DNA of 50,900 bases from contig CAKKQC010000016.1 in NCBI GenBank assembly GCA_919901855.1, positions 1-50,900 of the forward strand, given 5' to 3'. A model generated the notes under the pieces. It was not told the DNA's origin. It made no database searches and was given only the letters and a program-made list of their open reading frames with translations. Shown one piece after another: positions 1 to 50,900 of the stretch. The position numbers and the translations under genes were made by a program. Each line of letters begins with the position of its first letter. Positions within the stretch are counted from its first letter, which is position 1. The stretch is from a bacterium (GTDB lineage Bacteria > Oederibacteriota > CAKKQC01).

Positions 1-1
1 G

Positions 2-53
2 ACTGTTCACGTCCATCGCAATGACTTCCGTCAGCTTTTCAGCATCCTGCTAG
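2..53. repeat. Left terminal inverted repeat (IS-end-like)
   Basis: These 52 bases match the reverse complement of 50849-50900 at 51 of 52 positions (the difference is at position 35). The inner edge, CTAGCAGGATGCTGAAAAA read inward to outward, has the look of an insertion-sequence terminus, and similarity stops abruptly after CTAG. No transposase is present, so the element body, if any, lies outside the window. The stop codon (TAG, 50-52) of the adjacent toxin-like gene lies in this repeat. Confidence 0.85.
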
Positions 54-367
54 GCGCCCGGATTGCGCCGGTCGAAGACCCCCTGCCAGTCGAGAGCCTT
101 GTCGTATGCCGAGTCGTGCGCATCCACCGTGATGATCACGGCCCTGTGTTCGAAGGGGCGAAGGACATACACAAGTCTGAGGTTGTCGATATTCAGGCTT
201 CGCTTGCAGTAGAGCTCCCGGTCCTTGTGCGCACCGACCATGGGATTACGAAGGATGAGCGATTCCTTCTCCAACGCTTCTCGCTGCTGCGACTGGGAAA
301 GCCTCCTCAGATCCTGCTCGGATTGCTCTGTCCAGTCCACCTGGGTGATCGTGACATCAGAGGCCAA
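50..367 (-). CDS. RelE/ParE-like toxin
   Basis: This 105-residue protein resembles RelE/ParE-superfamily toxins, which act as ribosome-dependent mRNases or gyrase inhibitors. The N-terminal VDWTEQSEQDLRRL matches the usual first strand and helix. The central NLRLVYVLRP followed by VIITVDAHDSAYDKA matches the strand core of the fold. The start is a TTG at 367 that overlaps the stop of the upstream antitoxin-like gene, so translation is probably coupled. The fold core looks complete, but the last residues and the TAG stop fall on the edge of the terminal repeat, so the native C-terminal tail may have been replaced by an insertion. Function is inferred from family resemblance only. Confidence 0.7.
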   Translation of the reverse strand: MASDVTITQVDWTEQSEQDLRRLSQSQQREALEKESLILRNPMVGAHKDRELYCKRSLNIDNLRLVYVLRPFEHRAVIITVDAHDSAYDKALDWQGVFDRRNPGA

Positions 368-611
368 GCCGCTTCCTCAACTGCTCGGTCGAATGCACGC
401 GACCACTCTGAATGTCATCATCGGCCTTTCGCACCCGGTTCATGAACTCAGGAGTGTTCAGCATGTCGAAGTCCTCGGCGGAGTGCGCGGGCTCGAACTG
501 GAGTGCTTCTACCCCTCCGCCTGACATCCGCATGCTGGTCATGGTGGCACCGAAGAAGGAACCGATATTGCCCCCAAGTCCCGCGGACAGGGTGACCACA
601 TCAGTGCTCAT
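357..611 (-). CDS. Antitoxin-like small protein
   Basis: An 84-residue protein whose ATG at 611 overlaps the stop of the upstream gene (ATGA, 608-611). Its stop at 357-359 overlaps the start of the RelE-like toxin. The C-terminal part (MNRVRKADDDIQSGRVHSTE and following) resembles the toxin-neutralising tail seen in Phd/YefM and other RelB-like antitoxins (ALEDIKAGRV...EEV pattern). The N-terminal half is Gly/Met/Ser-rich and not recognised as a DNA-binding domain. The position just before a toxin-like gene and the overlap at both ends support an antitoxin role, which is inferred. Confidence 0.6.
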   Translation of the reverse strand: MSTDVVTLSAGLGGNIGSFFGATMTSMRMSGGGVEALQFEPAHSAEDFDMLNTPEFMNRVRKADDDIQSGRVHSTEQLRKRLGL

Positions 612-997
612 CGCTCCTCCGCCTTGACCTTGCACCAGAGGCTGGTCCTGCCCAGGACGCTTTCGCCTTCCATGAGAACCACCTCGTACCGCCCTTCATA
701 CGAGAGTACGAAGTTGCTCAGAAGGACCGCCTGGTCGATCTGCCCTTCTTGTTCCGGAAAGACGACCTTACCCTCTATCCATGCAGCTCCATCGTCCTTT
801 CCCTTTGGACCTGATACCTGAACACGCAGGCTATGCGTCCCGGTTCCGCGAGTACGAAAACACACGTACATCTTCCGAACGAGGGCCGGGAGCTCCTTGA
901 CACTCACGGTCTCAAAGACCCCGTAGTAAATTCGCTTCCCCGAATTCGAGTCCTGGATGGCATCGTCGCATAGAATCAATCCATCTACCGAGATCAT
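608..997 (-). CDS. DUF6941-like conserved hypothetical protein
   Basis: A 129-residue protein, first gene of a three-gene operon ending in a toxin-like gene. It begins with ISVDGLILCDDAIQDSNSGK and a GVFE segment. This pattern (an N-terminal CDxxI, a link to ligand-free FE, then alternating strands) resembles the DUF6941 family of predicted beta-sandwich proteins. No signal peptide or membrane segment is present and the function is unknown. The start at 997 is supported by TAAGCT at 1004-1009, six bases upstream, with no Shine-Dalgarno sequence. Base composition across this operon is visibly less GC-rich than in the neighbouring genes, suggesting acquisition by transfer. Confidence 0.65.
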   Translation of the reverse strand: MISVDGLILCDDAIQDSNSGKRIYYGVFETVSVKELPALVRKMYVCFRTRGTGTHSLRVQVSGPKGKDDGAAWIEGKVVFPEQEGQIDQAVLLSNFVLSYEGRYEVVLMEGESVLGRTSLWCKVKAEER

Positions 998-1003
998 GCT
1001 AAT

Positions 1004-1033
1004 AGCTTAGCGGTCGTCGGCCCGGAGGATCAA
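1004..1033 (-). promoter_or_regulatory. Promoter of the DUF6941/antitoxin/toxin operon
   Basis: The -10 box TAAGCT lies at 1004-1009, six bases before the ATG at 997. A -35-like TTGATC lies at 1028-1033, 18 bases further upstream. The spacing would place transcription initiation at or next to the A of the start codon, so the transcript would be leaderless. Confidence 0.55.
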
Positions 1034-1123
1034 GAGGGAAAGGTCCCGGCACGACACTCCGACCGGTACCGCGCGTAAGGTTCGCGGCTTGGCCTTCGCC
1101 AGACCTTGCCGCCGATGCGGCAG

Positions 1124-1129
1124 TAGAAT
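1124..1129 (+). promoter_or_regulatory. Extended -10 box, leaderless start
   Basis: TAGAAT lies six bases before the GTG at 1136, with GGGCGC between. No convincing -35 hexamer was found at 16-18 bases. There is no Shine-Dalgarno sequence before this GTG. Confidence 0.55.
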
Positions 1130-1135
1130 GGGCGC

Positions 1136-1990
1136 GTGAAGCGTCCGGCGATCCGCCGACCGATACGGAAGCTCTACGTCATGACCGATCTCGAGGGCGT
1201 GGCCGGAGTGCTGAACTCCCAGGACTGGTGCCTCGACGACGGCCGGTTCTACGAGCGGGCCAGGGTCCTGCTGACCCTCGAGGTGAACGCCGCCGTCAGG
1301 GGGTTCCTCGCCGGCGGCGTCCTCGAGGTCGTGATCTCGGACGGCCACGGGCCGGGCGGGATCGATCCGGACCTCCTCGACCCCCGCTCGGAGCTCATCC
1401 GCGGCTGGCCGAACGGCTGGCCGCTGGAACTCGACAAGACGTACGACGCCCTCGCGTTCGTGGGCCAGCACGCGAAGGCGAGCTCGCTGGGAGCCCACCT
1501 GTGCCACACGCAGAACATGCAGCACATCGACTTCGCCGTCAACGGCGTCTCCCTTGGCGAGTTCGGCCAGCTCGCCGTCTGCGCGAGCGAGCTGGGCATC
1601 CCCGTGATCTTCGGGTGCGGGGACCTCGCCTTCGCGAAGGAGGCGGAGGCGCTCGTCCCCGGCATCGAGACCGTGGCCGTCAAGCGCGGCGTGCGCCGCG
1701 CCGGTCCCGGAGAGACCCTAGATGACCACGCGTACCGGCAGCACAACGCGGGCGCGATCCACGTCCCGCCCGAGCGGGCGCGCCGGCTCATCGAAGCGGG
1801 CGCGCGCCGGGCGGTCGCCATGGCCGGGACGCGGGGGCCGGGGCTGATCCCGCTGACCCCGCCCTTCGAGCGCGTCGTCGTCCTGAGGCGGCACGAGGGC
1901 CATCCCGCGAGAACGGTCTCGCGGGAACGTCATTCCACCAGCGTCATCGCCCTGCTGAACATGCCCTATCACCCCGAACCAGAGATATAG
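1136..1990 (+). CDS. M55 family D-aminopeptidase (DppA-like), copy 1
   Basis: This 284-residue protein belongs to peptidase family M55, zinc enzymes typified by DppA of Bacillus subtilis, which releases N-terminal D-amino acids from short peptides. The metal ligands are in place: D18 and E20 in MTDLEGVAGV, H71 in SDGHG, H112 in VGQHAKAS and E142 in GEFGQ. Their spacing matches D8, E10, H60, H104 and E133 of DppA. No signal peptide, so cytoplasmic. The GTG start at 1136 is chosen because TAGAAT sits six bases upstream; an internal ATG at codon 16 would remove part of the first strand. A close paralogue follows 18 bases downstream, indicating tandem duplication. Substrate is not known. Confidence 0.92.
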   Translation: MKRPAIRRPIRKLYVMTDLEGVAGVLNSQDWCLDDGRFYERARVLLTLEVNAAVRGFLAGGVLEVVISDGHGPGGIDPDLLDPRSELIRGWPNGWPLELDKTYDALAFVGQHAKASSLGAHLCHTQNMQHIDFAVNGVSLGEFGQLAVCASELGIPVIFGCGDLAFAKEAEALVPGIETVAVKRGVRRAGPGETLDDHAYRQHNAGAIHVPPERARRLIEAGARRAVAMAGTRGPGLIPLTPPFERVVVLRRHEGHPARTVSRERHSTSVIALLNMPYHPEPEI

Positions 1991-1996
1991 AAGGAG

Positions 1997-2002
1997 TACA
2001 AT
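1997..2002 (+). promoter_or_regulatory. -10 box, leaderless start of M55 copy 2
   Basis: TACAAT lies six bases before the ATG at 2009 (spacer CCCACC). A GAAGGAG at 1990-1996 could act as a distant ribosome binding site for read-through mRNA from the first paralogue, so the gene may be translated from both leaderless and leadered messages. Confidence 0.5.
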
Positions 2003-2008
2003 CCCACC

Positions 2009-2839
2009 ATGAAGACCGACCGGATCTACATCATGACCGACCTCGAAGGCGTGGCCGGCGTCGAGAACTTCGAACAGTGGTGCTTCACCAAGGGCCGGTA
2101 CTACGACCGCGCCCGCGCGCTGCTGACGGCCGAGATCAACGCGGCGGTCAAGGGGTTCTTCGCCGGCGGGGCGAAGTCCATCGTCGTCTCCGACGGCCAC
2201 GGCGACGGCGGCGTGGACCCGGAGACGATCGACCCCAAAGTGGAACTGCTCCGGGGCTGGCCGAACGGCTGGCCGCTCGAGCTGGACAAGTCCTTCGACG
2301 CCGTCGCGTTCGTTGGCCAGCACGCGAAAGCCTCGACCGTGGGCGCGCACCTCGCCCACACCCAGAGCCTGCACTGGATCGACTGCACGGTGAACGGCGT
2401 CTCCATCGGCGAGTTCGGCCAGGTAGTCGTCTGCGCGAGCGAGCTCGGCATCCCCGTGATCTTCGGGTGCGGCGACCTCGCGTTCACGAAGGAGGCGCAG
2501 GCGCTCGTCCCCGGCATCGAGACCGTGGCGGTCAAGCGGGGCTTGAGGCAGGACAACGGCATTGACCTCAACGAGCGCGACTACACCCGGCACAACGCCG
2601 GCGCGATCCATGTCCCGCCCGTCCGGGCGCGGAAGCTCATCGAGGCGGGCGCGAAGCGGGCGATGGCGCGGGCGAAGAAGGGCCGGTACGGGATCGTCCC
2701 GCTGAAGGCGCCGTTCGAGCGGGTCGTGACCTACCGGCCGAACGACGAGTTCAAGACGAAGCGGATCTCGCGGGAGACGCACCCGACGAGCGTCATCGGG
2801 GTCCTGAATATGCCGTTCGACCCCAAACCATTGACTTGA
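2009..2839 (+). CDS. M55 family D-aminopeptidase (DppA-like), copy 2
   Basis: This 276-residue protein is a close paralogue of the preceding gene and keeps all M55 metal ligands: D11 and E13 (MTDLEGVAGV), H64 (SDGHG), the VGQHAKAS histidine and the GEFGQ glutamate. The family cleaves peptides with an N-terminal D-residue and acts as a ring-shaped cytosolic complex in DppA. The two copies share long identical stretches (for example GWPNGWPLELDK and VPGIETVAVKRG) but differ near the C-terminus, so they may have different substrates or form a hetero-oligomer; that is inference. The stop overlaps the TTG of the next gene by four bases (TTGA, 2836-2839). Confidence 0.92.
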   Translation: MKTDRIYIMTDLEGVAGVENFEQWCFTKGRYYDRARALLTAEINAAVKGFFAGGAKSIVVSDGHGDGGVDPETIDPKVELLRGWPNGWPLELDKSFDAVAFVGQHAKASTVGAHLAHTQSLHWIDCTVNGVSIGEFGQVVVCASELGIPVIFGCGDLAFTKEAQALVPGIETVAVKRGLRQDNGIDLNERDYTRHNAGAIHVPPVRARKLIEAGAKRAMARAKKGRYGIVPLKAPFERVVTYRPNDEFKTKRISRETHPTSVIGVLNMPFDPKPLT

Positions 2840-4026
2840 GCCCGGACGAGAACGCGTCAACCGACGGGGCCTCCGAAGTCCGCTGGGCCCACCGGGTCCC
2901 GAAGGAACCGATCCGCCGGCTCTACGAGTCCGAGGCGGCCGGAGTGATCGACGAGGCCCTGCTCGACGACGTCGGCACCCGGTTCGCGATGCGGTGCGAG
3001 AGCATCCTCGCCGTCGCGGAGGCCAATCGCGGGATCGTCCGGTGCCCGCGGTGCGACCGCGAAAGCCGCGAGTCCGTGATCCACCGCGACGGCGAGGGAG
3101 CGGAAGAAGAGCCGCTCCGGTGCCCGGCCTGCGGCTGGACGACCACGTGGGGCGCGTACCGCAGGACCTGGACCCGGCGCCAGCTCAGCCAGGGCGCGGC
3201 CGAGTCGGCATTCCGCGGATTCCTGGCACGGTGGAAGGCCGCAAAGATGCCCGCGCAGAAGATGATCGCCGTGGACCAGGTCATCCATGCGTTCCACGCC
3301 TTCCTCATGCGTCACAAGCAGACGGGCGAACGCAGGACCATGCCGACGCGCGCCGTCGCCGTGAACCTGATCGAGGGACGACTCGCCGATGTCATCGAGT
3401 TCCTGGATGGGATCGCGGGCACAGACCGGAAGTCGCCGGACCTGGAGCGGACAGCCGCGGACTGGCGCGCCCGGATCGCGGTCAACCGGACGATCGAATG
3501 GGGCCGGTGGAAGATGGCGGACAAGCCCAGCACGAAGGCCATCCTCATCCGTGACGCGACCGCCTCGGACCTGCCGGTGCTCGACGCCGTGCGTCCGGGC
3601 GACGCGATCCACCGAGACCGGATCCGGGACGCCGACGGAAGGATCCTGCGCTACCTCCTCGTCGAGGCGGGCGGCCTCGTCGTCGGGTTCGGCGTCCTCG
3701 TCCTCGCCCAGCCGTCGTCATGGCCGAAGATGAAGCACTTGCCCCAGATGCTGGACCTGTTCATCCGGCCCGACCTCCGGGGCCACGGCTACGGCAGACT
3801 CCTCATCGCCGCCATGGAACGGATGGCGAAGGACGACGGCCATGACGAGATGCGGCTCGGCGTTGATCCGGAGAAGAACGCGGCCGCAATGCGGCTCTAC
3901 GCCCGGCTGGGCTACGTCCCGATCGACCCGGCCCCCGTCGAGGACCGATGGGAGTTCGTGGACTCCGCCGGTGTCGTCCACCGGGGCGTCGAGATGATCA
4001 TCCACATGCGCAAGCCGCTGGTCTGA
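2836..4026 (+). CDS. Zinc-ribbon domain protein fused to GNAT acetyltransferase
   Basis: This 396-residue protein has two parts. Residues 20-230 carry VPKEPIRRLYESEAAGVIDE and a zinc ribbon with CPRC and CPACGW knuckles about 30 residues apart. This resembles a conserved hypothetical protein found alone in other bacteria. Residues 235-396 form a GNAT N-acetyltransferase fold: IRDATASDLPVLD at the first strand, LDLFIRPDLRGHGYG as the acetyl-CoA-binding motif A (R-x-x-G-x-G), and NAAAMRLYARLGY as motif B. The TTG start overlaps the stop of the M55 gene, so it is translationally coupled to it. The acceptor is unknown. A role in modifying an amino acid or peptide released by the M55 enzymes is inference. 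Confidence 0.8.
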   Translation: MSPDENASTDGASEVRWAHRVPKEPIRRLYESEAAGVIDEALLDDVGTRFAMRCESILAVAEANRGIVRCPRCDRESRESVIHRDGEGAEEEPLRCPACGWTTTWGAYRRTWTRRQLSQGAAESAFRGFLARWKAAKMPAQKMIAVDQVIHAFHAFLMRHKQTGERRTMPTRAVAVNLIEGRLADVIEFLDGIAGTDRKSPDLERTAADWRARIAVNRTIEWGRWKMADKPSTKAILIRDATASDLPVLDAVRPGDAIHRDRIRDADGRILRYLLVEAGGLVVGFGVLVLAQPSSWPKMKHLPQMLDLFIRPDLRGHGYGRLLIAAMERMAKDDGHDEMRLGVDPEKNAAAMRLYARLGYVPIDPAPVEDRWEFVDSAGVVHRGVEMIIHMRKPLV

Positions 4027-4039
4027 CGCGGCCGGCGGG

Positions 4040-5137
4040 TCAGCGGCCCAGGAATTCCCGGCCGAACCGGAGGCCGTGGTCGTAGAGGGCGCGGATGTTG
4101 TCCAGCGGGGTCTCGGGCAGGATCGAGCTGGTCGACGCCAGGGCGAACCCGCCGCCCGGCGCCGCGACCCGGAAACACCGCTCGACATCCCGCCGGACGT
4201 CGTCCGCGGCCCCGAACGGAAGGGTCGTCGTGACCGACACGCTCCCCCAGAGGACGAGCTTGCGCCCCTCGCGCGTCTTCCGTGCCGCCACGCCCTCGAG
4301 CGTGCACCCGGTCTCCTCCTGGAAGCCCTGGAACCCCGCCACCCCGATCCGGTCGACCAGCCGTCCCAAGACCGGCCGCACGTCCCCGTCGCAGTGCCAG
4401 ACGATCCGGATGCCCGCCGCATGCAGGGGCTCGACTGCCCGCGCGAGCGCCGGGAAGTAGAGGCGGTCGAGGGCGTCGAGGGAGCAGATCGGCCCGGCGT
4501 TGAAGCAGATGTCCTGGCCGCCGTAGACGAACGGCGCCAGCCCGTGCTCCGCGACCGCGCGGACGACGGCCAGGTTCGCCAGCCGCCCCTCCTCGGCCGT
4601 GTACGAGAAGTAACGGGCCAGGTGCTCCGGGTACAGGGCCAGCGCCTCGAGGTAGTGGTCGTACCCGAACCTCGTATAACCCCCCATGAAGTCCGACTGC
4701 CCGAAGTCGCCGAGGAAGAGGATGCCGCCCCCCGCCAGCTCGCGGAGTTTCAGGATCGGGCGGGCGTAGGCGTCCGCGGCGGCCCCGGTGTCGAACCCCG
4801 CCGCCAGCGTGGCCGGGTCGGGCAGGGCCTCGATCCAGTCGCGGACGTCCTCGGCGGACGAGAACCGGGGCGCCCCGGCAGGCCCCCCTTCCCCCGGCGC
4901 GAACGGGTCGGCGGCCAGGTGCTCGACCCGCCGGGAGGGCATCACGAACTGCGGGCACAGGTTGGCGCCCGCCCTGAGATAGGCCCCGACCACGGTCGGG
5001 ACGGGGTCCGCGTAGATGTCGTGGCGCCCCGAGAACTCGCGGAAGAACCCGCGATGCATGGCCCACGACGCGAGCAGGCACGGCTCCGCGACCCGTTCCA
5101 GCCACAGGGTCCGCGCCGCCACCTCCTCGCCGTTCAA
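4040..5137 (-). CDS. Uroporphyrinogen decarboxylase superfamily protein, possible Zn-dependent methyltransferase
   Basis: A 365-residue URO-D superfamily TIM-barrel protein. The superfamily includes HemE and the MtaA/CmuA corrinoid methyltransferases, which use a zinc bound by His and Cys. Here IVWHCDGDVRPVL (H248, C249) followed by C278 in ETGCTLEGV fits the zinc-methyltransferase type better than HemE, whose N-terminal substrate arginines are not evident. The TTG start at 5137 overlaps the stop of the APC permease gene (TTGA, 5134-5137), so the two are coupled. The permease may import the substrate; a methylated amine or amino acid is a guess. No corrinoid protein is encoded nearby. Confidence 0.75.
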   Translation of the reverse strand: MNGEEVAARTLWLERVAEPCLLASWAMHRGFFREFSGRHDIYADPVPTVVGAYLRAGANLCPQFVMPSRRVEHLAADPFAPGEGGPAGAPRFSSAEDVRDWIEALPDPATLAAGFDTGAAADAYARPILKLRELAGGGILFLGDFGQSDFMGGYTRFGYDHYLEALALYPEHLARYFSYTAEEGRLANLAVVRAVAEHGLAPFVYGGQDICFNAGPICSLDALDRLYFPALARAVEPLHAAGIRIVWHCDGDVRPVLGRLVDRIGVAGFQGFQEETGCTLEGVAARKTREGRKLVLWGSVSVTTTLPFGAADDVRRDVERCFRVAAPGGGFALASTSSILPETPLDNIRALYDHGLRFGREFLGR

Positions 5138-6441
5138 GGGCGGGCCGCGATCACGCTGAGCCAGTAGCAGACGGGCCCCAGCCCGATGACGATCAGGCTG
5201 AAGACGAGCCCGCTCATGCCGAGGATGGTCTCGGCGTCGGCGCGGACGAAGGACAGGACGATGAGGGCGGTCGGGCCGACGCAGACGGCCACGACACCCC
5301 ACAGGCCCCCCGGAATGCGGTAGGGCCGGCGCAGGCCGGGCTCGCGCACGCGCAGGACCACGAGGGCGGCGAACTCGAGGAGCATCGAGAGCCCCGAGAG
5401 CAGGACGTCGAGGACGACGACGCTCACGAACCCGAGCCCCTGGCAAACCGCCCAGGTGGCTGCGCTTGCGAGCAGGGAGACCACGGGAACGCCGGTCTTC
5501 GGATGCTTCCACGCGAAGATCCGGGGCAGGTATCCGTCCTCGGCCATGACCATGGGCAGGCGGGTCAGCGACAGGACAAGGGCGTTGAACGTTCCCGCGT
5601 TCGCGGCGGCGCCCGCGACCACGACGGCGCCCGCCAGCATCGTGCCGCCGAGCACGCGCGCGATGTCCGCCCAGCCGCCCGTGGACCAGAGGCCGAGGTC
5701 GATCCCGGCCCAGGCACAGGCGGCCACGGGGATCACGTAGCTGAGCGTAACGATCGTGACGCCGCGGAGCATCGTGAGGGGGTAAGTCGTCGCCGGTCGC
5801 TCGACCTCCTCGGCCACCGTCGAGGCGTTGTCCCAGCCCATGTAGTTCCACATCGCCACCATGACCCCGCCGAGCAGGTCCAGACCCCCCGGCGGCGCGG
5901 GCGCGGGACCGGCGACGGGCGCGTGCGCGAGCGCAAGTCCGACGAGGACGACGAACGGGGACAGCACGAGCGCGGTCAGCACCGCGGAGCCCCGCCCGAT
6001 CTCGCGGGCGGGCAGGAGGTTCCAGGCGACGCAGACCGCGATCATGGCCGATCCGACCGCGACCGGCCACCACCCCTGACCGAGCACGGGAAACAACCGG
6101 GCGAGGTACGCGGCGAAAAGCGTTGGGTAGATGGCCATGTCGAACATGCTCCCGGCCAGGCTCAACCACGCCTCCTGGTAGCCCCAGAACGGCCCCATCG
6201 CCCGGCGGACCCAGGCGTAGAATCCGCCCTCCTTCGGGATCGCGCTCGCGAGTTCGCTCACCATGAGCCCGGTCGGAATGGCCCAGACCAGGGGGGTCAC
6301 GATCAGGATGAACATGGCGGCGGCGTACCCGCCCGCCTTCCCGACGATGTCCTCGAGCCCGTAGGGACCTCCGGCGACGATGCAGTACGTGGCCGCGAGC
6401 AGGCCGAGGGCCGTTAGCTTGGTGGGGCGGCCCCGTCGCAC
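5134..6441 (-). CDS. APC family amino acid permease
   Basis: This 435-residue integral membrane protein has about twelve hydrophobic segments and the APC hallmark near the N-terminus (IVAGGPYGLEDIVGKAGG, where related transporters have GGPYGIE). This is followed by PTGLMVSELASAIPKEGGFY, the second-helix motif of the superfamily. It would import amino acids or related amines across the inner membrane with protons or by exchange. It begins with GTG at 6441, seven bases after the stop of the small upstream gene, and its end is coupled to the URO-D-like enzyme. Substrate cannot be read from sequence. Confidence 0.9.
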   Translation of the reverse strand: MRRGRPTKLTALGLLAATYCIVAGGPYGLEDIVGKAGGYAAAMFILIVTPLVWAIPTGLMVSELASAIPKEGGFYAWVRRAMGPFWGYQEAWLSLAGSMFDMAIYPTLFAAYLARLFPVLGQGWWPVAVGSAMIAVCVAWNLLPAREIGRGSAVLTALVLSPFVVLVGLALAHAPVAGPAPAPPGGLDLLGGVMVAMWNYMGWDNASTVAEEVERPATTYPLTMLRGVTIVTLSYVIPVAACAWAGIDLGLWSTGGWADIARVLGGTMLAGAVVVAGAAANAGTFNALVLSLTRLPMVMAEDGYLPRIFAWKHPKTGVPVVSLLASAATWAVCQGLGFVSVVVLDVLLSGLSMLLEFAALVVLRVREPGLRRPYRIPGGLWGVVAVCVGPTALIVLSFVRADAETILGMSGLVFSLIVIGLGPVCYWLSVIAARP

Positions 6442-6448
6442 CGGGGCG

Positions 6449-6688
6449 TCAGCCCTGGGGCGCAGGCTTAGCCGGGGCGGCCCGGCCGACCCAGTCCTCG
6501 ATCGCCTTGGCGATGGAGACCAGTTGCTTCGGGGTCATCCGCTTGACCGGGAACCGGCCGCCCGCCATCGAGATCGCGACCTTGAGGTCGCCGCCGTCAT
6601 AGGACTTCAGCGACGCCGTGAACTTCTGCCCATCCACGTCGACTTCCCGGTTTTCCAGCTCAACATCCTTGGCCGCATCGTATGGCAT
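6449..6688 (-). CDS. Small conserved-looking protein of unknown function
   Basis: A 79-residue soluble protein with start ATG at 6688 chosen because AGGTGGAGGG lies just upstream. It has two or three predicted strands (VDVDGQKFTASLKSYDGG, LKVAISMAGGRFPVKR), one helix (MTPKQLVSIAKAIEDWV) and an Ala/Pro tail. The strand-strand-helix order faintly recalls PC4-like single-strand binding proteins, but I see no diagnostic residues. It is the first gene of the operon with the APC permease (7-bp gap) and the URO-D-like enzyme. Confidence 0.65.
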   Translation of the reverse strand: MPYDAAKDVELENREVDVDGQKFTASLKSYDGGDLKVAISMAGGRFPVKRMTPKQLVSIAKAIEDWVGRAAPAKPAPQG

Positions 6689-6734
6689 ATTCCCTCCACC
6701 TTTCCCTACATCTGCGTTTCGTTGTATGCGGAAT

Positions 6735-7367
6735 TCAGGATACCCCGCGCGCCCTCCCCCGCGCCATACCGTGATTCCCCGTCCTCCCACGTTCGCTTCC
6801 CGCCGGCCCCTCACTCCCGCTGGTACCCTTGTCGATGTCGAAACCAATGCGCCGGTGAGGCGGATCGGGAGGCGGCAGTAGTAGCGGGCGTATCTGCCGG
6901 TAGAGATCCCGAAGCGCCGAATCGTGCTCGATGAGGTTCTTCTCTATGAACGACAGGCGCTTCTCCATCGTCACGCGCGACAGCAATTCCCGCCGCATGC
7001 GTAGGAAGGTGCGAACCACGAAGAGACTCATATGAACCGCGCGGGGACTGTTCAGGACGGTAGCTGCCATGAGCGCACCGTGCTCGGTGAACACCCGCGG
7101 CGGCTATCGCCTGCCACCGTGGGAACTTGATATTCCAAATTGGAATATCAAGTTCTCAAACTCCTTGCCAGTCAACACGAAAGAGAAGTACCCCGGGAAC
7201 CGATCCATGTTCCGACCGACAGCCTTGTTGAAGTTCCCAGTCGTCACCCCGTATAGCGATGCCAAGTCGCTGTCCAGAACCACATGGATCCCCCGGACGG
7301 TGAAGATGCGGACATCCGGCTTCGCCTTCGCAGTCACCTCGGCCGCCGCTACCGTGTTCTGGTTCAC
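6735..7367 (-). pseudogene. ORF6N domain protein interrupted by one in-frame TAG
   Basis: A single reading frame of 210 codons is broken only by TAG at 7104-7106. Before it lies a complete ORF6N N-terminal half (VRIFTVRGIHVVLDSDLASL, then NFNKAVGRNMDRFPGYF and HGGRR). After it, in the same frame, lies the rest (VFTEHGALMAATVLNSPRA, a helical linker, and PPDPPHRRIGF). Family members usually have Tyr after GGRR, so TAC to TAG by one base change explains the break. ORF6N domains are DNA-binding modules common in phages and mobile regions. The GTG start at 7367 has AGGAGG seven bases upstream. Calling it a pseudogene assumes no suppression; TAG is an ordinary stop elsewhere in the window. Confidence 0.75.
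7123..7155. repeat. Perfect 33-bp palindrome inside the ORF6N gene
   Basis: Two 16-base arms flank a single central base: left arm 7123-7138, centre 7139, right arm 7140-7155. It is AT-rich in a GC-rich surrounding, codes for NLIFQFGISSS of the ORF6N protein, and ends about 16 bases from the premature TAG. It could be an operator, a recombination site or a coincidence of codons. Confidence 0.8.
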
Positions 7368-7568
7368 GGGCCCCTCCTGATTCAACAGTACCGCTTCCAG
7401 CGCCGACCGAAAGATGGAAACCGGGCGGTTTGCCACGGTGTGGGCAAGGAGACCTGGGCGCTCCGCCATTCCGGAGCTCCGAAGCGATGCCCCCACGCCC
7501 TCCGCCGGAAGGTGGCCGCAATTCGCGACCACCTCCTCCTTCTCGGCGAGGGGACTGGACACTCCCAT

Positions 7569-7574
7569 TACAAT
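7569..7574 (+). promoter_or_regulatory. -10 box, leaderless start of DUF559-like gene
   Basis: TACAAT lies six bases before the GTG at 7581 (spacer GGGGTC). No Shine-Dalgarno sequence and no clear -35 were found. Confidence 0.5.
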
Positions 7575-7580
7575 GGGGTC

Positions 7581-8321
7581 GTGACGGACGCGGGCGCCAA
7601 GACGCGAGAGCCGGTCGCCCTGATCGGCATCCTCAAGGACCGCCGGGATTTCGACCGGCTCATGCACCGGCGGTGGTACCGGATTCCCCTCGCCCACGCG
7701 CCGCGGCGCCGGTTCAGCCACCTCGCCTTCTACCAGCCCGCGTCGTTTGGGAAGCGCGGCAAGGCCATCCGGTACGTCGCCCCCGTGCTGGGGAAGATGG
7801 TCGCCCGGCGGCGGGACCTGATCCCCGAGGAGCCCAATCATCCGCGCGCGGACGACCGGTATGCGGTCTTCCGGGTGGGCAAGCCGCTGAAGCTCCCGGA
7901 GCCCGTACGCAACATCAGCCTCCGCCGCGTGACCTTCGCCTACACGACCCTGCGCCGGCTGTTCGAGTCGCACGACGTCCTCGAGGTCTTCGGCGTCCCC
8001 CCGATCGAGCGGATGATGCAGAAGGCCTTCGACGCGGCTGGCCTCCACGCGCTCCCCGAGTTCACGGTCTCCGGTCCCGACAAGCGATACCGCCTGGACT
8101 TCGCAATATTCTGCACGCGCGGCGCGTTAGCCGTGGAATGCGACGGCGAGGATTTCCACGGAACAGGGCCGCAGCGGCGCAAGGACCGGGCCAAGGATAC
8201 ACGGCTTCGGCGAATGGGCTGGACCGTCGTTCGGCTCACCGAGCGGGCGATCGTGAAGAGCCCGGCCGCGTGCGCCCGGCGGGTGCACGCCGCGGTGACC
8301 AGGCTGGGCGGCGTCGCCTGA
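7581..8321 (+). CDS. DUF559 (Vsr-like endonuclease fold) protein
   Basis: This 246-residue protein ends in a DUF559 domain (about residues 140-245), a restriction-endonuclease-like fold related to Vsr. YRLDFAIF supplies the catalytic Asp, ALAVECDGEDFHG the Glu-x-Asp and His region, and RLRRMGWTVVRLTE the closing strand. The N-terminal 130 residues (HRRWYRIPLAHAPRR, FYQPASFGKRGKAIRYVAPV, PDEP-like PEEPNHPRADDRY) match a pattern I associate with other DUF559 proteins of bacterial accessory regions. GTG at 7581 is chosen because TACAAT precedes it by six bases. A nuclease role is inferred; it follows a broken ORF6N gene in an accessory-looking region. The next gene starts 2 bp after its stop. 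Confidence 0.75.
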   Translation: MTDAGAKTREPVALIGILKDRRDFDRLMHRRWYRIPLAHAPRRRFSHLAFYQPASFGKRGKAIRYVAPVLGKMVARRRDLIPEEPNHPRADDRYAVFRVGKPLKLPEPVRNISLRRVTFAYTTLRRLFESHDVLEVFGVPPIERMMQKAFDAAGLHALPEFTVSGPDKRYRLDFAIFCTRGALAVECDGEDFHGTGPQRRKDRAKDTRLRRMGWTVVRLTERAIVKSPAACARRVHAAVTRLGGVA

Positions 8322-8322
8322 C

Positions 8323-8829
8323 GTGAACGAGACCCGCGCCGCACTTCTCAAGACCGCGGGGCTGTCGGTCCTGCCCCTGACGCTCGTCGGGGTCGTGCCC
8401 GCCCTCCTCCTCCAGCTCACCGGTGGCCTCCACGTGCCTCGGGTGACGGCCGGGACGGCGGCAGGGACACTCGTAGCGATGCTCGGCGCCTCGCTGAATC
8501 TCTGGTCCGTCTGGGGGTTCATCTACATCGGACGCGGCACCCCCGCGCCCATCGCGCCGCCCCGGGTCCTCGTCATCGACGGCCCGTTCCGGTACGTGCG
8601 GAATCCCATGTACATCGGATTCCTCGCGATCCTGCTCGGCGAGGCCCTCGCCTTCGGCGCGTGGGTGCTGGTCGCTTACGCGGGTGCGGTCTTCGTCACC
8701 ACCCACGTCCTGACCGTCAGGAGCGAGGAACCCCGTCTGCTCGGGACGTTCGGTGAAGCCTATCGCGAGTACTGCGAAGTCGTGCCGAGGTGGATTCCGA
8801 AGCTCGACGCGCTCAAATCCCTGCGCTGA
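8323..8829 (+). CDS. Isoprenylcysteine carboxyl methyltransferase/phospholipid methyltransferase family protein
   Basis: A 168-residue membrane protein with four or five hydrophobic segments. The C-terminal signature of the ICMT/PEMT group is present: GPFRYVRNPMYIG (SAM-binding region), then RSEEPRLLGTFGEAYREYC, where the EE pair and YxxY are conserved. Such enzymes methylate isoprenoid thiols, lipids or unknown bacterial substrates at the inner membrane. GTG start at 8323 follows the DUF559 gene stop by one base, implying coupling. Its 3' end overlaps the convergent histidine kinase gene by 17 bases. Confidence 0.85.
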   Translation: MNETRAALLKTAGLSVLPLTLVGVVPALLLQLTGGLHVPRVTAGTAAGTLVAMLGASLNLWSVWGFIYIGRGTPAPIAPPRVLVIDGPFRYVRNPMYIGFLAILLGEALAFGAWVLVAYAGAVFVTTHVLTVRSEEPRLLGTFGEAYREYCEVVPRWIPKLDALKSLR

Positions 8830-11800
8830 GACCCCTCTTCGGGCGGGCCCGGAGCACCTCCTGGACCTTCCGCAGGAACGCCCGGGGTGCAAACGGCTTC
8901 TGGATGAACTGCGTACCCGAATCCAGCACGCCGTGGTGCACGATCGCACTGGTCGTATAGCCGGAGGTATAGAGCACCCCGATCGCGGAATCCAGTTGGG
9001 CCACACGTTCGGCCAGCTCCCGACCGCCCATCCCCGGCATGACCACATCGGTCACCATCAGCCTGATCTTCCCCCGGTGCCGCCTGACCAGCTCGAGCGC
9101 CTTCGGCCCGTCGGGGGCAACGAGCACCGTGTAACCGCTCCGCCTGAGAACGGTCGACGTCATTTTGCGCATCGCAGGCTCGTCCTCGACGATCAGGATC
9201 GTCCCGGACCCGCGGGTCGTATCAAGTTTCCCCCCCGTCGAGGGAGTCACGGCGGGGGCAGGCACCCGGGGCAGGTAGATCTTGAACGATGTGCCGTGGC
9301 CGGGCTCGCTGTAAACCACGACGTTTCCTCCCGCCTGCTTAACGATGCCGTAGACGATCGAGAGTCCGAGGCCGGTCCCATTTTCTTTCGTGGTGTAGAA
9401 GGGCTCGAAGACGCGCGCCTTCGCGTCGGCATCCATGCCCCTGCCCGTGTCCGAAACGGCCAGCATGACGTGCGGCCCCTCCGAAGCTGCGGGATGGGTC
9501 CGCAGATAACCGGCGTCCAGTTCGACATTCGACGTCTCGATGGTGAGCCGCCCGCCATCCGGCATGGCGTCCCGGGCATTGATCGCCAGATTCATGATCA
9601 CCTGCCCGATCTGGCGGGCATCCGCCCGGACGGTCCCCACGCCCCTGGCCAGGTGGATCTTCAGGAGGACGTCCTCGCCGATCGTGCGCTTGAGCATCCG
9701 TTCGATGCCCTTGATCACGACGTTGAGGTCCACCGCCCGGGGATCGGTGATCTGACGCCGGCTGAAGGTCAGCAGGTCCGAGGTGAGCTCGGCAGCCCGC
9801 CCCGCCGCGGCGCGAACCTCCCGGAGGTTCCCGCGAAGCGGGTTCGTCCTCTTCATGTCCTCGAGTGTCGTGTCGGTGAATCCGATGATGACCGCGAGCA
9901 TGTTGTTGAAGTCGTGCGCGACCCCCCCCGCGAGCCGGCCGATCGCCTCCATCTTCTGGGACTGCTGGAGCTCGCCCTGGAGGCGTTCCCGTTCCCGCTC
10001 CGCCTGCCGCTGGCCGGTCACGTCTTGCACGGTCCCCATGGACCGGAGCGGCCGGCCCGATTCGTCAAACGTGGTCTCGCACCGTTCGACCACGTATTTG
10101 ACACGCCCATCCTTCATGAGCAGGCGATGCTCTATCGTGTAGGACTTCCTGGTCTGCAAGGACCCGGTGTAGGCCCGGTCCACTGCGCCCCGATCCTCCG
10201 GATGAATCGCGTCCAGGAAGGCCTCGTAGGACGCGCCGAAGGTGGCGGGATCCAACTCGAAGATCCGGTAGATTTCATCCGACCAGGCCAGGTGGTTCGT
10301 AACCAGGTCCAGCGTCCAACTGCCCATGTGCGCGATCCGCTGGGCCTGCGCGAGCTGCTCGGTCCTTTCCGTGAGCTCCCGGGTGCGTTCCCGGACCACG
10401 CTCTCCAGGTCGTCGCGATGCTTCCTGAGCATGTCTTCGCTCCGGCTGAGGTCCTCGGCGGCCTGCAATCTCAGGAGGGCCGCGGTCATGACGTCGGCCA
10501 ACCGCTCCAGCAACGCGACGGTCTCGGAGGAGAGCACCCCCCTGCGCCGGTCGTTCACCTGGAGGAGCCCGAGCCGTTCCTCGCCGGAGCGAAGTGCGAA
10601 GAGGCCCACGGATTCGTAGCCTTCCTTGATGCACCGCCCGCGGGGCTTCGTAAGCAGGGCCGCTTCAGGACTGCCGGCGATCAGTTCCGTCGTGCTGTTT
10701 GTCCAGAAGCTTCCCTGGGACGTGCTGAAGGAGCTGGACGCATCGAAACGCCCGCAGATCACGTTGCCGCACAGACACTCGAACACGGGCTCCCCCCCGC
10801 CTTCCGGAGGAGAGAAACTGCTTTCCGCCCGCACGAAGTCTTCCGTGAATCCGTCCGCCGCCAGGTATGGGCAGTCGCCCCCGACCTTGAGGCGGATGGC
10901 CACCGCGTCAAATCCGAAACGCTGCCGGACGAAACCCAGCGCCCCTCTTGCGAAGCCGTCGACGGACCTCGCTTCGTTGGCCATCCGGAGGAATGCAACC
11001 ATCGTCTCCCGTTCCCACTCGATCGTGTTCCGGGCCGTCACGTCCGAGAACACGGCCGCGAACCGCCCCGCCGCCGGACGGAACGAGAAGACCTCGAAGT
11101 GCCGGCGGAGCGGGGCGGTGTAGCTGGTGAACCGGACGGGATTGCCGGTCCGCACGACCCGGCCGTACGTCTCGACCCAACCCGGTTCCAGCCCGGGCAG
11201 GACTTCGAGCGCGGTCCGGCCGACGATGTCGTCCCGCTTCAGGCCCGTGAGCCGCTCGAACGCCGGGTTCACCGCGAGGAACCGGTAGTCCCGCGGAGCG
11301 CCCTCGGGGTCGAAGATCATCTCGTGAACGGCGAACCCCTCGCTCATGGACTCGAAGAGCGACCGGTAGTCTTCCTCCCTCTCCCGGAGGGCGTCCGCGG
11401 TCTTCCGGTGGCGCATACTTCCGATGACCTCCCACCGGCCGGCGCGCTTGAGCAGGGCGAATTCGTGGTTGGCGATGACCTCCGCGATCTCGAGCGCTCC
11501 ACACTTCTCGAGCGAGTATGTGCAGATCGCGAGCATGCGCTGGGCGCCGATGACGTCGTTGATCGTCGCCTCGTAGTGGGCGAACCCGGCCCAGTCGGCC
11601 TTCTCGAGCCAGAACGTGTTCCCCGTGAGTCGCAGGCCCTCGAATCCCCGCTCCCGTGCCGCGGCCAGCCTGTCCATCCAGCCTTTGAGGACCGTCTCCT
11701 CCTTGAATCCTCCGTCCTTCGTATACCACTGGCTGTAATCGAGAACTTCGATCTGGCCCCGGGCGACACGCGCGTCCAGGTCGGGGACCACCGACCGCAG

Positions 11801-12001
11801 GGCCGCCAGGGCCTCGTCGACACTCAGGGGATGGGACGTCACCCACATGCAGAACTCGTTGGCCGCGAGGCCTTCCTTGAAGTAGGGAACCAGCGTGGAC
11901 TTCAGGTCGTCCCTGGTCTCGTAGAACTGGCAGAGGTGCGTCCCCCACGGGACGTCGCCGATTGACTCGATTCCGGACCGCCGCAGGTCTTCCCGGCCCA
12001 A
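8813..12001 (-). CDS. Hybrid sensor histidine kinase: MEDS-PAS-GAF-PAS-HisKA-HATPase-REC
   Basis: This 1062-residue protein has no membrane segments. Residues 15-195 form a MEDS sensory domain (WGTHLCQFYETRDDL, GLAANEFCMWVTS), as in DcmR and methanogen sensor kinases. A PAS domain (about 210-330), a GAF domain (about 345-530) and a second PAS with PAC (about 560-690) follow. The dimerisation domain has phospho-acceptor H696 in GGVAHDFNNMLA. The ATPase has INARDAMP (N box), DTGRGMD (G1) and GTGLGLSIVYGIV (G2). A C-terminal receiver carries D985 in MVTDVVMPGMGG. It probably senses a cytosolic ligand or redox signal. No separate response regulator or output gene is adjacent. The TTG start has AAGGAG nine bases upstream. 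Confidence 0.93.
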   Translation of the reverse strand: MGREDLRRSGIESIGDVPWGTHLCQFYETRDDLKSTLVPYFKEGLAANEFCMWVTSHPLSVDEALAALRSVVPDLDARVARGQIEVLDYSQWYTKDGGFKEETVLKGWMDRLAAARERGFEGLRLTGNTFWLEKADWAGFAHYEATINDVIGAQRMLAICTYSLEKCGALEIAEVIANHEFALLKRAGRWEVIGSMRHRKTADALREREEDYRSLFESMSEGFAVHEMIFDPEGAPRDYRFLAVNPAFERLTGLKRDDIVGRTALEVLPGLEPGWVETYGRVVRTGNPVRFTSYTAPLRRHFEVFSFRPAAGRFAAVFSDVTARNTIEWERETMVAFLRMANEARSVDGFARGALGFVRQRFGFDAVAIRLKVGGDCPYLAADGFTEDFVRAESSFSPPEGGGEPVFECLCGNVICGRFDASSSFSTSQGSFWTNSTTELIAGSPEAALLTKPRGRCIKEGYESVGLFALRSGEERLGLLQVNDRRRGVLSSETVALLERLADVMTAALLRLQAAEDLSRSEDMLRKHRDDLESVVRERTRELTERTEQLAQAQRIAHMGSWTLDLVTNHLAWSDEIYRIFELDPATFGASYEAFLDAIHPEDRGAVDRAYTGSLQTRKSYTIEHRLLMKDGRVKYVVERCETTFDESGRPLRSMGTVQDVTGQRQAERERERLQGELQQSQKMEAIGRLAGGVAHDFNNMLAVIIGFTDTTLEDMKRTNPLRGNLREVRAAAGRAAELTSDLLTFSRRQITDPRAVDLNVVIKGIERMLKRTIGEDVLLKIHLARGVGTVRADARQIGQVIMNLAINARDAMPDGGRLTIETSNVELDAGYLRTHPAASEGPHVMLAVSDTGRGMDADAKARVFEPFYTTKENGTGLGLSIVYGIVKQAGGNVVVYSEPGHGTSFKIYLPRVPAPAVTPSTGGKLDTTRGSGTILIVEDEPAMRKMTSTVLRRSGYTVLVAPDGPKALELVRRHRGKIRLMVTDVVMPGMGGRELAERVAQLDSAIGVLYTSGYTTSAIVHHGVLDSGTQFIQKPFAPRAFLRKVQEVLRARPKRGLSAGI

Positions 12002-12066
12002 CGTTCATCGCTCCTTATTGGGAGGGACTACTCTGAAAGTAGGAAGCCCTCAATACCTACGCTGTG

Positions 12067-12094
12067 ACTATACAACGGAGGGCGCGTCCGTCAA
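12067..12094 (-). promoter_or_regulatory. Sigma-70-type promoter of the histidine kinase gene
   Basis: TTGACG at 12089-12094 and TATAGT at 12067-12072 are separated by 16 bases. Initiation near 12060 would give a leader of about 60 bases containing the AAGGAG ribosome binding site. Confidence 0.65.
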
Positions 12095-12146
12095 GCAAGC
12101 CCGGTCACCGGCTCGCTGAATACCGGGGAATTGTGTGCGTCCGCCG

Positions 12147-12557
12147 CTACGGTTGAGCCGGAGGGTCCTTCTGCCGGTTCCGGGCGATGAGGGCGAGGAT
12201 CCCGCGGATCGCGAGCATGAGGATCAGGCCGCCGACGGACACGAAGACGGTCGTGACGGCGGCCCACGGGCTGATATCGCCCATCGGAGGCGTGGCGAGC
12301 GCGAGCGTGATGAGGAGCACGGTGCCCGAGATCGAGACCTGCTGCTTCAACCCGCCGGGGAGCCACCCAGGGGCGAGGAAGTTGTACCAGAGGAAGAACC
12401 CGACGGCGATGCTCACAAGCGCGCAGACGGTCCAGGCCATCCAGGGATAGGGGGCGAACTTCACGAGCACCATCCCCACGACCCCGACGACGATCGCCAG
12501 CAACGGGACCTCGTAGAGATAGCCTGCCTCGCCGGTCCGCTCCCGGGACATCTTCAT
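12147..12557 (-). CDS. Small four-helix membrane protein, function unknown
   Basis: A 136-residue protein with four predicted transmembrane segments (LLAIVVGVVGMVLV, WTVCALVSIAVGFFLWYNF, SGTVLLITLALA, TTVFVSVGGLILMLAI) and charged ends. No family recognised. It lies on the same strand as the histidine kinase but 145 bases ahead of it, and the kinase has its own promoter, so a functional link is uncertain. TATGAT nine bases before the ATG suggests a very short leader. Confidence 0.7.
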   Translation of the reverse strand: MKMSRERTGEAGYLYEVPLLAIVVGVVGMVLVKFAPYPWMAWTVCALVSIAVGFFLWYNFLAPGWLPGGLKQQVSISGTVLLITLALATPPMGDISPWAAVTTVFVSVGGLILMLAIRGILALIARNRQKDPPAQP

Positions 12558-12566
12558 CCTGCGCCC

Positions 12567-12572
12567 ATCATA
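12567..12572 (-). promoter_or_regulatory. -10 box of the small membrane protein gene
   Basis: TATGAT lies nine bases before the ATG at 12557. It is only five bases from the opposing TAGAGT box at 12578-12583, so the two divergent promoters overlap and polymerase could bind only one at a time. Confidence 0.45.
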
Positions 12573-12577
12573 CCTGC

Positions 12578-12583
12578 TAGAGT
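12578..12583 (+). promoter_or_regulatory. -10 box, leaderless start of DegT gene
   Basis: TAGAGT lies six bases before the ATG at 12590 (spacer ACCCGC), with no Shine-Dalgarno sequence. Confidence 0.5.
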
Positions 12584-12589
12584 ACCCGC

Positions 12590-13849
12590 ATGAACGACAC
12601 CCTCGCCATCCGCGGAGGCCCCCGGGTGGTGCCCGAGGGCGAGATCAGGTCCTGGCCCGAAGTGACCGACCGGGACCGGGAGATGGTCATGGCCGCCCTC
12701 GCCAGCGGCCGCCACAACTTCGGTCCCCAATGCCAGAAGCTCCAGGAGGAATTCGCGGCGTGGAACGGCAACCGGCACGCGCTGGCCACGAACTCGGGCA
12801 CCGCGGCCCTGCACATGGGACTGGCCGCCTGCGGACTGTCCTGCGGCGACGAAGTGCTTGTCCCGGCCTACACCTGGTCCTCGTCCGCGACCTGCGTCAT
12901 GCACCACAACGGTCTCCCCGTATTCGTGGACATCGACTTCCGGACGATGAACATGAACCCGGACCTCATCGAGGCCGCGATCACCCCGAAGACCAAGGCC
13001 ATCATCCCCGTCCACCTCCACGGCCTCCCCATGGACATGGGCAAGGTTATGGCGATCGCCAAGAAACACCACCTCTTCGTGGTCGAGGACTGTTGCCAGG
13101 CTCACGGAGCCACCTGGAAGGGAAAGAAGGTCGGCACCTTCGGCCACTGCGCCGCGTTCAGTTTCAACCAGAACAAGCTCGTAGCCTCCGGCGAGGGCGG
13201 GGCGTTCGTGACGGACGACGCCGAGCTGCTCGAGCGCGCCCAAAAGGTCTGGTACTTCGGCGAGACGCACGACCCCTCGAAGAAGGAGGAGTACCACGTC
13301 TACGCGCTCGGCTGGATGTACCGGAGCAACGACCTGACCGCCGCGTTCGGCCGGGCGCAACTCGAAGTCCTGGATCGCAACCTCGCCGCGATCAAGGCAA
13401 ATGCCGGAGTCCTCGCGGCCGCCCTCAAGGGCACCCCGAACCTGATCCTCCCCGAGGCGCGCGACCCCGAGGGCCACAACTGGTACAACTACACGCTCCG
13501 GTTCGACATGAAGGCTCTGGGCCACGAACACGACGCCGGCGCGTTCCGTCATCGGCTCGTGAAGGCGCTCGTCGCCGAGGGCGTGGAAACGCTCGTGTGG
13601 CAGGACTTCGCCCTGCCCGACATGACCGTATTCCGCGCCCGGAACGCGTACGGTCACGGATGTCCCTGGTCGTGCCCCTACGGCCGGGGCGTCACCTACG
13701 ATCGCGACGCCTTCCCCCAGGCGCGCCGGCACGCGGACTGGCACACGGGGATGACTTTCCCCATCCGGCACCCGAACGGACCCCGCCAGGCCGAACTCAC
13801 GGCGAAGGGCATCCGGAAGGTGATGGAGCACATCGGGGACATCCCGTGA
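12590..13849 (+). CDS. DegT/DnrJ/EryC1/StrS family PLP-dependent aminotransferase
   Basis: A 419-residue fold-type I PLP enzyme of the DegT/StrS family, which transaminates keto-sugars or related carbonyls, usually with Glu as donor. Visible motifs: TNSGTAALHMGL (phosphate-binding turn), PAYTWSSSA, the cofactor-facing EDCCQAHGA, and the Schiff-base lysine K196 in FSFNQNKLVASGEGG. The C-terminal third is longer than usual and includes a segment with several His and Trp residues (RARNAYGHGCPWSCPYGRG) similar to DegT members outside classic sugar-nucleotide clusters. No sugar-nucleotide genes are nearby. The stop overlaps the next start (GTGA), linking it to a ceramidase-like hydrolase. Confidence 0.9.
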   Translation: MNDTLAIRGGPRVVPEGEIRSWPEVTDRDREMVMAALASGRHNFGPQCQKLQEEFAAWNGNRHALATNSGTAALHMGLAACGLSCGDEVLVPAYTWSSSATCVMHHNGLPVFVDIDFRTMNMNPDLIEAAITPKTKAIIPVHLHGLPMDMGKVMAIAKKHHLFVVEDCCQAHGATWKGKKVGTFGHCAAFSFNQNKLVASGEGGAFVTDDAELLERAQKVWYFGETHDPSKKEEYHVYALGWMYRSNDLTAAFGRAQLEVLDRNLAAIKANAGVLAAALKGTPNLILPEARDPEGHNWYNYTLRFDMKALGHEHDAGAFRHRLVKALVAEGVETLVWQDFALPDMTVFRARNAYGHGCPWSCPYGRGVTYDRDAFPQARRHADWHTGMTFPIRHPNGPRQAELTAKGIRKVMEHIGDIP

Positions 13850-15114
13850 AGGCCGGGTTCGGCGAGGCCGACATCACGCCGGCCGTCCCCTGCTCCAAGA
13901 TCGGCTGGATCAAGGACGTCAAGGCCACCCGCATCCTCGACCCGCTCCACGCCAAGGCGCTCGTCCTGGAGGAATCCGGCGGCGCGTTGGGCATCATCGC
14001 CCTCGACACGCTCAGCATCCGCTGGACCCAGGTCGAGCGGATCCGCAAGGGCATCTCGGCGCTCGGTTTCCCGGGCGACCGGGTCATGATCTCGACCACG
14101 CACAACCACGCGGGCCCCGCCGTCGCGCACGAGGGAGACGTGGAGCGGGACGAGGCGTACCTCGACGGGCTCGTCGACCGCTCGGTCGCGGCGTTCCGGC
14201 AGGCGCTCGACCGCCGCGAGGAAGCGGAGGTCGGGTTCGGCCGGGCGGTGGAAATGGGCGTCGTCTTGAACCGCCGCGTCGTCTACCGCGACGGGCTGGT
14301 TCGCACGCACGGCTCGCTCGCCCATCCGGACGCCCTGTTCGTCGAGGGTCCCGTCGACCCGGAGGTCGCGGTGATGGCCGTCCGGTCGGTGAGCGGCACT
14401 ATGCTGGGAGCGACCGTCTCCTACGCCCTGCACCCGACCTACCACGGCGACGATGAGTGCATCTCGGCCAACTGGCCCGGCGTGATGGCCACCCGGCTCG
14501 CGGCGCGCGGCGTACCCGTCACGCTCTTCCTCCAGGGCACCCAGGGCAACATGAGCACGGGTGACCCGCTGCGTCCCGGGCATGAGCCGGACATGGAAAC
14601 GGTCGGACAGGTCATGGCGGAGGCCGCTCGGCGGGCGCTCGAGGGCATCAGATTCACCGCCCACCCGAAGCTCCGGTTGTCGTCGGAAGTCGTTCCGCTC
14701 CCCTACCGCCAGGCCACGGAAGACGAGTGGCATGGGAGGATCAGGGGCGCCCAGCGGTTCGTGGACCCCGACGCGTACGAGCGCGCGATTCCCCGGCTGC
14801 GGCGCAAGATCGCGGAGCGCGGCGGCGTGAAGCCCGCCCAGGTGCAGGCGCTGGGCATCGACGACCATGTCTTCGTCGGCCTCCCCGGCGAGGTCTTCGT
14901 CCAGCTCGGGCTGGCCATCAAGGAACGCGCGTTCCCCTTGCTCGCGCACCCGGTCATGGCCAACGGCATGCTCGGGTACATCCCCCATCTCGACGCCTTC
15001 AAACGCGGAGGTTACGAAACGACGTTCACCGCCGGGGTGGATATGGCGCCCGAGACCGGGGACCTGCTCGTGGACGCCGCGGTGCGGCGGATCGGGGCGC
15101 TCGGGGGATCCTGA
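13846..15114 (+). CDS. Neutral/alkaline ceramidase N-terminal-like hydrolase, copy 1
   Basis: A 422-residue protein resembling the catalytic domain of neutral/alkaline non-lysosomal ceramidases. It opens with AGFGEADITPAVPC, has the metal-site ISTTHNHAGPA, the STGDPLRPG-like segment and the late GMLGYIPHLDAF. In true ceramidases the zinc enzyme cleaves N-acyl sphingosine; bacterial short forms without the C-terminal domain are widespread and their amide substrates are unknown. No signal peptide is present, so cytoplasmic. The GTG start at 13846 overlaps the DegT stop. A distant paralogue lies at 21212-22426. The next gene converges 16 bases away. Confidence 0.82.
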   Translation: MKAGFGEADITPAVPCSKIGWIKDVKATRILDPLHAKALVLEESGGALGIIALDTLSIRWTQVERIRKGISALGFPGDRVMISTTHNHAGPAVAHEGDVERDEAYLDGLVDRSVAAFRQALDRREEAEVGFGRAVEMGVVLNRRVVYRDGLVRTHGSLAHPDALFVEGPVDPEVAVMAVRSVSGTMLGATVSYALHPTYHGDDECISANWPGVMATRLAARGVPVTLFLQGTQGNMSTGDPLRPGHEPDMETVGQVMAEAARRALEGIRFTAHPKLRLSSEVVPLPYRQATEDEWHGRIRGAQRFVDPDAYERAIPRLRRKIAERGGVKPAQVQALGIDDHVFVGLPGEVFVQLGLAIKERAFPLLAHPVMANGMLGYIPHLDAFKRGGYETTFTAGVDMAPETGDLLVDAAVRRIGALGGS

Positions 15115-15130
15115 CCGCCGGGAGACCGGG

Positions 15131-15640
15131 TCAGCGCTTGAGGCAGCCCACGATCTCGCCCAGGAACATCCGGTGGTAGTCCTTCTTGGGGTAGTGCTCC
15201 TCGATCGCCGGATCGAGAAACCGCGCCGGGTCGATATCGTGCGTGTAGAGCTTGCGGCACTCGAGGATGAGCCGCGCCTCGTCAAAGGCCACGCCGCCGG
15301 CCGGCGTCGCTATCGGCGTCAGTCCCGACTCCTTCGCCTTGTCGATGTCGCGCCCGGACTTCGTCCCACACAGGTTCAGCGCCGTCCGGTACGCCTCGTC
15401 GTAGAACGAGAGCGTGAACAGGGGGGAGCGGTCGAGGAATCCGAACGTGTGGCGCCCGGGCCGGATGAAGCACAGGGCGACCTTGCGCTCCCACACGACG
15501 CCGAGGCCCCCCCAGCTCGCGGTCATCATATTGAAGGACGACAGCGTGCCGGCAGTGACGAGCATCCAGTCGTCGTGGACCATCCGGAACACGTTGTCCG
15601 TCAGCTCCGCCGGATCGATGCCCTTGTACCGTGTCGCCAT
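15131..15640 (-). CDS. Flavin reductase-like FMN-binding protein
   Basis: A 169-residue split-barrel protein of the flavin reductase domain family: an N-terminal DDWMLVTAGTLSSFNMMTASWG strand pair with the MTASWGG flavin contact, CFIRPGRHT, SFYDEAYRTALNLCGTKSG and the closing ILECRKLYTHDI and FLGEIV strands. It should bind FMN and reduce it with NAD(P)H or act in a related redox step in the cytosol. ATG at 15640 has GGAGGG five bases upstream. It stands alone between convergent and divergent neighbours. Confidence 0.88.
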   Translation of the reverse strand: MATRYKGIDPAELTDNVFRMVHDDWMLVTAGTLSSFNMMTASWGGLGVVWERKVALCFIRPGRHTFGFLDRSPLFTLSFYDEAYRTALNLCGTKSGRDIDKAKESGLTPIATPAGGVAFDEARLILECRKLYTHDIDPARFLDPAIEEHYPKKDYHRMFLGEIVGCLKR

Positions 15641-15722
15641 GTCAGCCCTCCATTCGCTCGCGTGCCATGTCCAGCCCCGTCACTATACGGGAATCGGCTC
15701 CATGATACGATCAGTTCCGGAC

Positions 15723-16142
15723 ATGGTGAAATGCGGCGCGGCGGTCCTCCTCGTCCTGGCCACAGGCTGTGCCCTGCCCGAGACCCAGCCCGGCGGGGCC
15801 ACCTCCCAGGTCCCACGGGAGAAGCTCCTGCTCTACGGCGGACCCGGCCAGGCCGTCTACCTCGGCTGTCTCACGTGCGACGAGACCGATCCCGAGTCCG
15901 TCCACAATCCGACCGGCAACTACGGCAGCCGGCTGTCGATGACGAGCATCCTGAACAGCTTCAGCGATTACGGCTCCAGGGTGTCGAACTACAGCGTCTG
16001 CAACCCGCTCGCCACCGACCCCCCGCTCGTCATCGACCAGGCCCGGTCCGCCCACGGCCGGCTCACGGTCAACAAGTACAGCTCGCTGGCATACCAGAAC
16101 GACGACATCTTCAGGTGGCTGGAGACCGAGGTCTGCCGCTGA
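15723..16142 (+). CDS. Putative lipoprotein
   Basis: A 139-residue protein with a short signal sequence and a lipobox (LATGC), so lipid-modified at the cysteine. The mature part contains CLTCDETDPESV and LSMTSILNSFSDYGSR and then a stretch about residues on a plain Asn/Tyr/Ser-rich chain, with no domain I recognise. The start at 15723 gives a compact signal peptide; an in-frame ATG at 15702 would add seven residues. TACGAT at 15706-15711, eleven bases upstream, may be the -10 box. The role is unknown. Confidence 0.75.
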   Translation: MVKCGAAVLLVLATGCALPETQPGGATSQVPREKLLLYGGPGQAVYLGCLTCDETDPESVHNPTGNYGSRLSMTSILNSFSDYGSRVSNYSVCNPLATDPPLVIDQARSAHGRLTVNKYSSLAYQNDDIFRWLETEVCR

Positions 16143-16191
16143 CGCGACGCCTCCCGCGGGGGTGTGCGATCATGGCAGGACTGTGAGGCCA

Positions 16192-17565
16192 ATGGTCCTC
16201 CGCGTCACGGCCGTCGTGCTGGCCACTCTCGCGCTGGCGCCGGTCGCCGCGGCGCGGGCCCCCGCGCGCACGCCTGAGGGCGACGCGAAGCTCCTCGCCC
16301 AGCTCTTCCCGGAGGACCGCGAGACGAAAGCGCGGAACCGGACCGGCCCGCCGGGGCTGTGGGCCATAGCGCCATCGGGGTGGGCCTCCGTAACTGCCGT
16401 CTACGAAGCCAAGGTCGTTAGCCGGCTCCTCAACTCCACCGTCGTCGAATACCAGACCTTCGAGGACCCCGGGGAGGAATCCGGGACCCGGCTCGGGCTG
16501 GCCGTGATCCACCGCGGGGCGGTGGCGTGGCGCTCCCCGCTCGTCGAGATCCGGGGCCGCGACTCTGCCAGCGGGGCCCGCTCCTCCGCCGTGGCCCTGC
16601 GGGCGAATAGGCCGCGAGCCCTGCTCTGGTCCTTCGACTACAGCCAGACCTCGATGACGGTCAGGGAATCCATCCGCCTCTTCTACGCCTACCAGTGGCT
16701 CGGCGGGGACTTCGCCGAGATCCTGCACGAGACCGCCGTGATCCGACGCGGGGTCGATGCCAGCGAGGTAACCCTGAAGGTCCGGGAACCCGATGCGGCG
16801 GGCTGGCGCGTGATCGAACTGCGGTCGCTCGAGCCCGGGGCCGGAGGCCGTCTACAGGCCCGGACGCGGTCCTTCACATTCCAGAACCGGGCCTATGCCG
16901 AGAACAGGACGATGGAGGACACGACCAGCCACGCCCTCCGCCTGTTGCGCGAGGTGCCGGCGTTCGACGGCGCGGGGTGGCCCGATGCCGCCCGGCTTCC
17001 CCTTCTCGCCTCGCTCTCGACGTCCGTGTACGTGGTCGAGGGCTGCCCGGGCTGGAAGGGGGCGAAGGAATTCTCGGTCAGGATCCTCGGCGGAGCGTGG
17101 CGTGACGGAGTGCTGCTGCTGTTCCGGGTCACGGACGCCACGCCCGTCTTCTTCTCGGCCGCGCCTAAATACGGGAGCGGCGACACTACCCAGCGGGACC
17201 TCCGGCGGACCGACCGGGTCGAGCTCGTCTTCCGCGAGCGCGCGGGCACGCGGGCCGTCCAGCTCGCCCTGAGCCCGGGGAACCTGAGCAACGTGACGCC
17301 TTTCGCCTCCCAGTGGCTGCCCGATTTCGAGTCCGTGGCGCCCGGCGTCCAGGTTCGCGCCCGGCGCACCGGCGCCGGCTACGAGCTCCTGGCGCTTCTC
17401 GGCCCCGGGGTATTCGCCCGCCGCGTCAGGCTGGCCGATGCGCTCGTCTGCTTCTCCGTCGTGGACGTCCGGGACCGCGTCCGGCCGGACCGGGACTGCG
17501 TCATCGCCACCGCCGAGAAGCTCCGAAGGAGCGATTACCGGACCCTGAACCCCGTTACGCGCTGA
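16192..17565 (+). CDS. Secreted protein with CBM9-like C-terminal domain, function unknown
   Basis: A 457-residue protein with a signal peptide (residues 1-23, ending AAARA). The middle part (about 30-270) is a long beta-rich region with DYSQTSMTVRESIRLFY, unrecognised. The C-terminal part (about 290-440) has the layout of CBM9-like or DOMON-like sandwiches: LLFRVTDATP, then LRRTDRVELVF where the family has D-x-VE, and a closing region with DCVIATAEKL. Binding of a carbohydrate or other extracellular ligand is inferred. The ATG at 16192 was chosen for signal-peptide length; a GTG at 16162 is possible. A short hairpin follows the stop. Confidence 0.65.
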   Translation: MVLRVTAVVLATLALAPVAAARAPARTPEGDAKLLAQLFPEDRETKARNRTGPPGLWAIAPSGWASVTAVYEAKVVSRLLNSTVVEYQTFEDPGEESGTRLGLAVIHRGAVAWRSPLVEIRGRDSASGARSSAVALRANRPRALLWSFDYSQTSMTVRESIRLFYAYQWLGGDFAEILHETAVIRRGVDASEVTLKVREPDAAGWRVIELRSLEPGAGGRLQARTRSFTFQNRAYAENRTMEDTTSHALRLLREVPAFDGAGWPDAARLPLLASLSTSVYVVEGCPGWKGAKEFSVRILGGAWRDGVLLLFRVTDATPVFFSAAPKYGSGDTTQRDLRRTDRVELVFRERAGTRAVQLALSPGNLSNVTPFASQWLPDFESVAPGVQVRARRTGAGYELLALLGPGVFARRVRLADALVCFSVVDVRDRVRPDRDCVIATAEKLRRSDYRTLNPVTR

Positions 17566-17570
17566 CTGAC

Positions 17571-17585
17571 GGCCCGCTTCGGGCC
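17571..17585. terminator. Hairpin between secreted protein and esterase genes
   Basis: GGCCCG and CGGGCC form a 6-bp GC stem with a CTT loop, just after the 17565 stop and just before the -10 box of the next gene. There is no T-run, so termination is uncertain. Confidence 0.35.
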
Positions 17586-17590
17586 CGTGG

Positions 17591-17596
17591 TACCCT
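17591..17596 (+). promoter_or_regulatory. -10 box, leaderless start of first esterase
   Basis: TACCCT lies six bases before the ATG at 17603 (spacer AGCCCC). A weak CTGACG 19 bases further upstream (17566-17571) could serve as -35. Confidence 0.45.
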
Positions 17597-17602
17597 AGCC
17601 CC

Positions 17603-18367
17603 ATGGCTGTCAGCGAGATCCACTTCACCCAGGCAAACTCGATCCAGAAGATGACCGCGGCGACGGTCATTTACCCCGAACGGCTCCCGGGACCGTTCCC
17701 GGTCCTGTACCTCCTGCACGGGCTGTCGGACGATCACACCGCGTGGACGCGGCGGACGAGCCTCGAGCGGTACTGCGAGGGACTCCCGCTCATCGTCGTG
17801 ATGCCGAACGGCGGACGCGGGTTCTACACCGACGCCGTCGCGAAGCCGAACGCCTCGTTCGAGACCCTGATCGTCAAGGACCTCGTGGGGTGGGTGGACG
17901 CGACGATGCGCACGATCCCGCGCCGCGAGGGCCGCGTCGTGGAGGGGCTCTCGATGGGCGGGTACGGGGCGGCCAAGCTCGCGCTCAAGCACCCGGACAT
18001 GTTCTGCGCGGCCGTCAGCCATTCGGGCGCCCTGAACTGGGCGTCGCACCGGCTCGACCCGAAGAACGACTGGCACCGGGAGTGGATCCCGGTCATGGGC
18101 CGCAATCCCAGGAACGGACCCGACGACGTGTACGCGCTCGCGACCAGGTGCCCGCGGGACCTTCTGCCCACCCTGCGGATCGACTGCGGGAAGCAGGACT
18201 TCCTGATCCAGGACAACCGCAACTTCCACCGGCATCTCCGGAAACTCAACATCCCGCACGAGTACGCGGAGTCCACCGGGGCGCACAACTGGGAGTACTG
18301 GGACCGCGAGGTCCGCAATGCCCTCAAGTTCTTCTGCCGGGTCCTCGACATCCGCCGGGCGAAGTAG
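17603..18367 (+). CDS. Alpha/beta hydrolase esterase (EstA/esterase D-like), copy 1
   Basis: A 254-residue esterase of the tributyrin-esterase/esterase D group. It has the early LYLLHGLSDDHTAW oxyanion region, the nucleophile elbow GLSMGGYGA with S117, D199 in DCGKQD and H228 in GAHNWEYW, a complete Ser-Asp-His triad. Relatives cleave short-chain acyl esters, feruloyl or acetyl groups or S-formylglutathione. No signal peptide. The second copy lies 23 bases downstream and shares about the whole scaffold, so this is a tandem duplication. A sugar isomerase follows, consistent with deacylation of sugar esters, which is inference. Confidence 0.9.
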   Translation: MAVSEIHFTQANSIQKMTAATVIYPERLPGPFPVLYLLHGLSDDHTAWTRRTSLERYCEGLPLIVVMPNGGRGFYTDAVAKPNASFETLIVKDLVGWVDATMRTIPRREGRVVEGLSMGGYGAAKLALKHPDMFCAAVSHSGALNWASHRLDPKNDWHREWIPVMGRNPRNGPDDVYALATRCPRDLLPTLRIDCGKQDFLIQDNRNFHRHLRKLNIPHEYAESTGAHNWEYWDREVRNALKFFCRVLDIRRAK

Positions 18368-18390
18368 CCGGGAGGAACGCACCGGACGTC

Positions 18391-19149
18391 ATGGCCGTCA
18401 CCGAGATCCACTTCAGCGCCGACAACGCGATCGGCAGGATGAACGCCGCGACCGTCCTCCTCCCGGAGCGCCGGGAGGGGCCGTTCCCGGTCCTCTACCT
18501 CCTGCACGGGTGGTCGGACGACCACACGGCCTGGGCGCGGCGGACCAGCCTCGAGCGTTACGTAGGCGGGCTTCCGCTCATCGTCGTCATGCCGGACGGC
18601 GAACACGGCTCCTACGTGGACGCCCCCCGGCCCCGCGCGGGCTTCGAGACGCTCATCGTCCGGGACCTGATCGGGTGGGTGGACCGGACGTTCCGGACGA
18701 TCCCGCGCCGCGAGGGCCGGGTCATCGAGGGACTCTCGATGGGCGGCTACGGGGCCGCCAAGCTCGCGCTCAAGTACCCGGACATGTTCTGCGCCGTGGC
18801 CGCCCACTCCGGGTCGGTGGCCAAGGCATCGCTTCCCCGGTTCCTGCCTCCGGCGCGTCGGCGCGAACTCGCGCCCATGTTCGGCGAGCACCCCATAGGG
18901 GGTCCCGACGACGTCTTCGCGCTCGCGGCCAGGTGTCCGCGCCACAAGCTCCCGGCGATCCGGCTCGACTGCGGGAAGGACGATTACCTCCTCGAGCAGA
19001 ACCGGGCCCTGCACCGGCACCTGGCGAAGCTCCGCATCCCGCACGAGTACGCGGAGCCGCCGGGCGCCCACACGTGGGAGTACTGGGACCGCCAGGTGCA
19101 GGAGGCGCTCGATTTCTTCTGTCGCGTCCTCAAACTGGGCCGGACCTGA
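18391..19149 (+). CDS. Alpha/beta hydrolase esterase, copy 2
   Basis: This 252-residue paralogue of the preceding esterase retains the triad: S116 (GLSMGGYGA), D198 (DCGKDD) and H227 (GAHTWEYW). The differences cluster around the acyl pocket (VAAHSGSVAKASLPRFLP versus the equivalent region in copy 1), so substrate range probably differs. The start ATG at 18391 is preceded by GGAGG about 15 bases away, a weak ribosome binding site; coupling to the upstream gene is likely. It ends 11 bases before the sugar-phosphate isomerase gene. Confidence 0.88.
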   Translation: MAVTEIHFSADNAIGRMNAATVLLPERREGPFPVLYLLHGWSDDHTAWARRTSLERYVGGLPLIVVMPDGEHGSYVDAPRPRAGFETLIVRDLIGWVDRTFRTIPRREGRVIEGLSMGGYGAAKLALKYPDMFCAVAAHSGSVAKASLPRFLPPARRRELAPMFGEHPIGGPDDVFALAARCPRHKLPAIRLDCGKDDYLLEQNRALHRHLAKLRIPHEYAEPPGAHTWEYWDRQVQEALDFFCRVLKLGRT

Positions 19150-19160
19150 GGGGGGATTCC

Positions 19161-20009
19161 ATGGTGCAGATCTGCGTCTTCTCCAAGAACTTCCAGGATC
19201 TAAATGCCGACCGGCTGGGCCGCCTGCTGTCGGGGCTGAAGGTGCCCGGGGTGGACCTCACCGTCCGCGAGGGCGGCCACGTCGAGCCGGCGAAGGTCGT
19301 GGCGGACCTTCCGAGGTTCCTCGAGACCCTCAAGCAGCACGGGGTCGGGGTCACGATGCTCACGACCTCGATCACGGACATCCACGCCCCGAACGCCAAG
19401 GCCGTGATCGAGGCCGCCGGCAAGCTGGGCGTCCGGTTCATCAAGCTCGGCTACTGGAACTACCGCGGCTGGGGCCATTACCGGGAGCAGGAGCGCGCCG
19501 TGAGGGCGGACCTTGCGGGGATCGAACCGGTCCTGCTCGCCAACGGCGTGACGGCCGGCATCCACACCCACTCGGGCGACTACCTCGGACTCAACACGAA
19601 CTACATCATGCGGCTCATCGAGGACCGCGACCCGAAGGCCCTTGGCGTCTTCTACGACATCGGCCACAACACGCTCGAGGGGTCGAACGTGGGCTGGCGC
19701 ATGGACCTCGACCTCGCCCGGGACCGGATCGTCATGGTCGCACTCAAGAGCATGCTGTGGGAACGCCGCACGGATGCCAGGGCGGGCGAGCGCCCGTGGC
19801 GCTGGAAGGTCGTCCCCCTGTCGGACGGACTCGCGGACGTCCCGGCCTTCATCGGGTTCCTGAAGCAGATCCCGTTCACGGGCCCGGTCTCGTTCCACTC
19901 CGAGTACAAGGGCGACTACAGTTGGCGGGACCTCGCGGGGCAGGACCTGATCGACCAGACGCGCCGCGACCTCGACTACGCCCGCCCTCTGCTGGAGTCC
20001 GGGTCATAG
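19161..20009 (+). CDS. Sugar phosphate isomerase/epimerase (xylose isomerase-like TIM barrel), copy 1
   Basis: A 282-residue AP endonuclease family 2/xylose isomerase-like TIM-barrel protein. Likely metal ligands lie in VIEAAGKLGVRFIKLG, the Glu/His segment ITAGIHTHSGDY-like (GIHTHSGDYLGLN), the YDIGHN segment with Asp and His, and FHSEYKGDYSW near the C-terminus. Members isomerise or epimerise sugars, inositols or keto-acids such as hydroxypyruvate. It lacks a signal peptide. It follows the two esterases in one operon with a GGGGG ribosome binding site before the ATG; a second, unrelated-in-context isomerase is at 45013-45909. Confidence 0.85.
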   Translation: MVQICVFSKNFQDLNADRLGRLLSGLKVPGVDLTVREGGHVEPAKVVADLPRFLETLKQHGVGVTMLTTSITDIHAPNAKAVIEAAGKLGVRFIKLGYWNYRGWGHYREQERAVRADLAGIEPVLLANGVTAGIHTHSGDYLGLNTNYIMRLIEDRDPKALGVFYDIGHNTLEGSNVGWRMDLDLARDRIVMVALKSMLWERRTDARAGERPWRWKVVPLSDGLADVPAFIGFLKQIPFTGPVSFHSEYKGDYSWRDLAGQDLIDQTRRDLDYARPLLESGS

Positions 20010-20028
20010 GACGCAAGGCGCTGTCGAC

Positions 20029-21198
20029 ATGACGCCGGGCGGACACGAGGCACACCTGGCATCGCTCCTGGAAGGCATCGATAAGCTGGGACTGCTTCAG
20101 GCACCGTGGATGCGGGATGCCTTGTCCCGGGTGCCCAGGCACAAGTTCTTTGACCAATACGTCGAGGATGACAATTCCATTGCCGTCATCGGGCCGGATG
20201 GCCCCACGGACGATCAGCTCAAGAAGATGTATGTCGATAACGCCCTTCTGATTCGCGATGGCCCGGATCGGAGCTCCTGCTCCATGCCCTCCCTCGTGGT
20301 CAGGATGCTGAATCTGCTGGAAATCCGCCCCGGCATGAAGGTGCTCGAGATCGGGACGGGTACCGGCTGGAATGCAGGCTTGCTCGCGTGCGGCGTGGAA
20401 GATCCCAGCCTCGTGTACTCGATCGACAACCAGCCGGACCTGGTCGAGAACGCCAGGCGCCACCTCACGGACACCGGATTCCCGGATGTGCACCTGCAAG
20501 CCGGCGACGGCGGGCTCGGCTGGCCGGGCGCCGCGCCGTTCGACCGCATCGTCGTGACGGCTGCCGCGTGGGATCTTCCTCCCGCATGGGGCGAGCAGTT
20601 GGCGGAAGAGGGCATCCTCCTCATGCCGTTCCACTGTGCCGGTGCCGGCGATCCGCTCCTTCTATTGCGCAAGCGGGACGGTCGGCTTCGGGGGCAGTTC
20701 ATCATCCTGACTAGCTTTATCCCGCTCCTGGGCACCTACGGCCCCGACCGCGCCCCGGCGTCGGACATCGAGATATGGAAACTGACATCGGCCCAGAAGG
20801 AGACGGCCCTGCGCCTGCTTGCCGAGGTGCCCGCGAAGGATGTGAAGGTCGCCGTTCCGGATCCCGCGGACCTGATCTTCTTCATCCATGCCGCGTCCCC
20901 GATCTTGAGATACGAATGGCTCCAGCAGGGCGAGGAATGGCATTGCATCCTGCATCATGAGCCATCCGGGGCCATCGCCAGGAACGTGCACTGGGAACAA
21001 CGACTCGAGCTTCATGGTATCGAGGCGGGTGTGAGTGAGCTCGTGCGGCTCGTCGAGAGTTGGGTCGCGGCCGGCCAGCCGAAGATCCAGGACTACCGCG
21101 TCGAGTTGGTGTCTTCTTCAGATGTTGAGCTTCGGCCTGGCGAATGGCTCGAGCGGCGGGCCCACGGAATGTTGAGGATCACCCCACCGGAACGATGA
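20029..21198 (+). CDS. PCMT-like protein methyltransferase with C-terminal extension
   Basis: A 389-residue SAM methyltransferase. Residues 20-220 match protein-L-isoaspartate O-methyltransferase: ALSRVPRHKFF, the SSCSMPSLVVRML cap region, VLEIGTGTGWNAGLL (motif I), YSIDNQPDLVENARRHL (post I) and RIVVTAAAWDLP. The remaining 170 residues are an extension not found in ordinary PCMTs (about 210 residues), but the total length resembles the PCMT homologues that modify RiPP precursors. I see no precursor peptide nearby, so general repair or another acceptor remains possible. The gene is somewhat less GC-rich than its neighbours, suggesting transfer. It starts 19 bases after the isomerase. Confidence 0.82.
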   Translation: MTPGGHEAHLASLLEGIDKLGLLQAPWMRDALSRVPRHKFFDQYVEDDNSIAVIGPDGPTDDQLKKMYVDNALLIRDGPDRSSCSMPSLVVRMLNLLEIRPGMKVLEIGTGTGWNAGLLACGVEDPSLVYSIDNQPDLVENARRHLTDTGFPDVHLQAGDGGLGWPGAAPFDRIVVTAAAWDLPPAWGEQLAEEGILLMPFHCAGAGDPLLLLRKRDGRLRGQFIILTSFIPLLGTYGPDRAPASDIEIWKLTSAQKETALRLLAEVPAKDVKVAVPDPADLIFFIHAASPILRYEWLQQGEEWHCILHHEPSGAIARNVHWEQRLELHGIEAGVSELVRLVESWVAAGQPKIQDYRVELVSSSDVELRPGEWLERRAHGMLRITPPER

Positions 21199-21211
21199 GG
21201 CCGCCGGTGGA

Positions 21212-22426
21212 TCACCGTCGCTCGTTCAGCCTCGAAAGCGCTTCGCGGGCGGCGGAGACCAGGAGGTCGTCCGCGCCGGGGGCGACGCGGGAGGCCGTGG
21301 GCTCGTAGCCGCCGCCGTACTCCCCCGAGGTCGGGATGTACCCGAGTTCGGCGTCGTCGTAGTCGTTCGTGTACCCGCCGACGAAGATGCCCCGGAACCC
21401 GGGTAGGGCCTTGATCCGGAGCCCGATCTCGACGAACGGCTCGCCCGGCAGCCCGACGATCGCGAGGTCCCCGATCCGGAACACCTGCACCTCACCCTCG
21501 TAGAACCCGCCCGCAGGCGAAGGGTCAGGGCCCGCGATCTTGCGCGGGAGCCGGACCGGCACCCGGGCGGCGGCCAGCGGCGCGGACCGGACGGGGGTGG
21601 CCCCGACGAGCGCCCGCATCATGGCATGCGCGACGATCGACCCCTTCGCCTCGCAGACCTCGAAGGTGCCGCGGGGCGGGGTCGGCGTGATATCGCCGCA
21701 ACACCCCTGCGCCACGGCCACCCAGAGCCCCTGGTCTCCCGAGATTCGTTCCAGCTCCCGCACCGCTACGCCGGGCCAGTCGGCCGTGACGAGGAAGTTG
21801 CCGCCGGTCACGGCCGTCGCGTGGCACGCGAACTGGGCGATGACGCCCCGCGGACGGCCCGCCCGCCGGATCTCGATGACCTGGACCTCGGGATCGACGG
21901 GGCCCAGCCGGGCGACGTCGGCCGGGTCGGGGTTGTCCCAGACCATCCTGATGCCGCCGTCCTTCATATGGAACCGCCGGTTGTGCTGGACCTCGGTGCA
22001 TGCGGTCCGGCCATGCAGGATCTCGGCCGGTTCCAGGGCGGCAGCGGCGTCGCCCAGCGCGACCCCCAGCGCGGCCGGAAGCGCCTCCAGCCAGCGGGCG
22101 TGTGCCGCGTGATCGGCCTCGACGCCGGGCACCGGATGGGGCGACGGGCCGCCGTGCGTGTGGGTGGACGAAACCATGATGCGGTCTCCGGTGGTGCCGG
22201 CCCGGCATGCGCCTTCCGTCCGGATGGTCGCGGTCGTTGCCGCCGGCATCCCGACGAGGTCCGCGATCAGCCACGCGATCCGGGTGGTCCCGTCATCAAG
22301 AACGATCGCCCGCGCAAAGAGCGGATCGTGAACGCCCTGCGAACCCGTCTTTCGGGTCTCGAACCCGTCCAGAGGCACGTTCGGGGGCGGCGTGATCTCG
22401 ACTGTCGCCAGACCGGCTCTCATCAT
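21212..22426 (-). CDS. Neutral/alkaline ceramidase-like hydrolase, copy 2
   Basis: A 404-residue protein of the ceramidase N-terminal-like family, last gene of a four-gene operon. It has AGLATVEITPPPNVPLDGF at the start, the metal-site VSSTHTHGGPS, and the late GGYTNDYDDAELGYIPTSGEY. It is related to the gene at 13846 but divergent. No signal peptide. The ATG at 22426 overlaps the stop of the upstream gene (ATGA, 22423-22426). The natural substrate is unknown; the operon with a transglutaminase-like secreted protein and a metallohydrolase suggests amide or peptide breakdown, which is inference. Confidence 0.82.
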   Translation of the reverse strand: MMRAGLATVEITPPPNVPLDGFETRKTGSQGVHDPLFARAIVLDDGTTRIAWLIADLVGMPAATTATIRTEGACRAGTTGDRIMVSSTHTHGGPSPHPVPGVEADHAAHARWLEALPAALGVALGDAAAALEPAEILHGRTACTEVQHNRRFHMKDGGIRMVWDNPDPADVARLGPVDPEVQVIEIRRAGRPRGVIAQFACHATAVTGGNFLVTADWPGVAVRELERISGDQGLWVAVAQGCCGDITPTPPRGTFEVCEAKGSIVAHAMMRALVGATPVRSAPLAAARVPVRLPRKIAGPDPSPAGGFYEGEVQVFRIGDLAIVGLPGEPFVEIGLRIKALPGFRGIFVGGYTNDYDDAELGYIPTSGEYGGGYEPTASRVAPGADDLLVSAAREALSRLNERR

Positions 22427-24978
22427 CGCGACTCCCTTCCCAGGGGCGGCAGAACGACGAGCGGGGGAACGTCCCGATCCACCCGTACCGAGTCGAACAC
22501 CTCGACCTCGGAGACCACGATACCCCAGCCCGAGCGAGGCGCACAGGTCACCCGGATGAAGCGCGCCATCGCGGGCTTCTCCATGAGAATGCGATACCCG
22601 TAGGCCAGCCGGCCACCCGCGGGCAGGTCATCGAACCGGGGGGAATCGTCCAGCTCCCACGGGACGAAGTCGGCCGGGGGCTCGAAGACCTGGTTGAACC
22701 CCGCCGACCCGGCCGGGACGAACGCCTTCCCGTCGGCCGACGTCTCGACCCTGATCGCATCCGGGAACGTGAGATGGAAGCCGGCATCCTGGTTCGCGTG
22801 CACGACGACCCCGGCCACGGTCTTCGGGCCTCCCAGATCGACCGTGATCACCGGCGCGACATCGCGGGCGAAGATGACGTTGGTCGGCATCCATTTCGCC
22901 GAGACGTAGGTGTCGGGCGGCGCGATCACGCCGTCGGTCAAGTCGGCGCCGCCGTCGGGATTCCGGTCGTCCTGCGCGCCCGCGAGGACATACGGCCGGC
23001 CGAGCGCCAGGTTCGTCCCCCACTGGTACCGGGCCCACGGCGCCTTCGCCCCGGGCCTCACGTCGACGCCGTCCGGGTACCCGGTCGCCGCGTCCGCACC
23101 GGCCAGCTCCACGCGGACCCACTTCATCGCAGGGTCCCGGAATCCGCCCACGTCGATCGTGTACTCGTAGGCGGTCGAGGTCACCCGCTCCGTGTGCGTC
23201 CGCTCGACGTCGCCGGTCGTCCGGTGCTCGACCCAGTCGTACGTGACCCTAAGGGGCGAGAACCCCTCCACCCGGGGTCGGTGGTGCACGGTCATCAGCG
23301 CCGAGGCAATGCCGGCGAACTTCCACCGCTGCGTGTCCAGCGGTGTCTCGAACACGTACCGGAACCAGATCGCGCGCACGTTCGCGGGAGGATCGCTAAC
23401 GGGCACGTTAACGACCAGATCGTACGGCAGGATGCGGCCGGTCCTGCGGGCGTCCTCGACGAAGGTCTTCCCGTCCCATGAGTGCAGGAGCGAGACCCGG
23501 CACCCGTCGGCGTTCACGCTCACGTTCCCCCCGAACTCGGCCCCCGTGATCGGCGTGGGCGCCGCCACTTTCCACGTCACCCGGCACGGATATCCCCGGC
23601 CCCGCGTGCGCAGGGTCGGCACATTGAAGTAAGGGTGCGGGTTCACGTCCACGGACCGGTCGTCGCTGATCGAAGTCCGGTGCCGACCGCCCGTGAGCGG
23701 AGGCGCCAGCGTGATGGTCTCCGTCTGCGGGCCCATGCGAACCTGCACCCGGTTCGGGCCCCGGACCAGCCGGGGCAGGCTCGGCCGATTGAGTTGGGTC
23801 AGGGTCTCGATCGAGATCGCCGACAGGAGTCCTCCCGAGCGCAGAGTCACCTGCACCAGGTACTCGGTCACCCCCGCGACCGGGGCGAGAAGATCAACAC
23901 GGCCGGCCTTCGAGGTCACCGGCGTCCACCGGATGCCGGCGTCGCGCGAGACCGCGACCGAAACCCCAGTGCCGGTCAGGGAGAGCGCCGCCGAGGTGAC
24001 CACGTTCGCCGCCGACACCTTGAAGACCACCGTCCCGGGACCCCTGATCCCCGCCGTCGTCCACCGGACCCCGGATTCCGAGTACACGTGCGCCCGGGTC
24101 GCCGGATCGCGCAGGTCGGGCGCATACCGCCACACGCCTGTGGCACGGATGTTGCGATCCCCCGACGCCTCGTCCACGTCCTTGCCGTTCAGCGGCCGGT
24201 AGTACCGGGGATCGGGCTTCCCCGCGTCGAGCGCCTTGAACCAGCGCGTGTACGACTCCCCCGGTCGCAGGGTCAGATCGTACCGGCGGCCCCACCGGAT
24301 CGCGAGATGGTCCTCGTTGATCTCGTTGGGCGGCAGGAAGGAATCCATGCCGTTCGCAAGCGTCCGCTGGTACTCGACCGGACGATCAGACCCCGCCCGC
24401 CAGCCCTGCTGGTCCGTGAGCCCCTTCACCGGATTGGTCCCGATGCCGGGGCCGAACCGCTCGAGGTAGTACCGGGGCGTCCGCTCGATCTCGCGGACGG
24501 AGGCGACCTCGCCGGCGTCGTTGAAACAGTAGAAGCTCATGGAGTTGTCGAACATGTGCCACGTCTTCCCGCCGTCCCACGAGGCCTCGGAGACGGTGTG
24601 GTCGCCGAGCTGGACGTAGTGCGCCTGCCAGCCGAGGTTGAGCCAGAGCGAGTTGTCTATCCCGGAGATGATCCCGCAGTTCGTGTAGCCGTAGCTCGTG
24701 AAGAAGAGAATGGGATCGAGAACCTCCTGGCCCTCCTCCTCCGGGACGCCCGTCTGTTTGCGCAGGCGCTGGGACCAGCGCCAGACCCCGATCGCCTTCT
24801 CCTGCGAGGTCGAATACTGGGCGGTCACGGAGGCGAGATAGCTCGCGACATCCGTGAAGTCCGGGGCGCTGTCGGTGATGAGCGTGACGTGATGGGCCGC
24901 CGGGACCGGCGGGACGGCGGCGCCCACGGCTGGCAACGCCAGCAGGATGACGACGGCGATCCGCCGGATCACGGCCAT
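22423..24978 (-). CDS. Secreted transglutaminase-like protein with discoidin (F5/8 C) domain
   Basis: An 851-residue exported protein with a signal peptide (residues 1-26, VILLALPAVGAA). Residues 45-190 look like a transglutaminase-like cysteine protease fold: C101 in GYTNCGIISG, then HTVSEASWDGGKTWHMFDNS providing the His and Asp. The middle is beta-rich and repeats an immunoglobulin-like pattern, ending near residue 640. Residues 680-845 form an F5/8 type C (discoidin) module (GRPYVLAGAQDD, KWMPTNVIF, ITVDLGGPKTVAGVVVH, RFIRVTCAPRSGWGIVVSEV) that typically binds carbohydrate or surfaces. The ATG at 24978 overlaps the TSUP gene by ten bases. Catalytic activity is inferred from the triad-like residues. 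Confidence 0.75.
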   Translation of the reverse strand: MAVIRRIAVVILLALPAVGAAVPPVPAAHHVTLITDSAPDFTDVASYLASVTAQYSTSQEKAIGVWRWSQRLRKQTGVPEEEGQEVLDPILFFTSYGYTNCGIISGIDNSLWLNLGWQAHYVQLGDHTVSEASWDGGKTWHMFDNSMSFYCFNDAGEVASVREIERTPRYYLERFGPGIGTNPVKGLTDQQGWRAGSDRPVEYQRTLANGMDSFLPPNEINEDHLAIRWGRRYDLTLRPGESYTRWFKALDAGKPDPRYYRPLNGKDVDEASGDRNIRATGVWRYAPDLRDPATRAHVYSESGVRWTTAGIRGPGTVVFKVSAANVVTSAALSLTGTGVSVAVSRDAGIRWTPVTSKAGRVDLLAPVAGVTEYLVQVTLRSGGLLSAISIETLTQLNRPSLPRLVRGPNRVQVRMGPQTETITLAPPLTGGRHRTSISDDRSVDVNPHPYFNVPTLRTRGRGYPCRVTWKVAAPTPITGAEFGGNVSVNADGCRVSLLHSWDGKTFVEDARRTGRILPYDLVVNVPVSDPPANVRAIWFRYVFETPLDTQRWKFAGIASALMTVHHRPRVEGFSPLRVTYDWVEHRTTGDVERTHTERVTSTAYEYTIDVGGFRDPAMKWVRVELAGADAATGYPDGVDVRPGAKAPWARYQWGTNLALGRPYVLAGAQDDRNPDGGADLTDGVIAPPDTYVSAKWMPTNVIFARDVAPVITVDLGGPKTVAGVVVHANQDAGFHLTFPDAIRVETSADGKAFVPAGSAGFNQVFEPPADFVPWELDDSPRFDDLPAGGRLAYGYRILMEKPAMARFIRVTCAPRSGWGIVVSEVEVFDSVRVDRDVPPLVVLPPLGRESR

Positions 24979-25712
24979 GACAGCCCCATCCTACGCCGGA
25001 GGACTTCGGCGAGGAGCAGGATGAGGACGACGACCATGAGCGGACGGATGATCCGGGCGCCCTGTTTCACGGCCAGCATCGACCCCAGCAGGTTCCCCGC
25101 GATCCCGGCGCCCGCCGCCCAGAGCGCCAGCGGGAAGACGACCCGGCCGCTCCAGAGAAAGACCGCGACGCCCCCGACGTTGCTCGCGAGGTTCGCCAAC
25201 CGGGCGTTCGCGGAGGCCGTCAGGAGGTCGAACCCGAGGACCGCCGCGAACGCGATCGTGAGGAAGGTGCCGGTGCCGGGCCCGAAGAACCCGTCGTAGC
25301 ACCCGATCACAGCGCCGATCGCGAGCGAGGCCGCGTGCCTGCCGGCTGTCCCCCGCGGACGCCACCGGACCAGGTGCCGCTTCGGCATCCGGTCATGCAC
25401 GAGGAAGAAGACGAGGACCAGGGGCACCAGCACGAGCATGATCGCGTTGATCGTCGGGGCCGGGACCAGGAGCGCGGCCTGCGCGCCGGCGGCGGAGCCC
25501 GCCAGCGCCCCGGCGGCGGCGAAGAGTCCGATCCGGACCCGGACCGTACCGGCATGCCAATACCGGGCCACGGCAGTGAAAGTCCCGCACGAGCTCGAGA
25601 ACTTGTTCGTCGCCAGCGCCGCGTGCGGCGGCAGGCCGAAGGCGAGATAGGCGGGGAGCGAGATCAGTCCTCCGCCGCCCGCGATCGAGTCCACGAATCC
25701 GGCCACTCCCAC
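24969..25712 (-). CDS. TSUP family exporter (TauE/SafE-like)
   Basis: A 247-residue membrane protein of the TSUP family, which moves sulfite, sulfoacetate or other organosulfur anions out of the cell. The first signature GFVDSIAGGGGLISLPA and the repeat signature GCYDGFFGPGTGTFLTI are both present, with about seven hydrophobic segments. The GTG at 25712 gives an N-terminus about ten residues short for the first helix. The frame stays open upstream through EVAVICALVGV, and a CTG at 25739 preceded by GAGGT would complete the helix, so the real start may be that CTG. It lies between the CehA-like gene and the transglutaminase-like gene in the same operon. Confidence 0.88.
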   Translation of the reverse strand: MGVAGFVDSIAGGGGLISLPAYLAFGLPPHAALATNKFSSSCGTFTAVARYWHAGTVRVRIGLFAAAGALAGSAAGAQAALLVPAPTINAIMLVLVPLVLVFFLVHDRMPKRHLVRWRPRGTAGRHAASLAIGAVIGCYDGFFGPGTGTFLTIAFAAVLGFDLLTASANARLANLASNVGGVAVFLWSGRVVFPLALWAAGAGIAGNLLGSMLAVKQGARIIRPLMVVVLILLLAEVLRRRMGLSWP

Positions 25713-25744
25713 GAGGGCGCAGATGACGGCGACTTCCAGGATGG

Positions 25745-28270
25745 CTACCTCAGCGTCGGGTGGTTATGGAACACGCCCCGGGCGTGGAGGCGGTTGTGCA
25801 GGCTCCGGTGGGCGGAGACGAGCAGGCGGTGCATCCGCCGGTAGTCCCGGGTCTCGGCCCGCGTCCCGATCGTGTCGAGGAAGGCCAGCGACCCCGCGAT
25901 CTGGTCCAGGATCGTGTCTGCATCCGCCGCCGCGAGGAACGGCGTGCCCGCGACCTCGGCCATGACCGGACTCGTGTGCGCGGCGATGATCTCGGGCTTG
26001 CCCGCGTACCGCCCCCGAACGAGCAGGGCGATCCAGGACGACCGGTCCACGCGCACGCGGAACCGCCCCCCGCCCGCGGCCGGGTCGACGGCCATGCTCT
26101 CCCGGATCTCGCCGTTCACCATGAGCTCGACCCGGGTCAGGGGCGCCATGACCGACGCCACGCGCCACTCGACATCGAATGTGCCGCCCGTGCGACCGAG
26201 CCTGACCCGGGACCCCGCCGGGCGGCCGTCGACCGAGAACTCGATCAGGGGGCCGTACGTGACGAACGTCTCGCCGCGCCGGACCGCCCCGACCCAGGCC
26301 TCGTAGGTGAAGGGCTGTCCCGCCTCGAGCTTCGCGTAGGTCCGAACCGTCCCCGCCGCCGTCGTCGTCGCCATCTTGTCCGTCCCGCCCACGGCGGCGA
26401 CAAAGTAGCCGCAGTTGAGGTACCGGTACCAGTCCGAGAGCGAGTAGGGGTCGAGGCCGCCCCAGAGGTTCTGCCAGCTCGTCATCTCGATGCCGTCCAC
26501 GCGCCCCAGCACGATCGCGGCCGCGTGCTCGGCGCGGGGATTGGGAAAGTGCGGGAGCACGACGAGCCCGCCCTGCTTGCGGCACTGCGCCGCCCACTCC
26601 GAGAGCAGGACCTCGACCGGATCGCCCAGCGCGGACTCGTCCGGCCCCCCGGTCGTCATCGGGGCGATGACCCGGCCGCGGTAGCCGAGGAGCGAGATGT
26701 GGCCGAGCACGTGCTGGCGGTTCTCGGTCCCGACCCGGACCAGGTGCTCGCCGTCGCCCCCGGCCCCCTTCGCCCCCCACGTAGTCTTCCCGTCGAAGTC
26801 GCCCGCGTTCGTCATCAGCTCGCCCCATTGGCTGGCGAGCAGGTTGATGACGTTGAGCCCCTCCCCCGCCGCCTCGAGAATGCCCGTAACCGGTGAGAGG
26901 AAGTGGACGTGGGTGTCGGCCGTGACCCATCCCTTCTCCCGCCAGCGCAGGACCTTGTCCAGCGGGATCGTGACCTTCCGGGTGCCCGAGCCGACGCGGA
27001 CGCGGAGACGTCGGGGCCGGACCTCGAACCCGCGGCTCACCTCGATGAAGACGTCGCCGCACGGCAGATCGAGCACGGTCTCGCCCGGGATGTAGGTGCC
27101 CGGCAGGGCCCCGTCGTGGATCACGTCCGTCGAGTAGTCCTCGAACCAGGCCGGGTTCGGAATCCGGTGCCGGTCCGCTGGCGCCAGGTACTCGCCGGCG
27201 GCGCCGTGCACGTGGAGTTTGACTGCGACCGGCCGCCCGGTGGCCCGGTCCACGATGCGGAGCTCGACCCGCTGGCGCGCCGGGTGTACGACGGCGACGT
27301 CCGGCACCCGGCGCGGGGTGACGGGCACCGTCCGGCCGCCCGTGAAATGGAACCGGGCCTCCGGGTGCGCGGCGAACTCGATCAGGATCTCGCGATCCGA
27401 TGCGGGAGCGCCCGAGCGGTGGAGACCGCGCTCCCAGCTCCCGTTCGGGTAGAGCCGGCGCGGCTCGGCCCGAATCACGACCCCGAGATCCACCTCGATC
27501 CCGCCGAGCCGGCCCGGCCACGCCAGTTTGGGGTCGAACTTCTCCCCCGGCGCCATCCTCCAGATCATCTTCCGCCGCCGCTCCCAGCGCAGGGGATGCG
27601 AGCGCACCCGGCCCGCGGAGACGGCGTAGAGGACGACGGCGCCGGTCACCGGGACGAGCCGGAGTCCGGTCACGGGAACGCCGGGCCGCGGATTCCTCCA
27701 CGCCCAGAGGTACGTACCGAACTCCCACGCCTCGCCGCTCGAGGCGCGCGTCTGGCTCCACCCCCAGCCACCTCCGTCCTGCTCGTGGTTCGCGGCGACC
27801 GGGTGCGGCTTCGCCGCCGGGACCGCGTCAAAGCACTGCTCGCCCCAGGGATGGCGGAAGGCCCCGACCTCGCGGCGGCGCCGGACCGGGAGCGTCTCCT
27901 CGCTCCCGTCGGCGCGCAGCACGACGTAGTCCGCCGCGTGCTCGCCCAGGTGGCCGTGTCCCGTGGATGCCCGGATGAACCCGGACACGTCGCGATCGAG
28001 CGGCACGGTATCCGACGTGTGCAGGAAGACGAGCCACGTAGCCCGGACGGCCCGGCATCGCAACGTGACGGGAGTCCTCGACACGACCGCCGGCCGACGG
28101 ACCCGGAACGGGATCCCGTGATAGACGCACGCGCCCGAGGGCGCCTGGGGTGCCGCCCCGGCCAGCTCCTGCGAGACGAGGTCCCCCGGGAGGAGACCGG
28201 GAGCCCTCGAGCCGGTCAAGGCAACCGGGCGGAAGAGCGGGGAGGCGGGACCATCCCGGAACGAAGGCAT
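25745..28270 (-). CDS. CehA/McbA-type metallohydrolase (PHP domain)
   Basis: An 841-residue protein whose C-terminal half resembles the CehA/McbA carbaryl-hydrolase family of PHP metallohydrolases. The metal-site motif GWVTADTHVHFLSP begins the catalytic domain near residue 455, with later GLVVLPHFPNP and NCGYFVAAVGGTDK contributing His and Asp ligands. The first 400 residues are beta-rich. No signal peptide is evident. It is the first gene of the TSUP/transglutaminase/ceramidase operon. TAGAAT six bases before the ATG at 28270 marks a leaderless start. Known relatives hydrolyse esters or amides; the substrate here is unknown. Confidence 0.8.
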   Translation of the reverse strand: MPSFRDGPASPLFRPVALTGSRAPGLLPGDLVSQELAGAAPQAPSGACVYHGIPFRVRRPAVVSRTPVTLRCRAVRATWLVFLHTSDTVPLDRDVSGFIRASTGHGHLGEHAADYVVLRADGSEETLPVRRRREVGAFRHPWGEQCFDAVPAAKPHPVAANHEQDGGGWGWSQTRASSGEAWEFGTYLWAWRNPRPGVPVTGLRLVPVTGAVVLYAVSAGRVRSHPLRWERRRKMIWRMAPGEKFDPKLAWPGRLGGIEVDLGVVIRAEPRRLYPNGSWERGLHRSGAPASDREILIEFAAHPEARFHFTGGRTVPVTPRRVPDVAVVHPARQRVELRIVDRATGRPVAVKLHVHGAAGEYLAPADRHRIPNPAWFEDYSTDVIHDGALPGTYIPGETVLDLPCGDVFIEVSRGFEVRPRRLRVRVGSGTRKVTIPLDKVLRWREKGWVTADTHVHFLSPVTGILEAAGEGLNVINLLASQWGELMTNAGDFDGKTTWGAKGAGGDGEHLVRVGTENRQHVLGHISLLGYRGRVIAPMTTGGPDESALGDPVEVLLSEWAAQCRKQGGLVVLPHFPNPRAEHAAAIVLGRVDGIEMTSWQNLWGGLDPYSLSDWYRYLNCGYFVAAVGGTDKMATTTAAGTVRTYAKLEAGQPFTYEAWVGAVRRGETFVTYGPLIEFSVDGRPAGSRVRLGRTGGTFDVEWRVASVMAPLTRVELMVNGEIRESMAVDPAAGGGRFRVRVDRSSWIALLVRGRYAGKPEIIAAHTSPVMAEVAGTPFLAAADADTILDQIAGSLAFLDTIGTRAETRDYRRMHRLLVSAHRSLHNRLHARGVFHNHPTLR

Positions 28271-28276
28271 TGCGCC

Positions 28277-28282
28277 ATTCTA
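28277..28282 (-). promoter_or_regulatory. -10 box, leaderless start of CehA-like operon
   Basis: TAGAAT lies six bases before the ATG at 28270 (spacer GGCGCA). No convincing -35 was found. Confidence 0.5.
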
Positions 28283-28437
28283 ATCCGGATGGAGCCTCTC
28301 CGGGTGGTCGGCGGCGAGCGGATTGTAGCAGGACAATCGGACTACCCAGGAGCCCTCTCCCGGTTCCTCGCGCCTGCCGCCATTACCCCGCAAGGGATTC
28401 CCCGACCGGGAGTTTCCCTTGCCACTGCCTTACAGGC

Positions 28438-28443
28438 TACAAT
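28438..28443 (+). promoter_or_regulatory. -10 box upstream of the DUF11 secreted protein
   Basis: TACAAT lies 51 bases before the ATG at 28495. A TTGCCA sits 13 bases further upstream, too close for an ideal -35. The 40-45-base leader contains an AGGGGG about 11 bases before the ATG that would serve as ribosome binding site. This gene is therefore a leadered type, unlike many neighbours. Confidence 0.4.
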
Positions 28444-28494
28444 CGGGCTGGGGGAGGAGCCTGGCATCAGGGACATGAGGGGGATCATATCGGG

Positions 28495-31400
28495 ATGAAA
28501 CGCATGCGGGCTGTCGCAGCCGTCGCCCTGCTGGCGGCCTGTCTCGGCGTCCCCGCCTCCCGCGCCCGCGCCGACTCGTGCGTCGCCGACATCTACTACA
28601 ACGGCGACGCGCCGTCGAGGTTCGTCTTTCCCAACTGGATCCGGGTCTACGAAGGCAGCTTCGTTCTCTGGATGACCCTGGGGTCGCCCGACGGCGACTT
28701 CCTGGGCAGCATCACCGTGGTCAACTACGGCACCGCGGTTCCGGGAACCGACCTCACCAACGTCTACTTCGCCCTCATCGACCCCAGCAAGGGCACCGTA
28801 ACGGGGCCGCTGCCGATGACCTTCGCGGGCAACTACCTGGAGGACTCGGGCACCTACCCGGCCTGGACGTGGGTGGGACCGACGGCCCAGGACATCGCCT
28901 ACACGACGGACCTGTGCAACTACCAGCCGGCGTGCGGCCAATATTCGCTGATCGCCCTCTACGCCGACATCGGCTCCTGTCCGACCGTGGGCAACACCAT
29001 CAACCTCGGGTTCCCGACCAACTCGATCTCGGATACGACGTACATCGGAAGCGTCTGGGACAACATTCCGGCCTGGGCCCCCGGACCGTACTGCGTGGTC
29101 CCCTGGTACGTGAACGACGTCAACCGTGGCGCGGACATGGACACGATCGCGTGGGCGTTCAAGGATGGACCCGACCTGACCTCCCCCGGCGACACGATCT
29201 CGTACACGATCACGTACGGCAGGACGGGAACCGTCCTCAACTCGATCACGGTTACGGACTCGCTGCCGCCGTACCTGCACTACATCATGGGCTCCGCGTC
29301 TCCCCCGCCCGACCCGGGCTGGGACCCCGATCCGGGACCGCCGCTGCGATTGCGATGGACAACCAACGGCCCGATCAACCCCGCGGGAGGCCCCACCGCC
29401 CAGATCACCTACCAGGTGAGCGTGGACTGGGGGAACGGCGAGTCCTTCGAGCCCGGATCCGGGGACGTCGGAGCGCCCGAAGGCTTCAAGCTCAAGAACT
29501 ACGCCCACGTCAGCTTCGCCAGCGACTGCACCCAGAAAGCCGTCGTCACCGACCCGACGATCACGTCCGTGCGCCGGTTCATGTTCTGGAAGATCGGGGA
29601 CAACGACATGCTGTTCAGCCAGTCGATGGGCCAGCCGCCGGACGAGATGATCTACTCGATCTTCATGAAGAACGTGGCCACGAAGAAAACGTGGTGGAAC
29701 GTGGTCGTGTGGGACACGGTGCCGGCCCAGCTCGACCCGTACGACATCGACTGCGGATTCGAGGACCCGTGCGCGGGATGGACGATGACGCCGACCGGCT
29801 GCGCGGCGGCGGGCCCGGGAGTGGTGCTCACGGGAGCCAAGACCACGATCCTGACGTGGAGCCTGGACATGCCGCCGGGGTTCACGCTCACGGTCAGGTG
29901 GAAGGCGAAACTGAGGCCCTCCACTACGGTCGGGGAGACGGCGATCAACCGGGCGAGTATCAAGGGGCGGGGACGGACGGGCGTCGTGGAAGGCACGGGT
30001 GACACGGGAACGACGCGCAATTTCACCCACACGGCCCTGATCAAGCTCAACACCATGTACGTGAGTTACGTCGGGATGGCGGGCGCCGACAACGACAAGG
30101 GAGCTTGTCCCGGATTCATGCTCGTATTCTTCCCGCTCAACAAGAAGTGCCAGTTCGAGCTGCGCGAGATCCAGTACCAGGGCGCGGGATTCGCGACCGT
30201 CGGGGGCGTTTCCGACTCGATCGGCTGCTGGATCGGGGACTGCATCGGCGGGTTCCCGGGCAGTCCGACCTGTGTCCTCGGGAGCGGCGCGATCCCGGGC
30301 AACACTCCCGGCCTTGGCGCCGGGTGCAAGGCCGAGCGCGTCCCGGCCTACTACGACCCCGCCGCCTGGGTGTCGGTCTGTCCCACCTTTCCGTTCAGCT
30401 TCATCTTCAAGGTGACGTCGAACTCGCCCGTCCTCTGGCAGATGCTGACGCGGATGGACAACTGCAACCAGGACCGGATCACGTACGCCCCGGCCTCGAC
30501 GTTGACCTACGCGGGCTACACGCTCTACACCTGGCACACGAACATGCCGCAGTACGCGGACCAGGTCTACATCAACACGAGCGAGACCGCGCCCACGACG
30601 GTCCACGTGTTCAAGTACAACTACGGCATACTGGAATGGGACTACGACAGCAGCTACGAGCTCGGGATCAACAGCGCGGCGACCCGGCTGGGGACGGCGG
30701 CCGATTTCGCGCCTTTCCGGATAATCTCGTCGGATACCCCGCTCATCGTCCACATCGGTGAAAGCGCGCTCAACACCGTGCAAGGGGGATCCTGCTGCTG
30801 CTGCCAGGGCTCGGACAACCACGGCGCCTACGCCCCCATGGCCGAGACCGGGTACGTCGTCGGGTCCGGCAGCTTCTACGGGATCTCGGACCCCGGCGGG
30901 TGCGTCAGCAGGAGGGGCACGGTGTGCGTCGGCGCCATGAACGCTCCCGCCACCTACCAGATCTGGGCCTACTCCCCCCTGAACGTCTCGGGTGGCAACC
31001 CCTGGATCCCGCCGCTCCTCCGGAGCAACGAGGGAACCTGGGAGCTGAAGATGACCGATACCGCCGGGAGCGGCCTCATCGTGAACGCCAACACGCCCAA
31101 CGTCTACGGGGGCGCGCCGTTCAACCGGGGCGGCTCGAACCTCTTCAAGATCAAGGTCACTTCCGGCGGCCCGATCCAGGTCCTGCACGGGACGAACATG
31201 TGGGATTGGTGGGCCGGCGGGTCGGTCTTCCACTCGGCGGCGGGGGTCCCCGCGGGGAGCGAGTTCTGGTACCACCAGGGCGCCGGCCGGGGAGGCACGA
31301 AGGCGACCACGGAACAGGACACCCTGTGCGTCCAGATGTTCACTCCCGAAACCGGCGTCGCCATGCGTGGCGTCTCGGGCGACGGCTTCTCGGCGAGCTA

Positions 31401-32253
31401 CACGACCAACGGAACCGACCAGTGCATCGCGTTCATGAAGGAGACGGACATGACGACCGGGTCGAAGCGCGTCTGGCGGTTCAACGTGCTGACGGCCGGG
31501 AGCGCCGCGATCGCGCTCTACCAGCAGGCCAAGGTCACGGAAAAGGGGTTCACGGCGCCGTTCCTCGCTACCGGCACGTTCTACGACATCATCGCGCCCC
31601 AGGTCGTCTTCTCCGGCCAGAGCTTCTGGATCACGATCATCGTCCGAAGCGATCTCGGCGGCGTCGTCACGACCTACGCCGGCACCTCGTCGTTCACGTC
31701 CACGGACCCGAAAGCCCAGATCCAGCTCACGGGCATGGACGCCTACAACTACACGTGGGTCCCGGCCTCCGACGGGGGCATCCACATCTTCGTCAACGTG
31801 AGCCTCGTCAAGATCGGCCGGGCGTCGATCGTGGCCGCCGACACCATGGACGGTTCCATCACGGGACTGGCCTCGGTGATGGTGGTCGGCGTGGACGTCA
31901 AGCTCTGGAAGGAGCCGAAGCTCATGGTGGCCGCCTCGGGCGACACCGTGCAGTTCAAGATCTGCTGGAGCAACTACTCGTCCTCGTCCGCGTTCACGAT
32001 GGTGGTTACCGACGCGGTGCCGGTGGGCACCTCGTTCATACCCGAGGCCGGGATGGCCGCCCTGAGCTGCGGGAACACCGACGGGATCGCCCTCGGGGTC
32101 TCCTACTCGACGCTCGCGGTTGCGGTCATGCCGGGCGCCGCCTCGTTCACTTCCGCTAACCCGGTAGCGGGCACCCGGTGGCTCCGGTGGACGGTCCCGA
32201 TGTCGGGGGTCCAGACCACGGGTTGCGCCTGCTTCCGCGTCCAGGTGAACTAG
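28495..32253 (+). CDS. Large secreted protein with DUF11 (conserved repeat) domains
   Basis: A 1252-residue secreted protein. The signal peptide (residues 1-23, ending SRARA) is followed by about 200 beta-rich residues. A DUF11-type module lies near residues 225-320 (SPGDTISYTITYGRTG, ITVTDSLPPYLHYIMGS), with a second DUF11-type module at about 340-510 and a third at the C-terminus (ASGDTVQFKICWSN, TMVVTDAVPVGTSF). The centre (about 560-1000) has a four-cysteine run at C767-C770 and CVSRRGTVCVG, suggesting disulfides. There is no sorting signal or transmembrane anchor. DUF11 proteins are cell-surface or filamentous proteins in many bacteria; this one may be a surface or structural protein, by inference. 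Two hairpins follow. Confidence 0.88.
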   Translation: MKRMRAVAAVALLAACLGVPASRARADSCVADIYYNGDAPSRFVFPNWIRVYEGSFVLWMTLGSPDGDFLGSITVVNYGTAVPGTDLTNVYFALIDPSKGTVTGPLPMTFAGNYLEDSGTYPAWTWVGPTAQDIAYTTDLCNYQPACGQYSLIALYADIGSCPTVGNTINLGFPTNSISDTTYIGSVWDNIPAWAPGPYCVVPWYVNDVNRGADMDTIAWAFKDGPDLTSPGDTISYTITYGRTGTVLNSITVTDSLPPYLHYIMGSASPPPDPGWDPDPGPPLRLRWTTNGPINPAGGPTAQITYQVSVDWGNGESFEPGSGDVGAPEGFKLKNYAHVSFASDCTQKAVVTDPTITSVRRFMFWKIGDNDMLFSQSMGQPPDEMIYSIFMKNVATKKTWWNVVVWDTVPAQLDPYDIDCGFEDPCAGWTMTPTGCAAAGPGVVLTGAKTTILTWSLDMPPGFTLTVRWKAKLRPSTTVGETAINRASIKGRGRTGVVEGTGDTGTTRNFTHTALIKLNTMYVSYVGMAGADNDKGACPGFMLVFFPLNKKCQFELREIQYQGAGFATVGGVSDSIGCWIGDCIGGFPGSPTCVLGSGAIPGNTPGLGAGCKAERVPAYYDPAAWVSVCPTFPFSFIFKVTSNSPVLWQMLTRMDNCNQDRITYAPASTLTYAGYTLYTWHTNMPQYADQVYINTSETAPTTVHVFKYNYGILEWDYDSSYELGINSAATRLGTAADFAPFRIISSDTPLIVHIGESALNTVQGGSCCCCQGSDNHGAYAPMAETGYVVGSGSFYGISDPGGCVSRRGTVCVGAMNAPATYQIWAYSPLNVSGGNPWIPPLLRSNEGTWELKMTDTAGSGLIVNANTPNVYGGAPFNRGGSNLFKIKVTSGGPIQVLHGTNMWDWWAGGSVFHSAAGVPAGSEFWYHQGAGRGGTKATTEQDTLCVQMFTPETGVAMRGVSGDGFSASYTTNGTDQCIAFMKETDMTTGSKRVWRFNVLTAGSAAIALYQQAKVTEKGFTAPFLATGTFYDIIAPQVVFSGQSFWITIIVRSDLGGVVTTYAGTSSFTSTDPKAQIQLTGMDAYNYTWVPASDGGIHIFVNVSLVKIGRASIVAADTMDGSITGLASVMVVGVDVKLWKEPKLMVAASGDTVQFKICWSNYSSSSAFTMVVTDAVPVGTSFIPEAGMAALSCGNTDGIALGVSYSTLAVAVMPGAASFTSANPVAGTRWLRWTVPMSGVQTTGCACFRVQVN

Positions 32254-32280
32254 GGTCGAGGACGACCCTTCGTCGAAGGG
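32253..32280 (+). terminator. Small hairpins after the DUF11 gene
   Basis: GGGTCG (32253-32258), AGGA loop, CGACCC (32263-32268) makes a 6-bp stem that begins on the last base of the stop codon. It overlaps a second fold, CCCTT (32266-32270) with AAGGG (32276-32280), so the two are mutually exclusive. Confidence 0.35.
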
Positions 32281-32320
32281 TGCGGGAATATTGACCTTCG
32301 ACGCACCCCTGAAATGGAAT

Positions 32321-32346
32321 GAGGCGGGCCGGGAGCGGCCCGCCTC
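32321..32346. terminator. GC-rich 10-bp hairpin between converging genes
   Basis: GAGGCGGGCC (32321-32330) and its perfect complement (32337-32346) enclose a 6-base loop. It lies between the DUF11 gene and the convergent small gene, so it could terminate both. There is no T-run on either side. Confidence 0.6.
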
Positions 32347-32369
32347 TGGTCACCTGACTCTGCGTGGGG

Positions 32370-32567
32370 TTACTTCGAATGCTCCATCACGGGCGGCTGG
32401 CCCTTCATCATCGAACACGGGCCCTTCATACCGCAGCCCATGCCCCCGCCGATGAGAATGCGAATCGCCGCAGCCAGCAGAATGCCGACCACGAGACCCT
32501 TCCAGAACCCGCCGTGGCCACTGCCACACCCACACCCGCAGGAATGACCTTCCTCTTCTCTTGGCAT
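32370..32567 (-). CDS. Tiny Cys-rich single-span membrane protein
   Basis: A 65-residue protein with N-terminal CGCGCGSGHGG, one transmembrane segment (WKGLVVGILLAAAIRILI), then a GMGCGMKGPCSMMKG tail and PVMEHSK end. Five Cys, several Met and His suggest metal binding, but no family is recognised. ATG at 32567 is chosen because GAGGAGG lies five bases upstream. It is 131 bases downstream of the glycosyltransferase stop and could be co-transcribed. Confidence 0.7.
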   Translation of the reverse strand: MPREEEGHSCGCGCGSGHGGFWKGLVVGILLAAAIRILIGGGMGCGMKGPCSMMKGQPPVMEHSK

Positions 32568-32698
32568 GTACACCTCCTCGGGACCATCCCATCTCGACCG
32601 GGGACGTCCTCAGACGAAACCTTGGTACGGATCAACGAGTTCCCTGCTGTCCCATTGTCCGCTTTCCCGGCTTCCCCGGCAACACCGCGCGGGTTTGG

Positions 32699-35161
32699 TC
32701 AGCGCCCGTCAGCGACCCGGCCGAGCTCGAGCAGGACGGCGCCCTCGGGCCGGAGCCGCCTGGCCGCGTCCGCCGCCCTGAGGGCCTCGTCCACCCGCCC
32801 CAACGCCGAGAGCGCGCGCGCCCGCTCCATGGCCGCCGCGGGCGATAGCGGGTCCTTCCGGCGGGCCGCGTCCGCCTCCGCCAGCGCCTCGTCCGCCCGC
32901 CCCTGCTGGATACACGCGTGCACCAGAGCCGCGTGCAGGCCCGGCGCCTCCACTCCGAGCGAGCGAGCGCGTCGAAGCGACGAATACGCCTCCGACCACC
33001 TCCCGAGCGCCATGCAGGCCACGGCGACCCGCAGGGCGGTCGACCCCACGTCCGCGAGCAGGGGGGGCGCGGCCCGGTAGCGCGCGAGCGCCGCCAAGGC
33101 GTCGCCCGCCCCAAAGAGGCGATCGGCTTCCGCGAACGCGAGCGTCTCGTACGCGGGGAGCACGGGCAAGGGCCGCGGCGCATGCGGCGCCCCGAACCGG
33201 ATGAGCGCGAACCAGTCGGTCTGCCAGATGGTGTCGCCGCGCTCGCGCAGGCACCCCGCGAACCCCTCCCATGCGCCCGGCGGCACCTCCCAGGCACCGG
33301 GCACCTTGGCGAAGTCGGCCACACCCGGCGCGGTGAAGAGCAGCCACCGGATCCCGAGCTGGCGGAGGCGCCTGGCGATACCCTGCGCGTTCCGCCCCTC
33401 CGCCAGGATCACGGCAAGCCGGGTCCGACCCGTGTGGTAGTCCGCGAGGCACTCGCGGTCGATGTAGTAGGTCGAGAAGTGGGAGACGACGAGGACACGA
33501 TCGGCCGTGGACACCCGCGCGTTGACGACCTCGTTGGCGTACGCCCGGTAGGGCGCGGGCGGCAGGCCGGCGGCCAACAGGCCGCGCGCCGACCGGCGCC
33601 CGAGCGCCATCCCGGCGGGATCCTCCGACGTGACCGCCACTTGCACCGCGCAGGCCGCGGCCGCCACCAGGGACGCCTCGAGGGCCACGCGAAGACCGGC
33701 GCGCCGGGCGACTGGCCAGGACGCCGCGGCGGCCAGCCGCACGGCGATCAGGGCTGCGAGCCCCGGCAGGGCGGGCAACACGAACCGGGCCTCGGGCGCG
33801 AGCAGCATCCACCCGCCGACGTACGCGAGCGCGCCCCGGCGTACCCGTCGCCGCGACGCGTCCCCCTCGGGCAGGCAGACGAGAGGAAGGAGACCCGCGA
33901 TCGCGGGCGCGAGGGGGCTGCGGAGATGCCCGGGCTCGAGCAGGAGGGAGAGGACGCGGATGGGCAGGCTGCGGACCAGCCCGGCGACGGCGTGCTGTTG
34001 CTCGAACCACGGCGTAACGTCCGCGGGGAGGGACCCGGCCGATCCGAAGATGCCGCCCAGGAACGGGGCGACCGGATTCCCGATCCAGACTGCGTTCTTC
34101 AGGAGCCACGGCAGGACCGGTAAGGTGGCGGCCGCAACGGCCGCCACCCTTGCACCCCGGACCGGCAGGGCGACTGCGAGCATCGCAGGCACCACGAGCA
34201 CCCCCGCGTACTTGCCGGCCATCGCAAACCCGGCCAGCGCGGCCCCGGTCACGAAGGCGGGTCGCGAGCCCGTGCGCGCCCCCCGGACCCATTCGAGGAG
34301 GGCAAGGGACCCGAACGCCGCGACCCCGAGATCGACATAGGCACGGGACACCAGCGCCAGAACGAGAGGACACGCCGCGACGAGGACGGCGGCCAGACGA
34401 CCGCTCCCTCCGAGTTCGCGGGCAAACCCGGCCGCCGCGAGGCAGAGGATACCGCCGAACGCCGCGTGGAGCATTCGGGCAACGAGGTCCCCGGCCCCTC
34501 CCGGCAGGAGCCGTCCCACCACGTACAGCATCTCGACCTGCGCCGGGTACGCGCCGTAGTACGAGTGCCAGACATGCCAGACCTTGTGCCGGTACGCGTA
34601 GAACGAGGGAAGCCGCAGATGGTACATGAGCGCGTCCCACCCGGTCTCGACCGACAGGAGCCCCCCGAGCACGACGACGGCGGCCGCGGCCAGGCACGCG
34701 AGGCTCACGGGGGACAGCGGAGGCCATTCCGCCCGCCACCTCCCCGCAGACGCCGCCATCCGCCGGAGCCCGAAGACCGCGAACGGCACGAGCACGACCC
34801 AGGCCACCCAGCCCGGCGGCGCGAAGAGGAGCCCGGAGAATCCGAGCCCGAGCGTCGCGCTTCCCGCGAGGCCCAGCCCCAGCACGAGCCCGACGAGACC
34901 GCGACAGACCGCTCCGCGGCGCCCGAGCCACCCGCACGCGCGCTCCCCAGCCGCCGAAGCCGCGCCCAGGACCCCGGCGGCGAGGATGGCCGCGGCCGCG
35001 AATCCGGCCCAGTTCCGCGCGAGGAGACCGGCCGAGAACTCGCCGTCCCGCCATGCGGCGGCCAGCGATGCGGCCATCGCGGACGGATGCGGCCCGTAGG
35101 ACCCCATCCAGAGCCACAGGACGAGCGCGTTCCAGGTGACGAAGAGCGCCGCGCCGATCAT
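32699..35161 (-). CDS. GT-C fold glycosyltransferase with C-terminal TPRs
   Basis: An 820-residue polytopic membrane protein. Residues 1-500 contain about twelve hydrophobic segments. The first periplasmic loop has the acidic VETGWDALMYHLRLP near residue 170, which fits the catalytic Asp of GT-C (ArnT/PMT-like) lipid-phosphate-sugar transferases. The following ~180 residues form a soluble periplasmic region (DYHTGRTRL, GIRWLLFTAPGVADFA). Residues 680-815 form a helical repeat with TPR signatures (ALRVAVACMALGRWSEAYSS, HACIQQGRADEALAEADAAR). It probably transfers a sugar from a polyprenyl carrier to a cell-envelope acceptor. TAGAAT at 35174-35179 and a GAGG ribosome binding site precede the ATG. 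Confidence 0.85.
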   Translation of the reverse strand: MIGAALFVTWNALVLWLWMGSYGPHPSAMAASLAAAWRDGEFSAGLLARNWAGFAAAAILAAGVLGAASAAGERACGWLGRRGAVCRGLVGLVLGLGLAGSATLGLGFSGLLFAPPGWVAWVVLVPFAVFGLRRMAASAGRWRAEWPPLSPVSLACLAAAAVVVLGGLLSVETGWDALMYHLRLPSFYAYRHKVWHVWHSYYGAYPAQVEMLYVVGRLLPGGAGDLVARMLHAAFGGILCLAAAGFARELGGSGRLAAVLVAACPLVLALVSRAYVDLGVAAFGSLALLEWVRGARTGSRPAFVTGAALAGFAMAGKYAGVLVVPAMLAVALPVRGARVAAVAAATLPVLPWLLKNAVWIGNPVAPFLGGIFGSAGSLPADVTPWFEQQHAVAGLVRSLPIRVLSLLLEPGHLRSPLAPAIAGLLPLVCLPEGDASRRRVRRGALAYVGGWMLLAPEARFVLPALPGLAALIAVRLAAAASWPVARRAGLRVALEASLVAAAACAVQVAVTSEDPAGMALGRRSARGLLAAGLPPAPYRAYANEVVNARVSTADRVLVVSHFSTYYIDRECLADYHTGRTRLAVILAEGRNAQGIARRLRQLGIRWLLFTAPGVADFAKVPGAWEVPPGAWEGFAGCLRERGDTIWQTDWFALIRFGAPHAPRPLPVLPAYETLAFAEADRLFGAGDALAALARYRAAPPLLADVGSTALRVAVACMALGRWSEAYSSLRRARSLGVEAPGLHAALVHACIQQGRADEALAEADAARRKDPLSPAAAMERARALSALGRVDEALRAADAARRLRPEGAVLLELGRVADGR

Positions 35162-35173
35162 GACGATGCCTCG

Positions 35174-35179
35174 ATTCTA
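35174..35179 (-). promoter_or_regulatory. -10 box of the GT-C gene
   Basis: TAGAAT lies twelve bases before the ATG at 35161, leaving a short leader that carries GAGG seven bases before the start. This gene is an intermediate between leaderless and leadered types. Confidence 0.4.
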
Positions 35180-35273
35180 CCGGCTCGCGGTCAGCGCAGG
35201 CGCCGCGCAGACGGGCGGGACGCCGCAGGGAGGACGCGGGCTCCCCGACCCGGGGAGGGCCCGAGGCCCCGGT

Positions 35274-37265
35274 TCACTCGTACCGGAGGGCCTCGATGGG
35301 CGAGAGCCGGGAGGCCTGCCACGCGGGCCAGAGCCCGGCGACGATCCCGGTCAGCGCCGAGATCACGGCCGCGCCCATGACCGTCAACCACGGCAGGAGG
35401 ATGGGCCAGCCCGCGACGAGCGAGAAGCCGAGGGCGACACCGGCGCCGATGACGATGCCCGCCGCGCCGCCGAAGACGCCGATCAGGACGGCCTCGACCA
35501 GGAATTGGAACAGGACCTCGAGGTTGTGGGCCCCCAGGGCCTTCCGGAGCCCGATCTCCTTCGTCCGCTCGCGCACCGACACGAGCATGATGTTCATGAT
35601 CCCGATGCCGCCCACCACGAGCGAGACGACTGCAATGCCGCTGATCAGGAGGCCGAGCGTCTGCGTCGTGCCTTCCATGGCCGCCTGGATATCGGCCATG
35701 TTCCGGACGTTGAAATCGTCGTCCTTGCCCGGCGGGATGTGCCGCGTGCGCCTCAGCACGTCGGTCACTTCGTTGATCGCGTCCTGGATGGTCTCCGAAC
35801 TCGAGGCCTCGATGTCGATCGAGGAGATCGTGGTCTGACCCAGGATGCGGTTCATGGCCGTATTGAGCGGGACGATCACGACGTCGTCCTCGTCCCTGAA
35901 TCCGCCGCCGCCCTTGACCGGCAGGATTCCGAGGACGCGGTAGTTCGTCTTGTTGATCTTGATCAGCGTGCCGGTCGGGTCGAAACCCTCGGCGTACAGG
36001 TTCCTGATGATCGTGTTCCCGATCAGGCAGACGCGCGCGCGCGCCTGGTCCTCGGCGTCCGTGAAAAACCGTCCCGTGACCGGCCTGGAGGCGCGCATGA
36101 CCTCGTAGACCGGCTGGCACCCGGTCACCCGCGTCGCCCAGTTCTTGTCCCCGGCGCTCACCACCACATTGCCCTGCACCGTCGGGTCCACGTACTTGAC
36201 GTATCCCATGCCCTGCGACAGCGTCTTGAGCACCTGCACGTCCTGCAGCGTGAACCGTGGCGCGCCGCCGGTGCCCCGGATGTTGCCGGATCCCGCCTGA
36301 ACCACGAGGAGGTTGCTCCCGAGCGAGGCGAGCCGCGCCTTGACCGCAGCCTTCGCCCCGTCCCCGATCGCGGTCATGCTGATCACGGCCCCGACGCCTC
36401 CGAGCACGCCCAGCGTCGTCAGGAAGGTCCGGAGTTTGTTGAGTCCGAGCGCGGTCAGCGCCATCCGCAGGTTCTCGACGAGCGCGTCCCGGCTCGGAAG
36501 GGCCGAGGCCCGTCCGACCGCGACCCGCTCCTCGCGCACTCGACGCCCTTGGCGTCGAACGCGGTCGGTGACGATCCGGCCGTCCCGCATTGTGATCGTC
36601 CGGCGCGCATGGCGGGCGATGTCCTCCTCGTGGGTCACGACGATGACGGTCACGCCCTCGCGGTTCAGCCGGTCCAGCTCGGCCATGACCTCGGCCGCCT
36701 GCGCCGTGGAGATGTTGCCCGTCGGCTCGTCGGCGAACAGGATGCGCGGGCTGTTCGCCAGCGCCCGGGCGATCGCGACCCGCTGTTGCTGGCCACCGGA
36801 AAGCTGGTGCGGGGCGTGGAACAGGCGGTCGCCCATCCCGACCTTCTGAAGCAGGGCCCGGGCGTGCCCCTGCGGGTCCCGGTGGCGGGCGTAGATGAGC
36901 GGGAGCGCGACGTTGGCGATCGCGGACGTGCGGGCCAGGAGATTGAAGAACTGGAAGATGAACCCGATCGAGCGGTTCCGGAGCGTGGCCAGCTGGTCGT
37001 CGGTGAGCCGGGCGACGCTCTGGCCGCCGACGTGCAGCTCCCCCGAGGTCGGGCGGTCCAACAGGCCCAGCACCTGCATGAGCGTGGACTTGCCGGAACC
37101 CGACGGACCCACGATCGCGACGTACTCGCCCGCGTGGATCCGAAGCGTCACGCCGTCCAGGGCCCGGACCTCGGCGGCACCATCCGTCTCGCCCCTGGCC
37201 TCCTCCTGCGGACGGTAGACCTTGGTGAGCTTCCGGGCCTCGAGGAGAGGAACGCCCGCGCTCAC
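35274..37265 (-). CDS. MacB-type ABC transporter, fused ATPase and permease
   Basis: A 663-residue protein with an N-terminal ABC ATPase (about 1-235): GPSGSGKST (Walker A), HQLSGGQQQRVAIARAL (signature), ILFADEPTGN (Walker B) and VTHEEDIARHARR (H-loop). The C-terminal part (about 270-663) has four transmembrane segments and the MacB periplasmic domain, ending LSPIEALRYE, the usual FtsX/MacB terminus. Together with the adaptor and TolC genes next to it, it forms a tripartite pump exporting peptides, toxins or drugs from the periplasm. GTG start at 37265, seven bases after the adaptor gene. It is the last gene of an eight-gene operon. Confidence 0.93.
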   Translation of the reverse strand: MSAGVPLLEARKLTKVYRPQEEARGETDGAAEVRALDGVTLRIHAGEYVAIVGPSGSGKSTLMQVLGLLDRPTSGELHVGGQSVARLTDDQLATLRNRSIGFIFQFFNLLARTSAIANVALPLIYARHRDPQGHARALLQKVGMGDRLFHAPHQLSGGQQQRVAIARALANSPRILFADEPTGNISTAQAAEVMAELDRLNREGVTVIVVTHEEDIARHARRTITMRDGRIVTDRVRRQGRRVREERVAVGRASALPSRDALVENLRMALTALGLNKLRTFLTTLGVLGGVGAVISMTAIGDGAKAAVKARLASLGSNLLVVQAGSGNIRGTGGAPRFTLQDVQVLKTLSQGMGYVKYVDPTVQGNVVVSAGDKNWATRVTGCQPVYEVMRASRPVTGRFFTDAEDQARARVCLIGNTIIRNLYAEGFDPTGTLIKINKTNYRVLGILPVKGGGGFRDEDDVVIVPLNTAMNRILGQTTISSIDIEASSSETIQDAINEVTDVLRRTRHIPPGKDDDFNVRNMADIQAAMEGTTQTLGLLISGIAVVSLVVGGIGIMNIMLVSVRERTKEIGLRKALGAHNLEVLFQFLVEAVLIGVFGGAAGIVIGAGVALGFSLVAGWPILLPWLTVMGAAVISALTGIVAGLWPAWQASRLSPIEALRYE

Positions 37266-37272
37266 GGAACGC

Positions 37273-38298
37273 TCAGCGGTCCCCCCCGCCCCGCGACCGT
37301 CCGCCCCCGCCCCCGCCGCCCTGGCCCTGGCCGCCCGGCCGGCGGGACGGCATACCCAGGACGGGGCTCGACGCGGCGCCCGGCCCGAGCTTGAGCCCGT
37401 CGACGAGCACGCCTTCGCCCTCCTTGAGCCCGTCCGTGACGACCACGAGCGCGCCGTCCGTCGGGCCGAGCGCCACCTGGCGCACCTCCGGCTTGCCCCG
37501 GCGCCCCGCCACGACCCTGAGCGTCACGGTCGTCTTCTCCGCGCCCTTGACCGCGTAGGCAGGCAGGAGCAGGACGTTCTTCATCTCGCTGAGGATGAAA
37601 TTGACGTTCGCGGTCATCCCGGCCCGGAGGACCCCGGGGGTCCGGTCGGGATCGAGCTGGACCGTGTAGCTCACGACGTTGTTGACCTTGACGGCCTGAT
37701 GCTCGATCAAACTCACGTGCGCGCTGAATGGCTTGTCCGGGTAGGCGTCGACCGTGATCTCGGCCCGCTGTTCCAGCCGGATCTTGCCCAGGTCCGTCTC
37801 GTCCACGGCCGCCTCGACGATCAGGCGGTCCGAGAGGTCGTAGAGGCCGGTGCCCGTGCTCACGGTCTGACCCTCGACGACGTTCCGGGCGATGATGAGC
37901 CCCTCGGCGGGGGCGATGATGGGCGTCGGCTGGTACGCCTCTTCCCAGTACTTGACCTCCGCCTCGCCCTTGGCCCGCGCGTTGTCCAGCAGGACCGCGC
38001 GGTCGGAGGAACTCATCCACGCCAGGATCTGGCCCCGCTTCACGTACGCGCCCTCGCGCACGAGGATCCGGTCGATCCGGCCCCCCACGGGCGGCAGGAT
38101 CTGGACCTTGTTGAGCGGCTGGACGGTGCCCGCCTCCTGAACCGTCATCCTGAAGGACCCGACCACCGCCCGAACCGGCCGGGACGAGCCGCTACCGGCC
38201 TTGCCCGGGCGGCCCCACATGACGACCGCCACGAAGACCACCACGACGGCCGCGACGACGGCCGCGATCAGGACCCTCCGGTTACGGAGACGTTTCAT
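37273..38298 (-). CDS. MacA/HlyD-type periplasmic adaptor
   Basis: A 341-residue membrane-fusion protein: an N-terminal membrane anchor (VLIAAVVAAVVVVFVAVVMW), a first lipoyl half (QILPPVGGRIDRILVREGAY), a short helical hairpin, the second lipoyl half (TPIIAPAEGLIIARNVVEGQ), and beta-barrel and membrane-proximal strands, with a Gly/Arg-rich C-terminal tail (GQGQGGGGGGGRSRGG). It bridges the inner-membrane pump and TolC. ATG at 38298 overlaps the TolC gene stop (ATGA, 38295-38298). Confidence 0.92.
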   Translation of the reverse strand: MKRLRNRRVLIAAVVAAVVVVFVAVVMWGRPGKAGSGSSRPVRAVVGSFRMTVQEAGTVQPLNKVQILPPVGGRIDRILVREGAYVKRGQILAWMSSSDRAVLLDNARAKGEAEVKYWEEAYQPTPIIAPAEGLIIARNVVEGQTVSTGTGLYDLSDRLIVEAAVDETDLGKIRLEQRAEITVDAYPDKPFSAHVSLIEHQAVKVNNVVSYTVQLDPDRTPGVLRAGMTANVNFILSEMKNVLLLPAYAVKGAEKTTVTLRVVAGRRGKPEVRQVALGPTDGALVVVTDGLKEGEGVLVDGLKLGPGAASSPVLGMPSRRPGGQGQGGGGGGGRSRGGGDR

Positions 38299-39617
38299 GG
38301 CGTACCACCCCCTTCGTCTTCAAGTGTCAGTCCAAGCGCCTTCACCCAGTCGGCCTCGGCCTGCGCGACCGACAGCCGTCCCGACAGCAGGGACTGCTCC
38401 GCCTGGGTGAGGGCGCCCTGCGCCTGCTCGAAATCCAGGTAGCCCGCCCGTCCCGACTGGTACAGGGCCTCGACCGTCTTGTACCGCTCCGCCGACGCCT
38501 CCGCATCGAGCCGCAGGACCGGCAGGCGGTCGAACCCCACGCGGAAGACTTCCCACGCCTGGAACAGGGCCGCGCGCAGGGCCGTCCGGGTGTCCGCGAG
38601 CGTGGCGAGGGAGCCCTCGTAGCTCCACCGAGCCGCCCGGATCGAGGCCTCCTGTCCCCCGCCGGCGAAGAGCGGATAGCTGAGCGACAGCCCCGTCGAC
38701 CACCCCGACGAGTCCGGCGGCCACGTCCCCCCGTCGCTCCACGAGTAGCCCCCCCGCGCGCTGAGCGAGGGCCATCGCGTCGACCGGCTGGACGTGAGAG
38801 ACGCCTCGTTGGCGGTCACGGCCGCCTGCTGGCTCAGGAAGTCCGGATGCCGCCGTTCCATCTCCGTGTACGCGGGCGATAGGTCCAGGAGCGGCGTCGC
38901 ACTCGCCAGTTCACCGGACGCCACGAGCGCCGTCGCCCCCTCGATGCCCCGGCCGAGCAGGCGTGCGACCTGCCGCCGCGTGTTCTCCCGATCGAACTGC
39001 GCCTGCGTGATCTGCCACGTGATCGACGCCGCATCGGCTTGCGATTTGAGGAAGGTCCACCGCGGGTCGCGACCCGACTTGAACTGGATCTCCTGGAACC
39101 GCGCCTGCCGGTTCAGACGGTCCCGGATCGAGGCGAGCAGATCGAGGTTGCGCTGGACGTAGAGGAGGCGGTTGAACGATTGCCGGAGGCTCGCGCGCAG
39201 GGACTGGCTCGCGGACCGGTAGCCCGCCTGCCGCTGGACGAGCGTGGCCTGCGCCCGTCGTCGCGCCGCCACCGTCGACCAGCCGCTGAAGAGGCTCCAC
39301 GACGCGGACCCGCCGAACGAGTAGCTTGTCGAGTCGCGCTCCGGCCCCACTGGATGCCAGTCGTCCAGGGCCTGGTTCCCCGACCGGTTCAGGCTCGCGC
39401 TCGCCGAGACGCTGGGCCAGAAGTCCGCGCTCGCGGACGTCACGCCGCTCTTCGCCGCCTCGACCGCGTCCCGCGCCGCCACGAGCGTCGGGTTCCCCGC
39501 GACCGCCTCCCGGACCGCACCCGGCCAGTCCATGGTCTCCGCGCCTTCGCCCGCCAGGGCGCCGGCCGGGCAGGCCAGGGCCAGCACCGCGACGACGGAC
39601 AGGCGGAACGGGCTCAC
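38295..39617 (-). CDS. TolC-family outer membrane efflux protein (MacAB partner)
   Basis: A 440-residue outer-membrane factor. A signal peptide (SVVAVLALACPAGALA) leads into two repeats of long coiled-coil helices and strand pairs typical of TolC (SFGGSASWSLFSGWST and WSTGLSLSYPLFAGGGQEAS are the matching beta-barrel strands of the two repeats). It forms the exit duct of the pump. The GTG at 39617 overlaps the stop of the Spy-like gene (GTGA), and its end overlaps the adaptor gene, so all three are translationally coupled. Confidence 0.9.
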   Translation of the reverse strand: MSPFRLSVVAVLALACPAGALAGEGAETMDWPGAVREAVAGNPTLVAARDAVEAAKSGVTSASADFWPSVSASASLNRSGNQALDDWHPVGPERDSTSYSFGGSASWSLFSGWSTVAARRRAQATLVQRQAGYRSASQSLRASLRQSFNRLLYVQRNLDLLASIRDRLNRQARFQEIQFKSGRDPRWTFLKSQADAASITWQITQAQFDRENTRRQVARLLGRGIEGATALVASGELASATPLLDLSPAYTEMERRHPDFLSQQAAVTANEASLTSSRSTRWPSLSARGGYSWSDGGTWPPDSSGWSTGLSLSYPLFAGGGQEASIRAARWSYEGSLATLADTRTALRAALFQAWEVFRVGFDRLPVLRLDAEASAERYKTVEALYQSGRAGYLDFEQAQGALTQAEQSLLSGRLSVAQAEADWVKALGLTLEDEGGGTP

Positions 39618-40033
39618 CGGCCGTGCGCCCCCGGCAGCGGACCTGGGGGGCCCATCCCCGCGGGCCCGGACTGGCGGTGGCGCGCATCCCACTTCTTCTC
39701 GAGCTCGCGGTACCGCTCCACCTGGTCCGGCGTCAGGATCTTCTCGATCTCCCGCGAGGCCTCCTTCCGGATCGCCTCGAACTTCGGGCCGACGTCCCGG
39801 CGCAGGCGCATGATCCGGTGGTGGGTCTTCTCGAGGATCGCGGTCAGTTTCTCCCGTTGCCCGGCATCGAGTTTGAGCTGCCGGCTGACCCGGTCGACCA
39901 TGAGCGCGGTACGATCCCCGCCGCGACGCGGGTGCGGAAACCCCCAGCGGGGCGCGTGCAGGCCGAGGGCGAGGCCGGCCGCGAGCCCGACCGCGAGCGC
40001 CCAGACCAGGTGCGACCAGCCGAACTTCCTCAT
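39614..40033 (-). CDS. Spy/CpxP-like periplasmic protein
   Basis: A 139-residue protein with an N-terminal membrane anchor or signal (VWALAVGLAAGLALGL), then a helical region with the two LTxxQ-type elements of the Spy/CpxP family: LKLDAGQREKLTAILEKTH and KILTPDQVERYRELEKKWD. These periplasmic proteins act as chaperones or sensors of envelope stress or metals. The tail is Gly/Pro-rich. ATG at 40033 overlaps the anti-sigma stop. The location between anti-sigma factor and efflux genes supports a stress-response role. Confidence 0.85.
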   Translation of the reverse strand: MRKFGWSHLVWALAVGLAAGLALGLHAPRWGFPHPRRGGDRTALMVDRVSRQLKLDAGQREKLTAILEKTHHRIMRLRRDVGPKFEAIRKEASREIEKILTPDQVERYRELEKKWDARHRQSGPAGMGPPGPLPGAHGR

Positions 40034-40476
40034 GACTCCTCCTCCACGAGCATCCCGAGCACCTGGTCGTGCGTCGGCACTTCGGAGCTTTCAATGGTCC
40101 GGTAGCTGTCCGCAATCTCGCGGTCGCCGACCTCGAGCAGTTCGGAGGCCGCGGTCTCCCCGTTCCCCGTCGAGAGGCCCAGCACGACCAGGATGCTGGC
40201 GGCCGCGAATCCCGCCGCCAGGGTCGGCATCACCCACCGGACGCCCGTCGGCGCCTCCTCGGCCGCGATCCGTTCCATGACGGTCCGGACGAAGGCGTCG
40301 GACGGCTGGGCGCGCACGAGCCCGGAGAGCGACCGGGCCCGGGCGGCTTGATCGTCGAGCACGGCCCGGCAGGACGAACAGGTTTCAAGATGACCGGCGA
40401 TCTCGCGCGCCACCCCCGCGGGCAGTTCGCCGTCGCGATACTCATCCAGCCGGTTCACCACGTCCCCGTGTTCCAT
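40030..40476 (-). CDS. Zinc-binding anti-sigma factor (zf-HC2)
   Basis: A 148-residue anti-sigma factor with the ZAS motif H29-x3-C33-x2-C36 (GHLETCSSC) in the N-terminal sigma-binding domain, one transmembrane segment (about 81-103) and a short periplasmic tail. It would hold the adjacent ECF sigma factor inactive until an envelope or redox signal. It starts 18 bases after the sigma gene, the usual order. Confidence 0.9.
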   Translation of the reverse strand: MEHGDVVNRLDEYRDGELPAGVAREIAGHLETCSSCRAVLDDQAARARSLSGLVRAQPSDAFVRTVMERIAAEEAPTGVRWVMPTLAAGFAAASILVVLGLSTGNGETAASELLEVGDREIADSYRTIESSEVPTHDQVLGMLVEEES

Positions 40477-40494
40477 CGGGCCTCCTTCTGTGTG

Positions 40495-41076
40495 TTAGAC
40501 GTCTGGGACCGTACGTTCGTGTCGAGCCGCATCCCGCACCGCCTCCCGGGCACGCTTGAGTTTCGCCCGCACCGAATCCTCAGTCGTATCCAGCGTTTCC
40601 GCGATCTCGACGTAGCTCAATCCTTCGACTTCCCGGAGCACGAGGATCTCGCGCCAGCCGGCCGGCAGGCCCCCCAGCAGATCCCGGAGGCTGTCCCGGG
40701 CGTCCGTTCCCCTGGTGGTGGCGTCCGCCGGGCCCGCCGCCTCGACCGGCTCCCGTCCCCCCAGCGTCTCGACCAGCCCATCCCACGAGAGCCACCGGCG
40801 CTTTGAGCGCGCGCGGGAAATATCCCGGCAGTGGTTGATCGCGATCCGGTGGAGCCAGGTCGAGAACGCGGCGTCGCCGCGGAACCGGCCGAGCGCCTGC
40901 CACGCCTTCACGAACACCTCCTGCGCCGCGTCCTCGGCCTCGACGGGGTCCAGAAGGATCCCGGCCGCCAGCCGGCGGATATTCACTTCATGGAGCCGCA
41001 CGAGCGCCCCGAATGCGTCCCGGTCCCCCTGGCGGGCCCGGTTGATCAGGGCGGTCTCGTCGTCGGTGGCCGTCAT
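40495..41076 (-). CDS. ECF-type RNA polymerase sigma factor
   Basis: A 193-residue sigma-70 family factor with region 2 (LVRLHEVNIRRLAAGILLDP, then AEDAAQEVFVKAWQAL and FSTWLHRIAINHCRD) and region 4 (LPAGWREILVLREVEGLSYV, then EIAETLDTTEDSVRAKLKRA). It lacks regions 1.1 and 3, as ECF factors do. It is followed by its anti-sigma factor and by the Spy-TolC-MacA-MacB genes it likely controls. The ATG at 41076 has GGGGGGG upstream and starts one base after the methyltransferase stop. Confidence 0.93.
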   Translation of the reverse strand: MTATDDETALINRARQGDRDAFGALVRLHEVNIRRLAAGILLDPVEAEDAAQEVFVKAWQALGRFRGDAAFSTWLHRIAINHCRDISRARSKRRWLSWDGLVETLGGREPVEAAGPADATTRGTDARDSLRDLLGGLPAGWREILVLREVEGLSYVEIAETLDTTEDSVRAKLKRAREAVRDAARHERTVPDV

Positions 41077-41077
41077 G

Positions 41078-41848
41078 TCACCCCCCCGTCCGGCGCAGGG
41101 CAACCTGAAGACGGGTCGCGGCGTCGAGACGGGCCAGCGGCCGGCCGAGGTTCCACTCGTCCCACCAGCCGACGAGCTCGAACGACCCCGACTCGCGGAC
41201 CAGCGCCAGGAACTCGTCCGGGTAGACCGCGCGGCGGCGGGAGACCCCGCGGATCGTCTCGGCGCGACCGTGATCGTCGATCTCGAACACCACGGTCTCG
41301 TCGAAGGTTCTTTCCGGCTCGTCCACGTTCGTCCAGGCGACCGCCGCCCGCACCCGGACGCCATCCCGGGCGACCTCCCACCGGTGCTCCCCCGGCCGGA
41401 GTTCGACGTTCTGGATGCACCAGTCGAGGAGATAGAGCCCGCCGGGCCGGAGCACGCCCGCGACCGACGCCAGGTTCCCGGCCACCCCCGCCAAGTCGCG
41501 CACGTAGAGCGAGTTCATGGCGATGAAGGCGAAGTCGAACGGGCCCGGCATCGCGAACCCCGCGAGGTCGCCCTCGAGGAAGGCCGTCGTCAGTCCCAGC
41601 GCCGCCGCGCGCCTGCGGCCAAAGTCGAGCATCGCCGGGCCCGAGTCCAGCCCCGTGTACGCGTACCCGCGCCGGGCCAGCTCCGGCAGGTGCGGGCCGG
41701 TGCCGCACCCGACGTCGAGCACCGTGCGGACCGGAATCCGCGAATGCTCCCGGATGCACGCCTCGATCCCGTCCACCTCCCGCCGCAGGTCCCGGAACGC
41801 GAACGCGACGTCGCACGCGAGGGCGTGGTCGTATATGCCGCCGGTCAT
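41078..41848 (-). CDS. Class I SAM-dependent methyltransferase
   Basis: A 256-residue methyltransferase. It has VLDVGCGTGPHLPELARRG (motif I), GLDSGPAMLDFGRRR (motif post I), FDFAFIAMNSLYVR (motif II) and LRPGGLYLLDW (motif III). The C-terminal half is beta-rich and probably sets substrate choice; the acceptor is unknown. The ATG at 41848 overlaps the stop of the upstream glycosidase-like gene (ATGA) and its end lies one base before the sigma-factor gene, so its expression is tied to both. Confidence 0.88.
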   Translation of the reverse strand: MTGGIYDHALACDVAFAFRDLRREVDGIEACIREHSRIPVRTVLDVGCGTGPHLPELARRGYAYTGLDSGPAMLDFGRRRAAALGLTTAFLEGDLAGFAMPGPFDFAFIAMNSLYVRDLAGVAGNLASVAGVLRPGGLYLLDWCIQNVELRPGEHRWEVARDGVRVRAAVAWTNVDEPERTFDETVVFEIDDHGRAETIRGVSRRRAVYPDEFLALVRESGSFELVGWWDEWNLGRPLARLDAATRLQVALRRTGG

Positions 41849-44052
41849 TGGTCCGCTGGCGTGTAGGATGCGGTCGCGCCGTTCCACCGCGATATGACGG
41901 TCCCGGCTGGCACCGGGAGCCCGCCCGCGACAGCCGGGCTCTTGCCGAAATTGGCCACGATCTCGGTGCCGTCGGCGAAGACGGTCTTCTGGACGAGCCG
42001 GTCTTCGGAGAGCCACCGGAAGTCCGTCATGGCGGTGGTCGCCAGCCGCCGGTGGAGCGGGGAGAAGAACCGGTAGTGGGCGACCACCCGCTCGCGCTGC
42101 CTCGTGAACTCGTCCACGGTGAAGTGGTAGAGCGGCGGGACGTTGTAGAGCTGTTCGAGGAGGGCCATCGTCGCGAAGGTGCCCTTGAACTTCAGGCTCG
42201 GCGTCCCCCAGTGATGGGTCGTGATCACGGAATCGTGGAACACGACCTGGTAGAGCGGCAGGCGGAACCGGGGGTCGCAGAACCGCCGGACGTACTTCGG
42301 CTTGATCGGCGCCACCTTGAAGAAGACCTCGGGACACTCCGGAGGCCACCAGCCGCCCAGGTTGTACTTCGACTTGTCGTTCTCGAGATCCGGATCGTCC
42401 CAGGCGCCGATCGCGGGGGTAAGAACCCCGTGGCCGTAGTGGACGGCGACCGCGGCCAGGGCGGATCCGCCCTCGGAGCCGACCGGCAATCCGTAGGTCC
42501 GCGCGATCCAGCGCATCCGGTCGATCCGGTTGGCCACATCCTGCGCCTGGGTCCCCGGATGCGAGGGGTTGTAGTCGTCGAACCACTGGCCGGCGGCGTC
42601 GCAGTCGACGAACCACGCCGAGAATGGGATGGCCGCCATCTTCCCCCCCACGCGCTTCTCGACCCACGGCCGGGCGGCCCGGGAGTTCAGCCAGCGACCC
42701 TTGCCGCCGAATCCGCGCGTCAATGACCCGTCCGCGCGCATGATGCCGCCGGTCGCGAAGAGTTCGGCGTCGAACTGGGCCGTGTCCGACGTGTCCACCT
42801 GGCCCGGGCGGTGCACGCTGTCGTAGGAGTCGTACGGGGCGTAAAGGTACCCCATCTCCTCGGCGGCCCTGGCCACCTCGGGCTTGCCGTCACCGGAGTT
42901 CAGGTCGCCGAGGGTCAGGCACGCGCGATCGATCCCGGTCGCACCGAGCATCTTGAGGAACCTGACCGAGATGCCGCCGCCCCAATCCGGCGCGGGAGCC
43001 AGCAGTCCCGGGAATACCTCGATCACTTGCTCCGGCGTGAGGACCCCCTGGGAGATCAGGTCGGAGAAGGCTCGGGTGACCTCGGACTTGAGGTAGTCGT
43101 ACTTCCACTCGTCCGCGAGGAGATTCCGGACGGCCTTCTGCCCGGCGGGAGGCAGCCGGGCCCACAGGCGCCCGGCGGCCGAGTCCGCCGCCGCCTCGGG
43201 CAACCCGGCCAGCCGGCGGATGAACCCGTCCCAATCCTCGACGTCGCCGATCTCGAACGGGAGGCCCCACAGGTAGGCCTGCAGCGCGCCGGGAAGGCGT
43301 TCGGCGCGTGGCGTCTGCCGAATCTTGTCCGCCATGGAGACGAACCCGCCCTGCTGGACCAGCCAGGCCCGGTACTGGCGCGCGGGCTCGACGGGCGATG
43401 GCCCGCCGATCCGCACTATCAGCCCGTAGACCTTCTCCGCGTCCAGCCGCGTGAACTCGTGCGTGATCCGGAGTCCAAAACGGCCGTCGCGCCGGGTGTA
43501 CGTCAGCGCGCAGTTGAACGGGTTCGGCAGGATGTACGTGAAGGTGCCCCCGCGGAGCGCAAGCCCCCAGCATGGCAGGGAAAACTCCTCGGTGACCGTG
43601 TACTCGTTCTCGGGGTCCCCGGCCAGATCCTGGAGCCACCCCGCATCGTCCACCGGCACCCAGTTGCCCTCGCCCCGGGGCAGGATGAGCGCCTCGATGT
43701 TCTTCCCCGGCGCGACGATGGGCCACGCCAGCTTGGCCGTCCGGTCGGACTTGAGCCCGATCGTGATGTCGTTGCCCTCGATCCGGATCCGGGCGTCCAA
43801 CCCCCGTGACGCCAGCGTCCAGTGGGCCGACGCGCCGTCCTGTTCGAGGATCTTCGCGGGGCCGAGACCCGACTGGCCGTCCGAGACCAGGACCGACGTC
43901 CCGACGTCGGAGACGGCCTCGACCCGGAGCGTGCCGGGGTCGACGCGGATGGTCCATCCGCCCGCCCGGAGCGCGATCGTCTGCGCCGCCGGTGCCCACT
44001 GGGGAATGGCCATCCCAGCCACGAAGACTACGAGGAGGGCACGTCTACCCAC
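41845..44052 (-). CDS. Secreted glycoside-hydrolase-like protein
   Basis: A 735-residue exported protein with a signal peptide (residues 1-23). Residues 25-230 form a beta-sandwich. From about 270 to 620 a TIM-barrel-like region includes GIDRACLTLGDLNSGDGKPE, LYAPYDSYDSVH, WFVDCDAAGQWFDDYNPSHP and GLPVGSEGGSALAAV. The D-x-D and E near strand ends are candidate catalytic residues, and the pattern recalls GH101-related proteins. The C-terminal 90 residues form a beta domain. Exact family and substrate are uncertain. It heads the eight-gene stress operon. TATCAT six bases before the GTG at 44052 fixes the start. Confidence 0.7.
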   Translation of the reverse strand: MGRRALLVVFVAGMAIPQWAPAAQTIALRAGGWTIRVDPGTLRVEAVSDVGTSVLVSDGQSGLGPAKILEQDGASAHWTLASRGLDARIRIEGNDITIGLKSDRTAKLAWPIVAPGKNIEALILPRGEGNWVPVDDAGWLQDLAGDPENEYTVTEEFSLPCWGLALRGGTFTYILPNPFNCALTYTRRDGRFGLRITHEFTRLDAEKVYGLIVRIGGPSPVEPARQYRAWLVQQGGFVSMADKIRQTPRAERLPGALQAYLWGLPFEIGDVEDWDGFIRRLAGLPEAAADSAAGRLWARLPPAGQKAVRNLLADEWKYDYLKSEVTRAFSDLISQGVLTPEQVIEVFPGLLAPAPDWGGGISVRFLKMLGATGIDRACLTLGDLNSGDGKPEVARAAEEMGYLYAPYDSYDSVHRPGQVDTSDTAQFDAELFATGGIMRADGSLTRGFGGKGRWLNSRAARPWVEKRVGGKMAAIPFSAWFVDCDAAGQWFDDYNPSHPGTQAQDVANRIDRMRWIARTYGLPVGSEGGSALAAVAVHYGHGVLTPAIGAWDDPDLENDKSKYNLGGWWPPECPEVFFKVAPIKPKYVRRFCDPRFRLPLYQVVFHDSVITTHHWGTPSLKFKGTFATMALLEQLYNVPPLYHFTVDEFTRQRERVVAHYRFFSPLHRRLATTAMTDFRWLSEDRLVQKTVFADGTEIVANFGKSPAVAGGLPVPAGTVISRWNGATASYTPADQ

Positions 44053-44058
44053 GGCTCA

Positions 44059-44064
44059 ATGATA
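44059..44064 (-). promoter_or_regulatory. -10 box, leaderless start of the eight-gene operon
   Basis: TATCAT lies six bases before the GTG at 44052 (spacer TGAGCC). No Shine-Dalgarno sequence and no clear -35. Confidence 0.5.
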
Positions 44065-44122
44065 TGCGAATCCCGGGGTCAGGACGGGGAGTTGCAGGAC
44101 GTCAGGATATGGACCCTCGACC

Positions 44123-44467
44123 TCATCGGCCCAGGATGACGTCCAGGCCGGCAAACAACAGGCCAAGCTGGGCGCGGGAGATGCGACCGACCCGTCCCGT
44201 GAGACAAGCCCGGTCGACCGCCACAATCTGGGAAAGGTTCGCGACCGAATCCTTCGGCAGGCCGGTGACCCGCGAGGGCAGGAGCAGGTTCCCGGGAGCC
44301 TCCGCCCACTTGAGGTTACTCGTCAGGGGCACGCACACGACCGTCGCGAGACGACTGCGGTTCAACGCGTCGCCCTGGAGAACCACGACCGGACGCCGGA
44401 ATCCCGGGCCGGACCCTTCGGGCGCGGGCAGATCGGCCCAGCAAACGTCTCCCTGCGAGATCACCAT
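44123..44467 (-). CDS. MazF/PemK-like toxin
   Basis: A 114-residue MazF-family endoribonuclease. It begins QGDVCWADLPAP (GDIVWVDLxP family pattern), followed by FRRPVVVLQGDALNRSRLAT and VVCVPLTSNLKWAEAPGNLL, with SVANLSQIVAVDRACLTGRV at the end, all matching the fold core. Such toxins cut mRNA and are held by the antitoxin encoded just upstream. The ATG at 44467 overlaps the antitoxin stop by seven bases. Confidence 0.93.
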   Translation of the reverse strand: MVISQGDVCWADLPAPEGSGPGFRRPVVVLQGDALNRSRLATVVCVPLTSNLKWAEAPGNLLLPSRVTGLPKDSVANLSQIVAVDRACLTGRVGRISRAQLGLLFAGLDVILGR

Positions 44468-44697
44468 TCGGTTCGAGCGAGAATCCTGCGCGAGGCCGCC
44501 CGAGTGAACGGGTCCGCGCGACCCCCCACCTGCGCCGCGACCCGGTTCATGGCCTCCGTCACCGCGTCACCATCGTGTCGGAGAACGTACTCGGCCACGG
44601 CCTCCCGGTAAACTGCACTTCGCGATTTCCGGAGATGCCGCGCCAGCCGGTCGGCCTCATGGAATACCGCGTCGGGAAGCGATATCGCTGTTTTCAT
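44461..44697 (-). CDS. Ribbon-helix-helix antitoxin (MazE/CopG-like)
   Basis: A 78-residue protein with an N-terminal ribbon-helix-helix: strand MKTAISLPDAVFHEADRLAR followed by KSRSAVYREAVAEYVLRH. The C-terminal part (VTEAMNRVAAQVGGRADPF and onward) should wrap the toxin. It would bind the palindrome over its own promoter. The ATG at 44697 is fixed by TATACT six bases upstream. Confidence 0.92.
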   Translation of the reverse strand: MKTAISLPDAVFHEADRLARHLRKSRSAVYREAVAEYVLRHDGDAVTEAMNRVAAQVGGRADPFTRAASRRILARTEW

Positions 44698-44699
44698 AC

Positions 44700-44732
44700 C
44701 AGTAGTATAACTACTGATTCCGGCGGTATCAA
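44700..44732 (-). promoter_or_regulatory. Promoter and palindromic operator of the MazEF-type module
   Basis: The -35 TTGATA (44727-44732), 17-base spacer and -10 TATACT (44704-44709) form a strong sigma-70-type promoter with the ATG six bases on. A perfect palindrome CAGTAGT-ATA-ACTACTG (44700-44716) covers the -10 box and is the likely binding site of the RHH antitoxin for autoregulation. Confidence 0.8.
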
Positions 44733-44757
44733 GCAAGCCAGCCCGAATCCCTACTGC

Positions 44758-44946
44758 TCAATGCGTTCGGCGTTGAATGACCCGAACGACTCTCTGGAGG
44801 CTTGCTGTGTCTCCATGCAGGGCCCGGCGGAGGATCTCGACCGCAGAAACGCGTTCGGCCGGGGAACGAGTTTGCCAGTACTCCCGGTCCGCGCGATCCG
44901 CCGCCGGATCGCCAAGGGCATGCGTGGTGACGACTCTCTCGATCAC
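44758..44946 (-). CDS. Small protein of unknown function
   Basis: A 62-residue protein with the pattern DREYWQTRSPAERVSAVEIL and QRVVRVIQRR. Similar small proteins (xxWxSRxPxERLxAVExLR) occur next to nucleotidyltransferase and other two-gene modules in bacteria, but no partner is adjacent here; the MazEF-type module lies 60 bases downstream on the same strand. GTG at 44946 follows TACAAT by six bases. Confidence 0.65.
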   Translation of the reverse strand: MIERVVTTHALGDPAADRADREYWQTRSPAERVSAVEILRRALHGDTASLQRVVRVIQRRTH

Positions 44947-44952
44947 AACTCT

Positions 44953-44980
44953 ATTGTACCGCCGCGGCTCACGCTGTCAG
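44953..44980 (-). promoter_or_regulatory. Promoter of the 62-residue gene, leaderless
   Basis: TACAAT (44953-44958) lies six bases before the GTG and CTGACA (44975-44980) lies 16 bases further upstream. Confidence 0.6.
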
Positions 44981-45012
44981 GAGATCGTACCCGCCGCCGA
45001 CAGAATCAAGTG

Positions 45013-45909
45013 TCAGGACATGAACCTCTGCGTCATCACCTCCACGAATTTGCGGGCGCAGCGGTCGAGGTTCTCCATCCCGCCGCCGCCGCGCAGGCGC
45101 TCGCACATCTCGTAGAGGACCCAGCCGTCGAACCCGCCGTCGCGGAGGCCCCTGAAGAACGACGCGTAGTCGATGAACCCGTCGCCGAAGGGCACCGCCA
45201 TCACGAGGTCGGGCTCCTGACGGACGTAGTTCGTGTGCTCCGGGTGGTACTGGTAGCGCGGGAGCCGGATGTAGTCCGCGCATGTGGTCTGGATCGTGAG
45301 CGGCGCCATCTTCTTGGCCACCGCGTAGAGCTGGTCGCCCGAGAGGCCCTGGAGGGCCGGCGACCACGCGTCGAACCCGGCTTCGCAGTTCGGCCGGCCC
45401 ACCTCGGCGAGAAGCTCGACGAACGCCTCGGTCGAGACCGCGAGGTCGTGGTGATTCTGGACCGCGAGCGAGACGCCGAGCGGCGCAATGCGATCCGCGC
45501 ACTCGCGGAGTCCCGCCACCGTGGCTCCCCAGACGACCTTGAGGTCCGGGGCGCCGTGCTCGTAGGCGGTGAAGACGCGCACGATCCGGGACCCCCACGC
45601 GTGCGCGAGCTTGGCACACGACTCGATGTACGCGACCTGCATCTCGTTGAGCGGAATCCCGGGGGCGGCGCCCGCGAAGTCCGTGTAGGCCGCCACGCTC
45701 GCGCACTCGAGCCGGCTGTCGGCGAGCAGCTTCTTGACCCCCGCGATCCGCTCCGGCGTCATGTCGAGTGGCGAGGCGTGCGGCCGCTTGGCCACGAGGG
45801 AGACGCCCTGATACCCGAGCGACCCCGCGTGCGGGATGAACTCCTCGAGCGGAAGCCGGAACTGCCCCCAAAATCCCGCGTAGCTGACCGAATGCAGAAC
45901 GGTTTTCAC
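45013..45909 (-). CDS. Sugar phosphate isomerase/epimerase, copy 2
   Basis: A 298-residue xylose isomerase-like TIM barrel: LGYQGVSLVAKRPHASPLD with early His, SLAVQNHHDLAVSTEAFVEL, NCEAGFDAWSPALQG where family members have the metal-binding Asp/His, and WVLYEMCERLRGGGG with the late Glu. It isomerises or epimerises a sugar-type substrate. Its GTG at 45909 overlaps the stop of the RND pump gene (GTGA), which is unusual for a carbohydrate enzyme. Copy 1 is at 19161-20009. Why it is tied to metal efflux is unknown. Confidence 0.85.
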   Translation of the reverse strand: MKTVLHSVSYAGFWGQFRLPLEEFIPHAGSLGYQGVSLVAKRPHASPLDMTPERIAGVKKLLADSRLECASVAAYTDFAGAAPGIPLNEMQVAYIESCAKLAHAWGSRIVRVFTAYEHGAPDLKVVWGATVAGLRECADRIAPLGVSLAVQNHHDLAVSTEAFVELLAEVGRPNCEAGFDAWSPALQGLSGDQLYAVAKKMAPLTIQTTCADYIRLPRYQYHPEHTNYVRQEPDLVMAVPFGDGFIDYASFFRGLRDGGFDGWVLYEMCERLRGGGGMENLDRCARKFVEVMTQRFMS

Positions 45910-48900
45910 TCCGCACCTCCCCTGGGACGCCGGTTCCGGATCATTGTAGGCTTCGCCGGCGCGCCATGCAGGGCGCCGTGGCGGCGCCGCTCGATCCATG
46001 CCTGCCACGCCGGCAGCATGAGCAGGGTGAGCACCAGCGACGAGGTGACACCCCCCACCACGACGGTCGCCAGCGGCTGCTGCACCTCGGCCCCCGCCCC
46101 CCGCGAGAACATCATCGGCAGGAAGCCGAAGACCTCGACCAGGGCGGTCATGAGCACCGGCCGCATCCGGGACAGGGCCGCCCGGCGGACGGCCGTGGCG
46201 CCGGCCGTCCCCGCCCGGCGCAACCCCAGACTCGTGCTCACGAGCACGACGCCGTTCAGGACCGCGATCCCGGCCAGGGCGATGAACCCCACGCCCGCCG
46301 AGATCGAGAACGGCATCGACCGGCCCCAGAGCGCGGCGACGCCGCCCACGAGCGCGAACGGCACGCAGGCGAAGACGAGCCCCGTCAGCACCGCGTCCCG
46401 GAACGCGGCGTAGATCATGGCCAGGACCAGCCCGAGGGCCAGCGGTGTCAGGACCGCGAGCCGGGCGCGGGCCTCCTGCAGGTTCTGGAACGCGCCGCCC
46501 CACTCGAGATAGTAGCCCTCCGGCAGCTTCACGGCCTTCCGAACCGCCTCCCGTGCCTCGAGCACGAAGCTCTCGACGTCCCGGCCCCGGGGATTGACCA
46601 GCACCGCCGCCCGGCGCTTGCCCTGCTCACGGGGGATCGACGGACAGCTGTCCGCGAACCGGAAGTCCGCGAGCGACCCGAGGGGACGCGTGGAGGCGCC
46701 CCCGACGGCGACGGGCAGAAGCTTGAGGGCGTCGAGATCCGCCCGGTACGCGTCCGAGAGCCGGACGACAAGCGGGTAGCGGCGCTCGCCTTCGTAGACG
46801 ACGCCGGCCTCCTCCCCCGCAATCCCGGTCTCGACCGCCTCGAGCACGGCGCCGTAGGGCAGGCCGACCGCGGCCAGCACCTCCCGCTTCGGCTCGATCG
46901 ACAGGATCGGCGCGTTCCCGCGGAGTTCGAGCTCGACGTCGCCCGCCCCGCGGACCTTGCCGATCACGGCGGCCACCTGTTCCGCCACGGCCGAGATCCG
47001 GCCGAGGTCGTCGCCGTATACCTTGACCGCGACGTCGGCCCGGGTGCCCTCGAGCAGTTCGTTGAACCTGAGCTGGATCGGCTGGGTCATCATGACCTCC
47101 TGGCCCTTGACCCGCTCCTCCAGCCGCTTCGCCATCGCCTCCACCAGCTCGGCCTTCGTCCGTCTGCGGCCGTTCGCCTGCCGCGGCCACGCCCTTTCGG
47201 GCTTGAGCATCACCGTCGTGTCCGCCATGTCCAGCCCGCACGCGTCGAAGGCGATCTCGGCGGTGCCGAGCCGCGCGAAGACGCCGTCCACCTCCGGGAA
47301 CCCGAGGACCACCTTCTCCGAGATCCCCTGCATCCGGATCGCCTCCGCGACGCTGACCGTGACCGGCCGGGTGAACTGGATGCCGATGCTCCCCTCGTCG
47401 AGCTGGGGCATGAAGACGGCGCCCAGCCGGCCGTAGAGGACCGCGGCGCCGGCGACCAGGAGGACGGCGACCGCGAGCAGGCGGCCCGGCCTCGCGAGGC
47501 CCCAGTCCAGTACCGGCAGGTACGCCGCCCGCGCCGTCCGCGAGAGCCACGGCTCACGGTCGGTCGCCGACGGCGACAGCGCCACGCACGCGAGCGCCGG
47601 GGTGAAGCAGAACGAGACGACGAATGCCGCACCCAGCGCGAGCGCCAGCGTCGCCGCCATCGGGGTGAACGTCCGGCCCTCGATCCCGGTCAGCCCGAAC
47701 AGCGGCAGCATCACGACGATGATGATGAGCTGGCCGAACCCGGCCGCCGACCGGATGCCGACTGCGGCGTCCCGCACCACGGCGCGCACCTCCGCGCCGG
47801 TCAGGACGCGCCGGAGGCGCTTCCGGCGCTCCGCCATGGCCCGCAGTACCTGGTCGAGGACGATGACGGACCCGTCCACGAGGATCCCGAAGTCGATGGC
47901 GCCGAGGCTCATGAGGTTGCCGGAGATGCCCAGCGGCACCATGAGGGTGACGGCCGCCAGCATCGCCAGCGGGATCGTGACGGCCGTGATGAGGGCGGCC
48001 CGCCAGTTCCCGAGCATGAGGACGAGGACGGCGACGACGAGCAGGGCCCCGAGCGCGAGGTTGTGCGCCACCGTCGTCAGGGTCGCGTCCACGAGGTCCG
48101 TCCGCCGGTAGAGGACATTGAGGGTCACCCAGTCGGGGAGCGACCCCGCGATCTCCCGGAGCCTCACATCCACGCGCGCCGAGACGTCGCGGCTGTTCGC
48201 CCCGGCCAGCATCATGGCCGTGCACACGACGGCCTCCTCCCCGTTCACGGTCCCCACCCCGTGCCGCAGGGCGGCGCCCCACGACACACCCGCGACGTCG
48301 CCGACGGTGACGGCGGCGAGGCTCTCGTCCCGCCGGACCGGCGCGCGCCGGATCGCGTCCAGGTCCCGGAGCATGCCGGGCGCCACGACCTGGAACTGCG
48401 AGGCGCCCTGCGGGATGCTCCCGCCGCCGACGTTGCGGCTCGACCGGCGCAAGGCGTCCACGAGATCCGAGAGCGCGAGGCCCCGCGCCGCGAGCTTCCG
48501 GGGATCCGGACTCACCAGCGCCTGCCGCTCAAACCCGCCGATCGTGTTGACCTCGGCAACCCCGGGCACCGTCAGGAGCCGGGGCTTGACCACCCAGTCC
48601 TGGAGCTCGCGCAGATCCATGAGCTGGCGCGCCCGCGCCTCGCCCGTCGCGACCCGCTTCGCCTCGAGCGAGTAGAAGTGGATCTCGCCCAGCCCCGTGG
48701 CCATGGGCCCGAGCCGGGGCACGGAGCCTTCGGGCAGGGCCCCCGCGAGCCCCTGCAGACGCTCGGCCACCATCTGGCGGCACAGGTGGATGCTCGACCG
48801 CTCGCGGAACGAGACCGTGACCTGCGAGAGGCCCGGCCGCGTGATCGACCGCACCTGCAGGGCTCCCGGGATGCCCGCCAGCGCGGCCTCCACCGGGAAC

Positions 48901-49094
48901 GTCACCTGTTGTTCGATCTGTTCCGGGGACAGGCCCTCGACCTGCGTGCTGACCTGCACCTGCACGTCCGTGATGTCCGGCACGGCGTCGAGAGGCAGGC
49001 GAGTCGCGCTCCACACCCCCACGCCCAGCAGCAGGGCGGACAGCACGAGGACCGGCCACGGGTGCTCCGTCGAGAAGGCGATCGCGCGCTTCAT
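45906..49094 (-). CDS. HME-type RND heavy-metal efflux pump (CzcA/CusA family)
   Basis: A 1062-residue inner-membrane RND transporter with about twelve transmembrane segments and two large periplasmic loops. The N-terminus (LPLDAVPDITDVQVQVSTQV, then GLSPEQIEQQVTFPVE) is characteristic of the heavy-metal efflux subfamily. In transmembrane helix 4 the proton-relay motif is D401-FG...D407-G...D414. This aligns with D402, D408 and E415 of CzcA, the Zn/Co/Cd type, with Asp replacing Glu at the third position. It does not have the AIG...DAA motif of Cu/Ag pumps. It overlaps the TolC gene (ATGA) and the isomerase gene (GTGA). No adaptor gene accompanies it. Confidence 0.95.
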   Translation of the reverse strand: MKRAIAFSTEHPWPVLVLSALLLGVGVWSATRLPLDAVPDITDVQVQVSTQVEGLSPEQIEQQVTFPVEAALAGIPGALQVRSITRPGLSQVTVSFRERSSIHLCRQMVAERLQGLAGALPEGSVPRLGPMATGLGEIHFYSLEAKRVATGEARARQLMDLRELQDWVVKPRLLTVPGVAEVNTIGGFERQALVSPDPRKLAARGLALSDLVDALRRSSRNVGGGSIPQGASQFQVVAPGMLRDLDAIRRAPVRRDESLAAVTVGDVAGVSWGAALRHGVGTVNGEEAVVCTAMMLAGANSRDVSARVDVRLREIAGSLPDWVTLNVLYRRTDLVDATLTTVAHNLALGALLVVAVLVLMLGNWRAALITAVTIPLAMLAAVTLMVPLGISGNLMSLGAIDFGILVDGSVIVLDQVLRAMAERRKRLRRVLTGAEVRAVVRDAAVGIRSAAGFGQLIIIVVMLPLFGLTGIEGRTFTPMAATLALALGAAFVVSFCFTPALACVALSPSATDREPWLSRTARAAYLPVLDWGLARPGRLLAVAVLLVAGAAVLYGRLGAVFMPQLDEGSIGIQFTRPVTVSVAEAIRMQGISEKVVLGFPEVDGVFARLGTAEIAFDACGLDMADTTVMLKPERAWPRQANGRRRTKAELVEAMAKRLEERVKGQEVMMTQPIQLRFNELLEGTRADVAVKVYGDDLGRISAVAEQVAAVIGKVRGAGDVELELRGNAPILSIEPKREVLAAVGLPYGAVLEAVETGIAGEEAGVVYEGERRYPLVVRLSDAYRADLDALKLLPVAVGGASTRPLGSLADFRFADSCPSIPREQGKRRAAVLVNPRGRDVESFVLEAREAVRKAVKLPEGYYLEWGGAFQNLQEARARLAVLTPLALGLVLAMIYAAFRDAVLTGLVFACVPFALVGGVAALWGRSMPFSISAGVGFIALAGIAVLNGVVLVSTSLGLRRAGTAGATAVRRAALSRMRPVLMTALVEVFGFLPMMFSRGAGAEVQQPLATVVVGGVTSSLVLTLLMLPAWQAWIERRRHGALHGAPAKPTMIRNRRPRGGAE

Positions 49095-50356
49095 GACCGC
49101 TCCTTCTCCGCCGCGGCCAGCCGCGGCACCACGTCGAGCCCCTGCAGGGCGTAACCCTCCCACAGCGCGGACCACGCATCCCGCTCGAGAGCGTGGACTC
49201 CGTCCACGGCCTCCTGGTAGCGCGAAAGCACCTCGAGGACGAGCGACGCCGGGATCCGCCCGGCCAGGTACCGGGCCTGGAACTCTTCCAGCTCCCCGGC
49301 TCCGCCCCGGACCGCAGGACCGGCCTCCTGCATCCGCGCGACGGTTTCCACGTAGCGCCGGGCGAGGAGGTCACGGCGACGCGCCGCCGCCCCCTCGGCC
49401 ACCGACAGCGCCACGCCGGCGCGGTCGACGCCGGCCGCGGCGCGGGCCACATCCCCCCGTTTGCGGTTGAACAGTGGCAGGGCCAATCCCAGCCCCGCGC
49501 CCCACGACGCCGGCGACCCCGATCCGGCCTCGACGAGCGGACCGATCGAGAGGTCCGGCCACGCGGCCGTCCTCGCCCGCCGCCACTCCGCCCGCGCCGC
49601 CTCCGCCTCCGCCCGCGCGGCGGCGACGGCCGGCACCGGCCCCACGGCGGCCGGCCATTCGGGCCACGCCGCCGGCATGGACACGAGGAAGTCCCACACC
49701 GCGGGCGCGGCCCCCCCGAGCGAGGCCGTGAGCGCGTCGCGCAGGTCCTCGGACTCGCTGCGGAGGCCCTGCGCCCTCACCATGAGGGCCACGCGGCTCC
49801 ACTCGAACGCCCGCCGCGCCGCCTCCTGCTCGTCGGTCAGGAACGCCAGCTTCCCGAACCGGTCCAGCGCCTGCCCGCAGAGCGCCCTGCCCTGCTCGAC
49901 GAGGCGCACCTCGTCCCCGATCTGGCGGAGCCGCACCAGCCGCAGGACGGTCTCCGCCGACACCTCCCAGCGGACCTGACGGAGCCGGGCGCGTGACGCC
50001 TCGGCCCGGCGTCCCGCCGCCTTGCCGGCCCATCGGCGGCTTCCGGACAGGGGCAGGGTCTGCCGGATCCCCGCCGTCAGGCTCCCGCCCGCGCCGCCGG
50101 AAGACGCCCGAAGAGCTTCCACATCCAGCTCCGGGTTGTCCCACAGGCCGGCGGAGCGTGCGAGCGCTTCGGCCTCCCGCAGGTCGGACTCGGCGGCGGC
50201 GATCCGCGGATCGTGCGCGAGCGCGCACTCGAGGCATGCCGCGGAATCGACGGGCCGGCTGCAATCCGCCGCCCGGGCCGCGGGGACTGACGCCAGCAGC
50301 GCCGCCCCCCACAGCCAGCACGGCACTATACGGGAAGGAATCCTGCATACGACCAT
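49091..50356 (-). CDS. TolC-family outer membrane factor of the metal pump (CusC/CzcC-like)
   Basis: A 421-residue outer-membrane factor with a signal peptide (residues 1-29, ending SVPAARA). The CSRPVDSAACLECALAHDPR segment opens the mature protein, followed by long helices with ELDVEALRASSGG and TAGIRQTLPLSGSRR in the first repeat and GAGLGLALPLFNRKRGDVAR in the second, the latter matching the conserved PLFNRNRG-type strand of CzcC/CusC. It forms the exit duct for the RND pump. ATG at 50356 is chosen because AAGGGG lies six bases upstream; a longer frame exists but lacks this site and the clean signal peptide. Confidence 0.9.
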   Translation of the reverse strand: MVVCRIPSRIVPCWLWGAALLASVPAARAADCSRPVDSAACLECALAHDPRIAAAESDLREAEALARSAGLWDNPELDVEALRASSGGAGGSLTAGIRQTLPLSGSRRWAGKAAGRRAEASRARLRQVRWEVSAETVLRLVRLRQIGDEVRLVEQGRALCGQALDRFGKLAFLTDEQEAARRAFEWSRVALMVRAQGLRSESEDLRDALTASLGGAAPAVWDFLVSMPAAWPEWPAAVGPVPAVAAARAEAEAARAEWRRARTAAWPDLSIGPLVEAGSGSPASWGAGLGLALPLFNRKRGDVARAAAGVDRAGVALSVAEGAAARRRDLLARRYVETVARMQEAGPAVRGGAGELEEFQARYLAGRIPASLVLEVLSRYQEAVDGVHALERDAWSALWEGYALQGLDVVPRLAAAEKERS

Positions 50357-50460
50357 TTGGAACCCCTTGCGTGACACCCACGCCTTGACGTCCGGCGATG
50401 CCGCCCATGGCAACACCGCGAAAGAGTGGATCCGGTCAGACGACGATCAGGCGGGAACGG

Positions 50461-50772
50461 TCAGGCGCAGGGAGGACGGAGCGGGCGGCTTGCGTAGACC
50501 TCGGGCGCCGCCTGAAACTCCGCAGCCAGCCTGAACGCGGCCGGGATGGCGGGCGGCACCCAATCCGCAGCGACTGTCGTCGCCGGCCCGGGAACGCAAC
50601 AGGCGCAGAAGAGGGCCCCGGAGCAGGGATGCGTGTCGGGCTCGCCGGAGTCGGACGCCGGCCCGGAGCAGCACGCGCCGCCATCGGGCACGACACCGAG
50701 AATCCAGCAGTCCGCCACGCCTCCGGTGAGGAGGCAGGCGACCAGGGACACCAGCCGGCCCATCGATATCAT
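50461..50772 (-). CDS. Small exported Cys-rich protein at head of the metal efflux operon
   Basis: A 103-residue protein with an N-terminal hydrophobic signal (LVSLVACLLTGGVADC, with a possible lipobox cysteine at 22), then nine cysteines overall including CC at 34-35 and CACC at 56-59, and a Pro/Arg tail ending RPLRPPCA. It has no recognised family. Small metal-related proteins commonly precede Czc/Cus operons, so a periplasmic metal-binding or sensing role is inferred. Its -10 box TAAGCT is ten bases upstream. Confidence 0.65.
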   Translation of the reverse strand: MISMGRLVSLVACLLTGGVADCWILGVVPDGGACCSGPASDSGEPDTHPCSGALFCACCVPGPATTVAADWVPPAIPAAFRLAAEFQAAPEVYASRPLRPPCA

Positions 50773-50782
50773 GCTGACAGCC

Positions 50783-50812
50783 AGCTTACAGACGAAGACG
50801 CCCGGCGGTCAA
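50783..50812 (-). promoter_or_regulatory. Promoter of the metal efflux operon
   Basis: TTGACC (50807-50812), an 18-base spacer and TAAGCT (50783-50788) precede the ATG at 50772 by ten bases. The -35 element sits inside the left arm of the 15-bp inverted repeat at 50797-50832, so the hairpin or a bound regulator could block it. Confidence 0.65.
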
Positions 50813-50832
50813 TAGACTGACCGCCGGGCGTC
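50797..50832. repeat. Perfect 15-bp inverted repeat with 6-base loop
   Basis: Left arm GACGCCCGGCGGTCA (50797-50811), loop ATAGAC (50812-50817), right arm its exact complement (50818-50832). It could be a terminator for a gene beyond the window, or an operator over the metal-operon promoter. There is no T-run on either side. Confidence 0.85.
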
Positions 50833-50848
50833 CGGTGATCGACTGGCG

Positions 50849-50900
50849 CTAGCAGGATGCTGAAAAACTGACGGAAGTCATTGCGATGGACGTGAACAGT
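50849..50900. repeat. Right terminal inverted repeat (IS-end-like)
   Basis: It is the inverted copy of 2-53 with one mismatch and has the same abrupt inner boundary at CTAG. The outer part of the presumed element is beyond the end of the window. Confidence 0.85.

Follow-up and report, generated by a model that had tools for sequence, protein, structure and literature searches.

Fixed-distance TANNNT boxes before AUG and GUG start codons point to leaderless expression in a bacterial lineage

Candidate -10 boxes in the window

The window, which is the whole of the 50,900-nucleotide contig C16, belongs to a parent assembly of 4.68 Mb in 91 contigs from a GC-rich bacterium. It carries genes whose start codons are closely preceded by a TANNNT hexamer, read here as a candidate promoter -10 box. 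These boxes, together with one copy of a dispersed repeat, are as follows.

1004..1009 (-): candidate -10 box TAAGCT, 6 bases before ATG 997(-); DUF6941 protein, 608-997
1076..1125 (+): copy of a dispersed 50-base palindromic repeat with TA at both ends; its 3' TA begins the box of the gene at 1136
1124..1129 (+): candidate box TAGAAT, 6 bases before GTG 1136; M55 D-aminopeptidase; the TA is the repeat's last two bases
1997..2002 (+): candidate box TACAAT, 6 bases before ATG 2009; second M55 D-aminopeptidase
7569..7574 (+): candidate box TACAAT, 6 bases before GTG 7581, which is not the most upstream start; REase_MTES_1575/DUF559 domain
12567..12572 (-): candidate box TATGAT, 9 bases before ATG 12557(-); 136-aa protein; second spacing class
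12578..12583 (+): candidate box TAGAGT, 6 bases before ATG 12590; DegT-type aminotransferase
17591..17596 (+): candidate box TACCCT, 6 bases before ATG 17603; esterase
24988..24993 (-): candidate box TAGGAT, 9 bases before ATG 24978(-); 851-aa protein with F5/8 type C domain; not noticed in the first-pass annotation; second spacing class
28277..28282 (-): candidate box TAGAAT, 6 bases before ATG 28270(-); CehA/McbA-type metallohydrolase
44059..44064 (-): candidate box TATCAT, 6 bases before GTG 44052(-); GH129-type glycosidase
44704..44709 (-): candidate box TATACT, 6 bases before ATG 44697(-); ribbon-helix-helix antitoxin of a MazEF-like pair
44953..44958 (-): candidate box TACAAT, 6 bases before GTG 44946(-); 62-aa ORF of no family

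Read directly from the sequence, all ten starts named by the first-pass annotation have the hexamer and an exact six-base spacer, and eight of them are indeed the most upstream start codon of their frame, as it had claimed; the exceptions are 7581, whose frame opens at 7284, and 44697, where a TTG lies at 44736. The annotation had also assigned Shine-Dalgarno (SD) sequences to six other starts. These are clear at 6688(-), 7367(-), 12001(-), 15640(-) and 32567(-), but weak at 50356(-), where the sequence is AAGGGG. The annotation's own estimate was that such boxes should precede well under 1% of starts by chance. In our counts, 6 of the 10,591 in-frame start codons in the deep interior of genes have TANNNT at spacer 6, as against 38 among the 2,401 candidates close to a gene 5' end (735 kb), and genome-wide the effect far exceeds chance. 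The six-base spacer, proposed as exact, describes those ten starts but not the genome, where spacers 6, 7 and 9 dominate and spacer 6 is no more frequent than 7 or 9. The six-base class is over-represented in the window, partly because the genes were chosen for displaying that spacing.

Three other arrangements lie beside these boxes. The two M55 D-aminopeptidase genes form an adjacent pair (1136-2839, +) with 18 bases between them and a six-base-spaced box each. The MazEF-like pair (44123-44697, -) joins the antitoxin to a PemK/MazF toxin, with the box 6 bases before the antitoxin start. A TATGAT-N7-ATG at 28474-28489 (-), which precedes the gene at 28270(-) in a different reading frame, is either a chance match or a small candidate leaderless ORF.

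Spacing and start codons across the genome

Genome-wide counts cover 1.53 of the 4.68 Mb of the parent genome. About 1,190 genes were called with a simple home-made caller trained on this 1.53 Mb; its choice of start is uncertain, and all in-frame starts near gene 5' ends were taken as candidates, with the spacer length from box to start codon denoted d. The enrichment of TANNNT at -7 to -12 that the first-pass annotation expected genome-wide is present and is sharp at the predicted spacing. In called genes of the 1.53 Mb, TANNNT precedes ATG 44, 67, 25, 54 and 23 times at d6 to d10 (background of about 10), and before GTG it peaks at d6 alone (32 versus a background of about 5). TTG shows no TANNNT peak in the same genes, with a count of 0 at d6, and the control hexamers TANNNA, TGNNNT and AANNNT show no comparable spike there. 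Gene-call-free counts on both strands of the 1.53 Mb agree with this profile: TANNAT precedes ATG 44, 68, 22, 53 and 29 times at spacers 6-10 (background of about 11), and GTG 39 times at spacer 6 only (background of about 13). The start codons of the box class are consequently AUG or GUG and not UUG, which is the rule for leaderless initiation.

For boxes at spacer 6, C immediately precedes the start codon in 71% of ATG and 59% of GTG cases, which would make the first base of the start codon box+7 and the expected purine-after-pyrimidine initiator. Because 55% of SD-led starts likewise have C at -1, this base on its own argues only weakly for initiation there. There is no clear -35 consensus upstream of the boxes, and some boxes could therefore be due to chance.

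A second spacing class

Boxes at spacers 9-11 differ from the others in the sequence that follows them. A purine stands at -3 in 79, 78 and 75% of starts at spacers 9, 10 and 11 (70/89 together), compared with 300/549 (55%) of starts without a box (p=1.5e-5); at the comparison spacers, it is found in 66 of 111 starts at 6-7 and in 46% at 12. GTG is absent from the 9-11-base class. The purine at -3 implies a three-base leader, and the simplest reading is that transcription at these spacers most likely begins at -3. Part of the box class would then most likely have a three-base leader rather than none.

A rather doubtful explanation of the 9-base class is that start sites in a leaderless system simply scatter, without forming a distinct three-base-leader class. 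In its favour, leaderless sets mapped in other organisms allow for 1-5 additional bases (PMC4983044 and PMC3898074 apply a window of up to 5), and the same-family genome G001 supplies only 11 spacer-9-class cases, in 7 of which inspection by eye shows a purine at -3. Scatter does not predict that d9 exceeds d8 by over 2:1 in gene-call-free counts, or that the purine at -3 is kept at d9, d10 and d11 but not at d12, following the start codon and not the box. Plasmids of Deinococcus deserti and D. gobiensis, 1.10 Mb in all, went through the same pipeline as a positive control. They gave the known leaderless signal, with ATG counts of 28 and 25 at spacers 6 and 7 and a GTG count of 19 at spacer 6, without purine enrichment at -3 for spacers 9-10 (8/21; difference p=8e-4), which also counts against scatter.

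Boxes at genes that need a promoter

We compared box frequencies at spacers 6-10 (6-7 only for GTG) with a null in which the same test is shifted upstream. A box precedes 43.7% of divergent genes versus 7.4% in the shifted control (n=238), and 7.8% of operon-internal genes versus 1.2% (n=539); boxes are thus concentrated at genes that need their own promoter. Among genes that are divergent or stand 80 or more bases from their same-strand neighbour, box and SD are nearly mutually exclusive (odds ratio 0.10, p=2.6e-10), and both are present in 5/448. Once the shifted null is subtracted from the box frequencies, simple arithmetic puts leaderless or nearly leaderless genes at about 39% of the divergent set and at about 16% of the genes overall. 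By the same null, roughly one in six boxes at divergent and operon-internal genes would be a chance box, and this share is higher where a same-strand upstream gene stands at least 25 bases away. The anti-SD tail and S1 are intact, consistent with two coexisting initiation classes; this also led us to reject the loss of either one as the cause of the leaderless genes.

The boxes could also be real promoters of mRNAs with ordinary leaders, translated from a later in-frame initiation codon. Start calls are uncertain, and the caller favours starts some codons off at 28270 and 44052, yet the spacing is phased to the base with ATG and GTG and not with TTG, and box genes have no SD near the start, which makes downstream starts very unlikely. 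A chance or compositional origin is scarcely credible: TAA and TAG stop codons of upstream genes fit the pattern and starts lie in locally AT-richer DNA, but the boxes are strongest in divergent genes, which have no same-strand upstream gene, the control hexamers lack a matching spike, and a spike so sharp in spacing and so dependent on the start codon already refutes it; together with the SD exclusion, the context frequencies exclude an origin of the boxes in upstream stop codons or in composition.

Distribution among relatives

The parent genome was compared with 39 other genomes of its phylum, of which only G001 is of the same family. Whole-genome counts of TANNAT-N7-ATG against the same pattern at spacer 15 are 181/44 in the parent and 80/33 in G001, while the ratio of spacer 7 to spacer 15 is near 1.4 in most other genomes and reaches 2.4 in G018. 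The G001 contigs were partly chosen from lists of pattern matches, which biases its gene-called d7 and GTG counts; the whole-genome counts are unbiased. Such counts are indecisive for the AT-richer relatives, and genes were therefore called in samples of G017, G018, G007 and G020, from three other families. No spike was found in the called genes of these small stretches (31-117 genes each). The leaderless signature is strong in both family members and may be a lineage-specific gain whose cause could be studied.

Among the loci compared by rpoB, the closest named matches (Krumholzibacteriia, Omnitrophota, a Hyphomicrobiales MAG and Ignavibacteriales) are no nearer than the same-phylum relatives and their alignments are about 30 to 70 columns longer, so that none was adopted as the phylum.

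A palindromic element and a fused RNA polymerase paralogue

The repeat that abuts the gene at 1136 has the consensus TA-A[G/C]G...C[C/G]TTGCCGCCGAAGCGGCGG-TA, with copies at 1076-1125 (+) of the window, L064-L083 and L160-L186. Its arms covary: the outer helix swaps G-C for C-G in 7/16 sequences, and the 3' hairpin has compensated stem variants. A covariance model finds 26 matches in the parent genome, of which about 20 are strong; G001, of the same family, yields no match, and Rfam gives none at gathering thresholds. Listed copies with an intact 5' arm have TA at both ends, apart from one that ends in TG. In nine examined copies, the upstream gene's stop codon starts with the element's 5' TA; in nine, the 3' TA contributes to a TANNNT immediately ahead of a coding sequence. 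If the element inserts at TA dinucleotides, both positions would follow, and it may be a tiny mobile palindrome with that target.

Elsewhere in the parent genome, G000:C28:354-3407 (L029:354-3407 +) encodes a chain of about 1,018 aa that contains Rpb2 domains 3 and 6 and the Rpb1 catalytic domain (NGDFDGD). From its predicted domains, the product is a paralogue of RNA polymerase in which minimal beta and beta' parts are fused; normal rpoB and rpoC are present as well. Among the matches listed from other genomes, plasmids and phages there are only partial RNA polymerase gene matches and none that spans the full chain, and no relative was found in viral contigs.

Discussion

We consider it very probable, from the sequence evidence, that the boxes are promoter -10 elements that give rise to leaderless or three-base-leader mRNAs, beside genes that are SD-led or coupled. 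The first-pass annotation's proposal of leaderless transcription as a main mode of expression is well supported by the spacing, the concentration at promoter-needing genes, the SD exclusion and the start-codon rule. Transcription starts and the mode of translation are here predictions from the position and enrichment of the boxes, the codon rule, the SD exclusion and the sharing with the same-family genome.

In the mechanism that we propose, the boxes would be -10 elements of primary-sigma-type promoters, at which RNA polymerase would start on the start codon itself. The resulting leaderless mRNAs would begin with AUG or GUG, and 70S ribosomes would initiate on them without SD pairing. The same promoters placed about 3 bases further back (spacers 9-11) would yield purine-N-N-AUG mRNAs, with AUG only. 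Genes without a box would rely on an SD, or on translation coupled to the upstream gene. Two translation-initiation modes would then coexist in this genome, as predicted from the box and SD classes.

Whether the lineage uses two discrete registers that depend on the mRNA 5' end, one leaderless with AUG or GUG and the other an AUG-only three-base leader of the form purine-N-N-AUG, with leaders of 1-2 bases rarer, we judge to be evenly balanced. If so, the in-frame spacing of 0 or 3 bases would suggest that the ribosome seats the mRNA 5' end in the P site or else one codon behind it, in the E site. If confirmed, the three-base class would offer a direct test of 5'-end measuring by the ribosome. 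An unstudied lineage here joins those with abundant leaderless genes, and start-site annotation in such genomes should rely on the -10 box. The three-base-leader class is possibly a new feature; the leaderless genes are otherwise of a known kind, found here in a new lineage.

TANNNT is a known signal of leaderless genes (PMC3160421, PMC12340547 and PMC3898074), and PMC3160421 defines a TA-like signal class of bacterial leaderless genes. The present genome shows the features of that class: TANNNT about 12 bases upstream above chance, no SD, promoter-needing genes, and AUG or GUG starts. In Haloferax volcanii, as here, 0 to 5 extra bases are tolerated and AUG is accompanied by a minority of GUG; unlike here, the promoter is archaeal, zero extra bases are mostly found, and the available text of PMC4983044 does not mention a three-base mode. 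Deinococcus-Thermus (PMC3160421, PMC12340547) shares coexisting SD genes and a TANNNT some 12 bases upstream, with ATG at d6-7 and GTG at d6, but the Deinococcus plasmids have neither a second peak at d9-10 nor the purine at -3. The available text on Mycobacterium (PMC3898074, PMC4633059) does not describe a three-base class, and 5' ends were mapped there, whereas ours are inferred from sequence. Otherwise, the mycobacterial system described in these sources resembles ours, with TANNNT lacking a clear -35 and ATG and GTG starts but not TTG. Reporter assays gave the same AUG/GUG-only rule (PMC4633059), and the toxin-antitoxin genes of M. tuberculosis are largely leaderless (PMC3898074), like the MazEF-like pair in the window.

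Follow-up and report, generated by a model that had tools for sequence, protein, structure and literature searches.

The close packing of four genes from different families on one strand of a bacterial contig raises the question of whether they serve a common pathway and, if so, on what substrate. To study this, we analysed a window of 50,900 nucleotides, which is contig C16 of a 4.68-Mb genome (93% complete). Four open reading frames run on the minus strand from 28270 down to 21212. They encode a CehA/McbA-type metallohydrolase of the PHP fold (25745..28270, 841 aa), a YfcA-like permease of the TSUP (TauE/SafE) family (24969..25739, ~256 aa), a secreted transglutaminase-like (TGL) protein (22423..24978, 851 aa), and a ceramidase-fold zinc amidase (21212..22426, 404 aa). 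Their coordinates agree with those of a preliminary description of this DNA. The frames have a GC3 of 0.89-0.93 and codon-position GC as in real genes, and together with the profile matches given below this upholds the four identities proposed in that description, the TGL call being made through relatives. The tight coupling it claimed was also found: the stop of the CehA gene (25745) is followed by a gap of 5-32 nt, depending on whether the permease starts at the CTG at 25739 or the GTG at 25712, the TSUP and TGL genes overlap by 10 nt, and the TGL and ceramidase-fold genes overlap by 4 nt (ATGA), preceded by a Shine-Dalgarno-like AGGGAG.

Conservation of the four genes as a unit did not survive the search of other genomes: among those searched, the full set is known from this locus only, and just the pair of TGL and ceramidase-fold genes recurs. 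Across 45 genomes of the phylum, the TGL gene was found, besides the window, only in G003, which belongs to another family. There, the single TGL-family match of the genome and a ceramidase homologue downstream of it are 3 bp apart, and MFS, Gfo/Idh, and amidohydrolase genes follow the pair. By a rough calculation, if a 3-Mb genome has two ceramidase genes and one TGL gene, the latter would come to lie next to a ceramidase gene by chance with a probability of ~0.15%. The nearest homologue of the TGL protein (60% identical, same F5/8C architecture) is in the metagenome-assembled genome DBS2-1.bin101; neither partner gene stands alongside it (the upstream side is short), and the window CehA protein has no match in that genome. 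The best further full-length homologue, found among 387 genomes of the phylum of DBS2-1.bin101, lies in a cluster (G237) with genes for a CBM protein, a DUF5107 protein, a PIG-L deacetylase, a C-N hydrolase, a symporter, a second TGL protein, and a glycosidase-like protein. Two more distant TGL loci hold no partner genes. The same is true of the flanks of the 12 nearest TSUP relatives, and no TSUP, TGL, or ceramidase neighbours were found at the same-family homologue of the CehA gene or at nine further long-form loci, whose flanks were searched across all frames.

The TGL protein has a signal peptide (by eye), a TGL domain at ~38-167, a beta-rich middle, and an F5/8C domain at ~704-812, the last matched by F5_F8_type_C (PF00754, 704-812, 1e-6). 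The TGL domain itself is below Pfam detection, with no match to PF01841, and its assignment as transglutaminase-like comes from relatives. Residues C101, H127, and D144, the Cys-His-Asp triad of the TGL core, are invariant across four homologues; one of these four passes PF01841 (29.4 vs 23 bits), and a profile-profile comparison with hhalign links the window protein to it with a probability of 96. The profile of the TGL protein found no match among PDB sequences, and an AlphaFold model built from a two-row alignment had a pLDDT of 34. A literature search for TGL proteins with discoidin domains in glycan loci returned nothing relevant.

The product of the adjoining gene matches Ceramidase_alk (PF04734) at 74.2 bits (cut-off 32.1; 1.1e-20). 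Its residues H89, H202, E329, and Y363 align with the zinc site of the Pseudomonas neutral ceramidase PaCD (2zws), whose ligands we take to be H97, H204, E411, and Y448, and their equivalents are also present in the ceramidase homologue of G003. The family is widespread, with relatives in 68 of the 384 sampled genomes. A DegT aminotransferase is the immediate neighbour of the ceramidase-fold gene in 7 of 40 fetched loci, which amounts to 7 of 78 neighbour slots, compared with 4 of 316 other genes (one-sided Fisher p=0.0016), a value that is indicative only and was obtained with single-sequence phmmer markers on top-scoring loci. At two loci (L107 and L132), the ceramidase-fold gene is accompanied by DegT, Gfo/Idh, GH20 hexosaminidase, and ROK genes. 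A third (L115) has PTS-like genes, a SIS gene, and a NagA-like Amidohydro_1 protein, then the ceramidase-fold gene, SIS, and Gfo/Idh. The genome under study carries two paralogues. One is in the window (13846-15114, plus strand) and overlaps the end of a DegT/DnrJ gene (12590-13849) by GTGA. The other is on contig C38 (locus L028, G000:C38, 2791-11726), among genes for an ADP-ribosylglycohydrolase, a LacD/DeoC-type aldolase, a PfkB-like protein, SIS, and Gfo/Idh. The window further encodes a GH129 protein (PF11308, 4e-101; 41845-44052, minus strand), from a family known for alpha-N-acetylgalactosaminidases.

The sugar-gene neighbourhoods of the family point to amino-sugar metabolism, and by analogy with paralogues and relatives, N-deacylation is the likely reaction of these enzymes. 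Classical clusters of the Nag/Aga type combine a deacetylase, a SIS isomerase/deaminase, a kinase, and an aldolase. The relatives studied here lie among SIS, Gfo/Idh, DegT, GH20, and LacD-type genes, but a zinc enzyme of the ceramidase fold would act as the deacylase, and the window operon itself has no DegT, Gfo/Idh, SIS, glycosidase, kinase, or aldolase genes. The clusters at L107, L132, and L115 possibly represent an undescribed amino-sugar route. At L115, a NagA-like amidohydrolase is already present, and the ceramidase-fold enzyme may act otherwise there. Literature searches for a link between ceramidases, amino sugars, and DegT, and for ceramidases in polysaccharide utilisation, returned nothing relevant. 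More tentatively, and with the odds against it, the analogy may extend to all short cytosolic ceramidase-fold proteins: they would be deacylases of N-acyl amino sugars (or aminocyclitols), working with DegT and Gfo/Idh proteins in a route unlike NagA/NagB, and in the present operon their partner would be a secreted TGL protein releasing the substrate from a surface glycoconjugate. If so, the common annotation "neutral/alkaline non-lysosomal ceramidase" misleads where short cytosolic members are concerned; their role would be to deacylate amino sugars in bacteria that degrade carbohydrates. The recurrence of DegT, Gfo/Idh, and GH20 genes nearby makes this a directly testable substrate class.

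The CehA protein matches NF038032 (CehA_McbA) at 143.9 bits (cut-off 80; 7e-42). Its metallohydrolase domain spans residues 447-769, no signal peptide was seen by eye, and the motif DTHVH and residues H574, E595, and D631 are kept in a 36%-identical homologue (G001). There is no match among PDB sequences. The NF038032 domain is common to this protein and the CehA/McbA carbamate hydrolases, but the window protein has 841 aa with a long beta-rich N-terminal half, and the carbamate activity of the founding members is not transferable to it. Its long-form relatives stand alone or next to Gfo/Idh or C-N hydrolase genes. A gene for a large DUF11-containing predicted surface protein (28495-32253, plus strand) lies divergently to the CehA gene.

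The explanation that we favour, with a probability of about 0.42, is that the cluster is particular to this lineage, was built around the pair of TGL and ceramidase-fold genes, and serves to scavenge a glycan or glycoconjugate. Outside the cell, the TGL protein would dock on the polymer through its F5/8C domain and cleave an amide or isopeptide bond. After import, an N-acyl amino sugar, or a similar amide, would be deacylated by the cytosolic ceramidase-fold enzyme. The PHP hydrolase could then take off a further ester, carbamate, or phosphate group, and the TSUP permease would move a small anion, for which a carboxylate such as acetate seems more plausible than a sulfur anion. The last two proteins would be additions made in this lineage. 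The adjacency of the pair in G003, the sugar genes beside the family, the paralogues in the same genome, the GH129 gene, and the glycan cluster of G237 all suggest this reading. Against it, two genomes, both of one phylum, are the only ones in which the pair is known, and since the operon has no such sugar genes of its own, the connection with amino sugars is drawn from paralogues and relatives. Our reading retains from the preliminary description the hydrolysis of an amide-containing substrate outside the cell and in the cytosol; it gives up the sulfonated or sulfated nature of that substrate and the export of the corresponding anion.

The main rival of glycan scavenging by the whole cluster is that a compact genome has packed together two separate units: CehA and TSUP, which would detoxify or turn over a small ester or amide and export an anion, and TGL and ceramidase, for glycan work. 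The transcription signals bear on this. We recorded TANNNT motifs 4-9 nt upstream of the start codon at 16 gene starts of the window and compared them with random positions. The motif precedes 8 of the 16 starts (1136, 2009, 12557, 12590, 17603, 24978, 28270, and 44052) and 0.66% of random positions, so this lineage seems to be rich in leaderless transcripts. The operon had been described as lying behind one leaderless promoter, and a leaderless-type -10 element, TAGAAT, is indeed found 6 nt upstream of the ATG of the CehA gene (28277..28282, minus strand). A second such element, TAGGAT (24988..24993, minus strand), lies inside the TSUP gene, 9 nt upstream of the ATG of the TGL gene. Across 12 window genes, with 19 kb of coding sequence, no other TAGRAT occurs on the coding strand, and this one makes use of two rare arginine codons, CGT (3.7%) and AGG (8%). 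A simple scan found no sigma-70 or terminator-like sites at the gene junctions. Because of the promoter-like site within the TSUP gene, we rejected the idea that one promoter serves all four; judging by this motif, the TGL and ceramidase-fold genes can probably be transcribed without CehA and TSUP. This favours two units, as does the distribution of homologues: those of CehA and TSUP occur without TGL or ceramidase genes everywhere sampled, and only the TGL-ceramidase pair occurs twice. However, the overlap between TSUP and TGL and the short gap between CehA and TSUP make one long transcript likely too, and the CehA-TSUP pair is likewise absent from the other sampled loci. We regard two units as possible but somewhat unlikely.

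Breakdown of lipids or lipopeptides, by a true ceramidase or an N-acyl-amino-acid amidase with the TGL protein as a secreted peptidase, is improbable. Neutral ceramidases are the only solved relatives that we found, and TGL folds are often peptidases. The window protein matches PaCD in the N-terminal catalytic fold and the zinc-site residues, but it is a short form (404 aa vs 646 in 2zws), cytosolic by the lack of a signal peptide (by eye), and far below the neutral-ceramidase equivalog cut-off (56.8 vs 1200 bits). A true neutral ceramidase was rejected because of the equivalog score and because the protein falls short of the full length with the C-terminal domain. Moreover, the neighbours of the ceramidase-fold genes are mostly sugar genes: they adjoin TGL, DegT, or Gfo/Idh genes, not lipid genes.

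The preliminary description had proposed that a sulfonated or sulfated amide is taken up and hydrolysed, and that the permease exports the leftover anion, which would be sulfite, sulfamate, or an organosulfonate. The permease matches PF01925 (TauE) over its full length (146.9 bits, 1e-42, profile positions 2-235 of 237). Its best NCBIfam match is PRK10621 (YfcA), at 151 bits and under the cut-off of that model, and it has no match among PDB sequences. Its relatives are 38-48% identical, the closest (47-48%) being proteins of unrelated genomes, and the 12 nearest lie in unrelated contexts where we recognised no sulfur genes by eye. A role in alpha-ketobutyrate use has been reported for one TSUP protein, and for other members the same source cites acetate and glycine in addition to sulfur compounds (PMC12671195); the function of these proteins cannot be predicted from sequence (PMC5840216). 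An amidase with a TauE-type exporter has been described for the degradation of acesulfame (PMC10413263), so the composition of the operon, for which the preliminary description knew no described pathway, is not without precedent. In both cases, an amide hydrolase adjoins a TauE/SafE-type exporter, but the enzymes are unrelated: the acesulfame clusters have amidase-signature and MBL-type hydrolases and an ABC importer, with no TGL, PHP, or ceramidase-fold protein, and the window operon, unlike them, offers no sulfur evidence. The sulfonated-amide pathway is the least probable account and we rejected it as having little support: several TSUP proteins are indeed sulfur-anion exporters, the acesulfame cluster provides a parallel, and the genome has 11 matches to the sulfatase family PF00884, but none of these is on this contig, no gene for sulfonate uptake or desulfonation was recognised near the operon, the nearest permeases have, by eye, no adjoining sulfur genes, and TSUP substrates are broad. 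Nothing at the operon points to a sulfur substrate, and the family name alone is no ground for giving TSUP permeases one.

Elsewhere in the window, two similar esterase genes stand in tandem on the plus strand (17603-18367 and ~18402-19149), the first of which matches PF00756. They adjoin genes for a xylose-isomerase-like TIM barrel protein and a PCMT-like methyltransferase.
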